This document shows positions 1 through 64,000 of a stretch of 64,000 bases of DNA, piece by piece. Source of the DNA: Nocardioides agri. GTDB taxonomy: Bacteria > Actinomycetota > Actinomycetes > Propionibacteriales > Nocardioidaceae. Under the pieces are notes generated by a model. That model had not been told where the DNA came from. It made no database searches and was given only the letters and a program-made list of their open reading frames with translations. Location of the stretch: NCBI RefSeq assembly GCF_013778305.1, contig NZ_JACEIC010000002.1, forward strand, positions 2,009,669 to 2,073,668. Direction: 5' to 3'. Position numbers and translations under genes: made by a program. The stretch's first letter is position 1, and each line of letters opens with the position of its first letter.

Positions 1-126
1 GCCCAGCTCGGCGACGCGGGCCGGATGGTCGCCCCGGTCGACGGCGTGATGCTGCTGGTCGAGCACGTCGCCGGGTCGGCCCGGGTCAGCCGGCACGGTC
101 GCTACCGGTTCGTGCCGCTGCGCTGA
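1..126 (+). CDS. C-terminal end of a probable protein-L-isoaspartate O-methyltransferase (partial)
   Basis: Open from the first base in frame 1 to a TGA at 124-126, giving 41 residues; the start lies outside the window. The tail has a GRMVAPV segment, a hydrophobic strand (VMLLVEHV) and a C-terminus RYRFVPLR. This matches what I recall of the end of PCMT-family methyltransferases, where a G-R-x-V-x-P-V loop is followed by a strand and a terminal F-x-P-L. PCMT enzymes repair isoaspartyl residues with S-adenosylmethionine. The assignment rests on this short tail only, so another Rossmann methyltransferase is possible. Confidence 0.45.
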   Translation, partial: AQLGDAGRMVAPVDGVMLLVEHVAGSARVSRHGRYRFVPLR

Positions 127-156
127 GCACCGCGCCGACCCCGACCTCCGGCTGCC

Positions 157-162
157 TATGCT
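157..162 (+). promoter_or_regulatory. -10-like hexamer TATGCT for the tyrosine phosphatase gene
   Basis: TATGCT fits the actinobacterial TAnnnT pattern and ends 6 nt before the GTG at 169, so the transcript would begin at or next to the start codon. No Shine-Dalgarno sequence is present. Confidence 0.5.
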
Positions 163-168
163 GCCGGG

Positions 169-957
169 GTGGACGACGTGACGACCGACGAGCAGGCCCC
201 GCTCCGTGAGCTGGCTCGACTCGCCTCCGCCGACAACTTCCGCGACGTCGCGGGGCCGGGTGACGGCTACCCGACCGTGGCTGGCCGGCGGGTCCGGCGC
301 GGCGTCTTCTTCCGCTCCAACGAGCTGCAGCTCACCGACGCGGACGCCGCGACGCTCGCCGGCCTCGGCATCACGACGATCCACGACCTCCGGGGCGCCC
401 TGGAGGTCGAGGCCCATCCCGACGTGGCGGTGCCGGGGGCGACCTGGGTCCACGTCGAGGTCTCCGGCATCCCGATGGAGATGGTCTCCGGGCTGGCCGA
501 CGTCGACGCCGCCCTGCGGGTCATGCGCGAGGTGTACGTCGCGTTCGTGCGCTCGCCCGAGGCGCGCGCGTCGTACGCCAGGCTGCTCACCGACCTCGCG
601 ACCGCGCCGCTGCCGCAGCTCTTCCACTGCACCGCCGGCAAGGACCGCACCGGGTGGGCCGCGGCGCTGCTGCTGGAGCTGGCCGGGGTCGATCGCGAGA
701 CGATCCTCGCCGACTACCTCCTGACCAACGACGTGTCGTCCGCGACCCGCGAGAAGTACCTCGCGCTGATCGCCGAGCACCTCGGCGCCGACGAGGTCGC
801 GGTCTACGAGCCGACGATGGTCGTGGAGCCCGGCTACCTCGACGCGGCGTACGCGGCCGTGGCCGAGGACTTCGGGTCGGTGGACGGCTACCTGCGCAGC
901 GGTCTCGGACTCGCCGACGACGTTCTCGCCGAACTCCGGGCCAGACTGCTCGCCTGA
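169..957 (+). CDS. tyrosine-protein phosphatase, Y_phosphatase3/MptpB-like
   Basis: 262 aa, GTG start. The N-terminal NFRDVAG and RRGVFFRSNEL segments and the central signature HCTAGKDRTG are the family hallmarks. The P-loop Cys154-x5-Arg160 would form the phosphocysteine intermediate. Proteins of this type (M. tuberculosis PtpB, Listeria LipA) hydrolyse phosphotyrosine and sometimes phosphoinositides. No signal peptide or membrane segment is seen, so a cytoplasmic location is likely. The start is chosen because a -10-like TATGCT lies 6 nt upstream; a GTG four codons later (178) is possible. The gene is followed after 15 nt by a glycosyltransferase gene with its own -10-like sequence, so co-transcription is uncertain. 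Confidence 0.85.
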   Translation: MDDVTTDEQAPLRELARLASADNFRDVAGPGDGYPTVAGRRVRRGVFFRSNELQLTDADAATLAGLGITTIHDLRGALEVEAHPDVAVPGATWVHVEVSGIPMEMVSGLADVDAALRVMREVYVAFVRSPEARASYARLLTDLATAPLPQLFHCTAGKDRTGWAAALLLELAGVDRETILADYLLTNDVSSATREKYLALIAEHLGADEVAVYEPTMVVEPGYLDAAYAAVAEDFGSVDGYLRSGLGLADDVLAELRARLLA

Positions 958-972
958 CGCCACACTGGCGGC

Positions 973-2430
973 GTGGACCGGCCGCCGTACGCCACCCGCG
1001 AGGTCGCCGCCGTCGTGGCGGTGCAGGCCGCGCTGCTGCTCGCGATGGCCCCCCACTACGGGCCGCACCGCGACGAGCTCTACTTCGTCTCCGCCGGCCA
1101 GCACCCCGCGTGGGGGTACGCCGACCAGCCGGCGCTGACGCCGCTGCTCGCCGGGCTCGCGCACTGGGTCGCCCCGGGCAGCCTGACCGTGCTGCGGCTG
1201 CCCAGCCTGATCGCCGTGGCGGCGCTGGTCTGGCTGGCCGCCCACTTCGCCAGGCTGCTGGGCGGCGGCCGGGCGCCGCAGGTGCTGACGGCCGTCTCGG
1301 TCGCCTCGGGCGGGCTCACCATGGCGGTCGGGCACCGGCTCTCGACCGCGACCTTCGACACCCTGGCCTGGACCGCGATCGCCATCATCGTGGCCCAGGC
1401 GCTGATCGACGACCGCCCGCGGCTGTGGCTGCTCGCGGGGCTGGTGGCGGGGATCGGCCTGAACAACAAGCACGGGGTCGTCTTCTGCCTCTTCGGTCTC
1501 CTCGTCGGGGTGGCCGCCGTTCGCGAGACCCGTCCGGCGCTGCGCACCCGGTGGCCGTGGCTCGCCGGCCTGCTCGCACTCGTGCTCTGGACCCCGAACC
1601 TGCTCTGGCAGGCCGCGCACGACTGGCCCGTCCTCGAGCTCTCCCGCGACATCTCGGAGGAGTACGGCGGGCTCGCCGGCCGTGGGGAGCTGGTCGGCCA
1701 GGCGCTGGTGATGCTCAGCCCGCTGATCGGCGTCGTCGCGATCATCGGCCTGGTGCAGCTGCTCCGGCGGCCGCAGTGGACGCTGGCCGGCCCGGTCGCT
1801 GTCGGCTTCCTCGCCGTGCTCGGGCTGTTCCTGGTCACCGGCGGCAAGGGCTACTACGTGGCCGGGTTCGCGGTGCCGCTCGTGTCAGCCGGGGCGATCT
1901 GGGTCGCGGAGCGCTTCCGGGGGCGCCGGGCCGTGGCCGCCGGCGCCGTCCTGGCGCTCTCGGCGATGGTCGCGTGGCCGGCGCTCGTCCCGGCGCTGCC
2001 GATGGACACCTACGTGGCGTCGTACCCCAAGCTCGACGTCGACCAGCTCGAGACCATCGGCTGGCCCGAGTACGCCGCCCAGGCGCGCGCGGTCGTCGAC
2101 GGACTGCCGCCCGAGGAGCGCGGGCACGCCGTCGTGTTCACCGGCAACTACGGCGAGGCCGGTGCGATGGAGTGGTACGACGTCGGCGTGCCCGTCTACA
2201 GCGGGCACAACGGCTGGCGCGAGTGGGGCCCGCCGCCGGAGTCCGCCGGACCGGTGGTGGTCGTCAGCCAGGGCTCGGCCGACGGGTTCAGCGGGTGCAC
2301 GCTCGAAACGAGGCTCGCGAACAGCGCGGGCGCGGAGGGCGAGGAGGTCGGCGCCGGGGTGTGGCTCTGTGACGGTCCGGTCGGTGGGTGGCGCTCCGCC
2401 TGGAGCCGACTCGTGCACTACGACGCCTGA
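973..2430 (+). CDS. membrane glycosyltransferase, family 39 (PMT/ArnT-like), first of a tandem pair
   Basis: 485 aa, GTG start with CACACT at 961-966, 6 nt upstream. The first extracytoplasmic loop has the HYGPHRDELYF motif, whose Asp-Glu pair is typical of GT39/GT83 enzymes using polyprenyl-phosphate-linked sugars. About ten hydrophobic segments follow (for example near residues 70-90, 130-160, 190-210 and 245-300), then a soluble C-terminal region from about residue 340 with the phrase FTGNYGEAGAMEWY. The acceptor is unknown. It is clearly paralogous to the next gene along its whole length. The C-terminal part, shared by both copies, may be the acceptor-binding domain (inference). Confidence 0.8.
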   Translation: MDRPPYATREVAAVVAVQAALLLAMAPHYGPHRDELYFVSAGQHPAWGYADQPALTPLLAGLAHWVAPGSLTVLRLPSLIAVAALVWLAAHFARLLGGGRAPQVLTAVSVASGGLTMAVGHRLSTATFDTLAWTAIAIIVAQALIDDRPRLWLLAGLVAGIGLNNKHGVVFCLFGLLVGVAAVRETRPALRTRWPWLAGLLALVLWTPNLLWQAAHDWPVLELSRDISEEYGGLAGRGELVGQALVMLSPLIGVVAIIGLVQLLRRPQWTLAGPVAVGFLAVLGLFLVTGGKGYYVAGFAVPLVSAGAIWVAERFRGRRAVAAGAVLALSAMVAWPALVPALPMDTYVASYPKLDVDQLETIGWPEYAAQARAVVDGLPPEERGHAVVFTGNYGEAGAMEWYDVGVPVYSGHNGWREWGPPPESAGPVVVVSQGSADGFSGCTLETRLANSAGAEGEEVGAGVWLCDGPVGGWRSAWSRLVHYDA

Positions 2431-2489
2431 TGCTGCAGGTGCGGGCGCGGCAGCGTGCTCGGATTGGCGTCGCCGGACAGACTGTGCGC

Positions 2490-3980
2490 GTGACCCGTCC
2501 GCCGTACGCCGTCCGCGAGGTCGCGGTCGTCGTCGCGGTGCTGGAGCTGGGGCTGGTGCTCCTGGCGCCGTACTACGGGCCCCACCGCGACGAGCTCTAC
2601 TTCGTCGCGGCCGGGCAGCATCTCGCGTGGGGCTATCCCGACCAGCCGGCGCTGACGCCGCTGCTCGCGCGGCTGGCGGATCTGGTCGCGCCCGGCAACC
2701 TCGTCGTGCTCCGGATCCCGTCGACGCTCGCGTCGGTCGGCGTCGTGCTGCTGTCGGCCCAGGCCGCGCGGCTCCTCGGCGGCCGCCGGGCCAGCCAGGT
2801 GGCGACCGCGGTGGTGGTCGGCTTCTCCGTCCTGGTCCCCGGCCTGGGCCACCTCCTCTCGACGGCGACGTTCGACATGCTGCTGTGGACCGCCGTGCTG
2901 GTGGTGGTCATGCAGGCGCTCCTCGACGACCGGCCACGGCTGTGGCTGCTCGCCGGTGCGCTCGCCGGCCTCGGGCTCAACAACAAGCACGCGATGGTGT
3001 TCTGCCTGCTCGGCGTGCTGGTGGGGGTCGCCGCCGTCGAGGAGACCCGCCCGGTGCTCCGCACCCGCTGGCCCTGGCTGGGCGGGCTCATCGCCCTGGC
3101 GATGTGGATCCCCAACCTCGTCTGGCAGGCCCTGCACGGCTGGCCCGTGTTCGCGCTCGCCGCCGACATCGCCCGCGAGTACGGCGGCGTCGGTGGCCGG
3201 CTCGGCCTCGTGCTCGAGGTGCTGGTGATGTTCAGCCCCTTGATCGCGGCCGTGTGGATCCTCGGCCTGGTCCGGCTGATGCAGCGTCCCGACTGGGTGC
3301 TGGTCCGCCCGGTGGCCGTGGCGTTCCTCGTCGTGCTGGGCGTCTTCGTCATCACCGGCGGCAAGGGCTACTACCTCGCCGGCCTCGTCCCGGTCCTCAT
3401 CGCCGCCGGCCTCACCAGCCTGGTGCACAAGCCCTCGGGACGCCGGCGCCTCGAGCAGGCCACGACCCGCGGACTCGCGATCACCAGCGCCGTCCTGGTG
3501 GCCTCGGCCGCGGTCGCCTACCCGGCCGTGCTGCCCCTGCTCCCGGCCTCGACGTACGCCGGCTCCGTGTGGGCCGACCTGGACGGAGGCCAGCTCGACA
3601 CCATCGGCTGGCCCGAGTACGCGGGTCAGGTCTCGGCCGTCATCGAGCAGCTGACGGAGCCGGAGCGAGCGAGCGTCGTCATCTTCACCGGCAACTACGG
3701 CGAGGCCGGCGCGATGGAGTGGTACGGCGTGGGCCGGCCGGTCTACAGCGGCCACAACGGCTACCAGGAGTGGGGCCCGCCACCGGAGGATGCGACGCCG
3801 GTGATCGTGGTCTTCCCGACCAACCCCAGCAAGTGGTTCCGCGCCTGCGAGGACCGGCTGAAGCTGAACAACGAGGCCGACGCGCCGAACGAGGAGGTCG
3901 GGGTCGGCATCTGGGTCTGCGCAGGCCCCCGCGGATCGTGGGCCGACGCGTGGGACGAGCTGTCCCACTACAGCGCCTAG
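2490..3980 (+). CDS. membrane glycosyltransferase, family 39 (PMT/ArnT-like), second of a tandem pair
   Basis: 496 aa. The frame is open further upstream, but the GTG at 2490 is preferred: it gives an N-terminus (TRPPYAVREV) that aligns with the neighbour's DRPPYATREV, avoids overlap with that gene, and has CAGACT at 2478-2483, 6 nt upstream. It has the same loop motif (YYGPHRDELYFV), the same multi-pass hydrophobic core and the same soluble tail (FTGNYGEAGAMEWY) as its neighbour. The pair is therefore a tandem gene duplication. It may add a related sugar to an envelope glycan or protein; the substrate cannot be read from the sequence. Confidence 0.8.
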   Translation: MTRPPYAVREVAVVVAVLELGLVLLAPYYGPHRDELYFVAAGQHLAWGYPDQPALTPLLARLADLVAPGNLVVLRIPSTLASVGVVLLSAQAARLLGGRRASQVATAVVVGFSVLVPGLGHLLSTATFDMLLWTAVLVVVMQALLDDRPRLWLLAGALAGLGLNNKHAMVFCLLGVLVGVAAVEETRPVLRTRWPWLGGLIALAMWIPNLVWQALHGWPVFALAADIAREYGGVGGRLGLVLEVLVMFSPLIAAVWILGLVRLMQRPDWVLVRPVAVAFLVVLGVFVITGGKGYYLAGLVPVLIAAGLTSLVHKPSGRRRLEQATTRGLAITSAVLVASAAVAYPAVLPLLPASTYAGSVWADLDGGQLDTIGWPEYAGQVSAVIEQLTEPERASVVIFTGNYGEAGAMEWYGVGRPVYSGHNGYQEWGPPPEDATPVIVVFPTNPSKWFRACEDRLKLNNEADAPNEEVGVGIWVCAGPRGSWADAWDELSHYSA

Positions 3981-3995
3981 CCCGCGGGCCCGCGC

Positions 3996-5018
3996 CTACG
4001 ACGTGTGGTCGGCGCCGTCGTCCTCGTCGTCCGGCATCGGCAGGCCGACCTGCGCGAACGTCACCTCGACCGTCTCGAAGCCCTTGTGGCGCTGGGCTCT
4101 CGCATAGCTGGCGTAGGCACGCCGGTCGGCGTCGGTGAGGTTGACCCGGTCGGTGAAGGGGGTGAGCAGGGCGCGCGGCCACAGCCGCCGGTCGAGCACG
4201 ACGTTGACCTCGATGCCGAGGACGCCGATCACCGCAGCCAGCCAGATCACGCCGATGAGACCGAGGACGAGCGCGAAGGTCTGGTTCATCCCGGTGGTCT
4301 TCGTGATGACGTTGGTGACGTAGAGGGCACCGATCGACTGGAGCACCAGCCACAGCAGCGACGCGGTGACCGCGCCCGGCACGGAGCCGGTCCAGATGCT
4401 GTGGCTGCGCGCCGCGCCGACCCGGAAGAGCGCCGTGAGCACGAGCGTGTTGACGGTGACGGTCAGCACGGTGATCGGCCACTTGAAGTCCGACAGGCTC
4501 TCGCCCAGCACCTCGGTGTGGCTGACCAGGATCGCCAGACCCGAGATCGCGAGCACCGCCATGCCCGCGGTGACCAGCAGGAAGAGGCTCTTCAGCCGCA
4601 GCAGGATCGGGTTCGGACGGCTGTTGCGGGGGACTCCCCACGCGACGTTGAGCGTGTTCTGGAGCGCCTGGCCCAGCCCGAGGGCGCCGTACAGGGCCAC
4701 CAGGCCACCGACGACCACGACCGTCGTCGACCCAGTGAGGCCTTCGGGGCGGCCGAGCTGGTCGCCGATGATCGGGAACTGCGCGAGCGCGGTGTCGAGC
4801 AGCTCCTGCTGGCGCTCGGGATCGCCCTCGAGGAAGAAGCCCAGGATCGTCGAGGCGAGGAGCAGCAGCGGGAAGATCGAGATGAAGGCGTAGTAGGTGA
4901 TGATCGCGGCCAGATAGTTGCCCTGGTCGTCGAAGTACTTGTAGATGACGCCGAGCGGATATCCGAACACCGACCAGCGTCGCTGGGCGCCGTCGACGGC
5001 GTCGATGACCCTGGCCAC
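3996..5018 (-). CDS. YihY/virulence factor BrkB family membrane protein
   Basis: 340 aa, GTG start. A cytoplasmic N-terminus (about 35 residues) is followed by FDDQGNYLAAIITYYAF, the usual first transmembrane entry of YihY proteins. Further hydrophobic segments lie near residues 95-120, 150-170, 185-205, 220-245 and 250-275, and the tail is charged and acidic. The family was once annotated as RNase BN; that is not supported, and its molecular role is unknown. TAGCGT at 5025-5030 (minus) ends 6 nt before the start and overlaps the stop codon of the upstream AhpD-like gene. The gene may therefore have its own promoter as well as read-through from the dinB transcript. Confidence 0.85.
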   Translation of the reverse strand: MARVIDAVDGAQRRWSVFGYPLGVIYKYFDDQGNYLAAIITYYAFISIFPLLLLASTILGFFLEGDPERQQELLDTALAQFPIIGDQLGRPEGLTGSTTVVVVGGLVALYGALGLGQALQNTLNVAWGVPRNSRPNPILLRLKSLFLLVTAGMAVLAISGLAILVSHTEVLGESLSDFKWPITVLTVTVNTLVLTALFRVGAARSHSIWTGSVPGAVTASLLWLVLQSIGALYVTNVITKTTGMNQTFALVLGLIGVIWLAAVIGVLGIEVNVVLDRRLWPRALLTPFTDRVNLTDADRRAYASYARAQRHKGFETVEVTFAQVGLPMPDDEDDGADHTS

Positions 5019-5027
5019 CCGGACACG

Positions 5028-5807
5028 CTACCGAGGATCGGTCCCCACGATGGTCAGGTTGCCGTCCGCGTCGGTGGCGAAGAGCTCGACGCCGTCGGTC
5101 ACCGCGGCCGCGTCGGCCCCCAGGGCGACGGCGATCTTGTTGGCCGCGTTGCGGGTCACGTCGAGCACGAGCTCCACCACCTGCTCCGGCGTCAGGTGCT
5201 CGGCCGCGGCCGCGGCGACCGGCGGCGGGATGAGGTAGGGCGACCAGATCACCGCGTCGGTCAGTGCGAGCGCCGCCTTGGCCGCGGCCGGGAGGTCGCT
5301 CTCGGCGTGGTGGTCGACCGCGCCGAACTCGGCCTCGCCGGCACCGGCCTCGAGGGCGGCCACCGACCGGCGCGACGTGCACAGCCGGCACTCGTGCTGC
5401 CGGGCACCGCGCAGCCGCACCAGCTCGGTCAGCACCGGGTCGAGCGCGTCGAGCCGGGCGACCTCGCGCATGAAGTCCTCGACGAGCGGCCAGAGCTCCC
5501 GGGGCTCGCCCGGTGCCGGCACCACGAACGTCGAGCTCCCCAGCACCGCACCGATCGCGATGCCCGCGCGCGGCCAGTAGTCGTCGACGTAGACCGCCTG
5601 CGCCACCTCGAACGCCGTCGGTCCGGTCGCGGCGAGGAAGCGGCGCCGCATGTCGTCGTCGACCAGGGACACGTCGACGCCGAACTGGTCGGCGAAGAGC
5701 TCGACGGCCGGGTCGTCGAGGTCGATGTCCAGCGCGGTGCGCGCTGCGTGCACGGCGTCGAAGGCGCGGGCGGCGGCCGGCGCGTAGCGGTGCATGAGGT
5801 CGGACAT
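5028..5807 (-). CDS. carboxymuconolactone decarboxylase/AhpD-like protein with CxxC motif
   Basis: 259 aa. The segment RLRGARQHECRLCTSRR holds a Cys-x-x-Cys pair in the position of the AhpD-fold redox centre, followed by an Ala-rich helix and the C-terminal phrase LTPEQVVELVLDVTRNAANK. AhpD-fold proteins act as thiol peroxidase partners or (de)carboxylases; the substrate here is unknown. The gene begins 4 nt after the dinB stop. TAGCCT at 5814-5819 (minus) ends 6 nt before the ATG, so an independent promoter is also possible. A shorter paralogue without the cysteines lies on the other side of dinB. Confidence 0.7.
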   Translation of the reverse strand: MSDLMHRYAPAAARAFDAVHAARTALDIDLDDPAVELFADQFGVDVSLVDDDMRRRFLAATGPTAFEVAQAVYVDDYWPRAGIAIGAVLGSSTFVVPAPGEPRELWPLVEDFMREVARLDALDPVLTELVRLRGARQHECRLCTSRRSVAALEAGAGEAEFGAVDHHAESDLPAAAKAALALTDAVIWSPYLIPPPVAAAAAEHLTPEQVVELVLDVTRNAANKIAVALGADAAAVTDGVELFATDADGNLTIVGTDPR

Positions 5808-5811
5808 GGGG

Positions 5812-7035
5812 TCAGGCTAGAGCTCGGTGGGGACGTCGGGGCGGGACGTGGTCCGGCAGCGTGGGCATCTCCAGGCCGGTGCGCCGCCCGACGAGCGCGC
5901 CGCGCGTGACGACCGACGAGCCGAACCTCTCCCGCACCCGGTCGAGCGCCGCGTCGAGCCCGCACTCGTGCGGGCCGTGCGGGAACAGCGGGAGCTCGAG
6001 CTGCTGGGACCGGCCGTCGACGAGGCCGGAGATCGTCACGCCCAGGAGCGTGCAGCCCTTCTCCTCGATGAGCGGCCACGCGGCGTCCAGCAGCCGCCTG
6101 CCGGTCTCCAGCCAGGTCGCGGTCGCCGCACTCGAGTGGGCCAGCGTGGCCGAGCGGGTGGCGCGCCCGAAGTCGTCGAAGCGCAGCCGCAGGGTGAACG
6201 TCTGGCCGATCCGCTCGCCCGCCCGGAGTCGGCGCGCGACCCGGTCGACGAGGCCGGCGAGCAGCGCCTCGAGCTCGGGCCGGCTCTTGGGCTTGCCGGG
6301 CCGCCCGATCGCGCACTGCGAGCCGATCGACCGGCGGCGCCGGCCGACCTCGACCGGGCGCGGGTCGAGCAGGTTGGCCAGTGCCCAGAGGTGCCGACCC
6401 GCTGCCTTGCCGACGGTGGTCCGGAGCTCCGCCTCCTCGCGGCCGGCGAGCTCGCCGATCGTGCGGATGCCGTCGGCGTGCAGCTTCGCGGCGGTAATGG
6501 CACCGACGCCCCACAGCCGCTCGACGGGCAGCGGGTGCAGGAACTCCTCCTCGCGGTAGGGGTCGACCGCGAGGAGCCCGTCGGGCTTGCTGACGGCGCT
6601 GGCGACCTTGGCGAGGTACTTGGTGCGAGCGATGCCGACGGAGATCGGCAGCCCGACCTCGTCGCGCACCCGCTCCCGCAGCGAGGCCGCGATGTCCTCG
6701 GGCTCACCGACGAGCCGGCGGAGTCCGCCGACGTCGAGGAACGCCTCGTCGATCGAGACGCCCTCGACCAGCGGCGTGGTGTCGTCGAAGATCGCGAAGA
6801 CCTGCTTGCTGGCCTCGACGTACGCCGAGAAGCGGGCCGGCACCACGAGTGCGTCGGGGCACAGCCGCATCGCCTGCCGCCCGCCCATCGCCGAGCGCAC
6901 ACCGTAGGCCTTCGCCTCGTAGCTGGCGGCGAGCACGACGCCACCGCCGACGATCACCGGCCGGCCGCGCAGTCGCGGGTCGTCGCGCTGCTCGACCGAG
7001 GCGAAGAACGAGTCGAGGTCGGCGTGCAGGATCAC
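5812..7035 (-). CDS. dinB: DNA polymerase IV, Y-family translesion polymerase
   Basis: 407 aa from a GTG at 7035. The palm begins HADLDSFFASVEQ (metal ligand Asp6) and has SIDEAFLDV (Asp96, Glu97), both required for nucleotidyl transfer. The fingers/thumb region has PISVGIARTKYLAKVASAV, followed by a helix-hairpin-helix and a little-finger domain. It inserts nucleotides opposite lesions during replication and acts in the cytoplasm. The frame is open to an ATG at 7053, but the GTG is preferred because GATCAT (7042-7047, minus) ends 6 nt before it and a perfect LexA box spans 7046-7061. The ATG start would lie inside that operator. No obvious beta-clamp-binding tail was identified. Confidence 0.93.
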   Translation of the reverse strand: MILHADLDSFFASVEQRDDPRLRGRPVIVGGGVVLAASYEAKAYGVRSAMGGRQAMRLCPDALVVPARFSAYVEASKQVFAIFDDTTPLVEGVSIDEAFLDVGGLRRLVGEPEDIAASLRERVRDEVGLPISVGIARTKYLAKVASAVSKPDGLLAVDPYREEEFLHPLPVERLWGVGAITAAKLHADGIRTIGELAGREEAELRTTVGKAAGRHLWALANLLDPRPVEVGRRRRSIGSQCAIGRPGKPKSRPELEALLAGLVDRVARRLRAGERIGQTFTLRLRFDDFGRATRSATLAHSSAATATWLETGRRLLDAAWPLIEEKGCTLLGVTISGLVDGRSQQLELPLFPHGPHECGLDAALDRVRERFGSSVVTRGALVGRRTGLEMPTLPDHVPPRRPHRALA

Positions 7036-7045
7036 CCGACCATGA

Positions 7046-7061
7046 TCGAACATGTGTTCGA
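7046..7061 (-). promoter_or_regulatory. LexA operator (SOS box) of dinB
   Basis: TCGAACATGTGTTCGA is a perfect inverted repeat matching the actinobacterial/Gram-positive LexA box (TCGAAC-N4-GTTCGA). It lies in the 39-bp gap between the upstream AhpD-like gene and the preferred dinB GTG, overlapping the -10-like GATCAT. Repression by LexA and induction by DNA damage is the expected reading. Confidence 0.85.
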
Positions 7062-7074
7062 TCGATGCAACCGG

Positions 7075-7680
7075 CTACGCCGCGAGCGCGGCCTCGATCT
7101 TGCCGGCCGACCGGCGCGCGCCGTCGAGCACGACGTCGACGGCCTCGGCCGGGGTGAGGAGCTCGTGGACCGCCTCCACCACCGACGCGGGGATCGCCGC
7201 CGGCGCTCGCAGCATCGCGTCGCTGAGCGCGAGCGCGGCGTTCGCCGCGTCCGGCCGGTCGCTGGACCGGTCGCTGTGGAACGTGTCGGACCGCGCCACG
7301 ACCTCCAGGAAGCTCTCCACGACCGCGCTGGTGTCGGCGACGGGGTACCGCCGTCGACCCGGCCACCCGGACGACTCCCCGAAGAGCGCGTCGAGCGCCC
7401 CCCGGATCCGCGGCGCCACGTCGGCGATCCAGACCATGTCGAGGACCGCGCTCGTGTGCGTGCCGGTCGCCGCCACGAACCGGGCCCGCGTCGGCTCGTC
7501 GATCGCCGCGGCGTCGTCGCGGAACTGCGCCGCGAACGCCGTGACCGCGGGCGACTCCAGCATCTCGTCGTGCACCCCCGACGGGCGGACCGACACGAGC
7601 ACGGCGTACGACGTGAGCGCCTCGGGTGCGTGCTCCGCGAGCGCGTCGGCTCCTCCGCTGGTCCAGCTCTCGTCCGTCAT
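7075..7680 (-). CDS. AhpD-like/CMD paralogue lacking cysteines
   Basis: 201 aa with no cysteine at all. Its C-terminal part, ALALSDAMLRAPAAIPASV then LTPAEAVDVVLDGARRSAGK, aligns with the end of the CxxC protein at 5028-5807 (ALALTDAVIWSPYLIPPPV, LTPEQVVELVLDVTRNAANK). The two are therefore paralogues and this copy has lost the redox centre. It is shorter in the middle, where the CxxC helix should be. It sits 19 nt downstream of the acyl-CoA dehydrogenase gene and 13 nt before the SOS box. A non-enzymatic or divergent role is likely, but none can be named. Confidence 0.55.
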   Translation of the reverse strand: MTDESWTSGGADALAEHAPEALTSYAVLVSVRPSGVHDEMLESPAVTAFAAQFRDDAAAIDEPTRARFVAATGTHTSAVLDMVWIADVAPRIRGALDALFGESSGWPGRRRYPVADTSAVVESFLEVVARSDTFHSDRSSDRPDAANAALALSDAMLRAPAAIPASVVEAVHELLTPAEAVDVVLDGARRSAGKIEAALAA

Positions 7681-7699
7681 CCCCTCGACTGTGTCACCT

Positions 7700-8856
7700 T
7701 CAGTACGACTTGGGCAGCCCCAGCGAGTGCATGGCCACGAAATTGAGGATCATCTCCCGGCTGACCGGGGCGATCCGGCCGGCGCGGGTGGCGACGAGCA
7801 GCCCGGCGACGCCGTACTCCTGGGTGATGCCGTTGCCGCCGTGGGTCTGCACCGCGGCGTCGGCGGCGTTGCAGGCCGCCTCGGCAGCGGCGTACTTGGC
7901 CATGTTGGCGGCCTCGCCGGCGCCGAAGTCGTCACCGGCGTCGTAGAGCGCGGCCGCCTTCTGGGTCATCAGCCGCGCCATCTCGGTCTCGATGTGCACC
8001 TGCGCGAGCGGGTGCGCGACCGCCTGGTGGGCGCCGATCGCGTCCTTGAAGACCGTGCGCTCCTTGGCGTACGCCGCGGCCTTGCCGATCGCGTAGCGGG
8101 CCAGCCCGGTCGAGAACGACGCGGCCATGATCCGCTCGGGGTTGAGGCCGGCGAAGAGCTGCACGAGGCCGCCGTCCTCGTCGCCGACCAGCGCGTCGCC
8201 GGGCAGCCGGACGTCGTCGAGGAAGACCTGGAACTGCAGCTCCGGGCTGACGATCTCCATGGGGATGTGCTTGTACTCGAAGCCCGGGGCGTCCGTGGGG
8301 ACGACGAACAGCACCGGCTTCACCTTGCCGGTCCGGGCGTCCTCGGCCCGGGCGACGACGAGGACGTTGTCGGCCTCGTCGACCCCGGAGATGTAGACCT
8401 TGCGGCCGTTGAGCACCCACTCGCTGCCGTCCTTGCGGGCGGTGGTGGTGATGTTGTGGGTGTTGGTGCCGGCGTCGGGCTCGGTGATCGCGAAGGCCAT
8501 CGTCGAGGTGCCGTCGCAGATGCCGGGCAGCCAGCGCTGCTTCTGCTCGTCGGTGCCGTAGCGGGTGATGATCGTGCCGCAGATCGCCGGGCTGACGACC
8601 ATGAGCAGCAGCGGGCAACCCTGGGCGGCGAGCTCCTCGCAGACCGCCGCGATGTCGCCGATGCCGCCGCCCCCGCCGCCGTACTCCTCGGGGATGTTGA
8701 TGCCGAGGTAGCCGTTCTTGCCGATCTCGAGCCAGAGCTCGGTGGTCTTCTCGCCGGCGCGGGCCTTCTCGGTGAACCACTCGCGGCCGTACTTCCCGGC
8801 CAGCCTGGCCACGGCCTTGCGCAGCTCCTGGCGCTCCTCGGACTCGCTGAACGTGC

Positions 8857-8860
<4 letters not shown>
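7700..8860 (-). CDS. acyl-CoA dehydrogenase (last gene of the acyl-CoA operon)
   Basis: 386 aa, GTG start overlapping the upstream carboxylase alpha stop by 4 bp (GTGA). FAD-binding signatures are present: MAFAITEPDAGTN with the flavin-contacting segment, the middle beta-domain, and QTHGGNGITQEYGV near the C-terminus. The enzyme oxidises an acyl-CoA to the 2,3-enoyl-CoA and passes electrons to ETF. Together with the biotin carboxylase and AtuA-like genes, this suggests breakdown of a branched or terpenoid acyl-CoA (leucine/isovaleryl, citronellyl or similar); the chain cannot be told from sequence alone. Confidence 0.9.
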
Positions 8861-10730
<1,870 letters not shown>

Positions 10731-10734
<4 letters not shown>

Positions 10735-12302
10735 GGTCGGAACACCCCGAATCGGTCGGTGCCCACGACGGGCTGGTTCTCGATGACGGAGAGGCAGATG
10801 CCGAGGATCGTGCGGGTGTCGCGCGGGTCGATGACGCCGTCGTCGTAGACCATCCCGGACAGGAAGTGCGGAAGCGACTGCTCCTCGACCGAGGCCTCGA
10901 TCATCGCCTTGACGCCCTGGAACCCCTCCGCGTCGAACGGCTGACCCTTCGACTCCGCCGACTGCTGGGCGACGATCTCGAGGACCCCCGCGAGCTGGGC
11001 GGGGCCCATCACCGCGGACTTGGCGGACGGCCAGGTGAAGAGGAAGCGCGGGTCGAACGCGCGGCCATTCATGCCGTAGTTGCCGGCGCCGTACGACGCG
11101 CCCATGATCACGCTCAGGTGCGGGACCGTGGAGTTGCTGATCGCGTTGATCATCATCGCGCCGTGCTTGATGATCCCGCCCTGCTCGTAGTCCTTGCCGA
11201 CCATGTAGCCGGTGGTGTTGTGCAGGAAGAGCAGCGGGGTGTCGGTCTGGTTGGCGAGCTGCACGAACTGGGTCGCCTTCTGCGCCTCCGCGCTGAACAG
11301 CACGCCCTGGGCGTTGGCGAGGATGCCGATCGGCCGGCCGTGCAGCCTGGCCCAGCCGGTCACCAGAGAGGTGCCGTAGAGCGGCTTGAACTCGTCGAAC
11401 ACCACGCCGTTGGTGGCCGAGACCCCGTCGCAGACCCGCCGGATCACCTCGCGAGGGTCGAACGGCTCCTTGAGGTCGCTCGGGATCAGTTCGAGCAGGC
11501 CCTCCGGGTCCTCGTCGGGCTCGGCCCACGAGGTCGGGGCCGCGGTCGCCTTGCGCCAGTTGAGGCGCGCGACGATCCGCCGCCCGATCCGGATCGCGTC
11601 GTGCTCGTCCTCGGCGAGGTAGTCGGCGAGACCCGACGTCCGCGCGTGCATCTCGGCGCCGCCGAGCGACTCGTCGTCGGACTCCTCGCCCGTCGCCATC
11701 TTCACCAGCGGCGGGCCGCCGAGGAAGACCTTGGCCTGCTCCTTGACCATCACCGTGTAGTCGGACATGCCGGGCACGTAGGCGCCACCGGCGGTGGAGT
11801 TGCCGAAGACCAGCGCGACCGTGGGCTCCTTGCGCGCCGACGCCCGGGTGATGTCGCGGAAGAGCTTGCCGCCCGGGATGAAGATCTCCTTCTGGGTGGG
11901 CAGGTCCGCGCCGCCGGACTCCACCAGCGACACCGTCGGCAGGCCGTTCTCCTCCGCGATCTGCGAGGCCCGGAAGATCTTCTTCACCGTCCACGGGTTG
12001 GAGGCGCCGCCCTTCACCGTCGGGTCGTTGGCCGTGATCATGCACTCGACGCCCTCGATCACCCCGATGCCCGTGACCACCGAGGCGCCGACGGTGAAGT
12101 CCGAGCCCCAGCCGGCCAGCGGCGAGAGCTCCAGGAAGGCCGAGCCCTCGTCGACGAGCAGCTCGATCCGCTCGCGGGGCAGCAGCTTGCCGCGGCCGTG
12201 GTGCCGGGCGATCGAACGCTCGCCACCGCCGGCCACCGCCTTGGCGTGCTCGGCGTCGAGGTCGGCGAGCTTCTCCAGCATCGCCGTCCGGTTGTCGCTC
12301 AT
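10731..12302 (-). CDS. acyl-CoA carboxylase beta subunit (carboxyltransferase)
   Basis: 523 aa, ATG at 12302 overlapping the SRPBCC stop (ATGA). Carboxyltransferase N- and C-domains are complete: HGRGKLLPRERIELLVDEG, the first oxyanion region GGAYVPGMSDY, and the second, MIMGASYGAGNYGM-type loop near residue 390 (written here as GASYGAGNYGMNGRAF). The sequence AISNSTVPHLSVIMGASYG favours the methylcrotonyl/geranyl-CoA branch over propionyl-CoA carboxylases, which is a judgement from memory. It transfers carboxyl from biotin to the gamma carbon of an enoyl-CoA in that branch. Confidence 0.9.
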
Positions 12303-12751
12303 GCCTCGACGACCTCCTTCATCCGTTCGAGGGTGGTGCGCATGCCGCGCTCGTTGGTGCGGCCGCGCAGTGCGCCGAGCACCAGCCAGTAGAACCGCAG
12401 GTAGGGCTTGGGCTCGAGGCGGAAGTACTCGGTGACGAGCGACCCGTCGCCGTCGGGCTCGATGCGGTAGCCCCAGTTGTTGATCGGCACCTCCTCGGTG
12501 CCGACCCGGAACTCGAAGACCTCGCCCGGCACGCAGGCCGTCACCTGGCAGGGCGTCCAGTACGTCGGGCCGACGCCGTTGCGCTTCACGTGGCCCTTGA
12601 AGTAGGCGCCCACCTCGGGGCCGGTCGAGCCGCGCGACCAGCGTGCCTCGAACGTCTCGGGCGAGAACTCGCCGATGCGCGTCACGTCCGAGACCAGCGC
12701 CCACACCTTCTCGGGCGGCGCGTCCATCCGGAGGCTCACCTCACCGGACAT
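12299..12751 (-). CDS. SRPBCC (START-like) family protein
   Basis: 150 aa. It begins SGEVSLRMDAPPEKVWALVSDVTRIGEFSP, the standard first strand and helices of the polyketide-cyclase/SRPBCC fold, with a hydrophobic ligand cavity expected. It ends in a long amphipathic helix (MRTTLERMKEVVEA). It starts 8 nt after the acyl-CoA dehydrogenase stop and overlaps the carboxylase beta start by 4 bp, so it is part of the operon. A lipid- or acyl-binding accessory role is plausible; no catalytic residues are evident. Confidence 0.75.
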   Translation of the reverse strand: MSGEVSLRMDAPPEKVWALVSDVTRIGEFSPETFEARWSRGSTGPEVGAYFKGHVKRNGVGPTYWTPCQVTACVPGEVFEFRVGTEEVPINNWGYRIEPDGDGSLVTEYFRLEPKPYLRFYWLVLGALRGRTNERGMRTTLERMKEVVEA

Positions 12752-12759
12752 GGAGCCCC

Positions 12760-13878
12760 TCACGCGTAGCCCAGCAGCTTGGCTGCGAGATCGGCCAGCA
12801 CTTCGCTCGCCCCTCCTCCGATCGGCAGGATCCGGGCGTCGCGGTAGTGCCGCTCCACCTCGGTCCCGTGCATGTATCCCGTCCCGCCGTGCAGCTGGAC
12901 GGCCTGGTCGCAGACGTACGTCGCGCAGTCGACCGCGGTCTGCTTCGCCAAGCAGGCCTCGGCGATCACCATCTCGCCGGTGGCGTGCCGGCGGGCGACC
13001 TCGCGGGTGTAGGTGCGCGCGACCTCGACCTGGCGGCGCATCTCGACGAGCTTGTGCCGCACGACCTGCCGGCTGACCAGCGGCTTGCCGAACGTGTCGC
13101 GGTCGCGGCAGTACGTCGCGGTCAGCTCGAGCGAGCGGCCGGCGATCCCGTAGGCGTGCACCGCGAGGGCCAGCCGCTCGACCACGAACTGCTGCGCGAT
13201 CTGCGCGAACCCGCTGCCCTCCTCGCCGACCAGGTTGCCGACCGGGACCCGCGCGTCGACGAACGACAGCTCGGCGGTGTCGGAGCAGTGCCAGCCCATC
13301 TTGCGCAGCGACCGGTCGACGGTGAAGCCCGGCGTGCCCTTCTCGACCACCAGCAGGCTCACCCCGCCGGCACCGGGGCCGCCGGTGCGCACCGCGGTGG
13401 TGACGAAGTCCGCGCGCACCCCGCTGGTGATGAACGTCTTGGCGCCGTTGACGACGTACTCGTCGCCCTGGCGGACGGCGGTCGTGCGGATGCCGCCCAC
13501 GTCGGAGCCGCCGCCGGGCTCGGTGATGCCGAGCGCGCCGATCTTCTCCCCGGCCAGCGTCGGTCGGACGAAGCGGTCGACCAGGTCGGCGTCGCCGGAG
13601 GCCACGATGTGCGGCAGGGCGATGCCGCCGGTGAACAGCGCGGCCATCAGGCCAGACGACGCGCCCGCGCCGAGCATCCCCTCCTGGAGGTCGACGGTGT
13701 CGAGCACGTCGCCGCCCTCGCCGCCGACGTCCTCGGGGAAGGAGATGCCGAGCAGACCCTGCTTGGCGGCCGCCCGGTGCAGCTCGCGCGGGACCTCGCC
13801 GGCGTCCTCCCACTCCTGGAGGTGGTCGACGACCTCGCGGCGCACGAACTCGGCTCCCAGGTCCCTGAGATCGCTCAC
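12760..13878 (-). CDS. acyl-CoA dehydrogenase (first of two in the operon)
   Basis: 372 aa, GTG start. Shows LGITEPGGGSDVGGIRTTA for flavin binding and VQLHGGTGYMHGTEVERHYRDARI near the C-terminus, the usual family elements. It is distinct from the second dehydrogenase at 7700-8860, so the operon encodes two desaturation steps or two substrate ranges. A 148-bp gap containing a long nested palindrome separates it from the AtuA gene upstream, so transcript processing or partial termination may occur between them. It probably uses ETF as electron acceptor. Confidence 0.9.
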   Translation of the reverse strand: MSDLRDLGAEFVRREVVDHLQEWEDAGEVPRELHRAAAKQGLLGISFPEDVGGEGGDVLDTVDLQEGMLGAGASSGLMAALFTGGIALPHIVASGDADLVDRFVRPTLAGEKIGALGITEPGGGSDVGGIRTTAVRQGDEYVVNGAKTFITSGVRADFVTTAVRTGGPGAGGVSLLVVEKGTPGFTVDRSLRKMGWHCSDTAELSFVDARVPVGNLVGEEGSGFAQIAQQFVVERLALAVHAYGIAGRSLELTATYCRDRDTFGKPLVSRQVVRHKLVEMRRQVEVARTYTREVARRHATGEMVIAEACLAKQTAVDCATYVCDQAVQLHGGTGYMHGTEVERHYRDARILPIGGGASEVLADLAAKLLGYA

Positions 13879-13902
13879 GTCGTGCCCCCTCGCGCTCCCG
13901 CG

Positions 13903-13990
13903 GTTTCATCAAGGGATGACGGTGAACCCGCGCTTCCCTGGACGAGCTCGTCGAGGGAAGCGCGGCTCGAACCGCATCCCTTGATGAAAC
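13903..13990. repeat. 88-bp nested palindrome between the AtuA and acyl-CoA dehydrogenase genes
   Basis: Outer arms GTTTCATCAAGGGATG (13903-13918) and CATCCCTTGATGAAAC (13975-13990) are perfect over 16 bp. Inner arms CGCGCTTCCCT (13929-13939) and AGGGAAGCGCG (13954-13964) are perfect over 11 bp. The centre is a 12-bp palindrome, GACGAGCTCGTC (13941-13952). The unpaired bulges both contain GAACC. The RNA would fold into one long three-tier hairpin. It lies inside the operon, after the AtuA stop by 36 nt, and could stabilise mRNA ends or attenuate transcription. Confidence 0.85.
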
Positions 13991-14026
13991 GCCGCCGCCC
14001 TCGCGCCAGCAACGCAGCACCCCGGC

Positions 14027-15718
14027 TCACAGGAGGTCCTCCTGGATGTTGACCATGCGGGACCGGACCCACTCGCCCAGCCCCTTCGCCTGCGGGTCGA
14101 AGCGGGTGGAGGCGGCGACGCCGTCCCCGAGCAGGCCGCGGATCAGCACGTTGACGCCGCCGAGGTTGGGCAGCACGTGCACCTCGACGTCGAGGTCGGC
14201 CGCCTCCGGGACCAGCTCCCGCACCTTGCGGGGCGTGATCAGCTTGGCGAGCCAGGTGACCCGGGCGTCGTACTGCTCCGACCCGTCGTGCACCACCCAG
14301 AGGCCGAGGTTCGCGTCGCCGCCCTTGTCGCCGGACCGTGCGTGGACGAACGAGCCGAGCGGCGCGCGGCGGGTCAGCGAGTCGGGGCGCGCGGGGTACG
14401 GCGACGGGCGCCGTCCCGCGGCCGGGTCGGCGGAGGAGCGCTCCGGCGGATCGGGGACGACCTCCCTCCGGCCGTCGGCGTGCACGACCGTGTGCGTGAC
14501 GGCCGAGCGGTCGACGTACTCCGCCCGGTAGATGCCGAAGGGCGTGGGCGCGGCCGGCGGCGCGGTCATCGTGAAGCCGGGGTACGACGCCAGCGCGAGC
14601 TCGACCGCGGCGGCGGTGAACCCGCGGCCGACCGGGTCGGGCTTGGCGTCCTTGACCGTGCAGCGCAGCAGCGCGGAGGCGCCCTCCTCGGTGTCGGCGT
14701 CGAGGGGCGGCAGGGCCGAGCGGGTCCAGGTGACCTCGGCGGCAGTGAGCGCGGGCGCCAGCTGCTCGCGCACCCAGTCGGCCTTGGCGTCGATGTCGAG
14801 GCCGGTGAGCACGAGCTCGACGGTGTTGCGGAACCCGCCGAGCTCGTTGACGCAGACCTTGAGCCGCTCGGGCGGCGCCTCCCCCCGGACGCCGGTGATC
14901 GACACGCGGTCCGGACCGGCCTGGCTCAGCTCGACCGTGTCGAGGAGCGTGGTGACGTCGGGGTTGAGGTAGCGCGTGGACTGGATCTCGTAGAGCAACT
15001 GCGCGGTGACGGTGTCGACGGTGACCGCGCCGCCCGTGCCGTCGTGCTTGGTGATCACGCTGCTGCCGTCGGCGGCGATCTCCGCCAGCGGGAAACCCAA
15101 CGGTTGACCGGTGTGTGGCAGCGAGCGGAAGCCGGAGAAGTTGCCGCCGGTCGCCTGGCAGCCGCACTCGAGCACGTGCCCGGCGACGACGGCGCCGGCG
15201 AGCTCGTCGTAGGACGTCGGCGTCCAGCCATGGTGGGCGACCGCCGGTCCGACGACCAGGGACGCGTCCGTCACGCGCCCGGTGACGACGATGTCGGCGC
15301 CGGCCTGCAGGGCCGCCGCGATGCCGAAGCCGCCGAGGTAGGCGTTGGCGGTCAGTGCGTCGGCGAAACCGAGCGCGCGGACGTCGTCGCCCTCGACGTG
15401 CGCGATCGCCGGGTCGAGCCCGAGACCGGACGCGACCTCGCGTAGCTTGTCGGCGAGGCCGGCGGGGTTGAGGCCGCCGGCGTTGCTGACGATCTTGACG
15501 CCGCGCTCGAGCGCGAGGCCGAGGCAGTCCTCGACCTGGCGGACGAAGGTCTTCGCGTAGCCCAGCGAGGCGTCCTTCATCGTGTCCTTGCCGAGGATGA
15601 GCATCGTCAGCTCAGCGAGGTAGTCGCCGGTCAGGTAGTCGAGCTGGCCGCCCTCGAGCATCTCCCGCATCGCGGAGAGCCGGTCGCCGTAGAAGCCGGA
15701 GCAGTTGCCGATCCTCAC
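14027..15718 (-). CDS. AtuA family protein (DUF1446), acyclic terpene utilisation type
   Basis: 563 aa, GTG start overlapping the TIGR03084 stop (GTGA). The N-terminus MRIGNCSGFYGDRLSAM and the segment KIVSNAGGLNPAGLADKL are characteristic of AtuA, a protein needed for citronellol/geraniol catabolism in Pseudomonas whose biochemical role is not settled. The C-terminal 100 residues (LGSFVHARSGDKGGDANLGLWV) correspond to the separate small domain often fused in actinobacteria. Its presence with two acyl-CoA dehydrogenases and a biotin-dependent carboxylase is the classical Atu/Liu gene set. Confidence 0.88.
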   Translation of the reverse strand: MRIGNCSGFYGDRLSAMREMLEGGQLDYLTGDYLAELTMLILGKDTMKDASLGYAKTFVRQVEDCLGLALERGVKIVSNAGGLNPAGLADKLREVASGLGLDPAIAHVEGDDVRALGFADALTANAYLGGFGIAAALQAGADIVVTGRVTDASLVVGPAVAHHGWTPTSYDELAGAVVAGHVLECGCQATGGNFSGFRSLPHTGQPLGFPLAEIAADGSSVITKHDGTGGAVTVDTVTAQLLYEIQSTRYLNPDVTTLLDTVELSQAGPDRVSITGVRGEAPPERLKVCVNELGGFRNTVELVLTGLDIDAKADWVREQLAPALTAAEVTWTRSALPPLDADTEEGASALLRCTVKDAKPDPVGRGFTAAAVELALASYPGFTMTAPPAAPTPFGIYRAEYVDRSAVTHTVVHADGRREVVPDPPERSSADPAAGRRPSPYPARPDSLTRRAPLGSFVHARSGDKGGDANLGLWVVHDGSEQYDARVTWLAKLITPRKVRELVPEAADLDVEVHVLPNLGGVNVLIRGLLGDGVAASTRFDPQAKGLGEWVRSRMVNIQEDLL

Positions 15719-16515
15719 GCCTGCTTCTCCCGCCCCTCACCGGCCGGGCCGGCGAACGCCTGCGCGATCGTCAGCCACCGCTCGGCGTCCGCGCCGGTCG
15801 CCACCAGGTCCGTGTCGTCGCGGTGCACCCGCTGGGTGACCAGCAGGCAGAAGTCCCACGCCGAGCCGGTGACGGTCTGCGCGGCGTCCTCCGGACCCCA
15901 CGACCACACCTCGCCGGACGGGGCGACGAGGTCGATCCGGAACTCGTCGGCCGGCGGCTCGAGCTCGTGCACCGAGAACGCGAAGCCGCGGGTGCGTACG
16001 CCGAGGTGGGCGACGTGCCGGACGCGGTCGCTGCGCTCCGGCTCGATGCCGAGCGCGTCGTAGACGTCGAGCGCGTGTGCCCAGGTCTCCATGAAGCGGG
16101 CGGTGACCATCGAGGCCGGCGACATCGGCGGGCCGAACCACGGCATCCTCTCGCCGGCCGGGTACTCGCGCAGCGCGGTCCGCAGGGCCTCGCGCGCGGC
16201 GCCCCACCGGGCCAGCAGCGCCTCGGGGGCGAGCCGGGCGACCTCGTGCGCCTGCTGGTCGATGAAGCCGGTCGGGTCGTTGATCGCGTCGAGCACGACC
16301 GCGTCCCAGGCGTCCTTGCCCTCGGGCGTGCGGGCGCCGGCGGCGAGCACGGCGACCTCGTCGGTCCAGAGCACGTGGGCGACCTGGGTGGCGACGGTCC
16401 ACCCGGCGGCGGGGGTGGGGGCCGCCCAGCCGTCGGCGTCGAGGCCGGAGACGGTGGCCCAGAGCCGGTCACCCTCGACCGTCAGGTCGTCGAGCAGGGC
16501 GTCGAGCAGCGTCAT
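15715..16515 (-). CDS. TIGR03084 family metal-binding protein (DinB/maleylpyruvate-isomerase-like)
   Basis: 266 aa, ATG overlapping the TetR stop. The N-terminal four-helix part has WTVATQVAHVLWTDE with the first metal-ligand histidine, and ARFMETWAHALDVYDALG with a second, matching mycothiol-dependent DinB_2/MDMPI folds. The C-terminal beta region (FSVHELEPPADEFRIDLVAPSGEVW) is the TIGR03084 extension. The family is linked with AtuA in actinobacterial operons, as here. A role in thiol-dependent isomerisation or in handling an intermediate is likely but unproved. Confidence 0.82.
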   Translation of the reverse strand: MTLLDALLDDLTVEGDRLWATVSGLDADGWAAPTPAAGWTVATQVAHVLWTDEVAVLAAGARTPEGKDAWDAVVLDAINDPTGFIDQQAHEVARLAPEALLARWGAAREALRTALREYPAGERMPWFGPPMSPASMVTARFMETWAHALDVYDALGIEPERSDRVRHVAHLGVRTRGFAFSVHELEPPADEFRIDLVAPSGEVWSWGPEDAAQTVTGSAWDFCLLVTQRVHRDDTDLVATGADAERWLTIAQAFAGPAGEGREKQA

Positions 16516-17144
16516 GACTGGTCTCCGTCGGTGTCGTCCGGGTGGTGCAGCGCGTGCTCGAGCACCTCGGACCAGCGGTCCAGGATCGCCGCGCGCCGTC
16601 GGCTGTCGTCGGTGATCGTGCTGGCCAGGCCGAGCCCCCGGACCAGGTCGAGCGTGGCCTGCACGAGCTCGCGGTTGCCGGGCAGGGACTCGTCGACGCC
16701 GAGCAGGTCGACCGTGATCCGGTGGATCTCCCGGCCGATGCGCTGCTCCAGCGGCTCGACGGCCGCCAGCAGCGACTCGTCGGTGCGGGCGGCGACCCAC
16801 AGCTCCAGCGCGGCCGCGAAGACCGCGCCGGTGAAGTGGTCGGCGAGCATCGCGAGGACCGCGCGGGTGTGCCGCGGGCCGTCGGGCAGCGCCGCCGCCG
16901 CCTCGGCGAGCTCCGCGCCGCGCTTCTCGGTCAGGTGCTCGACCGCGGCCACCACGAGGTCGTTCTTGGTCGGGAAGTGGTGCAGCTGCGCCCCGCGGCT
17001 CACGCCCGCCCGCTCGGAGACCAGCGTGGTCGAGGTGCCGGCGAAGCCGCGCTCGACCAGGCACTCGACCGTGGCGTCCAGCAGCCGGGACCGCATCACC
17101 CGGGTCCGCTCCTCCTGCGGCACGCGGGTGGTCGTCGTCGGCAT
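16512..17144 (-). CDS. TetR family transcriptional regulator of the acyl-CoA operon
   Basis: 210 aa. The N-terminal helix-turn-helix reads LDATVECLVERGFAGTSTTLVSERAGVSRGAQLHHFPTKNDL-type; the recognition helix is around AGVSRGAQLHHF. The remainder is the helical ligand-binding dimer domain. It is the first gene of the 17144-7700 transcription unit, so it probably represses its own operon and responds to an acyl-CoA intermediate. A full promoter is visible upstream: TTGACT (17175-17180), an 18-nt spacer and CAGGCT (17151-17156), 6 nt before the ATG, with GACT-N7-AGTC in the spacer as a weak candidate operator. Confidence 0.87.
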   Translation of the reverse strand: MPTTTTRVPQEERTRVMRSRLLDATVECLVERGFAGTSTTLVSERAGVSRGAQLHHFPTKNDLVVAAVEHLTEKRGAELAEAAAALPDGPRHTRAVLAMLADHFTGAVFAAALELWVAARTDESLLAAVEPLEQRIGREIHRITVDLLGVDESLPGNRELVQATLDLVRGLGLASTITDDSRRRAAILDRWSEVLEHALHHPDDTDGDQS

Positions 17145-17150
17145 GCCCCC

Positions 17151-17180
17151 AGCCTGCCCGCCCGACTAACAAACAGTCAA
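17151..17180 (-). promoter_or_regulatory. promoter and possible self-operator of the tetR-atu operon
   Basis: Minus strand: -35 TTGACT (17180-17175), 18 nt, -10 CAGGCT (17156-17151), then GGGGGC and the ATG. The spacer has the short inverted repeat GACT-N7-AGTC (17164-17178). The promoter is well formed; the operator is tentative because the arms are only 4 bp. Confidence 0.6.
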
Positions 17181-17203
17181 GCCTGACTTTTTTGGTGCTC
17201 CGC

Positions 17204-17272
17204 CGGGATATCCAGCGACGTACTGGTTGCTCCCGCGCCCCGGGAACGACCACATCGTCGCTGGGTATCCCG
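17204..17272 (-). terminator. two-tier hairpin directly after the subtilase stop codon
   Basis: Arms CGGGATATCCAGCGACG (17204-17220) and CGTCGCTGGGTATCCCG (17256-17272) pair over 17 bp with one G-U wobble. An inner pair at 17224-17235/17241-17252 fits with one wobble and one mismatch. It begins 2 nt after the subtilase stop (17275). No T-run follows on the minus strand, so it may act as a 3' stabiliser or a factor-dependent end. Confidence 0.6.
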
Positions 17273-17274
17273 CC

Positions 17275-20247
17275 TCAGGGGGTGGTGACCTCCACGACCG
17301 TGATGTCGCCGGAGCGCTGGTAGGACAGGAAGCCGAGGTACTTCGAGGCGGGAGCGAGGCCGGACCACGAGAGCGAGACCGACGTCTGCTTGCCGGCCCG
17401 GACCGGCACCGGGTTGGGGCTGACCTGGAGGCCACCCGCCACGGCGCTGGGGTCGACGTCCCAGAAGTCGAACGCGTACCCGATCGGGCTGCCCGCCGTC
17501 CCGGCCGAGAAGCCGTTGACCACGGCGATGTAGGTGCCAGGATCGGGGTCGCGCAGGGTGACCTGCTCGTCGCCGGACGCGGTGCCCGACTGCCCGGCCA
17601 CGCCAACGGCGTCGTCGGGGTTGCAGCTCTTCGAGGCGAGCACGACGAGGTCGATGTCGGCGGTGTCGTCGGTGGAGTCGGCGCGGAAGCGGGCCAGCGT
17701 GGTCCCCGGCGTGACCGTCACGCAGTGGAACGCGTCGGCGGCGGCGGCCACCGAGCCAGCCACGGTCGTGGACTTCGCGAGGCCGTGCGCGGCGACGCTG
17801 AGGTCGCCGGTGAACCCGGCGGTCAGCGGCACCGTGACGGTGCCGGTCGGCGCCGTGCCAGTGACGGAGAGCGGCGCGTCGACCGAGACCGGCTGGAGGG
17901 CCACGGGCAGCCGGACCGTGGTCGGCCCGTCGAGCGTGACCGCACCCTGCGTGTAGCGACCGAGCTTCGCGTCGGTGCGCCGGAAGGTGAACTTCACCCC
18001 GATCAGGTCGCCCTGGCGGTCGGCACGCACCCGCTTGGGAGTCGTGGTGACCCGGAACCCCGGCACCGACGCGGAGATCTTCCAGGTCCCGACCCGGGTG
18101 GCCCGGAAGGTACGCCGGAAGGTCGTCTTCGCCGTCACGGCCCCGTCGGCCATCGACGGCAGGTTGACCTTCTTCGCGGCCAGCGCCGGGACGCCGGTCG
18201 CGATGCCCTGCGCGGTGATGAACCCGCGCCACTGCGTGGCGTCGGAGGTGACGAAGAGACCGGGGTCGAAGAACGACCGGGGCGTCACCTGGCCGGCGCC
18301 CTGGGCGAGCGCGTCGCGCGACCGCTTGCCCTTGTCGTCGAGGGTCGGCACCGCGGTCGTCATCATCGCGGACTTCACCTGCATGGGCGTCCACGCGGGA
18401 CGCTCGCCCACCAGGAAGGCCGCCAGGCCGGCGATGTGCGGCGAGGCCATCGAGGTGCCGGAGTAGAGGTCGTACTTGCGGCCCTGGTTGGCCGGCGGCG
18501 CGACCGCGGCGAGCACGCTGACGCCGGGCGCCGTGATGTCGGGCTTGAGCAGGTCGCCGTTGGCGACCAGCACCGGACCGCGCGAGGAGAAGCCGGCGAC
18601 CACGGGCAGCGGCGTCACGTGCCTGGTCTGGTTGCCGACCAGGAACGAGGCCACCGGGCGCGACGCCTTGGCGAGGTACTTGAAGAGCTTGGGGCCGTCG
18701 GTGTCGGGGAGGTGGATCGTCGGCACCGCGTGGAAGTCGGCGTCGAGGCTGTTGGGCGAGGGGTTGACGAGGATCATCGCGACGCCACCGGCGCGCTTGA
18801 CCTCCGCGCTCTTGGCGACCCGGTCGTAGACGCCGCGCAGGCAGACCACGATCTTGCCCTTGACCTTGCCGGCGTCGAGGGACTTCGGCCCGCACAGGTC
18901 GGCGTCCCCGGGCTCGGAGCCGGGAGCCGCGGCCTTGGCGGAGTCGATGACGCGGGTCTTCGGGACCGGCCGGGTGGCGATGGAGGCGCCCAGGAGCTTG
19001 ACGCCGTTGCCGAGCAGGACGGTGTTCTCGAACCGCACGTGGGTCGACGCCGCCACGGTGGTGACCCACGGGGCCGGGTGGTCGAGCGTCGAGGGGTCCG
19101 GACCCGAGTTGCCGGCCGAGGTGGCGACGAAGATGCCGGCCTCCGCCGCGCCCTCGAAGGCGAGCTCGATCGCGTCGAGCGTCGGGCTGGCGCCACCGCC
19201 GACGGAGAAGTTGATGACGTCGACCCCGTCGATCACGGCCTGCTCGATCGCGGCGACCGAGTCGAGGTTGTTGCAGCCGCTGAGGTCCTCGTCGGCCGCC
19301 TCCCAGCAGACCTTGTAGACGGCCACCCGGGCGCCGGGGGCCATGCCGCTGACGGTGCCGAAGTCGCGGCGCTCGGTGGTGACGTCGTCGACGACGTTGC
19401 CGGCCGCGGTGCTCGCGGTGTGCGAGCCGTGGCCGTCGCCGTCGCGCGCCGAGATCTGCTCGGTGTCGGCGAGCTCGCTGCGCGGCACCGACTCCAGGAA
19501 GCTGTCGGGGTAGAAGCGCGCACCGATGAGCTTGGTGTTGCAGTCGGCGCGGGTCCACCGCTCGGCCACGACGCAGCGGCCGGTGAAGAGCGAGCCGTCG
19601 ACCTTCTCCATCCGGGTCGCCTGGCCGTGGCGGGAGATGTCCCACGTCGTCTTCGGCTTCTTGGTGAGCGGCTTGCCGGCGAACGACTTCGACTCCGGCC
19701 AGATGCCGGAGTCGAGCACGCCGACGACGACACCCGAGCCGGCGCTCGCCCGGCTGCCGTGCTGCTTCCACGTGCCGCTCGTGCCGGACAGGCCGAGGAA
19801 CTCCGGCGAGCGCCACGTGTCGAGGTGCAGGGTGCGCGACTTCTCGACGAGCAGCACCCGGCGGTCGGTCGCGAGGTCGAGCGCCTGGGCGGCGCTGAGG
19901 TCGGCGACGAAGCCGTTGGCCGCCACGGTGAAGCTGTCGACGGGCCGCGCGCCGTACTCGCCCGCGACGTCGCTCTGGACGCGCCGGAGGTGGGAGGAGT
20001 ACGCCGCGACCTTCGTCGACCGTGCGTCGAAGCGGCCGGCGTCCGACCGGGTCGTGCGGGAGCTGGCGGCGGCGGGCTCGCGCAGCATCACGACGTAGCG
20101 GCCGGCGGAGTAGGTGGTGGACGTGGACGGATCGTCTCCCGACGGCGCCGCATGGGCGCTGCTGCCCACGACCGCCATCATGGCGGCGACCAGGCCGACC
20201 GTCAGGACACGTGCACCGATCGAACTCGCCACCCCAGAGATGTTCAC
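17275..20247 (-). CDS. secreted S8 family serine peptidase (subtilisin-like, with PA insert)
   Basis: 990 aa from a GTG at 20247. A signal peptide (hydrophobic core LTVGLVAAMMAVVG, cleavage near SSAHA-A) is followed by an inhibitor-I9-type propeptide and the subtilase domain. The catalytic triad is Asp179 (GVLDSGIWPES), His276 (GDGHGSHTAS) and Ser599 (YSGTSMASPHIAG). A PA domain sits between His and Ser, as in plant cucumisin-type proteases. The last 300 residues form Fn3-like and Ig-like beta domains. A longer reading from a TTG at 20274 exists, but TTGACG-N17-TTGAGT (20282-20254) ends 6 nt before the GTG. Probably an extracellular general protease. Confidence 0.92.
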   Translation of the reverse strand: MNISGVASSIGARVLTVGLVAAMMAVVGSSAHAAPSGDDPSTSTTYSAGRYVVMLREPAAASSRTTRSDAGRFDARSTKVAAYSSHLRRVQSDVAGEYGARPVDSFTVAANGFVADLSAAQALDLATDRRVLLVEKSRTLHLDTWRSPEFLGLSGTSGTWKQHGSRASAGSGVVVGVLDSGIWPESKSFAGKPLTKKPKTTWDISRHGQATRMEKVDGSLFTGRCVVAERWTRADCNTKLIGARFYPDSFLESVPRSELADTEQISARDGDGHGSHTASTAAGNVVDDVTTERRDFGTVSGMAPGARVAVYKVCWEAADEDLSGCNNLDSVAAIEQAVIDGVDVINFSVGGGASPTLDAIELAFEGAAEAGIFVATSAGNSGPDPSTLDHPAPWVTTVAASTHVRFENTVLLGNGVKLLGASIATRPVPKTRVIDSAKAAAPGSEPGDADLCGPKSLDAGKVKGKIVVCLRGVYDRVAKSAEVKRAGGVAMILVNPSPNSLDADFHAVPTIHLPDTDGPKLFKYLAKASRPVASFLVGNQTRHVTPLPVVAGFSSRGPVLVANGDLLKPDITAPGVSVLAAVAPPANQGRKYDLYSGTSMASPHIAGLAAFLVGERPAWTPMQVKSAMMTTAVPTLDDKGKRSRDALAQGAGQVTPRSFFDPGLFVTSDATQWRGFITAQGIATGVPALAAKKVNLPSMADGAVTAKTTFRRTFRATRVGTWKISASVPGFRVTTTPKRVRADRQGDLIGVKFTFRRTDAKLGRYTQGAVTLDGPTTVRLPVALQPVSVDAPLSVTGTAPTGTVTVPLTAGFTGDLSVAAHGLAKSTTVAGSVAAAADAFHCVTVTPGTTLARFRADSTDDTADIDLVVLASKSCNPDDAVGVAGQSGTASGDEQVTLRDPDPGTYIAVVNGFSAGTAGSPIGYAFDFWDVDPSAVAGGLQVSPNPVPVRAGKQTSVSLSWSGLAPASKYLGFLSYQRSGDITVVEVTTP

Positions 20248-20253
20248 CGGGCT

Positions 20254-20282
20254 ACTCAACGCGTAGCGAACCAACCCGTCAA
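20254..20282 (-). promoter_or_regulatory. promoter of the subtilase gene
   Basis: Minus strand: -35 TTGACG (20282-20277), 17-nt spacer, -10 TTGAGT (20259-20254), then 6 nt to the GTG at 20247. The spacing is ideal, and this fixes the start downstream of the alternative TTG at 20274. Confidence 0.6.
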
Positions 20283-20303
20283 GAGCGTGTCGGCGTCACT
20301 GGC

Positions 20304-20957
20304 TCAGCGGTAGGTGACGTGCTCGGCCGGCAGGTGCGGGTGCTCGTTGAAGGTCAGCAGGCGGGCCCCGGTGCCGCCGACGACGACCCTGGTCACCGCG
20401 GCGTTCACCAGCACCGTGTTGAGGCGGCTCCAGAGCCGGGCGTACGCCGCGTCGTCGGCCTCGGGGTCCACCAGGTCGGCGCAGACGGCGGCGATCGGCC
20501 CGCCCGAGCTCACGACGACGGTCGTCTCACCGGACCCCGTCCGGGCGACCGCGGCGGCGAACGACGCCCGCACGCGGTCCCGGAAGGCCGGCCACGGCTC
20601 GGCGTACTCGGGGTCGTGCGTGCCGCCCGACCACCGGGCGGTGGCGAGCTCGAAGACCCGCTGGAACTCGCGGCGGTCGAGGTCGCCCGACGGCCGGTCG
20701 GGGTAGGCCTCCACGACGCTCAGGTGGTCGAACTCGTCCCAGCCCGCGTCGGTCTCGGCCGCCGTCCACCCGGCGGCGTCAGCGGTCTCGCGGTGCCGGC
20801 GCATCCCGCCGCGCACCACCGCGCCCGGCGCGACGTCGGTGTCCCGGAGCCAGCCTCCCAGGAGCCGGCCCTGCTCCCAGCCGACGTCGGACAGCACGTC
20901 GTAGTCGTCCGCGCCGAACGACGCCTGGCCGTGGCGGACGAGCAGCAGGAGACCCAT
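20304..20957 (-). CDS. histidine phosphatase superfamily protein (phosphoglycerate-mutase-like)
   Basis: 217 aa. MGLLLLVRHGQASFG carries the RHG motif with the phosphorylated histidine (His10), and SSGGPIAAVC marks the second half of the active site without the classical second RHG; the acidic residue is in the middle. TAGCCT at 20965-20970 (minus) ends 7 nt before this ATG, which excludes the longer in-frame start at 20993. It could be a small-molecule or protein phosphatase; the substrate is unknown. It is divergent from the alpha/beta-barrel protein gene at 21028. Confidence 0.85.
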   Translation of the reverse strand: MGLLLLVRHGQASFGADDYDVLSDVGWEQGRLLGGWLRDTDVAPGAVVRGGMRRHRETADAAGWTAAETDAGWDEFDHLSVVEAYPDRPSGDLDRREFQRVFELATARWSGGTHDPEYAEPWPAFRDRVRASFAAAVARTGSGETTVVVSSGGPIAAVCADLVDPEADDAAYARLWSRLNTVLVNAAVTRVVVGGTGARLLTFNEHPHLPAEHVTYR

Positions 20958-21027
20958 GGCCCGCAGGCTAGACGGATCACCTATCCGGGCCATGCCCGGA
21001 CCACCCCGCCGGGTCTACGGTCGAGGG

Positions 21028-21627
21028 ATGTTCATCCAGATCATCCAGGGCAGGTGCACCCGTCACGACGAGCTGCGCACCGTGCTCGAGCGGTGGCCCG
21101 AGGAGCTCGGGCCCGGCGCGGACGGCTGGCTCGGCGGCACGTACGGATTCACCGACGACGACCTCTTCGTGGCGGTCGTCCGATTCAGCGACCGAGAGGC
21201 CGCGATGGCCAACTCCGAGCGACCCGAGCAGGGACGCTGGGCCGAGGAGATGATGGCCGCCTTCGACGGGCCGGTGGAGTTCCACGACTCCGACGACGTC
21301 ACCCTGCTCTTCGACGGCGGCTCCGACGACGCGGGCTTCGTCCAGGTCATCCGCGGCAAGGTGGACGACCCCGAGCGGCTGCGCCGCCTGATGACGTCGG
21401 ACCCCACCGAGCTCAAGCGGATGCGCCCGGAGATCATCGGCGCGACGTTGGCGATCGAGCCCGACGGCACGTTCACCGAGACGGTGGCGTTCACCGACGA
21501 GCAGAGCGCCCGCGGCGGGGAGACCCAGGAGCCGCCCGAGGACGTGCGCGCCGAGCTCGAGTACGCCATGCGCGACGCGACGTTCTACGACCTGCGCCAG
21601 CCCTGGTTCGCCTCACGCTGGGGCTGA
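21028..21627 (+). CDS. duplicated alpha/beta-barrel-like protein of unknown function
   Basis: 199 aa. Two similar halves are visible: MFIQIIQGRCTRHDELRTVLERW and GFVQVIRGKVDDPERLRRLM each begin a beta-alpha unit, and LFVAVVRFSDREAAMANS resembles the second strand-helix of dimeric ferredoxin-like (antibiotic biosynthesis monooxygenase or DUF1330) folds. It may therefore be an internal duplication of that fold (inference). There is no signal peptide and no obvious catalytic residue. TACGGT at 21016-21021 ends 6 nt before this ATG. Its end overlaps the convergent ArsR-like gene by 15 bp. Confidence 0.6.
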   Translation: MFIQIIQGRCTRHDELRTVLERWPEELGPGADGWLGGTYGFTDDDLFVAVVRFSDREAAMANSERPEQGRWAEEMMAAFDGPVEFHDSDDVTLLFDGGSDDAGFVQVIRGKVDDPERLRRLMTSDPTELKRMRPEIIGATLAIEPDGTFTETVAFTDEQSARGGETQEPPEDVRAELEYAMRDATFYDLRQPWFASRWG

Positions 21628-22560
21628 GCGCCGGGGACCGCCGGCGTACCCGGCGAGCTGCCGCGTCACCTCCTCCAGGCGGTCCGGGCAGGCCCGGTAG
21701 AGCACGTACCACCCGTCGCGCTCGCTGGTGACGAGCCCGTGCTCGGCCAGCCGCTGGAGGTGCCGCGACGCGGTCGACGGCGCCATCGACAGCATGGGCG
21801 CGAGCTCCTGCACGGTGCGCGGTCGCTCGGCGAGGGCGTGGAGGAGCCGGAGCCGGGCCTCGCTGCCGCAAGCGAGCAGTGCCTCGGCCAGCCCGGCCGG
21901 CGGCGACGCCTCCCGCACGACGGCCTGCACGGGGACCGCGAACTGGACGGCGGCCGGGGTCTCCACGTCGACGTAGACGTGGGGCGCGGCGAAGGCGCTC
22001 GGCACCACGGTGACGGGCAGGCCGCGGACGTCGAAGGTCAGCATCGGCTCCTGGCCGGCGGCGTCCTCGCTGGCGGTGCACCCGAACTGCACCTCGTGCC
22101 GCGCCGGGCGGGCGGCGATCCACGGCGCCACCCGGTCGAGCAGCGCCAGCACGCCGGTGTCGGCGATCTCGGCGGCCATCGCCGCGCCCGCCCGCTCCAG
22201 AGTCGGCAGCAGCCGGCTCCACTCCGCGGCGAACGCGAGGTCCCAGAAGTCCGCGACCAGGCCCGCGACCTCGGCGTCGACCTCGGCCAGGGCGCCGAGC
22301 AGCACGGGCAGGTCGGCGGTCGGGTCCGGATGCGGGTTGATCAGCTGCTCGGGCAGGTGCGAGAACGTGGCGCGGCGCCTGGCCAGGTCGGCCCGGAAGG
22401 CCGGCGGCAGGGCCCGCATCTCACGGACGAACGGGTGCTGCTCGGGATGGTGCCCGGGCTCGGCGAGCACGTGCAGCGCGAGCATCGCCTCGACCAGGGG
22501 GGCGGGCCGGACCCGCGTGCGGCCCGGGGCGTCGGGGCCCAGAGCGACGGTGGCGGCCAT
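21613..22560 (-). CDS. ArsR-like winged-helix regulator with DUF5937 domain
   Basis: 315 aa. Residues 1-200 form a mainly helical domain of the DUF5937 type (PLVEAMLALHVLAEPGHHPEQHPFVREM). The C-terminal 80 residues form an ArsR-type winged helix: LLACGSEARLRLLHALAERPRTVQELAPML then APSTASRHLQRLAEHGLV and a wing. It would act as a cytoplasmic DNA-binding repressor. The ATG at 22560 has a purine-rich GAGGAAG upstream; a GTG at 22584 is an alternative. It is divergent from the secreted beta-propeller gene at 22622, its most likely target apart from itself. Confidence 0.75.
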   Translation of the reverse strand: MAATVALGPDAPGRTRVRPAPLVEAMLALHVLAEPGHHPEQHPFVREMRALPPAFRADLARRRATFSHLPEQLINPHPDPTADLPVLLGALAEVDAEVAGLVADFWDLAFAAEWSRLLPTLERAGAAMAAEIADTGVLALLDRVAPWIAARPARHEVQFGCTASEDAAGQEPMLTFDVRGLPVTVVPSAFAAPHVYVDVETPAAVQFAVPVQAVVREASPPAGLAEALLACGSEARLRLLHALAERPRTVQELAPMLSMAPSTASRHLQRLAEHGLVTSERDGWYVLYRACPDRLEEVTRQLAGYAGGPRRSAPA

Positions 22561-22621
22561 CCGATTTCCACTTCCTCGAATCACATCGGTCCACGGGGAC
22601 GGCCGACCCTACGGTCCCGGC

Positions 22622-23578
22622 ATGAAATCCTCCACCGTCCTCATCAGCCTCGCCGCGGCACTCCTGACCGCGGCGCCCGCCGTCGCGACGGCACCGGACG
22701 CGCGCCCGGGCCAGGTGCACGCCGTCGTCGCGCTCGACTACGCCGCCGGGCAGCACCCGGAGGGCATCGCCGCCGCTCGCGACGGCTCGCTCTACGTCGG
22801 CATGGCGCCGACCGGCCAGCTCACCCGGGTCACGCCCGACGGCGACGTCGCCGACCTCGGCGCCCCGGCGTTCCCCGAGGGCGCCGGCTACCTCCTCGGA
22901 CTCGCGCTCGACTCCCACGAACAGGTGTACGGCGCCGTCGTGCGCTTCGACGGCGGTCCTACCGGCGTCTGGCGGTACGACGCCGCCGCCGGCTCGTGGT
23001 CCCTCTTCGCCGCCACCGATCCGGGCGGCTTCCCCAACGGCCTGGCCTTCACCGACGACGGCACCCTGCTCGTCGCCGACTCCGCGCTCGGGACGATCTG
23101 GGCCGTCGACCGGTCCGGCGCCGTCACCACGTGGCTGGCCGACAGCCGCTTCGCGCCGGTCGAGCTCGGCATCGGGGTCAACGGGCTGGCCGTCGACCGC
23201 GACGGCGACGTGTGGTTCACGAACTCCGAGCAGGCGACCGTCGGCGTGGTCGGGACCGACCGGCACGGCGAGCCCGTCGGTCGGCCCCGGGTCGTGGCCC
23301 ACGACGCCGAGCTGCTCGCCATCGCCGACGGGCTGACGTTGGACCGGTCCGGGGAGGTCTGGGTCGCGGGGTCGTACGGCAACGACCGGCTGCTCCGGGT
23401 CACGCGACGAGGTGACGTGTGCGTGGTCGCCGACCGCGCCGACGGGCTCGACTACACCGCGAGCCCCGTCTTCGGCCGCACCCCGTCCACCCGGACGACG
23501 CTCTACGTCACCAACGCCGGGGACGACTTCGGCCAGCCGTCGGTGACATCGGTGCGCAGCCCGGGCTGCGCGCGCTGA
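22622..23578 (+). CDS. secreted SMP-30/gluconolactonase-like beta-propeller protein
   Basis: 318 aa. A signal peptide is clear ([23 protein letters not shown]). The mature part has repeated beta-propeller blades: [25 protein letters not shown]-type, [36 protein letters not shown] and [17 protein letters not shown]. These match the ScyD/SMP-30 sugar-lactone-hydrolase-like family. The function is unknown, probably extracellular ligand binding or lactone hydrolysis. TACGGT at 22610-22615 ends 6 nt before the ATG. A strong convergent terminator follows. Confidence 0.75.
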
Positions 23579-23581
23579 GAG

Positions 23582-23628
23582 ACGCGAGCGGCGCCGGCGA
23601 CCACGGGGGATCGCCGGCGCCGCTGCGT
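23582..23628. terminator. bidirectional terminator between the beta-propeller and fadB genes
   Basis: AGCGGCGCCGGCGA (23587-23600) pairs perfectly with TCGCCGGCGCCGCT (23611-23624) around a 10-nt loop. ACGC/GCGT extends the stem past a single bulged G. It occupies nearly the whole 55-bp gap between two convergent stop codons. Confidence 0.8.
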
Positions 23629-23633
23629 GCTGC

Positions 23634-25823
23634 TCAGGCCGGGAACGAGCCGCCGGAGGCGGCCAGCTCGCGCAGGTACGCCGTGGGGCGGAAGCGCTCG
23701 CCGTAGGCGTCGGCCAGCTCGTCGGCACGGGCCACGAACGCGCCGAGGCCGACCTGGCCCGCGGCGTTCTCGTAGCCCTGCATGAACTGGGCGGCGCCAC
23801 CGGTCATCGCCGGGAAGCCGATGCCCATGATCGAGCCGATGTTGGCCGCGGCGGCCGACTCGATCACGCCCTCCTCGAAGCACTTGGCGGTCTCGATCGC
23901 CTCGGCGAAGAGCATCCGGTCCTTCATGTCCTGGAAGGGGATGGCGTCGGCGATCGGGAACTGCTCGGCGAGGCCGGACCACACCGAGCCGCGCTTGCCG
24001 TGGACGTACTCGTAGAAGCCGGCGCCCTTGAGCCGCGACGGCCGGTCGAGCTCGATCATCCTCTCGACGACCAGCGTGCCCGGGTGCGGCTCGTAGTCGA
24101 TGCCCTCGCGCTCGGCGGCGTCCTTGGTCGCCTTGCCGATCTTGGCCATCAGCTGCATGTTGAGCTCGTCGGTGAGCTGCAGCGGGCCGACGGGGTAGCC
24201 GGCCTGGGTCGCGGCGCGCTCGATGGAGTAGGGCTGCTGGCCCTCGGCCACCATCGCGAGGCCCTCGTTGACCATCGTGCCGATGACCCGCGAGGTGTAG
24301 AAGCCGCGGCTGTCGTTGACCACGATCGGCGTCTTCTTGATCTGCTGGACGACGTCGTAGGCCTTGGCGAGCGCCTCGTCCGAGGTCTCCTTGCCCTTGA
24401 TGATCTCGACGAGCGGCATCTTGTCGACCGGGCTGAAGAAGTGCAGGCCGATGAAGTCGGCCGGCCGGTCCACGCCCGTGGCGAGCTCGGTGATCGGCAG
24501 CGTCGAGGTGTTGGAGCAGAGCAGCGCGTCGCTGTTGACGTACGGCGCGATCTCGGCGAACACCTGCTGCTTGAGCGACGGGTCCTCGAAGACGGCCTCG
24601 ATCACCAGGTCGCAGCCGGCCAGGTCGGCGGGGTCGGCGGTCGGGGTGATCCGGTCGAGCAGCTCCTGCGACTTCTCGGGGGTGAGCCGGCCGCGCTCGA
24701 TCGCCTTGGCGTTGAGGCCCTCGGAGTAGGCCTTGCCCTTGGCGGCGCCCTCGGCCGAGACGTCCTTGAGCACGACCTCCATGCCCGCCCGGGCGCAGGA
24801 GTAGGCGATGCCGGCGCCCATCATGCCGGCGCCGAGCACGCCGACCTTGACCGCCTGGTAGGGCTCGATGCCCTGCGGGCGGAGCTTGCCCGCGTTGATC
24901 GCCTGCAGGTCGAAGAAGAACGCCTGGATCATGTTCTTCGAGCCCTGGTTGACGACGAGGTTCGTCAGGTAGCGCGACTCGATCCGCGAGGCGGTGTCGA
25001 AGTCGACGCTCGCGCCCTCGACCGCGGCCGACAGGATCGCCCGCGGCGCCTGGTAGACCGCGCCCTTGGTCTGCTTGCGCAGCAGTGCCGGGAACGCCGG
25101 CAGGAACGCCGCCAGTGCCGGGGTCTTCGGGGTGCCGCCGGGCATCTTGTAGCCGCGCTTGTCCCAGGGGTTCTGGGCTTCCTCCGGGTTGGCCTTGATC
25201 CACGCCTTGGCGGCCGGGACCAGCTCCTCGCGGGTCGCGACGAGCTCGTCGACGAGGCCCTTCTCCTGGGCCGCGGACGGCGCGAACTGGGTACCGGGGA
25301 GCAGCACGTCCATCAGGCCCTGCTGCAGCCCGAGCAGGCGTACGACGCGCGTGACGCCGCCGCCGCCGGGGAGCAGGCCGAGGCTCGACTCCGGCAGGCC
25401 GATCTTCACCGACCGGTCGTCGAGGGCGATCCGGTGGTTGCAGGCCAGGCAGATCTCGAAGCCGCCGCCGAGCGCGGCGCCGTTGATCGCGGCGACGACC
25501 GGGCGCGGGTAGAGCTCGAGGCGGCGCAGCCCGGCCTTGACGGCCTCGCCCATGGCGAACACCGAGGCGGCGTCGGCCTTGGTCGTCTGGACCATGTTCT
25601 TGAGGTTGCCGCCGGCGAAGAACGTCTTCTTCGCGCTGGCGATGACCACGCCGGTGACGTCGTCGACCTCGTCGTAGAGCCGCTGCACCGCGGCGGCCAT
25701 CGACTCGAGGTAGAGCTCGTTCATCGTGTTGGCACTGGCCGTCGGGTCGTCGAGCGTGAGGGTGACGATGCCGTCGGCGTCGCGGTCGTAGTGGACCGCG
25801 GTCTGCTGAGTCGTGGTGCTCAT
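23634..25823 (-). CDS. fadB: trifunctional-type fatty-acid oxidation alpha subunit (enoyl-CoA hydratase/3-hydroxyacyl-CoA dehydrogenase)
   Basis: 729 aa. Residues 1-200 form the crotonase domain with [18 protein letters not shown] and the oxyanion glycines. A linker helix leads to the NAD-binding Rossmann fold ([22 protein letters not shown], near residue 335) and the C-terminal 3-hydroxyacyl-CoA dehydrogenase domain ([15 protein letters not shown], catalytic His-Glu). It hydrates enoyl-CoA and oxidises the hydroxyacyl-CoA with NAD in beta-oxidation. It lies 32 nt downstream of the thiolase gene, so the two subunits are co-transcribed, thiolase first, as in the M. tuberculosis fadA-fadB pair. 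Confidence 0.93.
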
Positions 25824-25855
25824 GTGGCTGTGAAGTCCTTAGCTCTCGGCCGGTC

Positions 25856-27067
25856 TCAGACGATCTCGACGATGGTGGCGATGCCCATGCCGCCGCCCAC
25901 GCAGAGCGTGGCGAGGCCGCGGCGCAGGTCCCGGCGCTGCAGCTCGTCGACGAGCGTGCCGAGGATCATCGCGCCGGTGGCGCCGAGCGGGTGGCCCATG
26001 GCGATCGCGCCGCCGTTGACGTTGGTGATCTCGTGGCTGATGCCCATGTCGCGCATGAACCGCATGGCGACGGCGGCGAACGCCTCGTTGATCTCGAAGA
26101 GGTCGATGTCGTCCACCTCGAGCCCGGCCTTGGCCAGCGCCTTGCGGGCCGCCGGGGCGGGGCCGGTGAGCATGATCGTCGGGTCCGCGCCGGAGACCGC
26201 GGTCGCGAGGATGCGGGCGCGCGGGGTGAGGCCGAGCTGGCTGCCGACCTCCTCCGTGCCGATCGCCATCAGCGCGGCGCCGTCGACGATGCCCGAGGAG
26301 TTGCCGGCGTGGTGGACGTGGTCGATCTTCTCGACCCAGTGGTACTTCTCCAGCGCCACCTCGTCGAACCCGGCGTCGCGGCCGATCTGGGCGAAGCTCG
26401 GCTTGAGGCCGGCCAGGCCCTCGGGGCTGGTGTCGGGGCGGATCGTCTCGTCGTGGTCGAGGACCGTGATGCCGTTGAGGTCCCGGACCGGGACGACGGC
26501 GTTGGCGAAGTAGCCGTTGGCCCACGCCTTCGCGGCGCGGTGGTGCGACTCCGCGGCGTAGGCGTCGACGTCGGCGCGGCCCCAGCCCTCGAGGGTCGCG
26601 ATCAGGTCGGCACCGATGCCCTGTGGCACGAAGCCGGTGGTGAGCGCGGTGGCCGGGTCGGACGCCCAGGCGCCGCCGTCGGAGCCCATCGGCACCCGGC
26701 TCATCGACTCCACGCCGCCGGCGAGGATCAGGTCCTCGAAGCCGCCGCGGACGCGGGACGCGGCCTGGTTGACGGCCTCGAGGCCGGAGGCGCAGAAGCG
26801 GTTGAGCTGCACGCCGGCGACGGTCTCGGGGTAGCCGGCCTTGAGGGCCGCGGTCTTGGCGATGTCGCCGCCCTGCTCGCCGATCGGCGAGACGACGCCG
26901 AGCACGACGTCGTCGACCCGCGCGGGGTCGAGGCCGGGGTTGCGGACCTTGATCTCGTCGAGGAGGCCGACGATCAGGTCGACCGGCTTCACCTCGTGCA
27001 GCGTGCCTGCCGCCTTGCCCTTACCGCGTGGCGTACGAATGTGGTCGTACACGAAAGCTTCAGCCAT
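25856..27067 (-). CDS. fadA: acetyl-CoA C-acyltransferase (thiolase), beta subunit
   Basis: 403 aa. Thiolase signatures: [19 protein letters not shown] with the acyl-accepting Cys, [35 protein letters not shown] with the catalytic His, and the C-terminal [14 protein letters not shown] with the second Cys. It cleaves 3-ketoacyl-CoA with CoA in the last step of beta-oxidation. The ATG at 27067 has a good Shine-Dalgarno (GGAGTAGGA) upstream. It is divergent from a MerR-type regulator, and the operator-like inverted repeat at 27119-27137 lies between them. Confidence 0.94.
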
Positions 27068-27113
27068 GACGTCCTACTCCGTGGGAGAAATCTGAGGTTG
27101 AGGTACCTGCGCT

Positions 27114-27143
27114 CGATTGTGACACTATTACTGTCACCGTCAA
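27114..27143 (-). promoter_or_regulatory. MerR-type operator/promoter of fadA-fadB (site 1)
   Basis: GTGACA (27119-27124) and TGTCAC (27132-27137) form an inverted repeat with a 7-nt spacer. On the minus strand it is preceded by TTGACG (27143-27138), so the repeat fills the 18-nt space expected between -35 and -10, the layout typical of MerR targets. The same arrangement occurs before the CaiB gene, with 22 of 31 positions identical. Confidence 0.65.
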
Positions 27144-27169
27144 GGTCGGGTCGGAATGTGAGGAGGGTC

Positions 27170-27895
27170 ATGGAGGAGTCCGTCGAGTCGTTGCGGGAGC
27201 TGTTGACCCTCGACGAGCTCACCAACCGGGTCGGCATGAGCGTGCGCAACATCCGCTTCTACACGACCAAGGGCCTGGTGCCGCCGCCGATCCGGCGCGG
27301 GCGGTCCGGCTACTACACGCCCGACCACGTCGCCCGGCTCGAGCTGGTCCAGGAGCTGCAGGCCCACGGCTTCACGCTCGCGGCGATCGAGAAGTACGTC
27401 GCGCGCATCCCCGCCGACGCCACCCCGGAGGACATCGCGCTGCACCGCACGATGCTCGCGCCCTGGCAGGCGGACCTGCCCGTCGAGATGTCGCGCGCCG
27501 AGCTCGACCGGCGTACCGCCCGCACGCTGAGCGACGACGACCTGGCGACCCTCAACGCGCTCGGCATCGTCTTCCGCACCAAGCGCGGCCGCTACGAGGT
27601 CGCGGTCTCCCAGCTGTCGGTCGGCCTGACCCTGCTGGACCTCGGCTTCCCGGTCGAGGCCGCGGTCGCCGCCGCCGACGTGTACGCCGACCACGGCCGG
27701 CAGATCGCCAAGGAGCTGAACGAGCTCTTCCGCACCATGGTGTGGCCGGTCTACAAGGAGGCCGGCGCGTCCACCGAGACCCTGCGCAAGGTCGTCGAGA
27801 GCCTCAAGCCGCTCTCGATTGCCAGCCTGGTCGCGGCCTACGAGTCAGCCATGGACGAGACCCGCCGCGAGGACATCGAGCGCCGGACGCGCTAG
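27170..27895 (+). CDS. MerR family transcriptional regulator, probable regulator of fadA-fadB
   Basis: 241 aa. The N-terminal MerR helix-turn-helix reads LTLDELTNRVGMSVRNIRFYTTKGLVPPP, with the wing RSGYYTPDHVARLELVQELQ. An effector domain of about 150 residues, without MerR metal-site cysteines, follows, which suggests an organic ligand such as an acyl-CoA. The ATG is set by AGGAGGG 2-8 nt upstream. Divergent from fadA with 102 bp between starts and a palindromic operator in that gap. It probably activates or represses fadAB and itself, and perhaps the CaiB gene at 34185. Confidence 0.85.
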   Translation: MEESVESLRELLTLDELTNRVGMSVRNIRFYTTKGLVPPPIRRGRSGYYTPDHVARLELVQELQAHGFTLAAIEKYVARIPADATPEDIALHRTMLAPWQADLPVEMSRAELDRRTARTLSDDDLATLNALGIVFRTKRGRYEVAVSQLSVGLTLLDLGFPVEAAVAAADVYADHGRQIAKELNELFRTMVWPVYKEAGASTETLRKVVESLKPLSIASLVAAYESAMDETRREDIERRTR

Positions 27896-27933
27896 CGGGC
27901 CCTGTCGGTGGGGCCGCTCGGTTGGCTCTGTCG

Positions 27934-27996
27934 GTTTCACCGGTGCACCGGTGAAACTGTCACTTCTCGGCCGTTGCAACGCCTGAGAAGTGACAG
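27934..27996. repeat. double-hairpin repeat element, copy 1 (convergent gap)
   Basis: First hairpin: a perfect 24-bp palindrome at 27934-27957, half-arm GTTTCACCGGTG. Second: CTGTCACTTCTC (27957-27968) and GAGAAGTGACAG (27985-27996), 12 bp, with a 16-nt loop containing GTTGCAAC. The tail repeats GCCTGAGGAGTG (28001-28012). Between the stops of the MerR and PPOX genes, so it can serve both as terminator. A second copy is at 41880-41944. Confidence 0.85.
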
Positions 27997-28019
27997 GAAC
28001 GCCTGAGGAGTGCCGGCCG

Positions 28020-28463
28020 CTAGCCGCTGGGCCGCATCGTCAGCCAGGGCCGGTCGAGCCGGAACCTGCGGCCGGTGACCTCGGCGGGCACGATCTCGAC
28101 CACGTCGTACTTCGGCGTGCCGACCCACGGCCGCAGCGGCAGGGTCTCGGCCCGGTGCTCCTCGTCCTCACCGAGGTGGCGGGCGTGGCCGCGCACGACC
28201 ACGCTGACCGCGGTCTCGCCGGCGAAGTCGTCGATCTCGAAGGCCACCTCGGCCCCGATCTCGACGGCGAGGAGCTTGGCGCCGGGTGCGGTGCGGAAGA
28301 GGAGGGTCTGGTTGCCCAGCGCGTCGCGGTCGACGGCGTAGTTGATCGGGGTGATGTGCTGCTCGTCGACCACCGTGAACGCGAGCCGGCCGAACTCGTG
28401 CTCGCCCAGCAGCTCCCAGCACTCCTCCGGGGTCAGCTCCACGACCGGTGACTCGTCGTTCAT
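28020..28463 (-). CDS. pyridoxamine 5'-phosphate oxidase family protein (flavin-binding split barrel)
   Basis: 147 aa. The order TPEECWELLGEHEFGRLAFTVVDEQHITPINYAVD, then LLFRTAPGAKL and SVVVRGHARHL, is that of the small PPOX/F420-dependent split-barrel group widespread in actinobacteria. It probably binds FMN or F420 and reduces an unknown small molecule. CAGTCT at 28470-28475 (minus) ends 6 nt before the ATG. It converges with the MerR gene across the double-hairpin element and diverges from the SDR gene. Confidence 0.8.
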   Translation of the reverse strand: MNDESPVVELTPEECWELLGEHEFGRLAFTVVDEQHITPINYAVDRDALGNQTLLFRTAPGAKLLAVEIGAEVAFEIDDFAGETAVSVVVRGHARHLGEDEEHRAETLPLRPWVGTPKYDVVEIVPAEVTGRRFRLDRPWLTMRPSG

Positions 28464-28535
28464 CCGTCCAGACTGTCAGAGCCGGCTCCCGCGGGCGAGA
28501 GTCGATGGTCCCGGGTTCGGGTACGTTCACGAGCA

Positions 28536-29456
28536 ATGGACGACGACGAGCAGCTCCGGGTCCTGGTGGCCGGCGCGACGGGGTTCGTGGGGCGCCATCT
28601 CGTCCCCGCCCTGATCGAGCGCGGCGACCGCGTGCGCGCCATGACCCGTCGGCCCGAGTCGTACGACGGGCCGGCGGACGCCGTCGGTGGGGACGTCTCG
28701 GACGCCGGCAGCCTGGCCGAGGCGCTGACCGACATCGACGTCGCCGTCTACCTCGTGCACTCGCTGGCCGAGGACGACTTCGAGCGCAAGGACGCCGAGG
28801 CGGCGCGAGGCTTCGGCCTCGCGTGCGCGGCGACCGGGGTGCGGCAGATCGTCTACCTCGGCGGGCTCGGTCGCGACGACGACGACCTGTCCTCGCACCT
28901 GCGATCGCGGCGCGAGGTCGAGCGGCTGCTCGGCGAGGCCGGGGTCCCGGTGACGACGCTGCGCGCGGCAGTCGTCGTCGGCGCCGGCGGCATCTCCTGG
29001 GAGATCACCCGCCAGCTGGTGCACAACCTCCCGGCGATGGTGGTCCCCAAGTGGGCGACGACCCTCTCGCAGCCCATCGCGCTCGACGACGTGGTCCGCT
29101 ACCTCGTCGGCGTGATCGGCACCGAGGCGGCGTACGCGCGGACGTTCGAGGTCGGCGGCCCGGAGCAGCTGACCTACATCGAGATGATGCAGCAGGCCAG
29201 CGAGCAGATGACCGGTCACCGGCTCCCGATCCTCACCGCGCCGGTGCTGACGCCGGAGCTCTCGTCCTACTGGATCGCGACCGTGACCGACGTCGACGTC
29301 ACCACGGGGCGCAACCTCATCGAGTCGATGCGCACCGAGGTCGTCGTCACCGACGACTCGATCCGCGAGCTCGTGCCCGGTGAGCCGCTGACGTACGCCG
29401 AGGCCGTGCGGCGCGCGCTAGAACAGGCGCGGCAGGGCGAGCAGCAGGACGACTGA
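28536..29456 (+). CDS. NAD(P)H-binding SDR-type protein (atypical, NmrA/NDUFA9-like)
   Basis: 306 aa. Begins LRVLVAGATGFVGRHLVPALIERG, the G-x-x-G-x-x-G dinucleotide motif of extended/atypical SDRs, and has VRQIVYLGGLG and VEVGGPEQLTYIEMM typical of the YbjT/NDUFA9-like group. The canonical Tyr-x3-Lys is not obvious, so a binding or isomerase role is as likely as a dehydrogenase. TACGTT at 28522-28527 ends 8 nt before the ATG. Its last 39 bp overlap the convergent CPBP protease gene. Confidence 0.8.
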   Translation: MDDDEQLRVLVAGATGFVGRHLVPALIERGDRVRAMTRRPESYDGPADAVGGDVSDAGSLAEALTDIDVAVYLVHSLAEDDFERKDAEAARGFGLACAATGVRQIVYLGGLGRDDDDLSSHLRSRREVERLLGEAGVPVTTLRAAVVVGAGGISWEITRQLVHNLPAMVVPKWATTLSQPIALDDVVRYLVGVIGTEAAYARTFEVGGPEQLTYIEMMQQASEQMTGHRLPILTAPVLTPELSSYWIATVTDVDVTTGRNLIESMRTEVVVTDDSIRELVPGEPLTYAEAVRRALEQARQGEQQDD

Positions 29457-30008
29457 CCAGGTCGCGTGCACCAGGCAGGGGGCGACCACCCCGCCGCTGT
29501 GCCGCCGGGCCGCCGCGGCCACCAGGCCGAGCAGCACCGAGGCGAAGACCAGCATCACGTTGCCGGTGGCCACGGTGACGACGGCGTAGACGAGGGTGGT
29601 CGCCAGCACCGGCCGCGGCAGGGCGTCGTAGAGCGCGCCGCGGAAGTAGAGCTCCTCGGACAGCCCGGTCACGACCGCGACCAGCACGACCAGCGGCCCC
29701 GAGCCGCGGTCGGCGTACGCCGTCACCGCGCCGACCGCGTCGTCGAGCGCCGGGATCTCGCGGACCACCAGGGCGCCGACGACGAAGACCGCACCGAGAG
29801 CGAGACCGACGAGGACCGGTCGCACCGGCGAGCGGTCACCGAAGGTCGGCGGCCCGGCGAGCAGTGCGCCGCCGGCCCAGACGGCCGCGAGCGCGAGCGC
29901 CGCGGGGTAGAACCAGACGGTCCCGGGCTCGATGCGCAGCGAGACGCCGAGCAGCACCGTGCCGAGCACGAGGGTGGTCACCAGCACCACCCGACGTCGG
30001 TCCCCCAC
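29418..30008 (-). CDS. CPBP family intramembrane metalloprotease
   Basis: 196 aa, about six hydrophobic segments. Contains the family signature SEELYFRGAL (Glu-Glu-x3-Arg) and the later GGVVAPCLVHATWSV histidine motif. CPBP (CAAX prenyl protease 2/Abi-like) proteins are membrane-embedded proteases. The role here is unknown; some members give bacteriocin self-immunity. GTG at 30008 is preferred over an upstream reading from 30038. The 3' end overlaps the SDR gene by 39 bp on the opposite strand. Confidence 0.82.
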   Translation of the reverse strand: MGDRRRVVLVTTLVLGTVLLGVSLRIEPGTVWFYPAALALAAVWAGGALLAGPPTFGDRSPVRPVLVGLALGAVFVVGALVVREIPALDDAVGAVTAYADRGSGPLVVLVAVVTGLSEELYFRGALYDALPRPVLATTLVYAVVTVATGNVMLVFASVLLGLVAAAARRHSGGVVAPCLVHATWSVVLLLALPRLF

Positions 30009-30040
30009 GCGCCGACTGTACGGCGCGTGGGGGCACACGA

Positions 30041-31546
30041 TCAGCGGCGGCCGGTGCTGAAGGAGGACGCGCTGTGGCGGGACTGCCCGCCACCGGAGGA
30101 CTGTGCCGAGCCGCCGGCACGCCGGCGCGAGCCGCCGTTGCCGCCGCCGGACTTCGGCGCGCCGGAGCGCCCCTGACCGCCGGACTTCGCCTGGCCACCG
30201 CCGGAGCGGCCCTGGCCGCCGGTCGTGGCCTGACCGCCGCTGCGGCCACCGCCGCTCGAGCGGCGACCGCCGCCGGAGCGCCGGCCACCGCCGCCACCGG
30301 TGCGGCCCTGGCTCTGGGCCGGGGCCTCGACGACGAGGCCGCCGGGCAGGGTCCGCTCGCCGGGAGCGAGCTCGGCGAGCAGCGGGTGGCCCGCGCCGTT
30401 GATCTTCGTGGTCGTCGGCTTGATGCCGGCGGCGCGCGTCAGGTCGCGGACGTCACGCACCTGGTCGTCGGTCATCAACGTGATGACCGTGCCCTTGGCA
30501 CCGGCGCGCGCCGTACGGCCGGAGCGGTGCAGGTAGGCCTTGTGCTCGACCGGCGGGTCGGCGTGCACGACCAGCGACACGTCGTCGACGTGGATGCCGC
30601 GGGCGGCGATGTCGGTCGCGACCAGCGTGGTGGCGCGGCCGGAGTGGAAGGCCTCCATGTTGCGGGTCCGGGCGTTCTGGCTGAGGTTGCCGTGCAGCTC
30701 GACCGTCGGCACGCCGTTGCTGTTGAGCTGGCGGGTGAGCGCCTTGGCGCCGTGCTTGGTGCGCGTGAAGACGACCGTGCGCCCCGGCGCGCTGACCAGG
30801 TCGGTCAGCACGGAGACGCGGTGCTCGCGCGCCAGGTGCAGGACGTGGTGGTCCATGGTCGCGACCGGCGACTGCGCCGAGTCGGCCTGGTGGGTCACCG
30901 GGTTCTGCAGGAAGCGCTTCACGAGCACGTCGATCGCGCGGTCCAGGGTGGCCGAGAACAGCAGCCGCTGGCCGCTGCGCGGGGTCTGGTCCATGATCCG
31001 GCGGACGCCGGGCAGGAAGCCGAGGTCGGCCATGTGGTCGGCCTCGTCCAGGATCGTGATCTCGACCTGGCTGAGGTCGCAGTGGCCCTGGCCGATCAGG
31101 TCCTCGAGCCGGCCGGGGCAGGCGAGCACGATGTCGGCGCCCTTGCGGAGGCCCTGGACCTGCGGGTTCTGGCCCACGCCGCCGAAGATCGTCTGGGTGG
31201 TGAGGCCGGCCGTCGCGGCCAGCGGCTTCAACGAGTCGTTGATCTGGTTGACGAGCTCGCGCGTCGGGGCCAGGACCAGGGCGCGCGGCTTGCGCGCCTG
31301 GGCCGGCCGCCCGGAGGCGGAGAGGCGGGCGACCAGCGGCAGCAGGAACGCGTAGGTCTTGCCGGAGCCGGTGCGGCCGCGGCCGAGCACGTCGCGACCC
31401 GCGAGCGAGTCGGGCAGCGTGGCGGCCTGGATGGGGGTCGGGGTGGAGATGCCGAGGTCCGCGAGGACGGCGGCAAGGGAAGCGGGGACGCCGAGATCGG
31501 CGAAGCCCGCAGCAGACACTGCAGTGGACAAGAGAAGATCACTCAC
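30041..31546 (-). CDS. DEAD-box RNA helicase with Gly/Ser/Arg-rich tail
   Basis: 501 aa, GTG start at 31546. All core motifs are present: Q motif STPTPIQ, motif I GRTGSGKT, Ia PTRELVNQI, II ILDEADHMAD, III FSATLD, V ATDIAARGI and VI HRSGRTARAG. From about residue 395 the tail is a low-complexity Gly-Ser-Arg-Gln region with many GG-R/S repeats, suited to RNA binding or condensate formation. It resembles RhlE-type helicases that act in rRNA or mRNA remodelling at low temperature. There is no Shine-Dalgarno. A chain of four hairpins occupies the leader just upstream, which suggests RNA-level control. Confidence 0.9.
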   Translation of the reverse strand: MSDLLLSTAVSAAGFADLGVPASLAAVLADLGISTPTPIQAATLPDSLAGRDVLGRGRTGSGKTYAFLLPLVARLSASGRPAQARKPRALVLAPTRELVNQINDSLKPLAATAGLTTQTIFGGVGQNPQVQGLRKGADIVLACPGRLEDLIGQGHCDLSQVEITILDEADHMADLGFLPGVRRIMDQTPRSGQRLLFSATLDRAIDVLVKRFLQNPVTHQADSAQSPVATMDHHVLHLAREHRVSVLTDLVSAPGRTVVFTRTKHGAKALTRQLNSNGVPTVELHGNLSQNARTRNMEAFHSGRATTLVATDIAARGIHVDDVSLVVHADPPVEHKAYLHRSGRTARAGAKGTVITLMTDDQVRDVRDLTRAAGIKPTTTKINGAGHPLLAELAPGERTLPGGLVVEAPAQSQGRTGGGGGRRSGGGRRSSGGGRSGGQATTGGQGRSGGGQAKSGGQGRSGAPKSGGGNGGSRRRAGGSAQSSGGGQSRHSASSFSTGRR

Positions 31547-31548
31547 TG

Positions 31549-31635
31549 TTGGCGTGTCTCGCCAAGCTGAACCCACCGGTGGGTGGGAGCGGAGAAGCTG
31601 CCTCACGATGTGAGGGGCGCGATCCCCGAGGGATC
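31549..31635 (-). promoter_or_regulatory. hairpin-rich 5' leader of the DEAD-box helicase mRNA
   Basis: Four short perfect stems lie in series just before the GTG at 31546: TTGGCG/CGCCAA (31549-31554, 31560-31565), the palindrome ACCCACCGGTGGGT (31571-31584), CCTCAC/GTGAGG (31601-31606, 31610-31615) and GATCCC/GGGATC (31621-31626, 31630-31635). The first sits 2 nt from the start codon, where a ribosome would load. A cis-regulatory RNA, for example cold- or helicase-responsive, is inferred. Confidence 0.5.
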
Positions 31636-31659
31636 GGCCGAAGCCCGAGGCAAGACTGA

Positions 31660-31696
31660 ACGGGCTGCTCCCGCAAGCCTAGTGGGAGCAGCCCGT
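31660..31696 (-). terminator. intrinsic terminator of the csbD gene
   Basis: ACGGGCTGCTCCC (31660-31672) and GGGAGCAGCCCGT (31684-31696) pair perfectly over 13 bp with an 11-nt loop. On the minus strand the stem is followed by TTCAGTCTT, a weak U-rich tract. It lies 32 nt after the csbD stop. Confidence 0.75.
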
Positions 31697-31728
31697 CAGA
31701 CCTGCATCGACACGGTGTGACGTTGGAC

Positions 31729-31923
31729 CTACGGGGTGATGCCGTCCTTGACGTCCTTGGCGGCGTCCTTGACGTGCTCGCCCGCGTCCTTGACCTTCGA
31801 CGAGGTCTGGTCGGCCTTGCCCTCGGCCTCGAGGCTCTCGTCGCCGGTGGCCTTGCCCGCCGACTCCTTGCCCTGGCCCTTGAGGTTCTCGACCTTGTTC
31901 TCTGCCTTGTCCTTCAGTCCCAT
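31729..31923 (-). CDS. CsbD family stress-response protein
   Basis: 64 aa. MGLKDKAENKVENLKGQGKE begins with the CsbD-like pattern of Lys/Glu/Ala-rich, Gly-spaced segments (ESAGKATGDESLEAEGKADQ), highly hydrophilic and probably disordered or helical. The CsbD family is induced by general stress in Bacillus; the molecular role is unknown. The ATG is chosen by GAGGAGG 5 nt upstream (31929-31935), the clearest Shine-Dalgarno here; an in-frame ATG eight codons further upstream lacks one. Confidence 0.85.
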   Translation of the reverse strand: MGLKDKAENKVENLKGQGKESAGKATGDESLEAEGKADQTSSKVKDAGEHVKDAAKDVKDGITP

Positions 31924-31965
31924 GTCTACCTCCTCGTTGTAGCCCATGGGTGTCCGATCGAGGGG

Positions 31966-33402
31966 TCAGGCAAACCTCAGGACGCCGTCGTCGATGGCCT
32001 CGCGGCGGATCGTGCGGACGTCGGTGAGGTAGTTCTGCTTCAGCTGCCACGGCGCCCGGTCGCCCTGGACGGGGACGGCGTCGAGCGCGCGGAGGACGTA
32101 GCCGGACGAGAAGTCCATGAACGGCCGCTCCCCCACGCTCGGGTCACGCTCGGCCAGCACCTGGCGGTAGCCGTGCTCGTCCATGTGGCGCAGCAGCCGG
32201 ACGACGTACTCGGTGACGAGGTCGGCCTTGAGGGTCCAGGACGCGTTGGTGTAGCCGATCGTGAAGGCGAAGTTGGGGACGCCGCTGAGCATCAGGGCCT
32301 TGTACGACATGGTGTCGTGGGCCTTCACCTCGGCGCCGTCGACGCTGAGCGTGATGCCGCCGAAGGCGAGCACCTTGAGGCCCGTGGCCGTGACGATGAT
32401 GTCGGCCTCGAGCTGCTCGCCCGACGTCAGCCGGATCCCGGTCTCGGTGAAGGTGTCGATCGTGTCGGTGACGATCGAGGCGGTGCCGTGCCGCAGCGCG
32501 CGGAAGAGGTCCCCGTCGGGCACCAGGCAGAGCCGCTGGTCCCAGGGGTCGTACGTCGGCTTGAAGTGCGTGTCGACGTCGATCTCCGGCGGCAGCAGCT
32601 TGATCGTCGCCTTGCGGATGAAGTTGCGCAGCACGTCGGGCCGCTTGCGACTGACCTGGTAGCTGGCCATCGCGAGCAGGATGCTCTTCCAGCGCACGAT
32701 CGGGTAGGAGATCCGCTCGGGCAGGCGGCTCAGTCGCTGCGCGATGGGGTCGCGGCCCGGCGCGGAGAGGATGTACGTCGGCGAGCGCTGCAGCATCGTC
32801 ACGTGTGCGGCGTCCTCGGCCATCGCCGGCACCAGCGTCACCGCGGTCGCGCCGCTGCCGATCACGACGACCCGCTTGCCGGCGTAGTCGAGGTCCTCGG
32901 GCCAGTGCTGCGGGTGGATCACCTGGCCGCGGAAGTCGTCCTGGCCGGGGAAGCGCGGCGCGTAGCCCTGCTCGTAGTCGTAGTAGCCGGTGCAGCCGAG
33001 CAGGAAGCCGGCCGTGAGCTGCCGTGGCCCGTCGGGGGTCTCCACCTGGACCGTCCAGCGCGCGTCCGCGCTGCTCCAGTCGACCCGGACGACCCGGTGG
33101 CCGTAGCGGATCAGCCGGTCCACGCCGTACTCCTGGGCGACGTCGCGGACGTACTGGAGGATCGACGGACCGTCCGCCAGCGCCTTCTGGCCGCGCCAGG
33201 GCCGCCAGCGGTAGCCGAGCGTGAACATGTCGGAGTCGGAGCGGACGCCCGGGTAGCGGAAGAGGTCCCAGGTGCCGCCGCTCACCGCCCGCGCCTCCAG
33301 CACCGCGAGGGTGCGGTGCGGGTGCTGCTGGCGGAGCTGGGCCGCGGCGCCGATGCCCGAGAGGCCGGCACCGACGACGAGGACGTCCACGTGCTCAGTC
33401 AC
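31966..33402 (-). CDS. ethA: FAD-containing Baeyer-Villiger-type monooxygenase, EthA-like
   Basis: 478 aa, GTG start. The N-terminal DVLVVGAGLSGIGAA binds FAD; GGTWDLFRYPGVRSDSDM and IHPQHWPEDLDY with a second dinucleotide motif VVVIGSGATAV bind NADPH. These and the C-terminal NYLTDVRTIRREAIDDGVLRFA-type end (last residues IDDGVLRFA) closely resemble M. tuberculosis EthA as I remember it. EthA oxygenates ketones and activates thioamide drugs. No ethR-like repressor is adjacent. TAAGGT at 33409-33414 (minus) ends 6 nt before the GTG. Confidence 0.88.
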   Translation of the reverse strand: MTEHVDVLVVGAGLSGIGAAAQLRQQHPHRTLAVLEARAVSGGTWDLFRYPGVRSDSDMFTLGYRWRPWRGQKALADGPSILQYVRDVAQEYGVDRLIRYGHRVVRVDWSSADARWTVQVETPDGPRQLTAGFLLGCTGYYDYEQGYAPRFPGQDDFRGQVIHPQHWPEDLDYAGKRVVVIGSGATAVTLVPAMAEDAAHVTMLQRSPTYILSAPGRDPIAQRLSRLPERISYPIVRWKSILLAMASYQVSRKRPDVLRNFIRKATIKLLPPEIDVDTHFKPTYDPWDQRLCLVPDGDLFRALRHGTASIVTDTIDTFTETGIRLTSGEQLEADIIVTATGLKVLAFGGITLSVDGAEVKAHDTMSYKALMLSGVPNFAFTIGYTNASWTLKADLVTEYVVRLLRHMDEHGYRQVLAERDPSVGERPFMDFSSGYVLRALDAVPVQGDRAPWQLKQNYLTDVRTIRREAIDDGVLRFA

Positions 33403-33425
33403 CCGGCCACCTTACTGAATATCTG

Positions 33426-34160
33426 TCAACAGGAGAAGAGCTCCACGAACCGCGCCAGCAGGCGCGTCGGGTGCTCGACGTGGCTGGCCCGGGCCATCTC
33501 CATCAGCGCCTCAGCCTGCTCGGGCGGGTCGAAGTAGCCGTGGTGGCGGTAGGTGTCGATGCGCAGCACGAGCCCGTCGATGTCGAGCTCAGGGTGGAAC
33601 TGCGTGGCGTAGACGTTGTCGCCGAGCCGGAAGGCGTGCACCGGGCAGTCGGCGCTCGACGCCAGCAGCACCGCGCCGGCCGGCAGCCGGCGGACCGCCT
33701 CCTTGTGCCCGAGGAACGCGTCGAACGTCGGCGGCATCGTGCCGAGCAGCCGGTCCGCGCGACCGGCGTCGGTGAGGGTGATCTCGCGAGCGGAGATCGG
33801 CTCGGCGTGGTGGCGGTCGACGACGCCGCCCCGCAGGGTGCCGAGCACGCCGATGCCGTAGCAGGCACCGAGGAACGGGAAGTCGGCGTCGACCACCCGG
33901 GTCGCCAGGTCGTGGAGCTCCGCCTCGGCCCGCAGCTGGGCGGCGCTCTTGCGCTCCGCCGGGTCGCTCACGTTGAACGGCCCGCCCCCGAGGATGATCC
34001 CCGACCAGTCCGCGAGGTCGACCGGCCCGAGCGGGTCGCGCTCGAGCCGGACCCGGCGTACGTCCCTCTCGTCGAGGCCGGCGCACCGCAGCACCGCGGC
34101 GTACTCGCTGTCCGCCGCGGCGTCCTCGGCCCGGGTGCCGAGGAAGAGGAAGGGCTTCAT
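33426..34160 (-). CDS. type 1 glutamine amidotransferase domain protein
   Basis: 244 aa, a stand-alone class I GATase. The nucleophile elbow is FPFLGACYGIGVLG (Cys in GACYG), and the catalytic His-x-Glu is in YATQFHPELD. It has no synthetase partner next to it, as in the GuaA-like/YfeJ-type proteins that hydrolyse glutamine or gamma-glutamyl compounds. The role is unknown. It lies 24 nt after the CaiB stop on the same strand and might be co-transcribed. Confidence 0.82.
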   Translation of the reverse strand: MKPFLFLGTRAEDAAADSEYAAVLRCAGLDERDVRRVRLERDPLGPVDLADWSGIILGGGPFNVSDPAERKSAAQLRAEAELHDLATRVVDADFPFLGACYGIGVLGTLRGGVVDRHHAEPISAREITLTDAGRADRLLGTMPPTFDAFLGHKEAVRRLPAGAVLLASSADCPVHAFRLGDNVYATQFHPELDIDGLVLRIDTYRHHGYFDPPEQAEALMEMARASHVEHPTRLLARFVELFSC

Positions 34161-34184
34161 GCCCTCATCCTCACGCCCGCGCCC

Positions 34185-35351
34185 TCATGCCTGCACGGCG
34201 GCGCCGCTCTCGAGCAGCGCGTCGACGTCGTCGATGCCCCACGCCGCCAGCGCCGCGCGGGTGCTGTCGCCGGCGCTCTCGGCGGCGCGGCCGATGGTCG
34301 GCTCGGTGCGGGAGAAGCGCGGCGCCGGGGCGGGCTGGACGTGGCCGTCCTTCTCGACGAACGTGCCGCGGGCCTTCAGGTGCGGGTGCTCGAACGCCTC
34401 GCTGATCGGCAGGATGCCCGCGACGCACGCGTCGGTGCCCTCGAAGAGGGCGACCCACTCGGCCTGCGTCTTCTGCCGGAAGGTGTCGGCGAAGAGCTTC
34501 TTGAGCGCCTCGTTGTTGGCCGGGTCCCAGCGGTCGGGCGCGGTCTCCGTGAGGTCGAGGAGGTCGAGGAAGGCGTCGTAGAACTGCGGCTCCAGCGCGC
34601 CCACCGACATGTGCCGGCCGTCGGCGGTCTCGTAGATGTCGTAGTACGCCGCGCCGCCGTCGAGCAGGTTGGCCGCGCGCTCCTCGCGGTAGCCGCCGGA
34701 CGCCAGGAACGCGGCCGTCATCGCGTTGAGGTGCGCCGTGCCGTCCACGATCGCGGCGTCGACGACCTGGCCCGTGCCACTGACCCTGGCCTCGAGGAGC
34801 GCGGCGAGGATGCCGATGACGAGGTAGGTCGAGCCGCCGCCGAAGTCGCCCACCAGGTTGGTCGGGAAGTGCGGTCGGCTCTTGTCCTGGCCGAGGCCGA
34901 ACAGCGCGCCGGTGATGGCGATGTAGTTCATGTCATGGCCGGCCGCCTGGGCGAGCGGGCCGTCCTGGCCCCACCCGGTCATCCGGCCGTAGACGAGGCG
35001 CTCGTTGACCTCGGCGAGGTCGTCGGGGCCGAGTCCCAGCCGCTCCATCACCCCGGGCCGCATGCCCTCGACGAGGACGTCGGCCTGCGCCACGAGGCGC
35101 TTCACGGTCGCGATGGCGTCGGGGTTCTTGAGGTCCAGCGCGACGCTGGGCCGGCCGCGGTTGAGCAGCATGTGGCTGCCCCCGCCGGCCAGCGCCTGCC
35201 CGCCGGGCCGCTCGACGCGGATCACGTCCGCGCCGAGGTCGGCCAGGATCATGCACGCGTGCGGGCCCGGCCCGATGCCCGCGATCTCCACGACCTTCAC
35301 GCCCCTGAGCGGCCCGGTGCCCTGCCCGAGCTCGTACGTCTCCTCAGCCAT
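34185..35351 (-). CDS. CaiB/BaiF CoA-transferase, alpha-methylacyl-CoA racemase-like
   Basis: 388 aa. GPLRGVKVVEIAGIGPGPHACMILADLGADVIRVE-type N-terminus (first part GPLRGVKVVEIAG) and LVGDFGGGSTYLVIGILAAL with the family aspartate are typical of type III CoA-transferases and of AMACR. GGAAYYDIYETADGRHMSVG favours racemase. AMACR inverts 2-methylacyl-CoA stereochemistry so that branched chains can enter beta-oxidation, fitting the fad genes nearby. ATG at 35351 is preferred over ATGs at 35360 and 35363; CATGAT (35359-35364, minus) ends 7 nt before it, next to an operator shared with fadA. Confidence 0.86.
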   Translation of the reverse strand: MAEETYELGQGTGPLRGVKVVEIAGIGPGPHACMILADLGADVIRVERPGGQALAGGGSHMLLNRGRPSVALDLKNPDAIATVKRLVAQADVLVEGMRPGVMERLGLGPDDLAEVNERLVYGRMTGWGQDGPLAQAAGHDMNYIAITGALFGLGQDKSRPHFPTNLVGDFGGGSTYLVIGILAALLEARVSGTGQVVDAAIVDGTAHLNAMTAAFLASGGYREERAANLLDGGAAYYDIYETADGRHMSVGALEPQFYDAFLDLLDLTETAPDRWDPANNEALKKLFADTFRQKTQAEWVALFEGTDACVAGILPISEAFEHPHLKARGTFVEKDGHVQPAPAPRFSRTEPTIGRAAESAGDSTRAALAAWGIDDVDALLESGAAVQA

Positions 35352-35358
35352 GCCTCGC

Positions 35359-35387
35359 ATCATGACAGAAGTGCTGTCACGGTCGAG
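35359..35387 (-). promoter_or_regulatory. MerR-type operator/promoter of the CaiB gene (site 2)
   Basis: TGACA (35363-35367) and TGTCA (35375-35379) form the same inverted repeat with a 7-nt spacer as at fadA. On the minus strand CTCGAC (35387-35382) and CATGAT (35364-35359) are placed as -35 and -10 with 17 nt between. Aligned in the direction of transcription, sites 1 and 2 share 22 of 31 bases. Confidence 0.6.
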
Positions 35388-35403
35388 GGGCTGCGGGCCG
35401 TCG

Positions 35404-35470
35404 CCCGTCGTCCCTGACCCCAGCGTCGTGGTTCCGCCGGATTGACGACGCTGGGGTCAGGTACGACGGG
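35404..35470 (-). terminator. long hairpin directly after the ABC ATPase stop codon
   Basis: CCTGACCCCAGCGTCGT (35413-35429) pairs perfectly with ACGACGCTGGGGTCAGG (35445-35461). An outer 8-bp pair, CCCGTCGT/ACGACGGG, continues past one mismatch, giving 25 paired bp with a 15-nt loop. It starts 3 nt after the stop at 35474 and separates the ABC operon from the CaiB promoter. Confidence 0.7.
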
Positions 35471-35473
35471 ACA

Positions 35474-36208
35474 TCAGGCCGGCAGCACCCGGCGCAGGAA
35501 CTGTCGGGTCCGCTCCTCGCGGGGCGCGCTGAAGATCTCGGCGGGCGGGCCCTGCTCGAGGATCCGGCCGCGGTCGAGGAAGCAGACCGAGGTGGCGACG
35601 TCGCGGGCGAAGGCCATCTCGTGGGTGGCGAGGACCATCGTCATCCCGGCCTCGGCCTCCGCGCGGACGATCTCCAGCACCTCGCCGACCAGCTCGGGGT
35701 CGAGGGCGGCGGTGATCTCGTCGAGGAGCAGCAGGGTCGGGGAGGTGCACATCGCGCGCACCAGCGCGACCCGCTGCTGCTGGCCGCCGGAGAGCCGGTC
35801 GGGGTGCTTGGCGGCGTGCTCCGAGAGCCCGAAGCGCTCGAGCAGCAACAGCGCCCGCGCCTCCGCCTCCGCCCGCGGTACGCCGTGGACGCGGCGCGGG
35901 GCGAGCGTGCAGTTCTCGAGGACGCTCAGGTGCGGGAAGAGGTTGTAGGCCTGGAACACCATGCCCATCCGCGACCGCACCTCGCGCGGGTCGACCCGCG
36001 GGTCGGAGATCTCCCGGCCCTCGAAGGTGATGACGCCGTCGTCGATGTCCTCGAGGAGGTTGAGGCAGCGCAGCAGCGTCGACTTGCCGGAGCCGGACGA
36101 GCCGATCAGGCAGATGACGTCGTGCGGCTCGACGGTCAGCGACACGTCGTCGAGCACCAGGCGGTCGCCGTAGGACTTCCGCAGGCCGGAGACGGACAGC
36201 AGGCTCAC
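35474..36208 (-). CDS. polar amino-acid ABC transporter ATP-binding protein (GlnQ type)
   Basis: 244 aa. Walker A GSSGSGKST, the Q-loop, the signature LSGGQQQR, Walker B LLLLDEITAAL and the switch His in LATHEM are all present. The 'DEITAALDPE' form is the PAAT (glutamine/histidine/arginine) class. ATP hydrolysis drives uptake through the adjacent permease. Its ATG overlaps the permease stop by 4 bp. It is the last gene of a three-gene operon read from 37943. Confidence 0.93.
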   Translation of the reverse strand: MSLLSVSGLRKSYGDRLVLDDVSLTVEPHDVICLIGSSGSGKSTLLRCLNLLEDIDDGVITFEGREISDPRVDPREVRSRMGMVFQAYNLFPHLSVLENCTLAPRRVHGVPRAEAEARALLLLERFGLSEHAAKHPDRLSGGQQQRVALVRAMCTSPTLLLLDEITAALDPELVGEVLEIVRAEAEAGMTMVLATHEMAFARDVATSVCFLDRGRILEQGPPAEIFSAPREERTRQFLRRVLPA

Positions 36209-37053
36209 AGCGCACCCGCCAGCTCACGTCGCCGCATTCGCGCGGTCAGCCAGTCGCAGAGCCGCGCGAGCGGCACGGTCATCACGATGAAGAAGCACGA
36301 CACCACGACCAGCGGGGTGTAGTTGAAGTTGTAGTTGCCGTAGTCGCGGGCCACGAAGACCGCCTCGAACACGGCCGCCGCCGACGCGAGCGCGGTGTCC
36401 TTCTGGAGCGACACGAAGTCGTTGAGCAGCGGCGGTACGACCCGGCGCACGCCCTGCGGGACGACCACGTGCCGCAGGGTCTGGCCGCGGGTCAGCCCCA
36501 GCGCCTGCGCGCTCGCCCACTGCGACGGGTGCACGGACTCGATGCCGGAGCGGAACACCTCGGCGACGTAGGCGCTGTAGGAGATGATCAGCGCCACCGT
36601 CGCCCACACGTACGCGCTGTTCGTGACGCCCTGCAGCCGCAGGGCGGGCACGCCGAAGGCGAGCAGGTAGACGAGCAGGATGGTCGGGATGCCGCGGACG
36701 ACGTCGGTGTAGACGACGGCGGTGGCGCGCAGGGGCGCCAGCCACGGCGAGCGGCTGACCCGGGCGAGCGCGATCAGCATCGCGAACGGCAGGATGACCG
36801 CCTCGGCGATCAGGAACATCTTGATGTTCAGCCAGATGGCGTCCCAGATGTCCGGGAGCGCCTCGCGGGCGTCGTCCCAGTTGAAGAACAGCTCCTGCAC
36901 GCTGGGCCACCCGGGCGAGCCGGTGACGACCAGTGCCGCGGCGACGAAGACCAGGACGGTCATCACCGTCGCGATCAGCGCCGACCGCGTCCGGAGCCGC
37001 CGGCGCAGCCGCCGGCGGTCCAGCTCGTGCTGGCTGGGGGTCCAGTCGCTCAC
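36205..37053 (-). CDS. polar amino-acid ABC transporter permease
   Basis: 282 aa. A basic cytoplasmic N-terminus with RRRLRRRLRTRSAL leads to a first membrane helix (IATVMTVLVFVAAALVV), and the BPD_transp_1 core begins near residue 65. The EAA-like loop reads VHPSQWASAQALGLTRGQ, which contacts the ATPase. VYTDVVRGIPTILLVYLLAF is a typical PAAT permease segment. Only one permease gene is present, so a homodimer is likely. It overlaps both neighbours by 4 bp. Confidence 0.92.
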   Translation of the reverse strand: MSDWTPSQHELDRRRLRRRLRTRSALIATVMTVLVFVAAALVVTGSPGWPSVQELFFNWDDAREALPDIWDAIWLNIKMFLIAEAVILPFAMLIALARVSRSPWLAPLRATAVVYTDVVRGIPTILLVYLLAFGVPALRLQGVTNSAYVWATVALIISYSAYVAEVFRSGIESVHPSQWASAQALGLTRGQTLRHVVVPQGVRRVVPPLLNDFVSLQKDTALASAAAVFEAVFVARDYGNYNFNYTPLVVVSCFFIVMTVPLARLCDWLTARMRRRELAGAL

Positions 37054-37943
37054 TGGAGCTCAGGCACGCCCACGGTGTCGGAGAGCCACTCCTGCTCGAT
37101 CGCGTCGAGCGAGCCGTCCTCCCGGAGCGCGGCCAGCGCCTGGTTGACGCAGTCGACGAGACCGCTGCCCTTCTCGAAGAGCATGCCGAACTCCTCCTGC
37201 TCCCCGGTCTCCGGCTGGAACTGGCCGACGATCGTGCTCTTCGGGATCTCCACCGCCGAGATGTAGAAGGCGGTCGGGAGGTCGGCGAGGATCGCGTCGA
37301 CCTGGTCGTTCTGGAGCGCCTGCTTCGCGCCGTTGGTGTCCTCGAACACGACCGGGTCGGTCTCCGGCTGGATGATGTCGCGGATCGCGGTGAGCGAGGT
37401 GGTGCCGGTCTGGGCGCCGAGGCGGAGGCCCGTGAGGTCGTCGAGGCTGGCGGCCTCCGCGCCCTTGGTGCCCTTGAGCGCGATGACGGCCTGCGCGGCG
37501 GAGTAGTAGCCGTCGGAGAAGTCCACGACCTCGGCGCGCTCGGGCGTGATCGAGATCTGGTTGATGTCGAAGTCGAAGTCCTTCGGACCCGGCGCGTAGG
37601 ACTTGTTGAACGGCACCTTCACCCAGGTCACCTGGTCGGCGCTGAAGCCGAGCTGCTCGGCGACGGCGTAGGCCACGGCGGACTCGAAGCCCTTGCCGTT
37701 GGCCGGGTCGTTGTCGACGAACCACGGCTCGTACGCCGGGGAGTCGGTGCCGACCGTCAGCTGGCCGGCCGTCCGCAGCGGAAGCGAGTCGGTCGCGCAC
37801 GCGTCGGCGGACTCGCTGGCGCTGGTCGACGCGGCCGGGTCGGACGCGGTCGAGGAGTCGTCCCCCTCCTCCGGGGCGCACGCGGCGACGGCGAGGGCGA
37901 AGGGCAGGACGGCCGCAGCGGCCAGGGCACGACGTACACGCAT
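37050..37943 (-). CDS. polar amino-acid ABC transporter substrate-binding lipoprotein
   Basis: 297 aa. The signal peptide ends in the lipobox LAVAAC (Cys22), giving a lipid-anchored protein. A low-complexity Ser/Ala linker precedes the SBP_bac_3 domain: LTVGTDSPAYEPWFVDN, GFESAVAYAVAEQLGF, and GAQTGTTSLTAI for ligand contacts. It binds a polar amino acid or similar compound and delivers it to the permease. TACGCT at 37950-37955 (minus) ends 6 nt before the ATG, so the operon starts here. Confidence 0.92.
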   Translation of the reverse strand: MRVRRALAAAAVLPFALAVAACAPEEGDDSSTASDPAASTSASESADACATDSLPLRTAGQLTVGTDSPAYEPWFVDNDPANGKGFESAVAYAVAEQLGFSADQVTWVKVPFNKSYAPGPKDFDFDINQISITPERAEVVDFSDGYYSAAQAVIALKGTKGAEAASLDDLTGLRLGAQTGTTSLTAIRDIIQPETDPVVFEDTNGAKQALQNDQVDAILADLPTAFYISAVEIPKSTIVGQFQPETGEQEEFGMLFEKGSGLVDCVNQALAALREDGSLDAIEQEWLSDTVGVPELQ

Positions 37944-37964
37944 GGGAGAAGCGTAGAGCCGCGC

Positions 37965-38420
37965 TCAGTGCTGGTGGTGCGCCGCGTGCGTCTGGTGGAC
38001 GACGGCGTGACCGCGGCCACGTCCGATCATCCAGTGGTTGACCGGCACGGTGACCACGAACGCGACAGCGAGGGCGGCCGCGAGCGAGACCCAGAAGAGG
38101 CCGTCGGCCAGGGTGGCGGCCATGGCGCCGGGCACCAGCAGCAGGAACGCGTTGTCGACCACCTCCATCACCAGGATCGACACGGTGTCCGCGGCGAGCG
38201 CCACCTTGACCGCCGCTCGGAGGTCCAGCCCGGCACGCCGCTGACCGACGAAGGTCAGCAGGTAGCCGAAGAAGAATGCCAGTGCGACGGCCAGCGCGAT
38301 CGCGGCCGCGTCGTGCCAGCCCCACCAGGTCGCGAGCACCATGCCCAGCACCTCACCGATGGCACAGCCCGTCAGGCAGTGCCGGGTCGCCGTGATCGCC
38401 ATCCGCCAGCTCGAGTCCAT
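37965..38420 (-). CDS. DUF4396 membrane protein with His-rich tail, probably copper-regulated
   Basis: 151 aa. About four hydrophobic helices, beginning with TRHCLTGCAIGEVLG (paired Cys in a conserved position), and with AADTVSILVMEVVDNAF in the middle. The C-terminus is rich in histidine (GHAVVHQTHAAHHQH), a plausible metal site. DUF4396 has no assigned function. The gene is preceded by TAGGGT (38428-38433, minus), 7 nt before the ATG, overlapping a CsoR-type operator. That suggests induction by copper and a role in copper handling (inference). It is divergent from a lipoprotein peptidase. Confidence 0.75.
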   Translation of the reverse strand: MDSSWRMAITATRHCLTGCAIGEVLGMVLATWWGWHDAAAIALAVALAFFFGYLLTFVGQRRAGLDLRAAVKVALAADTVSILVMEVVDNAFLLLVPGAMAATLADGLFWVSLAAALAVAFVVTVPVNHWMIGRGRGHAVVHQTHAAHHQH

Positions 38421-38432
38421 GCGTCTCACCCT

Positions 38433-38449
38433 ATACCCCCTAGGGGTAT
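38433..38449. promoter_or_regulatory. CsoR-type (copper) operator
   Basis: ATACCCCCTAGGGGTAT has a perfect CCCCTAGGGG core flanked by ATAC/GTAT, which fits the G/C-tract operators bound by copper-sensing CsoR proteins in actinobacteria. It overlaps the -10-like TAGGGT of the DUF4396 gene and lies 21 bp before the M28 peptidase start on the other strand, so it could repress both. Confidence 0.65.
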
Positions 38450-38469
38450 CTGCCAAGTACCGTCGAGCC

Positions 38470-39405
38470 ATGCGTCGCGCGCTCGTCGCCTCCCTCGTCG
38501 TCCTGACGGCGGGGTGCACCGACGCGCCCACCGCCGATCCCCCCGACCCCGCCGCACCGGTGACGACGGCCTCCGCCACCCCCACCACCGCCGCCGACCC
38601 GGAACCGGTGCCGGCGCGCGAGTTCGAGGCGGCTCGCGCGCTGCGCACCGTCCGCCACCTGGCCGGCCGGATCGGTCCGCGGCTGGCCACCGGACCGGCG
38701 TTCCGCGGGGCAGCGGCGTACGTCGGCGACGCGCTCGCCGACCTCGGCTACGTCGTGCGCCGACAGCCCGTCGCGGTGCCGGCGGGCGACTCGTGGGGGG
38801 TGCCGGTCAAGGCTGGCCGGTCGAGCAACGTGATCGCGACGCCCGCCGACTTCGACCCGGCCGCGCCGTGGCTGCTCGTCGGCGCCCACCTCGACACGGT
38901 CGCGGTGGCGCCGGGGGCGGAGGACAACGCGTCCGGGGTCGCGGTGCTGCTCGAGCTCGCGCGGGTGCTGGGCGGTCGAGGCCAGGTGGTGCTGGTCGCG
39001 TTCGGAGCGGAGGAGCCGCGTGGTCCGGGCGATCTCCACCACTTCGGGTCGAAGCGCTATGTCGCCGCGCTCGACGACGACGAGGGCGTCCACCTGCGCG
39101 GCATGGTCTCCCTCGACCGGGTCGGCGTCGGCGCGGTCGTGCCGCTCTCGTCGGTCGCGGGCACGCCCAGCGCACTGCGGGACCGGCTCGCGCGGGTCGC
39201 CGAGCGGGCCGGCGTCCCGCACCGGGTCGAGACCGACGCGGCGAGCGACCACGAGTCGTTCGCGGACGCCGGCTTCCTCGCCGCACGCATCGGCAGCACG
39301 CCGTACGCCGGCTACCACTCGGCGGCCGACGTGCCCGCCGTGGTCGACCCGCGTCAGCTCCACCGCGTGGGTGAGCTGCTCAGCGCGTGGCTGCGAGCGA
39401 GCTGA
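38470..39405 (+). CDS. M28 family zinc aminopeptidase-like lipoprotein
   Basis: 311 aa. Signal peptide with lipobox LTAGC (Cys17), a Pro/Thr-rich linker, then an M28 domain. Metal-binding segments are VGAHLDTVAV (His, Asp), AEDNASGVAVLLELAR (Asp), FGAEEPRG (Glu-Glu) and DAASDHESFADAG (Asp-His). It would be an extracytoplasmic, membrane-anchored peptidase removing N-terminal residues. TACCGT at 38458-38463 ends 6 nt before the ATG. Its 3' end overlaps the CapA-like gene by 26 bp on the other strand. Confidence 0.85.
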   Translation: MRRALVASLVVLTAGCTDAPTADPPDPAAPVTTASATPTTAADPEPVPAREFEAARALRTVRHLAGRIGPRLATGPAFRGAAAYVGDALADLGYVVRRQPVAVPAGDSWGVPVKAGRSSNVIATPADFDPAAPWLLVGAHLDTVAVAPGAEDNASGVAVLLELARVLGGRGQVVLVAFGAEEPRGPGDLHHFGSKRYVAALDDDEGVHLRGMVSLDRVGVGAVVPLSSVAGTPSALRDRLARVAERAGVPHRVETDAASDHESFADAGFLAARIGSTPYAGYHSAADVPAVVDPRQLHRVGELLSAWLRAS

Positions 39406-40738
39406 GCTCCCAGAAGGGGTCGAGGATCGAGGCCGCCTTCGCGAGGGGGACGACCCGCGGCGCGAGGTCGGCGCCCATCCGGTAGGGCACGAAGTCGGCG
39501 GCGACCACGCGGCCGCCGGAGAAGGTCGCCTCGAGCACCAGCCCCTCGCGGGTCTGCGGCTCGGTCATGTCGAAGGTGAAGTTGCCGAGCGAGTGCACGA
39601 CCAGCGCGTCACCGATCTGCTCGGCGCCCTGGACCCAGTGGGGATGGCCGCCGACCACGAGGTCCGCGCCGGCGCGGACCAGCTCCCGCGCCACCTGGTG
39701 CTGGATCGGGTCGGGGCGGTGGGTGTACTGCGTGCCCCAGTGCGGCAGCACCACGACCGCGTCGACCCGCCGCGAGAGGCGGCGCACGTCGGCGAGCACC
39801 CGGTCGAGCTCGGCCCGGTCGAGCGGGCCGGTGCGCGGCGGCATGCTCACGGACACCGCGCCCGGCTGCCCGGGCGCGGCCTCGGGCGTCTCGCCGATCG
39901 CGTTGAAGCCGAGGAGCCCGAACCGGACGCCGTCGCGCTCCAGCACCACCGGACGTCGGGCCTCGGCGAGGTCGCGGCCGGCCCCGAAGGTCGGCAGGCC
40001 GCCCGCCCGCAGCCGGTCGACCGTCTGGACGAGCGCGCGGTCGCCGTAGTCGCCGGCGTGGTTGTTGGCGAGGCTGAGCGCGTCGAACCCGGCGGCGCGC
40101 AGGTCGCGGCGCACGGCCGGCGGGGCGTGGAAGGAGTCGCCGCCCTGGGTCGGCTCGCCGTCGTCCGACAGCGTGCTCTCGAGGTTGCCGACCGTGATGT
40201 CCGCGCTCGCCAGCCGCTCGCTCATCGGTGCGAGCACCGGCAGCCCGGTCACCCGGCGCCCGAGCATGATGTCCCCGACGATCGTCACCGTCGTGACCTC
40301 GGCCGGCGGCGGACCCTGGACCTGGATCGGGTACGCCGCGGGGTCGCGCACGGGGTCGACGCCGTCGACGGTCGCCATCCGGACCGCCGGTGTCGCGGCC
40401 TCGGCGACCACGACCGCGACCGTGTCCATCGGCAGGTGCGCGAGGTCCCCGGTGCGGTCGTCGACCCGCAGCCGGCCGGACGGCTGGCCCAGCTCGCGCC
40501 AGTTCGTGATCTCGCCACGCTGGAGCCGGCGCGCCTGCTCGGCGGTCAGGGCCAGCGCCGGCCGGCGGGCGTTGACCGCGAAGCCCAGCGGCCGGGTGGA
40601 CGGCGCGAGCGCGGTGGCTGACGGCGACGGCATGGCCGCCGGGCCGTCGGTGAACGCCCGGTCGACCGGCGCCTCGTCGCCGTCGTCGGTGCACCCGGCG
40701 AGCGCGAGCACGAGCACGCACCCGACCAGGAGCCTCAT
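39380..40738 (-). CDS. CapA/PgsA-like metallophosphatase family lipoprotein
   Basis: 452 aa. Lipoprotein signal LVLALAGC (Cys16). Residues 20-150 form an N-terminal domain resembling a phosphate- or PBP-like region (NARRPALALTAEQARRLQRG). From about 160 the PGA_cap domain: VTIVGDIMLGRRVTG, NLESTLSDDG, LANNHAGDYGD, VLPHWGTQYTH and VVGGHPHWVQG, all metal-ligand motifs. CapA-like proteins act in poly-gamma-glutamate export or as envelope phosphatases. TACCCT (40746-40751, minus) ends 7 nt before the ATG and overlaps the divergent promoter of the PatB gene. Confidence 0.85.
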   Translation of the reverse strand: MRLLVGCVLVLALAGCTDDGDEAPVDRAFTDGPAAMPSPSATALAPSTRPLGFAVNARRPALALTAEQARRLQRGEITNWRELGQPSGRLRVDDRTGDLAHLPMDTVAVVVAEAATPAVRMATVDGVDPVRDPAAYPIQVQGPPPAEVTTVTIVGDIMLGRRVTGLPVLAPMSERLASADITVGNLESTLSDDGEPTQGGDSFHAPPAVRRDLRAAGFDALSLANNHAGDYGDRALVQTVDRLRAGGLPTFGAGRDLAEARRPVVLERDGVRFGLLGFNAIGETPEAAPGQPGAVSVSMPPRTGPLDRAELDRVLADVRRLSRRVDAVVVLPHWGTQYTHRPDPIQHQVARELVRAGADLVVGGHPHWVQGAEQIGDALVVHSLGNFTFDMTEPQTREGLVLEATFSGGRVVAADFVPYRMGADLAPRVVPLAKAASILDPFWELSSLAATR

Positions 40739-40745
40739 GCCGTCA

Positions 40746-40755
40746 AGGGTAGGTT
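40746..40755. promoter_or_regulatory. overlapping divergent -10 elements of capA-like and patB-like genes
   Basis: TAGGTT (40750-40755, plus) ends 6 nt before the patB-like GTG; TACCCT (minus, 40751-40746) ends 7 nt before the capA-like ATG. The two hexamers overlap by 2 bp in the 23-bp gap, so only one RNA polymerase can open the DNA at a time. Confidence 0.55.
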
Positions 40756-40761
40756 GCCAGC

Positions 40762-41877
40762 GTGATCCGCGATCTCAGCGACGACGAGGCCCGCGCCGCA
40801 CTGCCGCTCAAGTGGGAGGCCTCCGGCGTGGTCCCCGCGTGGGTCGCGGAGATGGACTACCTCCAGGCCGAGCCGGTCACCGAGGCGCTCGTCGACGCCG
40901 TACGCCGCGGCGCCCTGGGCTACCCGCCGCACGGCGACGACCTCGGGGCCGCGTTCTCCGGCTTCGCGGCCCGCCACTGGGGCTGGGAGGTGCCGGCCGC
41001 GGCGTCGGTCGCGACCGGCGGCGTGATGAGCGGGATCCGACTGGCGCTCGAGGTGCTCTGCCCGCCCGGACCGGTCGTGGTGCCGATGCCCTGCTACCCG
41101 CCCTTCCGCGACGTCGTCACGGTGATCGGCCGCGAGATCGTGCCGGTCCACCTCGACCCGGACGGCGACGGCCGCCTCGACCTGGCCGCGGTCTCGCGGG
41201 CGTTCGCGGCCGGCGCCCGGACGCTGCTGCTCTGCAACCCGCACAACCCGCTCGGCCAGGTGCCGTCGCACGGGGAGCTGGCGGCGCTCGCCGCGCTCGC
41301 CCACGAGTACGACGCCCGCGTGGTCAGCGACGAGATCCACGCGCCGCTGGTGCTGTCGGGCGCGACGTTCACGCCGTACCTCTCGGTCGACGACCGCGGG
41401 ATCCTCGTGACCAGCCCGTCGAAGGCGTTCAACATGCCGGCGACCCACGGCGCGCAGGTCGTCTCGCTGCAGCCGGACGACCACGCCCGCCTCGCCACGG
41501 TGCCGGTGCCCGCGCAGAACACCTGGTCCAGCCTCGGCGTCGTCGCCGGGATCGTGGCGTGGCGCGACTGCGACGAGTGGCTGGCCGCCCTGCGCCAGCG
41601 GCTCTCCGCCCAGCGCGCGCTGCTGACCGACCTGCTCGCCGACCGGCTGCCGAAGGCGCGGATGCGCCCGCTGGAGGCGACCTACCTGGCCTGGCTGGAC
41701 CTGCGCGGGTACGGCGTCGCCGACCCGGCCGCCGCCGCGCTCGACCACGGCGTCCGCGTCGCGCCGGGCCACGACTACCTGGCCGGCCTCGAGGGGCACG
41801 TGCGCATCAACATCGCCACCAGCCCCGACCGGCTGGAGCGGGTGGTGGACGGGTTGGCGCGGGCGGTGGGCGGCTGA
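40762..41877 (+). CDS. PLP-dependent aminotransferase, MalY/PatB type (cystathionine beta-lyase-like)
   Basis: 371 aa, GTG start. PLP Lys221 in TSPSKAFNMPA, and the fold-type I segments LLLCNPHNPLGQVPSHGEL and VVSDEIHAPLVL. The N-terminal PLKWEASGVVPAWVAEMDY matches C-S lyases (PatB/MalY) rather than general aminotransferases. It would cleave cystathionine or cysteine S-conjugates to a thiol, pyruvate and ammonia. A regulatory role like E. coli MalY cannot be excluded. Its stop is followed at once by the second double-hairpin element. Confidence 0.87.
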   Translation: MIRDLSDDEARAALPLKWEASGVVPAWVAEMDYLQAEPVTEALVDAVRRGALGYPPHGDDLGAAFSGFAARHWGWEVPAAASVATGGVMSGIRLALEVLCPPGPVVVPMPCYPPFRDVVTVIGREIVPVHLDPDGDGRLDLAAVSRAFAAGARTLLLCNPHNPLGQVPSHGELAALAALAHEYDARVVSDEIHAPLVLSGATFTPYLSVDDRGILVTSPSKAFNMPATHGAQVVSLQPDDHARLATVPVPAQNTWSSLGVVAGIVAWRDCDEWLAALRQRLSAQRALLTDLLADRLPKARMRPLEATYLAWLDLRGYGVADPAAAALDHGVRVAPGHDYLAGLEGHVRINIATSPDRLERVVDGLARAVGG

Positions 41878-41879
41878 CG

Positions 41880-41944
41880 CGGGATCACCGGTGCACCGGT
41901 GATCCCGTCACTTCTCAGGGGTTGCAACGGCCGAGAAGTGACAG
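41880..41944. repeat. double-hairpin repeat element, copy 2 (convergent gap)
   Basis: First hairpin: a perfect 28-bp palindrome at 41880-41907, half-arm CGGGATCACCGGTG. Second: GTCACTTCTC (41907-41916) and GAGAAGTGAC (41933-41942) with a 16-nt loop containing GTTGCAAC. The tail has GCCTGAGGAGTG, as in copy 1. The outer bases differ from copy 1 (GGGAT versus TTT) but still pair, which is compensatory change. It lies between two convergent stop codons. Confidence 0.85.
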
Positions 41945-41965
41945 GAGAGCCTGAGGAGTGACGCC

Positions 41966-43327
41966 TTAGCCGATCGACTTCGTCTGCGCGGCGATCACGT
42001 CGGCGTACCAGTCGAAGGACCGCTTCGGGGTGCGCTTCAGCGTGTCGTAGTCGACGTGCACGAGGCCGAACCGCTGGGTGAAGCCCTCGGACCACTCGAA
42101 GTTGTCCATGAGCGACCACGTGTAGTAGCCGCGGACGTCGACGCCGCGCTGCACGGCGGTGGCGACCGCGCGCAGGTGCGCGTCGAGGTAGTCGATGCGC
42201 GGCTGGTCGTCGACGACGCCGTTCTCGTCCGGGCCCATGTTGTAGGCGCAGCCCGACTCGGTGATGTAGATCGGCGGCAGCGCGGCGCGGAAGCGGGCGC
42301 GCAGCAGGATCAGCCACTCGCGCAGCGCGTCGGGGACGATCGGCCAGCCGAAGTCCGTCACCGGGTAGCCGAGCAGCTCGCGGAACTCGAAGGGCATCTC
42401 GGCGTCCGCTCCGGCCGCGCCGATCTTGAACGGGTTGTAGTAGTTGAGCCCGTAGAAGTCGAGCGGCTGGCGGATGACCGCCATGTCGCCGTCGCGGACG
42501 ATGCCCTCGAACAGCGGCTCGAGGTCGGCGGGGTAGCGCCCGAGCAGCATCGGCTCGATGAACATGCCGTTCCACAGCGCGTCGAAGAGCTTGGTCGCGC
42601 CGACGTCGGCCTCGTCCTCGCTGGCCGGCCACATGGGCGCGTGGTTGTTGGCGCAGCCGATGCTGGTCGCGCCCGCCTCGCGCAGCGCGATCGCGGCGCG
42701 GCCGTGGCCGAGCAGCAGGTGGTGGGCCACCGGCATCGCGTCGAACATCAGCGTCTTGCCGGGCGCGTGGAAGCCGATCGCGTAGCCCATCATCATCACG
42801 ACGTTGGGCTCGTTGACCGGGATCCAGTGCTCGACGCGGTCCGCGAACCGCTCGCCGAGGATCGCGGCGTAGTCGGCGAACCGGTCGACGGTGTCGCGGT
42901 TGAGCCAGCCGCCGTCGTCCTCGAGCGCCTGCGGCAGGTCCCAGTGGTAGAGCGTGACCATCGGCTGCACGTCGTTGGCCAGCAGCTCGTCGATGAGCCG
43001 GTCGTAGAACCCGAGCCCCGCCTGGTTGGCCGGGCCGCGCCCGTCGGGCTGGATCCGCGGCCACGCGACCGACAGGCGGTAGCCGCCCACCCCGAGGCGC
43101 TTCATCAGCGCCACGTCCTCGGGGTAGCGGTGGTAGTGGTCGCACGCCACCGCCCCGCTCGACCCGTCGAGGATCCGCCCCTCCTCGGCGGTGAAGGTGT
43201 CCCAGATGCTGGGGCCCTTGCCGTCCTCGGTGGCGGCGCCCTCGATCTGGTACGACGCGGTGCTGGTACCGAATCGGAAGCCTGGTGGGAGCACGGGAAG
43301 GCCGGCGGCCGGTCGGGGGTCTGGCAC
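41966..43327 (-). CDS. glycoside hydrolase family 1 beta-glucosidase
   Basis: 453 aa. N-terminal PPGFRFGTSTASYQIEGA, VTLYHWDLPQALED, the acid/base Glu in HWIPVNEPNVV and the nucleophile Glu in IYITESGCAYN are the GH1 hallmarks; GYYTWSLMDNFEWSEGF completes the aglycone site. No signal peptide, so it cleaves imported beta-glucosides in the cytoplasm. GTG 43327 is preferred because CATCAT (43334-43339, minus) ends 6 nt upstream; an ATG at 43342 and a GTG at 43294 are possible. The divergent pirin start lies only 15 bp away. Confidence 0.9.
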   Translation of the reverse strand: MPDPRPAAGLPVLPPGFRFGTSTASYQIEGAATEDGKGPSIWDTFTAEEGRILDGSSGAVACDHYHRYPEDVALMKRLGVGGYRLSVAWPRIQPDGRGPANQAGLGFYDRLIDELLANDVQPMVTLYHWDLPQALEDDGGWLNRDTVDRFADYAAILGERFADRVEHWIPVNEPNVVMMMGYAIGFHAPGKTLMFDAMPVAHHLLLGHGRAAIALREAGATSIGCANNHAPMWPASEDEADVGATKLFDALWNGMFIEPMLLGRYPADLEPLFEGIVRDGDMAVIRQPLDFYGLNYYNPFKIGAAGADAEMPFEFRELLGYPVTDFGWPIVPDALREWLILLRARFRAALPPIYITESGCAYNMGPDENGVVDDQPRIDYLDAHLRAVATAVQRGVDVRGYYTWSLMDNFEWSEGFTQRFGLVHVDYDTLKRTPKRSFDWYADVIAAQTKSIG

Positions 43328-43329
43328 GG

Positions 43330-43339
43330 CACAATGATG
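43330..43339. promoter_or_regulatory. overlapping divergent -10-like hexamers of the GH1 and pirin genes
   Basis: CACAAT (43330-43335, plus) ends 7 nt before the pirin GTG at 43343; CATCAT (minus, 43339-43334) ends 6 nt before the GH1 GTG at 43327. They overlap by 2 bp. If the GH1 protein starts at one of the alternative codons this reading fails for that side. Confidence 0.4.
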
Positions 43340-43342
43340 CAT

Positions 43343-44008
43343 GTGAGTGTCGAGATCCGCCGAGGAACCGACCGCTACGTCACCCGCGAGAGGGGACATT
43401 TCACCCGTCACTCGTTCTCCTTCGGCGGCCACTACGACCCCGACAACGTGCGGTTCGGGCGGCTGGTGTGCCACGACGACCACCTGCTCGCCGGCGGCGC
43501 CGGGTTCGAGGACCACCCGCACCAGGACGTCGAGATCGTCAGCTGGGTGCTCACCGGCGCGCTGCACCACCGCGACTCCTCCGGCCACGAGCACGTCGTG
43601 CGCCCCGGCGAGGTGCAGGTGCTGTCGGCCGGCTCGGGCGTCACGCACGCCGAGACGGCCGGCCCGGGCGGCGCGACCCGCTTCGTGCAGGCCTGGCTGA
43701 CCCCGGAGGAGACCGGTACGCCGCCGGCGTACTCGGTCACGGCTGCCCAGCTCACCCCGGGGGCGCTGAGCGAGGTGCTGCGGCTCGGCGACGCGCGCTT
43801 CCGGGTGGCCCGGCTGGAGACCGGCGACGTGCTGACCCTGCCCGACGAGCCGCTGCAGCACGTGTTCGTCGCGACCGGCGCGCTGCTGCGCTCGTCGCTG
43901 GCCGAGCCGCTCTCCGACGGCGACGCCTTCCGGATCACCGAGCGCCCGGGCCTCGCGGTGACCGCCGCGGTCCCCACCGAGCTGCTCGTCTGGACCTTCG
44001 GCACGTGA
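43343..44008 (+). CDS. pirin family protein (bicupin)
   Basis: 221 aa from GTG 43343 (ATGs at 43334 and 43337 are alternatives). HFTRHSFSFGGHYDPDNVRFG and FEDHPHQDVEIVSWVLTGALHH carry the metal-binding His-x-His and Glu/His of the pirin N-terminal cupin; VLSAGSGVTHAE gives the fourth ligand. The C-terminal cupin is short. Pirins bind Fe and act as quercetinase-like dioxygenases or redox-dependent cofactors. Ends 18 bp from the convergent lipid kinase stop. Confidence 0.87.
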   Translation: MSVEIRRGTDRYVTRERGHFTRHSFSFGGHYDPDNVRFGRLVCHDDHLLAGGAGFEDHPHQDVEIVSWVLTGALHHRDSSGHEHVVRPGEVQVLSAGSGVTHAETAGPGGATRFVQAWLTPEETGTPPAYSVTAAQLTPGALSEVLRLGDARFRVARLETGDVLTLPDEPLQHVFVATGALLRSSLAEPLSDGDAFRITERPGLAVTAAVPTELLVWTFGT

Positions 44009-44026
44009 CCGGCCGCGCGCTGCCGC

Positions 44027-44938
44027 TCAGCAGAGGACGCTGATCGCGCCGGGCACGACCTCGACGACGGCGGGCTCGGGGGCACCGAACGCCGGCAGCT
44101 GGCCGAGGGGCTCGCCGTCGGCGCCCACGGAGATGGGGGCGCGGCCGGTGCCGCGGACCTCGACCCGCTTGCCGGAGAGCAGGGTGACCTCGGGCAGCGC
44201 GACGTGGCCGCCGTCGTAGACCTTGGGCAGCGAGCGCATCAGCGCCAGCCGGCCGGCCGCCTCGATGACGACCACGTCGAGGACGCCGTCCTCGACGGCC
44301 GCGGGCGGGGCGATCTGCATGCCGCTGCCGTAGTAGGCCGAGTTCGCGACGACGACGGTGGCGGCGGCGTACTCGTGCTCGATGCCGTCGACCGCGACCC
44401 GGTAGCGCCCGGGCTGGTAGGTCGCCAGCGAGCGCAGGGCGGCGTAGGGGTACTGCAGCGAGCGCGGCAGCCAGGTGGCGCGGTCCACGATCTGCGCGGC
44501 CCGGGCGTCGACGCCGGCGTAGACCGAGCCGGCGACCAGCCGGCGCTCGGGACCGAGCCCGGTGACGGCGAGCAGGTCGATGGCGCGGGCCGGCACCTCG
44601 AGCAGCAGCCGCGCCTGCGCCTCGGCCGAGTCGGGCAGCCCCAGCATCCGGGCGAAGTCGTTGCCGCGGCCGGCCGGCAGGATGCCCAGGGTGCCGCCGC
44701 GGACCGAGACCAGGCCGGCGAGCGAGGAGAGCATCCCGTCCCCGCCGACCGAGACCACGACGTCGCCGCGGTCGACGGCGGCGGCGACGAGGTCGTGCAT
44801 CGCGTGCGGGCCGGGCGAGTACGTGACGTCGACGGTCGCGCCCGCCTCGCGCAGCAGCCGCGCGACCGGTACGACGGCGCCCGGGGCCGCGCCGCCACCG
44901 GACGCCGGGTTGACCAGGAACGTGAACGAGCGCGTCAC
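44027..44938 (-). CDS. diacylglycerol/lipid kinase family protein (DagK/YegS-like)
   Basis: 303 aa, GTG start overlapping the flavoprotein stop (GTGA). FLVNPASGGGAAPG and VVSVGGDGMLSSLAGLV form the DAGKc nucleotide site, and LGILPAGRGNDFARMLGLP is the family's conserved follow-on. It phosphorylates diacylglycerol or a related lipid. Position and orientation match M. tuberculosis Rv2252, a diacylglycerol kinase linked to phosphatidylinositol mannoside synthesis, beside the same flavoprotein, TetR and GlpD genes. Confidence 0.87.
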   Translation of the reverse strand: MTRSFTFLVNPASGGGAAPGAVVPVARLLREAGATVDVTYSPGPHAMHDLVAAAVDRGDVVVSVGGDGMLSSLAGLVSVRGGTLGILPAGRGNDFARMLGLPDSAEAQARLLLEVPARAIDLLAVTGLGPERRLVAGSVYAGVDARAAQIVDRATWLPRSLQYPYAALRSLATYQPGRYRVAVDGIEHEYAAATVVVANSAYYGSGMQIAPPAAVEDGVLDVVVIEAAGRLALMRSLPKVYDGGHVALPEVTLLSGKRVEVRGTGRAPISVGADGEPLGQLPAFGAPEPAVVEVVPGAISVLC

Positions 44939-46503
44939 GGGATCAGCACCCCGGGGTTGAGGATGCCGGTCGGGTCCAGGTCGGCCTTCACCGCGCGGAG
45001 CACGGAGACGCCGAGCGGCCCGACCTCCTGCGCGAACCACGGCTTGTGGTCGGTGCCGACCGCGTGGTGGTGGGTGATCGTGGCGCCGGCCGCAATCATC
45101 GCGTCGCTCGCGGCGGTCTTCGCCTTGTCCCACTGCGCCAGCGGGTCGGCGGACTCCTTCGCCGCCACCGTGAAGTAGAGCGAGCAGCCGGTCTCGTAGA
45201 CGTGCGAGATGTGGCAGAGCACGATCGACGGGTCACCGAGCGCCGCGGTCAGTGCGGCCTTCACGTCGGCGTAGAGCCGCTCGACGTTGGACCAGAACGT
45301 CGCCGTCTCCAGGGTCTCCACCAGGACGCCGGCGTCGAGCATCGAGTCGCGGAGGTACGGCGCGTCGAAGCGGCCGTGCGCCCACTTCTCCCCGGCCGCG
45401 GTGCCGGTGCCGTCACCGCCGAGGCCGGTGAGGACCGCGGTGACCGCCGCGCGCTTGGCGTCGACCGCCGCCTGCTCGCCCTCGTAGCCGGTGATCATCA
45501 GGCAGCCCGCCGACCCCTCGCCCCCGACCGCGGCGGGGTCGGCGAGGTTGATCGCGGTCTCGGCCTCGTCGGAGAGCCGGATCACCGTCGGCAGCAGCCC
45601 GGCCTGCGCGAGGGTGCGCACCGCGGCGGCGCCGTCGGCGAAGGACGGCCAGCGCCAGCCCTCGTAGACCTTCACGGCCGGCAGCCTGCGCACCCGCACG
45701 GTGACGGAGGTGATCACGCCGAACGTGCCCTCGGAGCCGAGGAAGAGCTGGCGCAGGTCGGGCCCGGCGGCGTTGGCCGGCGCGCTGCCGAGGTCGACCC
45801 GGCCGCGCGGCGTCGCGACCGAGAGGCCGACGACGAGGGCGTCGAAGCGGCCGTAGCCGGCGCTGGACTGGCCGCTGGACCGGGTGGCGGCGAAGCCGCC
45901 GATCGACGCGAACTCCCAGGACTGCGGGTAGTGGCCGAGCGTGAGGCCCTCGGCCGCGAGCAGCGCCTCGGCCTCCGGGCCGCGCAGGCCGGGCTCGAGG
46001 GTCGCGGTCATCGAGGTGTGGTCGACGGCCAGGAGCCGCTTCATCCGGACCAGGTCGAGGCTGAGCACGCCGACGAACCCGGCGCGCCGGGCGACCAGGC
46101 CCCCCGTGACCGACGTACCGCCCCCGAAGGGCACGACCGCGAGGCGGTGCTCGACCGCGAAGGCCAGCACGGAGGCGACCTCGTCGTGGTCGCCAGGCCG
46201 GACGACGGCGTCGGGGGCGTCGCCCAGGTCGCCGGACCGGGCGCGGAGCAGGTCGGGGGTCGACTTGCCGCGGGTGCGCAGGCGGCGGGTCTCGTCGTCG
46301 GTGCGTACCTGGTCGGCGCCCACGATCGCGGCCAGCCCGGCGAGCAGGTCGGCGCCGAGCGCCGACGGCGGCAGCGTCGGGTGGTCGACGGCGGGGCGGT
46401 CGTAGACACCGAAGACCATCTCGACCAGACCGCGAGTGGCGTCCGGGAGGGCGGCGGCGCGGGCCGGGTCGCCCCAGCGGGACGGGTGCATCTCCTCGTT
46501 CAC
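44935..46503 (-). CDS. FAD-binding oxidase, alkyldihydroxyacetonephosphate-synthase-like
   Basis: 522 aa, GTG start (ATG at 46491 is an alternative). The FAD_binding_4 domain has VVPFGGGTSVTGGLVARR and FASIGGFAATRSSGQSSAGYGR, and the C-terminal half is the FAD-oxidase_C domain with ITHHHAVGTDHKPWF, whose His-His-His motif is found in AGPS enzymes. AGPS makes the ether bond of alkyl lipids; bacterial relatives also include D-lactate and glycolate dehydrogenases. Its partners (lipid kinase, glycerol-3-phosphate dehydrogenase) point to a glycerolipid substrate. Divergent from the TetR gene with 17 bp between starts. Confidence 0.85.
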   Translation of the reverse strand: MNEEMHPSRWGDPARAAALPDATRGLVEMVFGVYDRPAVDHPTLPPSALGADLLAGLAAIVGADQVRTDDETRRLRTRGKSTPDLLRARSGDLGDAPDAVVRPGDHDEVASVLAFAVEHRLAVVPFGGGTSVTGGLVARRAGFVGVLSLDLVRMKRLLAVDHTSMTATLEPGLRGPEAEALLAAEGLTLGHYPQSWEFASIGGFAATRSSGQSSAGYGRFDALVVGLSVATPRGRVDLGSAPANAAGPDLRQLFLGSEGTFGVITSVTVRVRRLPAVKVYEGWRWPSFADGAAAVRTLAQAGLLPTVIRLSDEAETAINLADPAAVGGEGSAGCLMITGYEGEQAAVDAKRAAVTAVLTGLGGDGTGTAAGEKWAHGRFDAPYLRDSMLDAGVLVETLETATFWSNVERLYADVKAALTAALGDPSIVLCHISHVYETGCSLYFTVAAKESADPLAQWDKAKTAASDAMIAAGATITHHHAVGTDHKPWFAQEVGPLGVSVLRAVKADLDPTGILNPGVLIP

Positions 46504-46507
46504 GCGT

Positions 46508-46530
46508 TACACTGTGACACATGACGTCAC
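46508..46530. promoter_or_regulatory. divergent tetR/flavoprotein promoter with candidate operator
   Basis: TACACT (46508-46513, plus) ends 7 nt before the tetR ATG at 46521; the complementary CAGTGT (minus, 46514-46509) ends 5 nt before the flavoprotein GTG. GTGAC (46514-46518) and GTCAC (46526-46530), 7 nt apart, form an inverted repeat that spans the tetR start codon and could be the regulator's own site. Confidence 0.5.
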
Positions 46531-47123
46531 TTCGTCACAACGGCGACGACAAGACCGAGGCCCGCGACGCCTACCTCGACGCGGCCCGCGACTGCATCCT
46601 CGACGTCGGCTGGCGGCGCACCACACTCACCGAGGTGGCCCGCCGGGCCGGCGTCTCCCGGATGACGATCTACCGCACCTGGACCGACATGCCGCAGCTG
46701 CTCGGCGACCTGATGACCCGGGAGTGGGCCGGTGTGGTCGCCGAAGCCCTCGCCGAGGAGGACCCCGACGCCCCGACGGTCGAGCGGCTGGTCGGCGACA
46801 TCGTCGGGACCGTGCGGCGGCTGCGCGAGAACGAGCTCTTCGTGCGGATCGTCGACCTCGACCCCGAGCTGATCCTCCCCTACCTCTTCTCGCGACGCGG
46901 CCGCTCCCAGGACGCGATCCTCGAGCTCACCGTCGCCGCGCTGCGCAAGGCCCAGGCCGAGGGCACGGTCCGCGACGGCAACCCGGTGGTGATGGCCCGG
47001 GCGATGCTGCTCGCCGCCCACGGGTTCGTGCTGTCGGCGCACACGATGGTCGACGACGAGGTCTCCGCCGAGGAGCTCGATGCCGAGCTCATCCGCGCGC
47101 TGACCCGGGGGCTGCTGCCGTGA
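46521..47123 (+). CDS. TetR family regulator of the glpD/flavoprotein cluster
   Basis: 200 aa. DNA-binding domain YLDAARDCILDVGWRRTTLTEVARRAGVSRMTIYRTW-type, with recognition helix AGVSRMTIYRTW; the remaining helices form the ligand pocket. Its position between divergent flavoprotein and glpD genes mirrors M. tuberculosis Rv2250c. It probably represses both directions from the 17-bp region between the starts. The stop overlaps the glpD GTG by 4 bp, so tetR and glpD form one transcript. Confidence 0.86.
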   Translation: MTSLRHNGDDKTEARDAYLDAARDCILDVGWRRTTLTEVARRAGVSRMTIYRTWTDMPQLLGDLMTREWAGVVAEALAEEDPDAPTVERLVGDIVGTVRRLRENELFVRIVDLDPELILPYLFSRRGRSQDAILELTVAALRKAQAEGTVRDGNPVVMARAMLLAAHGFVLSAHTMVDDEVSAEELDAELIRALTRGLLP

Positions 47124-48664
47124 CGACCCGGATCACGGCCGGTCTCGCCGACGCGCCCGCCGACGTCGACGTGGTCGTCATCGGCCTCGGGATCACCGGC
47201 GTCGGCGTCGCGCTCGACGCGGTGACCCGCGGGCTGTCGGTGCTGGCGGTCGACGCCCACGACCTCGCGTTCGGCACCTCGCGGTGGTCCTCCAAGATGG
47301 TGCACGGCGGCCTCCGCTACCTCGCCAAGGGACAGGTCGGCGTCGCCCACGAGAGCGCGGTCGAGCGGGGCATCCTCATGGAGGTCACCGCACCCCACCT
47401 CACCCGGGCGATGCCGATGGTGGTGCCGCTCTCCTCCAGCGTCGGCCGCCGCCAGGCCGCGGTCACCCGCGGCGGCCTGATGGCCGGCGACCTGCTCCGC
47501 CGCGGCGCCCACACCGACGCCGCGACCCTCCCGAAGCCGCGCCACCTCACCCGCACCGAGACCCTGCGGCTGGTGCCCGCGCTGCGGTCCGCGGGCCTGC
47601 GCGGCGCGATGCTCGGCTGGGACGGCCAGCTCGAGGACGACGCCCGCCTGGTCACCACCGTGGCCCGCACCGCTGCGTCGTACGGCGCCCACGTGCGCAC
47701 GCGGGCCCGCGTGCTGGCGGCGACCGGCACCTCCGTGGACCTGCGCGACGAGCTGACCGGCGAGCCCCGCACGATCACCGCGCGCGCCGTCGTCAACGCG
47801 ACGGGCGTGTGGGCCGACACCCTCGTCGACGGGATCACCCTGCGGCCGAGCCGCGGCACCCACCTGGTGCTGCGCGGGGACACGCTGCCCGGGCTCACGG
47901 TGTCGGTCTTCTGCCCGGTGCCCGCCGAGACCAACCGCTTCGTCATGGTGCTCCCGCAGCCCGACGGCACGATCTACGTCGGCCTCACCGACGAGGCGGT
48001 CGAGGGCGCGGTGCCCGACGTGCCCGAGCCGACCGAGCCCGAGATCGGGTTCCTGCTCGACGTGGTGTCGGCCGCGTTCGACCGGCAGCTGCACCGCGAC
48101 GACGTCGTCGGGGCGTACGCCGGGCTGCGCCCGCTGCTCGACACCGCCGACGGCTCGACCGCGGACCTCTCCCGGCGGCACGCGGTGCTGACGAGCACCA
48201 CCGGCGTGGTGACGATCGTCGGCGGCAAGCTCACGACCTACCGCCGGATGGCCGAGGACGCCGTCGACGCAGCGGTCGCGCGCACCGGGCTGCCCGCCGG
48301 GCCCTGCCGGACCGCCACGCTGCCGCTGCTCGGCGCGGCACCGCGCGACGTGCTCTCCGCGCTCGAGGCGCCGCCACGGCTGGTGCGCCGCTTCGGCACC
48401 GACGCCGGTCTGGTCCTCGACACCGCCCGCGCGGCCACGGGCCTGCCCGACACCGAGCTGCTCGCCGCGGTGGCCGAGCAGGTGCCCGTGACGCTGGCCG
48501 AGCTCGTCTTCGGGGTGACCCACGAGGGGGCCCACGACGTCGACGACCTGCTCGACCGGCGCACCCGGGTCGGCCTGGTGCCGGCCGACCGGGCGCTCGC
48601 CGTACCCGCCGCGGAGCGGGCCCTGGCCATGGCGATGAGTTCGGGCATCGACTCCGGTCAGTAG
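47120..48664 (+). CDS. glpD: glycerol-3-phosphate dehydrogenase/oxidase
   Basis: 514 aa, GTG start. FAD-binding VVVIGLGITGVGVALDAV, then SSKMVHGGLRYLAKGQ, the second GlpD signature, and the C-terminal DAO_C domain (TGLVTIVGGKLTTYRRMAEDAVD-like; here VTIVGGKLTTYRRMAED). It oxidises sn-glycerol-3-phosphate to dihydroxyacetone phosphate and feeds electrons to quinones at the membrane. It is the Rv2249c (glpD1) counterpart in a conserved four-gene set, so its DHAP may be used for the AGPS-like enzyme next door (inference). Confidence 0.9.
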   Translation: MTTRITAGLADAPADVDVVVIGLGITGVGVALDAVTRGLSVLAVDAHDLAFGTSRWSSKMVHGGLRYLAKGQVGVAHESAVERGILMEVTAPHLTRAMPMVVPLSSSVGRRQAAVTRGGLMAGDLLRRGAHTDAATLPKPRHLTRTETLRLVPALRSAGLRGAMLGWDGQLEDDARLVTTVARTAASYGAHVRTRARVLAATGTSVDLRDELTGEPRTITARAVVNATGVWADTLVDGITLRPSRGTHLVLRGDTLPGLTVSVFCPVPAETNRFVMVLPQPDGTIYVGLTDEAVEGAVPDVPEPTEPEIGFLLDVVSAAFDRQLHRDDVVGAYAGLRPLLDTADGSTADLSRRHAVLTSTTGVVTIVGGKLTTYRRMAEDAVDAAVARTGLPAGPCRTATLPLLGAAPRDVLSALEAPPRLVRRFGTDAGLVLDTARAATGLPDTELLAAVAEQVPVTLAELVFGVTHEGAHDVDDLLDRRTRVGLVPADRALAVPAAERALAMAMSSGIDSGQ

Positions 48665-48686
48665 GAGCATGCAGACTGGAACGGTC

Positions 48687-49651
<965 letters not shown>

Positions 49652-49655
<4 letters not shown>

Positions 49656-50206
49656 CGGCGCAGCTCGGCGAGTCCGTCGAGCTGCTGGAGCGGGCACTGG
49701 CCTACACGGGCACGCGGCTCTCCGAGGTGGACGAGAGCCGGCTCGGACGGCGTACGCCGTGCGCCGACTGGCGGCTCGACGACCTGCTGGCCCACATGGA
49801 GGACGCGCTGGACGCGTTCACCGAGGCGGCCGGCGGCGCCGTGCCGGTGCACTCCGCGGCCGGGCGGCCGGGCCGGGTCGACGTGATCCGGACGAAGGCC
49901 TGCGAGCTGCTCGGCGCCTGGAGCCGCCCCGGCCCCGGCGACGTGCTGGTGGGCGGCGTCGACCTGCCCAGCCGCATGCTGGTCGCCACGGCGGCGCTGG
50001 AGGTGACGGTCCACGGATGGGACGTGGCCCAGGCCGTCGGCTCCCCGGTGCCGATCCCCGAGGCGCTCGCGGCCGCGCTGCTGCCGGTCGCCCGGACGGC
50101 CGTGGCGCCGGCGGACCGCGGCGTCCGCTTCGCCGCACCGCGACCGGTGCCGGCGGATGCGCCGGCCGCCACCCGTCTGCTGGCGCACCTGGGCCGTCGC
50201 ACCTGA
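49652..50206 (+). CDS. TIGR03086 family metal-binding protein (DinB/MDMPI-like)
   Basis: 184 aa. Four-helix DinB-like fold with RRTPCADWRLDDLLAHMEDALDAF, the first His ligand (His in AHMED), and ALEVTVHGWDVAQAVG with the second. These are mycothiol-dependent maleylpyruvate-isomerase-like proteins. Translational overlap (ATGA) with the sigma factor suggests it either modulates it, as zinc-binding ZAS proteins do, or serves the same stress response. No direct evidence exists for either. Confidence 0.8.
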
Positions 50207-50272
50207 CTAGTCGGCCCCCCGATATCGCCCCATTCGGCCACGCGGACCGCGGCTCCTTCCTAGGCTCCCCGC

Positions 50273-51298
50273 ATGCCGTTGACGTGGGCACAGGGACAGG
50301 GTGCCGCCCAGCGGGGCACGCTCGACCACCCACGTGAGCTGCTCTCGCGCGGGCTCGTCAGCGCGCGCGCCGGAGCGATCACCGCGGCCCTCGGCGACCT
50401 CGCTGACGCGTGGGTCGAGGGCGAGGGAGTGCTCGACGACCTGGAGCGCGCGACGCTGCTGACCGCGAGCCTGGACTGCCGCCTCGCCCGCGGCGAGCTG
50501 ACCGAGGCCCGCGCGCTCGGCGAGCTGCTCGAGCCGCTGCGCGACCAGCCCGGCCCCGTCGGTGCGTCCGCCCGCTACGGCCTCGGCGAGCTCTGCGCGG
50601 CCGACAGCAACGTCGAGGCCGCCGCGGCGCACTTCGCCCACATCCCCACGCTGCTCCCTCCGGCCGACGACGACCCCGGCCGGCTGCCGTGGCGCACCGC
50701 CGCGGCGCTGGCCGCCGTCCGGCTCGGCCGGCGCACGGAGGGCACCGCCCTGGCGCGCGAGCACCTCGCGCTCGCCGGCGTCAACGGCGCGCCGTACCCG
50801 ATCGCGCTCGGGCTGCGCACCCTCGCGACCGTCGATGCCCACACCGACCGGACCTCCCTCCTGCGCCAGGCGATCGACGAGCTCGACGGCGTGCCCGCCG
50901 CGCGGCTGGTCGCCCAGATCGGCACCGACCTCGCCGGGCTGCTGCTGCTGGGCAACGACGCCGGCGACGCCGACGAGGCGCTCACGCTGCTGCGTGCCGC
51001 CGAGCTCTACGCCGGCAACGAGGGGCTCTGGCCGCTGCTGGGCCGGGTCCGCCGGCTGCTGGACCGGCTCGGCCACCCGCACCGACCGGTGCTCGGCGAG
51101 ACACTCGCCTTGCTGACCGCCGCCCAGCAGCGGGTCGCGCGGCTCGCCGCCGTCGGGCACACCAACCGCGAGATCGCCGAGCAGCTCGTGGTCACCGTGA
51201 AGGCCGTGGAGTGGCACCTCTCCCACGTCTACCGCAAGCTCGGCATCGCCTCCCGCGTCGAGCTCGCCGGCGCGCTGGGACGGCAGGGCCTCGCCTGA
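50273..51298 (+). CDS. LuxR-type helix-turn-helix regulator with helical repeat N-terminus
   Basis: 341 aa. The C-terminal LuxR domain is LTAAQQRVARLAAVGHTNREIAEQLVVTVKAVEWHLSHVYRKLG-type; key segment HTNREIAEQLVVTVKAVEWH. The N-terminal 270 residues are TPR-like helices (RLARGELTEARALGELLEPL and similar). There is no ATPase domain. This looks like the C-terminal half of a large LAL-type ATPase regulator surviving as a separate gene, as occurs in several actinobacteria. TAGGCT at 50261-50266 ends 6 nt before the ATG, supporting it as an intact gene and not a truncated remnant. Confidence 0.82.
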   Translation: MPLTWAQGQGAAQRGTLDHPRELLSRGLVSARAGAITAALGDLADAWVEGEGVLDDLERATLLTASLDCRLARGELTEARALGELLEPLRDQPGPVGASARYGLGELCAADSNVEAAAAHFAHIPTLLPPADDDPGRLPWRTAAALAAVRLGRRTEGTALAREHLALAGVNGAPYPIALGLRTLATVDAHTDRTSLLRQAIDELDGVPAARLVAQIGTDLAGLLLLGNDAGDADEALTLLRAAELYAGNEGLWPLLGRVRRLLDRLGHPHRPVLGETLALLTAAQQRVARLAAVGHTNREIAEQLVVTVKAVEWHLSHVYRKLGIASRVELAGALGRQGLA

Positions 51299-51313
51299 CC
51301 CTAGGCTGACGGC

Positions 51314-52546
51314 ATGCCCGACCGGACCATCCACACCGCCGTCCGGATGGCAGGCCGCGACCCGCACGAGGGCGGTCGGACGGCGACCCCGCTGGAGCTG
51401 CTGTTCGACCTGACGTTCGTCATCGCCTTCGGCGCCGCCGCCAACGAGCTCTCCCACTTCCTCGTCGCGGACCACGTGTGGGACGGGATCGTGGGGTTCG
51501 CGTTCGCGACGTTCGCCGTCTCGTGGGCGTGGATCAACTTCAGCTGGTTCGCGTCGGCCTACGACACCGACGACTGGGTCTACCGGCTGACCACGATGGT
51601 GCAGATGATCGGCGTCATCATCCTGGCGCTCGGCCTGCCGGACATGTTCGAGTCGCTGCTGCACGACGAGCACATGGACAACCGCGTGATGGTGCTCGGG
51701 TACGTCGTGATGCGGGTGCCGATGATCCTCCAGTGGCTGCGCGCCAGCCGTCAGGACCCCGAGCGCGCGCCGGTCTGCCGGGTCTTCATCGTGACCCTCG
51801 TCGTCTCGCAGTCCGCCTGGATCGTGCTCGCCCTGGTCGAGACCTCGATCCCGGTGTTCTTCGCGCTGGCGATCCCGTTCGTCCTCGTCGAGCTCGCCGG
51901 GCCCTACGTCGCCGAGCACCTGGACGACGGGACCCCGTGGCACGCCCACCACATCGCCGAGCGCTACGGCCTGATGGTGATCATCGCGCTCGGTGAGGGA
52001 CTGATCGGCGGCGCGGCCACGCTGTCCGCGCTGATCTCCACCGAGGGCTGGACCGCCGAGGTGGTGCTGCTCGGGCTCGCCGGCGTCGGCGTCGCCTTCG
52101 GCATGTGGTGGACCTACTTCGTGATCCCGAGCGGCGACATCCTGCACGTCCACCGTCGCCGCGGGTTCGGGTGGGGCTACGGGCACATCCCGTTCTTCGG
52201 CGCGCTGGTCGCGGTCGGCGCGGGCCTGCACGCCGCGGCGTACCTCCTGGAGGACCACTCCGAGCTCACCGACACCGAGACCGTGCTCGCCGTCGCCATC
52301 CCGCTCGGCCTGTACGTCGCGCTGCTCTACCTGCTCTACGCGCACCTGAGCCACACCGTCGATCCCTTCCACGTGCTGCTCGTGGCGTTGTCAGCGGCGG
52401 TGCTGGTGCTCGGCGTCGTGCTCGTGGCACTGGGCGTCACGCTCAGCTGGTCGCTGCTGGTCGTCGCGTTCACGCCGTGGGTCACGGTGATCGGCTACGA
52501 GACCGTCGGGCACCGGCACAACGAGGACGTGCTCGCCTCGCTGTAG
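51314..52546 (+). CDS. ltrA: low temperature requirement protein A (LtrA) family membrane protein
   Basis: 410 aa. RTATPLELLFDLTFVIAFGAAANELSHF is the LtrA start, followed by about ten membrane helices, with ERYGLMVIIALGEGLIGGA in the middle as a family motif. The family is named from a Listeria gene needed for growth in the cold; its biochemical function is unknown. TAGGCT at 51302-51307 ends 6 nt before the ATG, so it has its own promoter though only 15 nt from the LuxR gene. Confidence 0.85.
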   Translation: MPDRTIHTAVRMAGRDPHEGGRTATPLELLFDLTFVIAFGAAANELSHFLVADHVWDGIVGFAFATFAVSWAWINFSWFASAYDTDDWVYRLTTMVQMIGVIILALGLPDMFESLLHDEHMDNRVMVLGYVVMRVPMILQWLRASRQDPERAPVCRVFIVTLVVSQSAWIVLALVETSIPVFFALAIPFVLVELAGPYVAEHLDDGTPWHAHHIAERYGLMVIIALGEGLIGGAATLSALISTEGWTAEVVLLGLAGVGVAFGMWWTYFVIPSGDILHVHRRRGFGWGYGHIPFFGALVAVGAGLHAAAYLLEDHSELTDTETVLAVAIPLGLYVALLYLLYAHLSHTVDPFHVLLVALSAAVLVLGVVLVALGVTLSWSLLVVAFTPWVTVIGYETVGHRHNEDVLASL

Positions 52547-52555
52547 CCGCCCGGC

Positions 52556-53821
52556 TCACAGCGGGTGGGCGATCTCGTCCTCGGGCAGCCTGGCGGCCAC
52601 GATCGCGACGGCGGCGGCGATGGCCGGCACGATGCCGGCGATGAGGAACGTGGTGCGCAGGCCGATCGCCTCCGACACCGGCCCCGAGAGCGCCATCGAC
52701 ACCGGCATCAGGCTGATGGAGACGAAGAAGTCGAGCGAGGCGACCCGGCCGAGCAGGTGCGGGGGGACCCGCCGCTGGAGCAGCGTGCCCCAGATGACCA
52801 TCGGCGCGGAGAAGAGCACGCCCAGCACGAAGGCCGACGCGACGACCTGCCAGATCTCGGTCGCGAAGCCCATGACGACGAACGGCAGCGCGCCGAGGCC
52901 CCACATCAGGTTCATCCAGGTGAGGTAGCGGCGCGGCATCCGGCGCGACGCCATGATCAGCGAGCCGATCGCGCCGCCGACGCCGAAGGCGGCGAGCACC
53001 TTGGCGTGGTCACCCGGACCGCCGCCGAGCCGGTCCTTGATGAGGAACGGCACCAGCACCTCGAGCGGGCCCATCATCACGAAGACCATCACCGAGGCGA
53101 AGAGCAGCGTCGCGAGCAGCCAGGGCGTGCGCCACATGTAGGCGAAGCCCTCGCGCAGGTCGTGCAGCACCGTCGACGGAGTGCCGTCGGACTCGCGACG
53201 GACCGGCGTCAGCGGCACCGTCGTCAGCGCGAGCAGGCCCGCGAGCGAGGAGATCGCCGCGATCGAGAGCGCCGCCCCCGGAGACGCGGCCCCGACCACG
53301 GCGCCGGCGACCGCCGGGCCGACGGCCTGGCCGATCGTCGGCCGGATCATCCCCTCGAAGCCGTTGACCTGGAGCAGGTCCTCCTCGGGCACCAGCGCCG
53401 GCAGCCAGGCGGAGTAGGCGGGGTAGTAGAAGGCCATCGCCGCGCCGATGAGGAACCCGACCGCGCCGAGCTGCCAGAGCACGGTGAGGTCGCTGACCGA
53501 GAGCAGCGCGACCGTGCCCATGCACAGCATCTCGAGGGTGGCGACGCCGAGCAGGATGAGCTTCTGCGGCACCCGGTCGGCGACCACGCCGCCGACCAGC
53601 GCGGGCAGGATGACGCCGACGGCGCTGGCGGTCGCCACCACGGAGAGCTGCCCGGGCCCGCCGCCGATGCGGATGACCTCCCAGACCAGGCCGACCGTCC
53701 ACACCCCGCCCGCGAACGTCGCCAGCACCAGCGCCACCGCCAGCCGGCGGTAGGCGGCGTGCCGGAAGGGGTGCAGCGCCCTCGGCAGCCGGCGCCCCGG
53801 CGGCGCCTGGACCTCGGTCAT
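52556..53821 (-). CDS. MFS transporter (drug-efflux-like)
   Basis: 421 aa, about 12 membrane helices. PFRHAAYRRLAVALVLATFAGGVW begins helix 1; VLGVVADRVPQK-like loop GGVVADRVPQKLILLG is the MFS loop 2-3 motif. The central loop near residues 205-230 is hydrophilic. It resembles the MFS_3 enterobactin/drug exporter group. The start at 53821 is set by GGAGGAGGAG immediately upstream; a further in-frame start at 53848 lacks one. Substrate unknown. Confidence 0.85.
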   Translation of the reverse strand: MTEVQAPPGRRLPRALHPFRHAAYRRLAVALVLATFAGGVWTVGLVWEVIRIGGGPGQLSVVATASAVGVILPALVGGVVADRVPQKLILLGVATLEMLCMGTVALLSVSDLTVLWQLGAVGFLIGAAMAFYYPAYSAWLPALVPEEDLLQVNGFEGMIRPTIGQAVGPAVAGAVVGAASPGAALSIAAISSLAGLLALTTVPLTPVRRESDGTPSTVLHDLREGFAYMWRTPWLLATLLFASVMVFVMMGPLEVLVPFLIKDRLGGGPGDHAKVLAAFGVGGAIGSLIMASRRMPRRYLTWMNLMWGLGALPFVVMGFATEIWQVVASAFVLGVLFSAPMVIWGTLLQRRVPPHLLGRVASLDFFVSISLMPVSMALSGPVSEAIGLRTTFLIAGIVPAIAAAVAIVAARLPEDEIAHPL

Positions 53822-53873
53822 CGCTCCTCCTCCCGGACAGTCTGACAAGGCGGACAGACGGTACCCACCGGAC

Positions 53874-54836
53874 TCATCGGGGCTCGAGGACGACCTTGCC
53901 GAGCGCCCGTCGGCCCTCGAGGTCGGCGTGTGCCCGCGCCGCCTCCGCGAGCGGGTACGCCGTGACGAGCGGCCGCCACTCCCCGGCCGCGACCCGGTCG
54001 AGCGCCCGGGTGGCCAGGCCCGGGATGCCGCCGGGCAGCGCTTGCATCCGGGCGCCCAGGCTCCAGCCGGCGCTCACCCCGAGACGCACCAGGTCACCGC
54101 TGTCGAAGGCCGTCGGCGACCCGGCCGAGAAGCCGAACATCACCAGCCGACCCCCGGGACGCAGCAGCTCGAGGGCGGTCCGCCCGATCGCGCCGCCGAC
54201 CCCGTCGTAGACGACGGTGACCCCGCCCTCGACCTGCTCCGCCCAGTCGTCGCGGCCGTAGTCGACGACGAGGTCGGGCGCGATCTCCGCGAGACGGTCG
54301 CCGCGGTCGCCGCGAGCAGCTGCGACGACGCGGGCACCGCGGGCCCGGGCGTCCTGCACGAGCAGCCAGCCGAGGCCGCCCGCGGCCGAGAGCACCAGCA
54401 CCGTGTCGTCCGGCCCGGCCGGTTCGAGCTCGACGACCCCCTGGGCGGTCCGACCGGTGCCGATCGCGGCGACGGCGGCGGGGAAGGTCACGTGGTCGGG
54501 CACGGGGAACAGCAGCCCGACCGCGGCGACGGCCTGCTCGGCGTACCCGCCCGGCACCATGCCGAGGTGCGCGGCCACCCGGCGGCCGAGCCAGGTCGGC
54601 TCGACCCCGTCGCCGAGTGCGTCGACGACGCCGGCGACCTCCCGGCCCGGGATCGTCGGCAGCTCCGGCGCCGGCAACGGCCCCGGCTCGCCGCGTCGGA
54701 TCGTGGTGTCGAGGAGGTGCACCCCGCTCGCTGCGACGGCGATCCGCACCTGGCCGGGGCCGGGTTCGAGGTCGGGCAGCTCGTCGAGGACGAGCACGTC
54801 GGGAGGGCCGAAGGAGTGCATCCGGATCGCGTGCAT
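53874..54836 (-). CDS. zinc-type alcohol dehydrogenase/quinone oxidoreductase-like MDR protein
   Basis: 320 aa. GroES-like N-terminal half with GPPDVLVLDELPDLEPGPGQVRI and IPGREVAGVVDALG; NADPH-binding half with VLVLSAAGGLGWLLVQDARARGA. The catalytic zinc Cys/His ligands are missing, as in quinone oxidoreductases. It reduces quinones or enones with NADPH. ATG at 54836 is chosen (GGATAGGGG upstream); a TTG at 54857 overlaps the DUF2332 stop. Confidence 0.87.
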   Translation of the reverse strand: MHAIRMHSFGPPDVLVLDELPDLEPGPGQVRIAVAASGVHLLDTTIRRGEPGPLPAPELPTIPGREVAGVVDALGDGVEPTWLGRRVAAHLGMVPGGYAEQAVAAVGLLFPVPDHVTFPAAVAAIGTGRTAQGVVELEPAGPDDTVLVLSAAGGLGWLLVQDARARGARVVAAARGDRGDRLAEIAPDLVVDYGRDDWAEQVEGGVTVVYDGVGGAIGRTALELLRPGGRLVMFGFSAGSPTAFDSGDLVRLGVSAGWSLGARMQALPGGIPGLATRALDRVAAGEWRPLVTAYPLAEAARAHADLEGRRALGKVVLEPR

Positions 54837-54853
54837 GCCCCTATCCGACAAGC

Positions 54854-55849
54854 TCAAGCGCGCTTCAGGTCAAACCAGCGCAGCCACGTGCCGTGGCCGT
54901 GGGCCCACGCGACGGCGCGGCCGTCGACGCCGAGCACGAACCCACGGACGTCGTCGGGCATCGCGGGCCCGGTCGCGGTGACGGCGGGCAGAACGCGCGG
55001 CCCCTCGTTGCTCACCCAGTGGCAGCGGCCCCTGCCGACCAGGTCCGTCATCAGGTCCTGGAAGCGGTCGCGGTCGTCCGGCGCCAGGTAGGCGATCACC
55101 GCGCTGTGGAACACGACGACCGGGCCGTGCGCGGCGGCCTCCTCGACGAGGGCAGGCAGGCGGTCGAGCAGGTCGCCGGCGACGAGCCGCGGCGGCTCGG
55201 TGCGGGCGACCTCGACGGCGCGCGCCAGCAGCGCCCGCCGCTCCTCGTGCTCGGGCCACACCAGGTTCGTGAGCCACTCCACCTGGTCGGCGTCCGTGAC
55301 GTCGATCGGGTGCAGGTCGACGCCGGCCCTCCAGGAGACGTCCGGCACCGCGTCCGGGAGCGGCGCCGGCCCCTCGACCCGCGCGGCGAGCACCGGCCCC
55401 GCGCCGGCACGCCGGACGCCCGCGGCGGTGCTCCACTCGTAGGCGTAGCGGTCCGGGAAGAGGTTGAGCCCTGCGCTCGCCCCGACCTCGATGAGCGCGA
55501 TCGGCCGGCCGCCGGCCACCGACGCGAACGCCGGCAGGAGCGTGGCCAGCCGGCCGGCCTCGTTGGTCTGCGTCGAGCGCGCGAGGATCGTGCGCTCGAT
55601 GGCGCCGTCGTCAGCGAGCAGGGCGGTCCGCAGCCCGTCGTACGGACCGGGCGCGGCGACCCCGTGCCAGCGGGCGGCCGCGAAGACGAGGTTGGGCTGC
55701 TGCTTGGGCAGCGGCAGTCGCGACAGCCACCCGAGCACCTCCGGGTCCTCGGCGACCCGCGATGCCCAGTCGTCGAAGCAGGGCGAGTAGCCGCGGGCGT
55801 CGAGCGCGAAGGCGCGGTACTGCTCGGCGGTGTCGGCGGTGAGGTCCAT
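54854..55849 (-). CDS. DUF2332 family protein
   Basis: 331 aa. Features typical of DUF2332: YRAFALDARGYSPCFDDWASRVAED at the start, IALIEVGASAGLNLFPDRYAYEW in the middle, and HGPVVVFHSAVIAYLAPDDRDRF late. The central IEVGASAGLNL resembles a Rossmann methyltransferase motif I, but the family has no established activity. CACAAT at 55856-55861 (minus) ends 6 nt before the ATG. The gene follows the semialdehyde dehydrogenase gene after a 48-bp gap. Confidence 0.8.
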   Translation of the reverse strand: MDLTADTAEQYRAFALDARGYSPCFDDWASRVAEDPEVLGWLSRLPLPKQQPNLVFAAARWHGVAAPGPYDGLRTALLADDGAIERTILARSTQTNEAGRLATLLPAFASVAGGRPIALIEVGASAGLNLFPDRYAYEWSTAAGVRRAGAGPVLAARVEGPAPLPDAVPDVSWRAGVDLHPIDVTDADQVEWLTNLVWPEHEERRALLARAVEVARTEPPRLVAGDLLDRLPALVEEAAAHGPVVVFHSAVIAYLAPDDRDRFQDLMTDLVGRGRCHWVSNEGPRVLPAVTATGPAMPDDVRGFVLGVDGRAVAWAHGHGTWLRWFDLKRA

Positions 55850-55897
55850 GGCGCCATTGTGGAGTCGCGGGCGGCGAAGCCTGACGCCGGCCGTCCG

Positions 55898-57355
55898 CTA
55901 CCCCGCGGGCAGCGAGACGTAGGTCGTCTCGAGGTACTCCTCGATGCCCTCGAAGCCGCCCTCGCGGCCGAAGCCGCTCGCCTTGACCCCGCCGAACGGG
56001 GCGGCAGGGTTGGAGACCAGGCCGGTGTTGATGCCGACCATCCCGAAGTCGAGCGACTCGGCGACCCGGATCGTGCGGGCCAGGTCGCGGGTGTAGACGT
56101 ACGACGCGAGGCCGTACTCCGTCGCGTTGGCCTGCCGGATCGCCTCGTCCTCGGTCTCGAACGTCGTGATCGGCGCGACCGGCCCGAAGATCTCCTGGAG
56201 GTTGATCTCGGACTCGGCGGGCACGTCCAGCAGCACGGTCGGCGGGTAGAAGTAGCCCGGCCCGTCGGACGCGCTGCCACCGCAGACCACGGTCGCCCCG
56301 TCGTGCACCGCGTCGGTGACGAGCTGGCTCACGCTCTCGACCGCCTTCTCGTCGATCAGCGGGCCGACGTCGACGCCCTCGTCCTGCCCCCGGCCGACCG
56401 AGAGCGCGCTCATCCGCTTGCCGAGCTTCTCGCCGAACTCCTGCGCCACGGAGGAGTGCACGAGGAACCGGTTGGCCGCGGTGCACGCCTCGCCCATGTT
56501 GCGCATCTTCGCGAGCATCGCGCCGTCGACGGCCGCGTCGACGTCGGCGTCCTCGAACACGAGGAACGGCGCGTTGCCGCCCAGCTCCATGCTGAGCCGC
56601 TGGAGCTGCTCCGCGGACTGGCGCACCAGCAGCTTCCCGACCGCCGTCGACCCGGTGAAGCTCACCTTGCGCAGCCGGTCGTCGGCCTGGAGGGTCTCGC
56701 TGAACTCGCTGTGCTTGCTGGTCGTCACGATGTTGAGCACGCCGTCGGGCAGGCCGGCCTCGGTGAGCACGGTCGCGAGCGCCAGCATGGTGAGCGGCGT
56801 CTGGCTGGCCGGCTTCACCACCATCGTGCAGCCGGCGGCGATCGCGGCGCCGATCTTGCGGGTCCCCATCGCCAGCGGGAAGTTCCACGGGGTGATGAAC
56901 AGGCACGGACCGACCGGCTTCTTGATCGTCAGCAGCCGGCTGCCGCCCGCGGGCGCCTGCATCCAGCGGCCGTGGATGCGCACCGCCTCCTCGGCGTACC
57001 AGCGGAAGAACTCCGCGCCGTAGCCGACCTCGCCGCGCGCCTCGGCGACGGTCTTGCCCATCTCCAGGCTCATGAGGTGCGCGAACTGGTCGGCGCGGTC
57101 GATGATCAGCCCGAACGCCGCGCGCAGGATCTCCCCGCGCTCCCGCGGGGGGGTCGTCGCCCAGGCCGCCTGGGCCGCGACGGCGGCGTCCAGCGCGTCG
57201 ACCGCGTCGTTGACGCTGCCGTCGGCGACATCGGTGAGCACCGAGCCGTCGGCGGGGTCGATCACGTCGATGCGCTGCCCGGTCTCCGAGTCGCGCCAGG
57301 TCCCGCCGATGAAGAGGCCCCGCTGGTCGGGGCCGAGGAGATCGAGTCCGTTCAT
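55898..57355 (-). CDS. NAD(P)-dependent succinate-semialdehyde dehydrogenase-like aldehyde dehydrogenase
   Basis: 485 aa. The general base Glu is in MELGGNAPFLVFEDA and the catalytic Cys in MGEACTAANRFLVH; FTGSTAVGKLL lies in the coenzyme site. MNGLDLLGPDQRGLFIGGTWRDS sets the start at 57355, rather than the open frame to 57448. The best family match is SSADH (GABA/gamma-hydroxybutyrate degradation); several other semialdehydes are possible. CAGGCT lies 7 nt before the ATG. Confidence 0.87.
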   Translation of the reverse strand: MNGLDLLGPDQRGLFIGGTWRDSETGQRIDVIDPADGSVLTDVADGSVNDAVDALDAAVAAQAAWATTPPRERGEILRAAFGLIIDRADQFAHLMSLEMGKTVAEARGEVGYGAEFFRWYAEEAVRIHGRWMQAPAGGSRLLTIKKPVGPCLFITPWNFPLAMGTRKIGAAIAAGCTMVVKPASQTPLTMLALATVLTEAGLPDGVLNIVTTSKHSEFSETLQADDRLRKVSFTGSTAVGKLLVRQSAEQLQRLSMELGGNAPFLVFEDADVDAAVDGAMLAKMRNMGEACTAANRFLVHSSVAQEFGEKLGKRMSALSVGRGQDEGVDVGPLIDEKAVESVSQLVTDAVHDGATVVCGGSASDGPGYFYPPTVLLDVPAESEINLQEIFGPVAPITTFETEDEAIRQANATEYGLASYVYTRDLARTIRVAESLDFGMVGINTGLVSNPAAPFGGVKASGFGREGGFEGIEEYLETTYVSLPAG

Positions 57356-57723
57356 GGTGCCCAGCCTGACACTCCCTCCCCTTCGGACAAACCGCTGACA
57401 CCCCGGTCGGAACATGGCACCCTTGAGATGTCGACTCGGAGGGAGCACTTTGATGTCGGCAAGAGCCCCTTGCTGACCCCATGCAGCGAGGGGCTCGCCC
57501 CCTTCGCAGGCTCGATCTGCCGCACCCCCTCGCGTCAGATCACCAGGCTGAGAAGGACCGGGGCCCCGGCGTGCACGCCGGGGCCTCGTGTCATCTCCCG
57601 ACCAGCCCGACGTCGCCGATGCGAATCGGTGCCGGACAGCCCTTGTGCGCGCCGAGCAAGAGGAGTTCCCTCGGATCGGAGGGTCGAGGAAGACCGGCCC
57701 GCAGGCACGGCAGGAGGCAGGCC
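57356..57723. other. 368-bp gap between the semialdehyde dehydrogenase and EF-G-like genes
   Basis: The largest gene-free stretch of the window. It holds the divergent promoter regions, the candidate RNA at 57463-57585, and a 5-bp hairpin CCCTC/GAGGG near 57670-57690. A Shine-Dalgarno AGGAGG precedes the ATG at 57724. I see no further coding capacity in it; short open frames there lack codon bias. Confidence 0.6.
57463..57585 (+). ncRNA. candidate structured RNA with C-rich loops and terminal palindrome (6C-like)
   Basis: In the 368-bp gene-free gap. Hairpin 1: GAGCCCCTTGCTG (57463-57475) and CAGCGAGGGGCTC (57484-57496), 13 bp with one G-U, loop ACCCCATG. Hairpin 2: GATCTG/CAGATC (57514-57519, 57536-57541) with an inner CGC/GCG and loop ACCCCCTC. 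A perfect 24-bp palindrome (57562-57585, half-arm GGCCCCGGCGTG) ends it like a terminator. C-rich loops in consecutive hairpins resemble the actinobacterial 6C RNA motif, from memory. It could alternatively be the leader of the EF-G-like mRNA. Confidence 0.5.
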
Positions 57724-59820
57724 ATGGCCGAGAAGACCGCCCGGAGAGCGTCGGGACAAGATCTGGGGGCGAGCAGCCCGGACCGGATCAGGAACGTGGT
57801 GCTGGTGGGCCCGGCCGGGTCCGGGAAGACCACGCTCGCCGAGACCCTGCTCGCCGCCTCGGGCGCGATCCAGCGCGCCGGCTCCGTGCGCGACGGCACC
57901 ACCGTCTGCGACCACGAGGAGTCCGAGCACGCCCACGGCCGCACCATCTCCCTCGCCGTCGCGCCGCTGGTGCACGAGGGCATCAAGATCAACCTCGTCG
58001 ACACGCCCGGGTACGCCGACTTCGTCGGCGAGCTGCGGGCCGGGCTCCGGGCCGCCGACTGCGCGCTCTTCGTCATCGCGGCCAACGAGGACATCGACGA
58101 CGGCACGCGGGCGCTGTGGCGCGAGTGCGCGAGCGTCGGCATGCCGCGCGCGGTCGTGATCACCAAGCTCGACCAGGCCCGGGCCGACTACGACGGCCTG
58201 CTGATGCAGGCGCAGGACGCGTTCGGTGAGCGGGTGATGCCGCTGTTCGTCCCGGTGCGACAGGGCGACGACGTCGTCTCGCTGACCGGCCTGCTCCCGC
58301 CGAGCGACGCGGCCGAGGCGACCGGGCTGCGCGGCGACCTGATCGAGGCCGTCATCGAGGAGTCCGAGGACGAGACGCTGATGGACCGCTACGTCGGGGG
58401 CGAGGAGATCGACGAGAAGGTGCTCGTCGACGACCTCGAGCGCGCGGTCGCCCGCGCGACCTTCTTCCCCGTCGTACCCGTGTGCTCGGTGACCGGCGTC
58501 GGCTGCGCCGAGCTGCTCGACCTCGCCGTCCGGGCCTTCCCTTCGCCGGCCGAGCACGTCCCGCCGGAGGTCTTCACGCCGTCGGGGGCGGGCGCCGGCG
58601 AGATCGCGTGCGACCCCGAGGGACCACTGGTGGCCGAGGTGGTCAAGACGACCAGCGACCCGTACGTCGGCCGGCTGAGCCTCGTCCGGGTCTTCTCCGG
58701 GACGCTCACCGCCGACCAGGCGGTGCACGTCTCCGGGCACTTCACGTCGTTCTTCGGCGAGTCCGCCGGACACCCCGACCACGACGAGGACGAGAAGATC
58801 GGCGCGCTGGCGTACGTGTTCGGCAAGGCCCAGGCGCCGACCGAGCGCGTCGTCGCCGGTGACATCTGCGCGATCGGGCGCCTCAGCCGAGCCGAGACCG
58901 GCGACACCCTCTCCGCCGCGGAGGAGCCGCGGGTGCTGCGGCCGTGGTCGATGCCGGAGCCCCTGATGCCGACGGCGATCGTGGCGAGCAGCAAGGCCGA
59001 CGAGGACAAGCTCTCCCAGGCGCTGGCGCGGCTGGCCGCCGAGGATCCGTCGCTGCGGATCGAGAACAACGCCGAGACCCACCAGCTGGTGCTGTGGTGC
59101 ATGGGCGAGTCGCACGTCGACGTGACCCTGGAGCGGCTCACCGAGCGCTACGGCGTGCACGTCGAGACGGTCCCGTTCATCGTGTCGCTGCGTGAGACCT
59201 TCGCCGGGAAGGCCAAGGGCCTCGGCCGGCACGTGAAGCAGTCCGGCGGCCACGGCCAGTTCGCGGTCTGCCACATCGAGGTGGAGCCGCTCCCGGAGGG
59301 CAGCGGCTTCGAGTTCGTCGACAAGGTCGTCGGCGGCGCCGTCCCCCGCAACTTCATCCCGAGCGTCGAGAAGGGCGTGCGGCACCAGATGGAGCGGGGC
59401 GTGCGGCTCGGCCACCCGGTCGTCGACCTGCGGGTGACGCTCACCGACGGCAAGGCGCACAGCGTCGACTCCTCGGACATGGCCTTCCAGACCGCGGGCG
59501 CGCTCGCGCTGCGCGAGGCCGCCGCCGCGACGACGGTCACGATGCTCGAGCCCTACGACTCGGTGTCGGTGATCGTCCCCGACGACCAGGTCGGTCCGGT
59601 GATGAGCGACCTCTCCTCCCGCCGCGGGCGCCTGCTCGGCACCGACAAGGTCGGCGAGGACCGCACCCAGGTGCTGGCCGAGGTGCCGCAGACCGAGCTC
59701 GTCCGGTACGCCGTGGACCTGCGCTCCGCGACCCACGGCGCCGGCGTCTTCACGCGCACCTTCGCCCACTACGAGCCGATGCCCGAGGAGGTGGCGAGGA
59801 CGATCCCGCCGCGGGAGTGA
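57724..59820 (+). CDS. elongation factor G-like GTPase (FusA2/EF-G-like)
   Basis: 698 aa. G1 GPAGSGKTT, G3 DTPGYADF, G4 ITKLDQ, followed by domains II-V. G1 is not the AHxDxGKTT form of canonical EF-G, and switch I is divergent, so this is the EF-G-like group of actinobacteria (the FusA2 type in mycobacteria), not the main translocase. AGGAGG upstream sets the ATG. Its function is unsettled; ribosome-linked GTPase activity or rescue is proposed for relatives. Its long leader holds the structured RNA candidate. Confidence 0.88.
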   Translation: MAEKTARRASGQDLGASSPDRIRNVVLVGPAGSGKTTLAETLLAASGAIQRAGSVRDGTTVCDHEESEHAHGRTISLAVAPLVHEGIKINLVDTPGYADFVGELRAGLRAADCALFVIAANEDIDDGTRALWRECASVGMPRAVVITKLDQARADYDGLLMQAQDAFGERVMPLFVPVRQGDDVVSLTGLLPPSDAAEATGLRGDLIEAVIEESEDETLMDRYVGGEEIDEKVLVDDLERAVARATFFPVVPVCSVTGVGCAELLDLAVRAFPSPAEHVPPEVFTPSGAGAGEIACDPEGPLVAEVVKTTSDPYVGRLSLVRVFSGTLTADQAVHVSGHFTSFFGESAGHPDHDEDEKIGALAYVFGKAQAPTERVVAGDICAIGRLSRAETGDTLSAAEEPRVLRPWSMPEPLMPTAIVASSKADEDKLSQALARLAAEDPSLRIENNAETHQLVLWCMGESHVDVTLERLTERYGVHVETVPFIVSLRETFAGKAKGLGRHVKQSGGHGQFAVCHIEVEPLPEGSGFEFVDKVVGGAVPRNFIPSVEKGVRHQMERGVRLGHPVVDLRVTLTDGKAHSVDSSDMAFQTAGALALREAAAATTVTMLEPYDSVSVIVPDDQVGPVMSDLSSRRGRLLGTDKVGEDRTQVLAEVPQTELVRYAVDLRSATHGAGVFTRTFAHYEPMPEEVARTIPPRE

Positions 59821-59826
59821 GGACGC

Positions 59827-60663
59827 TCAGCCGAGGTGCTGCCGGAAGAACGCGACGGCGTCGGCGGCGACCTCGCGGCGCACGGGTGCCTCGGGGCGCA
59901 GTGGGGGGATGAAGTCCTCGTGGCCCGCCGGGCCGACCTCCCGGCCGGCGGCGCCCGGGATGCCCTCGAGGTAGGGACGCGCGTCGGCGTCGAAGGGATT
60001 GATCCGGTCGGCGCTCGCCCAGCGGATCTCGACCGGCACCGACACCCCGCGCAGGCTCCCCGGGTCGACCAGGCCACCGAGGCCGGGCGCGACCAGGAAG
60101 GCAGCGCGGACGCGGTCGTCGGAGAGGTCCGCACCCGAGCGCGCGACCGCGGCCGCGACGGCGTCCGGCGAGACCTCCTGGCGCAGCCGTTCGAAGACGT
60201 CGGGGAACTCGGGGATGTCGGGTGCCGGCACCGCACCGCCGACCACCGCCCCGACCACGACCGGGTCGAGCCGTGCGCCGGCGAGCGCGGCGACCGTGTA
60301 GCCGCCGTACGAGAAGCCGGCGGCTCCGACCGGTCCGAGAGGCCCCTCCCGCTCGAGGGCGTCGAGGACCACGGTCAGGTCCCGCGGTCGCTCCCACCCG
60401 AACAGGAAGCCGGCCGGGTGGTAGCCGCCGTGGGCGTCGTTGCCGTGGTGGTCGAGGGCGACCACCCGGAAGCCGGCGTCGGACAGCGGCTCCGCGAGCC
60501 AGGCCATCGCGCCGGCCGAGCCGCCGGTGCCGTGCGAGAGCACGACCAAGGGGTCGCCCGGCGCGTGCGGCCACTCGTGCACGCGGATCGGCCGCGGCTC
60601 GTCGGCGTCCCAGTAGCTGCGTCGCTCGGGGTCGAGGAGGACGCGGGTCGAGGGCGACCTCAT
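59827..60663 (-). CDS. alpha/beta hydrolase, dienelactone/acyl-hydrolase type
   Basis: 278 aa. LVVLSHGTGGSAGAMAWLAEPL gives the oxyanion region, GAAGFSYGGYTVAALAGA the nucleophile elbow (Ser), and PAGHEDFIPPL the catalytic His region. It resembles the platelet-activating-factor acetylhydrolase/dienelactone hydrolase-like group. There is no signal peptide, so it is cytoplasmic. Its ATG overlaps the PBP gene stop by 4 bp, so the two are co-translated. The convergent EF-G-like gene ends 6 bp away. Confidence 0.85.
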   Translation of the reverse strand: MRSPSTRVLLDPERRSYWDADEPRPIRVHEWPHAPGDPLVVLSHGTGGSAGAMAWLAEPLSDAGFRVVALDHHGNDAHGGYHPAGFLFGWERPRDLTVVLDALEREGPLGPVGAAGFSYGGYTVAALAGARLDPVVVGAVVGGAVPAPDIPEFPDVFERLRQEVSPDAVAAAVARSGADLSDDRVRAAFLVAPGLGGLVDPGSLRGVSVPVEIRWASADRINPFDADARPYLEGIPGAAGREVGPAGHEDFIPPLRPEAPVRREVAADAVAFFRQHLG

Positions 60664-62540
60664 CGCGTGCGCAGGAACCGCTCGAGGAGCGGACCCGCGG
60701 TCCCGGACCCGGAGTCGCCCTCGTCGACGTAGACCGCGACCGCGAGGTCGCCCTGCGCGGCGACCATCCAGGCGTGCGTGAGGGTCTTGCCGCCCTTCTC
60801 GAACTCGGCGGTGCCGGTCTTGGCGATCGCCGGCGGGCCGGGGAGGTCGAGCAGGCCGCGGCCGCTGCCGGAGGTGACGACCGCCCGGAGCATGCCCTGG
60901 AGCGCGGCGGCCTCCTGGGCGCCCAGCGGCGTCGCCTCGTCGGGCACGGCGGACTCGACCGACCTCACCAGCTGCGGCACCACGGTCCGGCCGGCCTGGA
61001 TGGAGGCCATCACGGTCGCCATCGCCATCGGGGAGGCGAGGATGCCGCCCTGGCCGATCAGGTCGGCCGCGGCCTCGGTCTGCGACTGCGGCTCCGGCAC
61101 CTGGCCGAAGTACGCCGGGAAGCCGAGGTCGTGGTCGATCCCGAGGCCCAGCGACGCCGCAGCGGCCGCCAGGTCGCCATCGCCGACCTTGCCGGCCTGG
61201 GAGATGAACGCGGTGTTGCAGGAGTTGGCGACCGCGGTGCGCAGCGGGATGTCGCCGAGGGCCGAGCTCGGGTAGTCGTCGTAGTTCTCGAACGGCTTGC
61301 CGTCGACGCCCACCCTGCTGGTGCACGGCACCACGGTGTCGGGCGTCAGGCCGGCCCGCAGCAGGGCGAGGCTGCTCACGGTCTTGAACGTCGAGCCGGG
61401 CGCGGCCTGGCCGTAGGTCGCGAAGTTGTAGCCGCCGGTGCCGGGGCCGTTGGCGGCCGCCAGGATCGCCCCGTCGGAGGGCCGGACCGCGACCAGGGCG
61501 CTCGCCGGGCCGACGTCGGCGAGCGCGGCCTCGGCAGCCTGCTGGGCCTGGACGTCCAGGGTCAGCTCGATCGTCTGGCCGGGCTGCGGATCGACGCGGT
61601 AGAGCTCGCGCTCGCGGCCGCTCCCGGCGACGGCGTTGACCACGAGCCCGTCGACGCCCTGGAGCTGCTCGTCGTAGCGCGCCTGGAGGCCGGACAGACC
61701 GGCCTGGTCGCCGACCTGGTAGCGGTCCGGATGCTCCGCGATCATCTCCGCCGTGACCTCGCCGACGGAGCCGAGGATCGGCAGCGCGAAGTCGCGGGTC
61801 GGTCCCAGTGGGATGTCGTCGGCGACCGCCCGGGCGCCGGTGATCGCCGCGTAGCCCTGCGCCACGTCGAGCGGCACGTCGTCCTTGCGGATCACGATCG
61901 CCTCGACGAACGCCTTCTCACCGGCGGCCTCGACGCGTGCGGCGTACGCCGCCGGGTCGATCCCGACCAGCTGGGCCAGCCGGCGTGCCGACCGTCCGGC
62001 CTGCGCCTGGGGCACCTGGGACCGGTCGATGCCGAACCTGGTCACGGCCCGGTCGGTGACGATCACGTCGCCGTGGTTGCCGAGGATCAGGCCGCGGTCG
62101 CCGGCGACCGGGGTGACGTCGAGGACGCTGCCCTCGCGCAGGCTCGGCTCCACGAGCGCGCGGCTCCACTCGACCTGCCACTCGTCGCCGGCCTTGGTCA
62201 TCGTGACGGGGGCGGTGTAGCTCCACTCCTCGCCGCCGACCGGCCAGGTCCAGGCCAGGGTTGCGCTCGCGGTCTCGCCGTCCTCCTCGACGCCGCCGGC
62301 CGTGACCGTCGGCGTCAGGTCGCCCATCCCCTCGACGACCGTCGAGTAGTCGGTGGCGACCTCGTCGACGGTCTGGCCGGAGGTCAGCGCGACGTCGCTG
62401 AAGTCGCCCCCGACCAGTGCCAGCGCCAACGTGTCCGCGGCGTCGTCGGGGTCGGGCCCGGTGACCTTGTCGGCCGCGTCGCACGCGGTGAGGGCACCCA
62501 GGACGAGGGCGGCGGCGACGGCTGGTCGGAGGGAACGCAC
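60660..62540 (-). CDS. class B penicillin-binding protein (transpeptidase) lipoprotein with MecA_N-like domain
   Basis: 626 aa. Signal with lipobox LGALTAC (Cys20). Residues 25-150 form an NTF2/MecA_N-like domain (DEWQVEWSRALVEPSL), and then a PBP dimerisation domain. Transpeptidase motifs: S383-TFK, SCN (ANSCNTAF) and KTGT near residue 555. It crosslinks peptidoglycan outside the cell. It belongs with PbpA/PBP2a-like proteins of actinobacteria and could affect beta-lactam tolerance. It is co-translated with the hydrolase downstream. Upstream, the SGNH hydrolase gene ends 22 nt away. Confidence 0.9.
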   Translation of the reverse strand: MRSLRPAVAAALVLGALTACDAADKVTGPDPDDAADTLALALVGGDFSDVALTSGQTVDEVATDYSTVVEGMGDLTPTVTAGGVEEDGETASATLAWTWPVGGEEWSYTAPVTMTKAGDEWQVEWSRALVEPSLREGSVLDVTPVAGDRGLILGNHGDVIVTDRAVTRFGIDRSQVPQAQAGRSARRLAQLVGIDPAAYAARVEAAGEKAFVEAIVIRKDDVPLDVAQGYAAITGARAVADDIPLGPTRDFALPILGSVGEVTAEMIAEHPDRYQVGDQAGLSGLQARYDEQLQGVDGLVVNAVAGSGRERELYRVDPQPGQTIELTLDVQAQQAAEAALADVGPASALVAVRPSDGAILAAANGPGTGGYNFATYGQAAPGSTFKTVSSLALLRAGLTPDTVVPCTSRVGVDGKPFENYDDYPSSALGDIPLRTAVANSCNTAFISQAGKVGDGDLAAAAASLGLGIDHDLGFPAYFGQVPEPQSQTEAAADLIGQGGILASPMAMATVMASIQAGRTVVPQLVRSVESAVPDEATPLGAQEAAALQGMLRAVVTSGSGRGLLDLPGPPAIAKTGTAEFEKGGKTLTHAWMVAAQGDLAVAVYVDEGDSGSGTAGPLLERFLRTR

Positions 62541-62562
62541 GCCCCCGGTTTTACCAGCCGGG

Positions 62563-63363
62563 TCAGACGAGCATCCCGGACACCAGCGGCAGGTAGCCGC
62601 TCGCGTGCCCGGCCCGGTTGGGGTGGTAGCTCTCGCTGACCGGGTTGGAGAGCCCGTTCAGCCACTCGGTGTCGTCGCAGACGGCGTGGCCGACGAACCG
62701 GCTGGTCGGGTTAGCGAAGGAGAACCCCCGCGCTGCGGCGGCGGCCGAGAGCTTGCTGTTGAGCAGGTCCGCCGTCGCGTTGAGCCGGGTCTCCTCGGCC
62801 GGGGAGAAGAAGGTCCCGGCGTTGCAGTCCTCACCGTTGAACACCCGGGGGTAGCCGACCACGACCACCTTGGCGTTCGGCGCCTTGCTGCGGATCGAGG
62901 AGTAGAGCGTCGACAGCGCGCCGGGCAGCGTGTTGTTGATGTAGGCCTGCGCGGTGTTGATCCTGCCGTCGCAGTTGCTGGCCCAGCCGGGCTGCGCGCA
63001 CTCGGTGACCACGCTCGAGAACCCGGCGTCGTTGCCGCCCACCGAGACCGTGACGTAGCCGGTGCCCGTCGACAGCGCGCTCAGCTGACCGGTGACGTCG
63101 GGGATCTTGGCGCCGGAGCAGGCCTTGAACGTCAGCGCGTAGCCCTTCTGCTGCGCCACGAGGTAGGGGTAGGCGTAGGTCGAGCGCTGGCAGGACGTCC
63201 CGTCGCTGATGTAGGTGCGGGTCCCGACGCCGGACGAGTAGGAGTCGCCGAGGGCGACGTACGCCGGCGCGGCGGCCTGGGCCGGCGCGGTGAGGACGAG
63301 CGGGACCGCGAGCAGCGACGCGAGCGCGGAGACCGTGGCAGCGAGGCGACGGCGCAGTGACAT
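62563..63363 (-). CDS. secreted SGNH/GDSL-type lipase or esterase
   Basis: 266 aa. Signal peptide (RRRLAATVSALASLLAVPLVLTAPAQAA). Block I YVALGDSYSSG with nucleophile Ser41; block III VTVSVGGNDAGFS (Gly-Asn-Asp oxyanion); block V ending in SESYHPNRAGHASGY with the catalytic Asp/His. Paired Cys suggest disulfides (three pairs likely). This is the Streptomyces-type extracellular lipase fold. GGGAGGT precedes the ATG. A perfect CRP-type site lies at 63401-63416, 38 bp upstream of the start. Confidence 0.92.
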   Translation of the reverse strand: MSLRRRLAATVSALASLLAVPLVLTAPAQAAAPAYVALGDSYSSGVGTRTYISDGTSCQRSTYAYPYLVAQQKGYALTFKACSGAKIPDVTGQLSALSTGTGYVTVSVGGNDAGFSSVVTECAQPGWASNCDGRINTAQAYINNTLPGALSTLYSSIRSKAPNAKVVVVGYPRVFNGEDCNAGTFFSPAEETRLNATADLLNSKLSAAAAARGFSFANPTSRFVGHAVCDDTEWLNGLSNPVSESYHPNRAGHASGYLPLVSGMLV

Positions 63364-63400
63364 GGGACCTCCCGGGAGCGGACGTCACGCCGCCCGCCGG

Positions 63401-63416
63401 TGTGACCGCGATCACA
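63401..63416. promoter_or_regulatory. CRP/FNR-family operator upstream of the SGNH hydrolase gene
   Basis: TGTGACCGCGATCACA is a perfect TGTGA-N6-TCACA palindrome, extended by G/C to 18 bp. It matches the CRP consensus (M. tuberculosis CRP, E. coli CRP, GlxR). It lies 38-53 bp before the ATG, where it could activate or repress. Confidence 0.7.
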
Positions 63417-63434
63417 CTAGGGGTCCCCGATGTC

Positions 63435-63528
63435 GAGTTGGGCCCGAATCACCCGCCAGTCGGGCACAAATCACGGACCGGCGGGAACGCGGCCCAGCTC
63501 AACGGTGACTGGCGCCCAACTCAACGGT
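63435..63528. repeat. mixed inverted and direct repeats at the end of the second helicase gene
   Basis: GAGTTGGGC (63435-63443) and GCCCAACTC (63514-63522) are inverted; CGCCAGTC (63454-63461) and GACTGGCG (63507-63514) are a second inverted pair inside. Direct repeats: GCCCAGCTCAACGGT (63492-63506) and GCCCAACTCAACGGT (63514-63528), 14 of 15 identical; GGGCCCGAATCAC and GGGCACAAATCAC (63441-63453, 63462-63474). It overlaps the last codons of the helicase gene. Confidence 0.6.
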
Positions 63529-64000
63529 TCTTGTGGCGGGGCTTCTTGTCGTAGCCGCGGTCCGGGCGGCGGTCGCGGGGCGGGCCGCCGGCGTCCTGGG
63601 AGAGCTCGATGAGCTTGCCGGAGATCCGGGTGCCGCGCAGGCGGTCCCACGCCTCGCCGGGCAGGTCGGCGGGCAGCTCGACGAGCGAGTGGTCGCCGCG
63701 GATGTCGATGTGGCCGAAGTCCTCGCGGGAGAGGCCGCCCTCGTTGGCGAGCGCGCCGACGATCTGGCGGGGCTCGACGCGGTGCCGCTTGCCGACCGCG
63801 ATCCGGTACGTCGCCATGGGGACGTCGCTGCGGCCACGCGGGCGCCGCTCGCGCGGCCCCCGGTCGCCGCGGTCCGGGCGGTCGCCGCGGTCGCGGGCCG
63901 GGCGGTCCTCGCGCGGCGGACGGATCTCGTCGCCGGGCTGGAGCAGCAGCGGGGTCTCGCCCTGGGCGACGATCGCCAGCGCGGCGGCCACGTCGGCCTC
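63521..64000 (-). CDS. C-terminal part of a DEAD-box RNA helicase with DbpA RNA-binding domain (partial)
   Basis: Open from the window edge to a TGA at 63521-63523 (159 residues seen). An Arg/Asp-rich linker (RDRGDRPDRGDRGPRERRPRGR) precedes TYRIAVGKRHRVEPRQIVGALANEGGLSREDFGHIDIRGDHSLVELP, a DbpA-type RNA-recognition module, then a basic tail with RGYDKKPRHKNR. Helicase core motifs would lie upstream, outside the window. It is a CsdA/DeaD-type helicase expected to act on rRNA, and is different from the Gly-rich helicase at 30041. Confidence 0.82.
   Translation of the reverse strand, partial: EADVAAALAIVAQGETPLLLQPGDEIRPPREDRPARDRGDRPDRGDRGPRERRPRGRSDVPMATYRIAVGKRHRVEPRQIVGALANEGGLSREDFGHIDIRGDHSLVELPADLPGEAWDRLRGTRISGKLIELSQDAGGPPRDRRPDRGYDKKPRHKNR

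Follow-up and report, generated by a model that had tools for sequence, protein, structure and literature searches.

The two double-hairpin elements in the analysed window, a stretch of 64,000 nucleotides from Nocardioides agri, are probably (roughly two chances in three) terminal inverted repeats of a transposase-less, REPtron-like unit that have been dispersed by the nuclease which this unit encodes. Both are members of one repeat family (family A), whose element is 81 bp long and consists of a palindrome H1, a palindrome H2 and a half-site T (Table 1). A pattern search returned 21 copies in this genome, and a reversed control pattern gave 0 matches. In RNA folding the window copies reached z values of -5.5 and -6.6, and 0 of 200 shuffles folded as well. 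The window copies are thus not a product of chance. The original prediction of a dispersed, REP-like and probably mobile family, which hung on there being more than just two copies in the genome, is supported by the copy number and by presence and absence between relatives at the first site.

The double hairpins were found as they had been described, with H2 arms TCACTTCTC/GAGAAGTGA and tail GCCTGAGGAGTG in both copies, and the gene calls place each of them in a gap between convergent genes. No Rfam family matched the window at gathering scores, and a tRNA search of the window found none.

Table 1. Coordinates of repeat elements and neighbouring genes in the window.
Feature	Position	Strand	Basis and remarks
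Family A element copy 1 (H1-H2-T)	27931..28011	+	Covariance model, cmsearch 104.8 bits, E 1.5e-23; in 21-copy alignment A2
H1 palindrome, copy 1	27932..27959	+	Alignment columns 2-29; arms GTTTCACCGGTG/CACCGGTGAAAC at 27934-27957
H2 palindrome, copy 1	27960..27993	+	Alignment columns 30-63; centre GTTGCAAC
T half-site, copy 1	28001..28011	+	Columns 71-81; direct repeat of H2 3' arm
Family A element copy 2 (H1-H2-T)	41879..41959	+	Covariance model, cmsearch 99.3 bits, E 3.2e-22
H1 palindrome, copy 2	41880..41907	+	Alignment columns 2-29; arms CGGGATCACCGGTG/CACCGGTGATCCCG
H2 palindrome, copy 2	41908..41941	+	Columns 30-63; compared with copy 1, partly flipped in its inner section
T half-site, copy 2	41949..41959	+	Alignment columns 71-81
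Gene converging on copy 1	27170..27895	+	Codon-usage gene caller; by eye presumably a MerR-type regulator
Gene converging on copy 1, opposite side	28020..28463	-	Codon-usage gene caller
Gene converging on copy 2	40762..41877	+	Codon-usage gene caller; by eye presumably a PLP-dependent aminotransferase
Gene converging on copy 2, opposite side	41966..43294	-	Codon-usage gene caller; by eye presumably a beta-glucosidase
Family B element	13903..13990	+	Genome C2:2023571-2023658; inverted GTTTCATCAAGGGATG half-sites around inner hairpin; RNA-folding z -11.1

Two of the 21 family A copies form an inverted pair around a gene for a predicted AbiEi-nuclease protein. Such units measure about 1.2-1.3 kb and consist of a repeat in the order H1-H2-T with H1 outermost, the gene (product about 310-330 residues) and a second, inverted copy of this repeat. 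Of 80 named nuclease genes, 77 have inverted repeats on their two sides, compared to 4 among 276 control genes taken from these loci. When flank pairs were shifted as a further control, 0 of 151 scored above 39. Units outside the genus behaved alike (11 of 12 loci with inverted repeats). In one set, inverted pairs were present at 28 of 30 loci and missing from L221 and L244; the 28 include L239 and L240, which reach a contig end and carry the pair. Grouped by neighbourhood, the 78 unit loci form 28 clusters. The covariance model detected the family in 91 of 118 Nocardioides congeners; 6 of these 91 element-positive genomes had no gene match at 1e-20, and among the 103 gene-positive genomes 18 had no element match (association across genomes, Fisher p 0.001). 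Repeat sequence is strongly divergent between species, and the two ends of one unit match. Paralogous units that share a genome have diverged far from one another, which means that whole units have not multiplied recently. The reading frame for the family A nuclease is interrupted by in-frame stops in this genome, and hence family A may now be inactive here. Movement of the repeats was not observed, and no clean insertion junction was found. Visual inspection of unit ends and of 20 doublets showed no target-site duplication, and the unit protein had no plasmid match at 1e-15. A partner toxin gene was not seen beside the two units of this genome or at further loci viewed non-systematically.

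The unit protein is predicted to combine an AbiEi-antitoxin fold (residues 10-200) with a nuclease domain resembling Vsr and I-Bth0305I (residues 205-318). The predicted structure has a pLDDT of 94.9. In a fold search its nuclease part matched 3r3p (Z 10.0, rmsd 2.2 over 97 of 97 residues) and 1cw0, and its N-terminal part matched 6y8q (Z 10.2, 173 residues, rmsd 6.1). Pfam AbiEi_4 was found in 21 of 27 unit proteins. Searches of Pfam, NCBIfam and PADLOC with the protein returned AbiEi alone and no nuclease fold, and a profile search against solved structures gave nothing significant (best E 0.25). The nuclease assignment comes from the fold search with the predicted structure. Residues E208, D241, E252, D254 and K258 do not vary among the 80 proteins compared, and the reading frames are open in all 80. 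Residue 253 is F, V or I, at what we take, by eye, to be the place where the H of the EDxHD pattern is expected.

Compensatory changes in the stems of the two window copies had originally been read as covariation and as a sign of selection on structure. From the copies in this genome alone that reading did not hold, since 53 of 500 shuffles gave at least as many doubly changed cells as the 21 copies, whereas across species it was strongly supported, with stem covariation at 24 of 27 pairs. Within the genome, stem pairs are broken at two variable positions in 7 and 5 of the 21 copies. The T half-site covaries with the 5' arm of H2 across species (11 of 11 pairs). Orientation of H1 and T is constant, and the H2 hairpin occurs in both orientations. 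Relative to H1/T, flipped H2 fitted better in 14 of 28 units and direct H2 in 3, with 11 ties (row L160 was left out of this count). Both orientations would be expected if H2 were processed as a hairpin.

This genome contains a second nuclease unit, to which a scattered family of its own (family B) belongs, with 69 half-sites and 0 in the control. Both units are flanked by their own repeat type, and dispersed copies of that type accompany each. In another actinomycete family (genus g48) the scattered copies are gene-less versions of the unit, 153-207 bp long. Over all 139 rows, with 2 overlapping matches set aside, neighbouring g48 matches faced inward (+-) in 27 of 27 cases and in no other orientation; 25 of these pairs have 2-181 bp between them and 2 are at unit length. 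Twenty doublets inspected as sequence were gene-less units. The unit of the own genome was the best match for 21 of 40 dispersed copies (permutation p 0.0002). This test included both units found in G052 and in G070 and left out L259 (G001), L283 and L284 (G024), for which no same-genome copy or unit was in the test. The other 19 of 40 copies were closer to another genome's unit than to the unit found in their own, among them every copy tested from G011 (6), G052 (5) and G070 (3), and by this measure orphan repeat families exist. By genome, the own unit ranked first in 10 of 17 and not in 7.

Species-specific presence is seen at the first window site. In G010 the gene ends abut and the site is empty, and in G008 a different element is present. 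At the second site no clean empty site was found; G008 alone keeps both neighbour genes, and it carries an orthologous family A element with compensatory stem changes. G000, G008 and G010 share an inverted pair at the gene, which was considered as a recent transposition; this was rejected because the three are a single orthologous locus, and mobility is accordingly argued from other loci.

We propose that the N-terminal half of the protein recognises the H2/T sites that belong to its family. The nuclease would nick or cut at the repeat, probably folded as a hairpin or cruciform, and repair would leave new gene-less copies elsewhere. Such copies would persist mostly in the gaps that follow gene 3' ends, convergent gaps above all, and may in addition terminate transcripts there. 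The repeats are perhaps widespread 3'-end structures in actinomycete transcripts.

Among the alternatives, an ordinary transposase could move the repeats in trans, with the AbiEi-nuclease gene as a passenger or as an addiction or defence gene. The role of the protein rests on a predicted activity, orphan families occur in genomes where no matching unit was found, and AbiEi-type proteins are known in defence systems (PADLOC matches), all of which would fit. We nevertheless regard this explanation as unlikely. The gene is a constant partner of the repeats within and beyond the genus, and repeat similarity tracks protein similarity, most with the N-terminal half (Spearman 0.35 versus 0.17 for the C-terminal half). 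Furthermore, Y1_Tnp is absent from the genome, in a transposase screen that covered Y1 alone.

Still less probable is an autoregulated, immobile regulon, with the repeats bound by an AbiEi-like regulator. This would agree with the predicted AbiEi fold at the N terminus and with T and H2 acting as repeated half-sites that change together. However, copies lie at gene 3' ends rather than at promoters: of the 42 sites of families A and B, 26 are in convergent, 15 in tandem and 1 in divergent gaps, and 0 are within genes. The gene-less whole-unit copies in g48 also speak against a regulon, which would leave the conserved nuclease residues unexplained.

It is very improbable that the elements are just bidirectional intrinsic terminators of convergent genes, alike by resemblance. 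The hairpins are strong, and 13 of the 21 gaps holding family A are convergent, compared to 12 of 125 baseline gene pairs. A terminator, however, does not need 81 bp of near-identical sequence including T, and it would account neither for repeats that bracket a gene in inverted orientation nor for a site that is empty or differently filled in relatives. A terminator role may exist on top of mobility. Classical REPs spread by a RAYT (Y1 HUH transposase) would share the size, the hairpins, the extragenic placement and the single enzyme gene per repeat type, but such an enzyme was rejected for this genome and the explanation is scarcely credible, given that PF01797 had 0 matches here while 5 of 14 control genomes were positive, that the flanked gene encodes a different predicted fold, and that no GTAG (or CGTC) tag was read by eye in the 21-copy family A consensus.

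With the predicted nuclease gene bracketed by this kind of repeat, the unit resembles a type of bacterial mobile DNA that has not been described before. Whether it constitutes a new class is, in our judgement, evenly balanced: under that reading an AbiEi-Vsr nuclease, either selfish or domesticated, would place copies of its hairpin repeats around the chromosome via a folded-hairpin intermediate, without a known transposase, recombinase or reverse transcriptase. It would be a nuclease counterpart of RAYT/REP of independent origin spread over the actinomycetes. Among the titles and abstracts retrieved from open-licence PMC papers there was no description of this repeat-nuclease system, and that literature yielded no paper joining DUF559, inverted repeats and mobility. 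Should the nuclease be what spreads the repeats, REP-like elements evolved at least 2 times with unrelated enzymes, and the units would be a candidate source for small hairpin repeats in genomes lacking RAYT. Nucleases flanked by such repeats are now searchable. Across many species the units pair a protein with a recognition sequence, which should help in studying DNA reading by the AbiEi-type domain; they also supply a group of predicted site-directed nucleases.

Compared with known systems, the gene-less units with terminal inverted repeats resemble MITEs, from which they may differ in that no parent DDE transposase was identified, in a transposase screen that covered Y1, and in the target-site duplications not seen by eye. 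The unit protein shares its N-terminal fold and the AbiEi_4 profile with the AbiEi antitoxin of the AbiE system, to which it adds a nuclease domain. With Vsr-like (EDxHD) homing endonucleases such as I-Bth0305I it shares the predicted catalytic fold (3r3p). The EDxHD homing endonucleases outlined in PMC12350094 and PMC5718144 are located in introns and inteins, whereas the gene described here is enclosed by an inverted pair of hairpin repeats that also occur as scattered gene-less copies, and its product has an AbiEi-like N-terminal domain. The closest parallel may be drawn from accounts of REP/REPIN elements as short palindromic extragenic repeats, single or in inverted doublets and placed for the most part in convergent or unidirectional gaps, and of REPtrons as repeat-flanked enzyme genes, usually one per repeat type, with several types per genome (PMC3116915, PMC6006769, PMC8266576, PMC3733652). 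Our repeats are likewise extragenic and mostly in convergent or tandem gaps, both units carry their own repeat type with dispersed copies, and orphan families appear in other genomes. The differences are that REPtrons have a Y1 HUH transposase and a GTAG/CGTC tag, whereas the enzyme here is a predicted AbiEi-fold protein with a Vsr-like nuclease, and its untagged repeat is a two-palindrome element of actinomycetes.

Both double-hairpin copies that the original prediction had placed in the window were found as described. They belong to family A, an 81-bp element composed of palindrome H1, palindrome H2 and a half-site T, with 21 copies in this genome (4.79 Mb, 5 contigs). Searches for H1 (≤2 mismatches) and H2 (≤3 mismatches) each gave 21 matches, all coinciding at a fixed spacing, while reversed control patterns of H1 and H2 gave none in the same genome. 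Aligned together, the 21 copies span 81 columns with no gap. The two window copies had RNA folding energies of -42.6 kcal/mol (z -5.5) and -44.9 kcal/mol (z -6.6), and none of 200 shuffles folded as well. At E ≤ 0.001 the family A model matched at least 91 of 118 Nocardioides genomes (weakest genome 7e-4; up to 39 candidates per genome were scored).

Hairpin elements in the window
Element	Position	Strand	Basis	Remark
Family A copy 1	27931-28011	+	covariance model	
Family A copy 2	41879-41959	+	covariance model	
Family B element	13903-13990		inverted GTTTCATCAAGGGATG half-sites	third hairpin element, absent from the original prediction; family of the second nuclease unit

Of the 21 copies, two form an inverted pair 1.1 kb apart with one gene between them. 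The corresponding protein of the relative G008 found matches at 1e-20 in 103 of 118 genomes. Among the 30 loci listed, family A model matches lay on both sides of the gene in 24, on one side in 4 and on neither in 2, where the inverted arrangement was visible by eye. For Nocardioides and Marmoricola, the best 80 of 237 named loci were taken: the reading frame was open in all 80, and the 400-bp gene flanks aligned as inverted repeats in 77. Control genes (600-1500 bp, same loci) had such flanks in 4 of 276 cases, and none of 151 shifted flank pairs scored above 39. The exceptions were L158 (at a contig end), L184 and L192. In 69 of the 80 loci the own flank pair exceeded the 99th percentile of between-locus pairs, thus the two ends of one unit are more alike than the ends of other units. 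Clustering by neighbourhood divided the 78 unit loci flanked by genes on each side into 28 groups. In a class-wide sample of 394 genomes, homologues at 1e-40 occurred in at least 96 genomes and at least 42 of 137 genera (scoring was limited to 5 candidates per genome). Inverted flanking repeats were present in 28 of the 30 class-wide loci listed and in 11 of the 12 of those outside the genus, where the sequences are quite different, yet a palindrome and repeated half-sites recur. A further 13 of 15 paralogous units had inverted flanking repeats, a figure without a separate control.

The predicted structure of the unit protein (pLDDT 94.9, pTM 0.91) has two parts. Residues 10-200 resemble 6y8q, an AbiEi antitoxin (Z 10.2, rmsd 6.1, 173 residues; Foldseek E 2e-5). 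Residues 205-318 resemble 3r3p, the I-Bth0305I homing endonuclease catalytic domain (Z 10.0, rmsd 2.2, 97/97; Foldseek E 0.03), with lower scores for 3hrl (Z 9.6) and for Vsr (1cw0, Z 7.2). Pfam assigned AbiEi_4 alone, in 21 of 27 unit proteins. All 80 proteins carry E208, D241, E252, D254 and K258 unchanged, which fits a predicted metal-dependent nuclease but is no proof of activity. In the window's genome (G000) the frame of the family A nuclease (L107, C2:2254795-2255733) is interrupted by in-frame stops; relatives have it open. The family B gene of the window's genome is open.

Compensatory stem changes had been proposed from the two window copies. This does not hold among the 21 copies of the genome, where pairing is lost in 7 and in 5 copies at the two variable stem positions, and the doubly-changed count was reached by 53 of 500 shuffles. 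Between species the claim stands: in an alignment of 54 repeats taken from 39 nuclease loci (MAFFT, 81 columns, no gaps) 24 of 27 pairs changed on both sides, 88% of cells were paired, and none of 500 shuffles reached any of the covariation measures. These repeats were chosen with a structure-bearing model, which biases the test towards that structure; a sliding control gave 32-48% pairing and does not account for the result. T covaries with the H2 5' arm in 11 of 11 pairs, and is therefore a third copy of the same half-site.

Family B, the repeat family of the second nuclease unit of the window's genome (C1:548139-549029), has a different repeat from family A. There are 69 occurrences of its half-site genome-wide (control 0), and the examined loci (30 half-sites, 21 clusters) are mostly 88-bp inverted doublets with an inner hairpin. 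Half-sites or elements repeated in tandem about every 62 bp were seen at G000 C2:2157658-2157991 and in its relative G010 at C25:291634-291891. In genus g48 of another actinomycete family (f23), the repeat of one unit had 55, 27 and 19 matches in G172, G189 and G204; G000, G010, G026 and G029 had none. Among all 139 matches, 27 neighbouring pairs within 1.3 kb faced inward and none was otherwise oriented; 2-181 bp separated 25 pairs and a unit length the other two. With the nearer right end as the boundary, the 20 doublets examined are 153-207 bp long and represent units lacking the gene. Four G172 doublets near contig ends (L388, L389, L393, L397) share a sequence of ~80 bp directly after TGATC at the right repeat end, perhaps an insertion sequence targeting repeat ends.

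When 40 dispersed copies from 17 genomes were compared with the repeats of the unit set, the own genome's unit was the best match in 21 (permutation p 0.0002, relatedness ignored). The failures are non-random. All tested copies of G011 (6), G052 (5) and G070 (3) matched another genome's unit better, as did single copies of G002, G009, G010 and G123 and one of five of G069; the G010 copy was closest to the unit of its close relative G000. Hence orphan families exist, or units are absent from the set. Repeat similarity correlates with protein similarity in 77 units (Mantel p 0.001), the coefficient being higher with the N-terminal half (0.35) than with the nuclease half (0.17), and common ancestry of gene and repeat adds to this correlation.

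In G010 the first window site has no element: the two gene ends abut, with 10 bp between the two matches. The corresponding gap of G008 holds a different element, which resembles family B. The second site is occupied in G008 by an orthologous family A element with compensatory H1-stem changes. Thus some copies are old and shared and others species-specific. Divergence was too high for an exact junction. In L353 (G021) the orthologue of the 41966-43294 gene is directly followed by a tandem repeat GGTTCACGCCGACTCGGCACC. Family A gaps (both unit ends counted) were convergent in 13 cases, tandem in 7 and divergent in 1, and the 21 family B clusters examined were convergent in 13 and tandem in 8, against 12 convergent of 125 gene pairs in the same loci (Fisher p 4e-7 for each family; own gene caller, gap size unmatched, two overlapping loci counted twice). 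Units lay between convergent genes in 62 of 78 cases versus 42 of 316.

We propose that the N-terminal half would recognise the T/H2 half-sites, that the nuclease domain would cut or nick at the repeat, and that repair or replication would then leave repeat copies elsewhere. H2 (27960-27993 and 41908-41941 in the window copies) is often flipped, H1 and T are not: the family A inner sequence occurs in 11 copies and its exact reverse complement in 3, and between left and right H2 of 28 units the flipped comparison was better in 14, the direct one in 3, with 11 ties, one mis-offset row being excluded. The flipping suggests that H2 is processed as a hairpin, but recombination within the palindrome could have the same effect. 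Selection would account for the survival of copies mainly at gene 3' ends, and they may also act as terminators.

In the open-licence literature searched, no mobile or REP-like element had an AbiEi-Vsr nuclease as its sole protein. The nuclease system is not classed as a REPtron, because the defining enzyme of REPtrons was searched for in the window's genome and not found. REPtrons are described as consisting of a gene flanked by its own repeats, with scattered copies and convergent gaps (PMC6006769, PMC8266576, PMC3733652, PMC3116915). The nuclease units likewise have a repeat-flanked gene, scattered copies and convergent gaps, and the system probably works like a REPtron.
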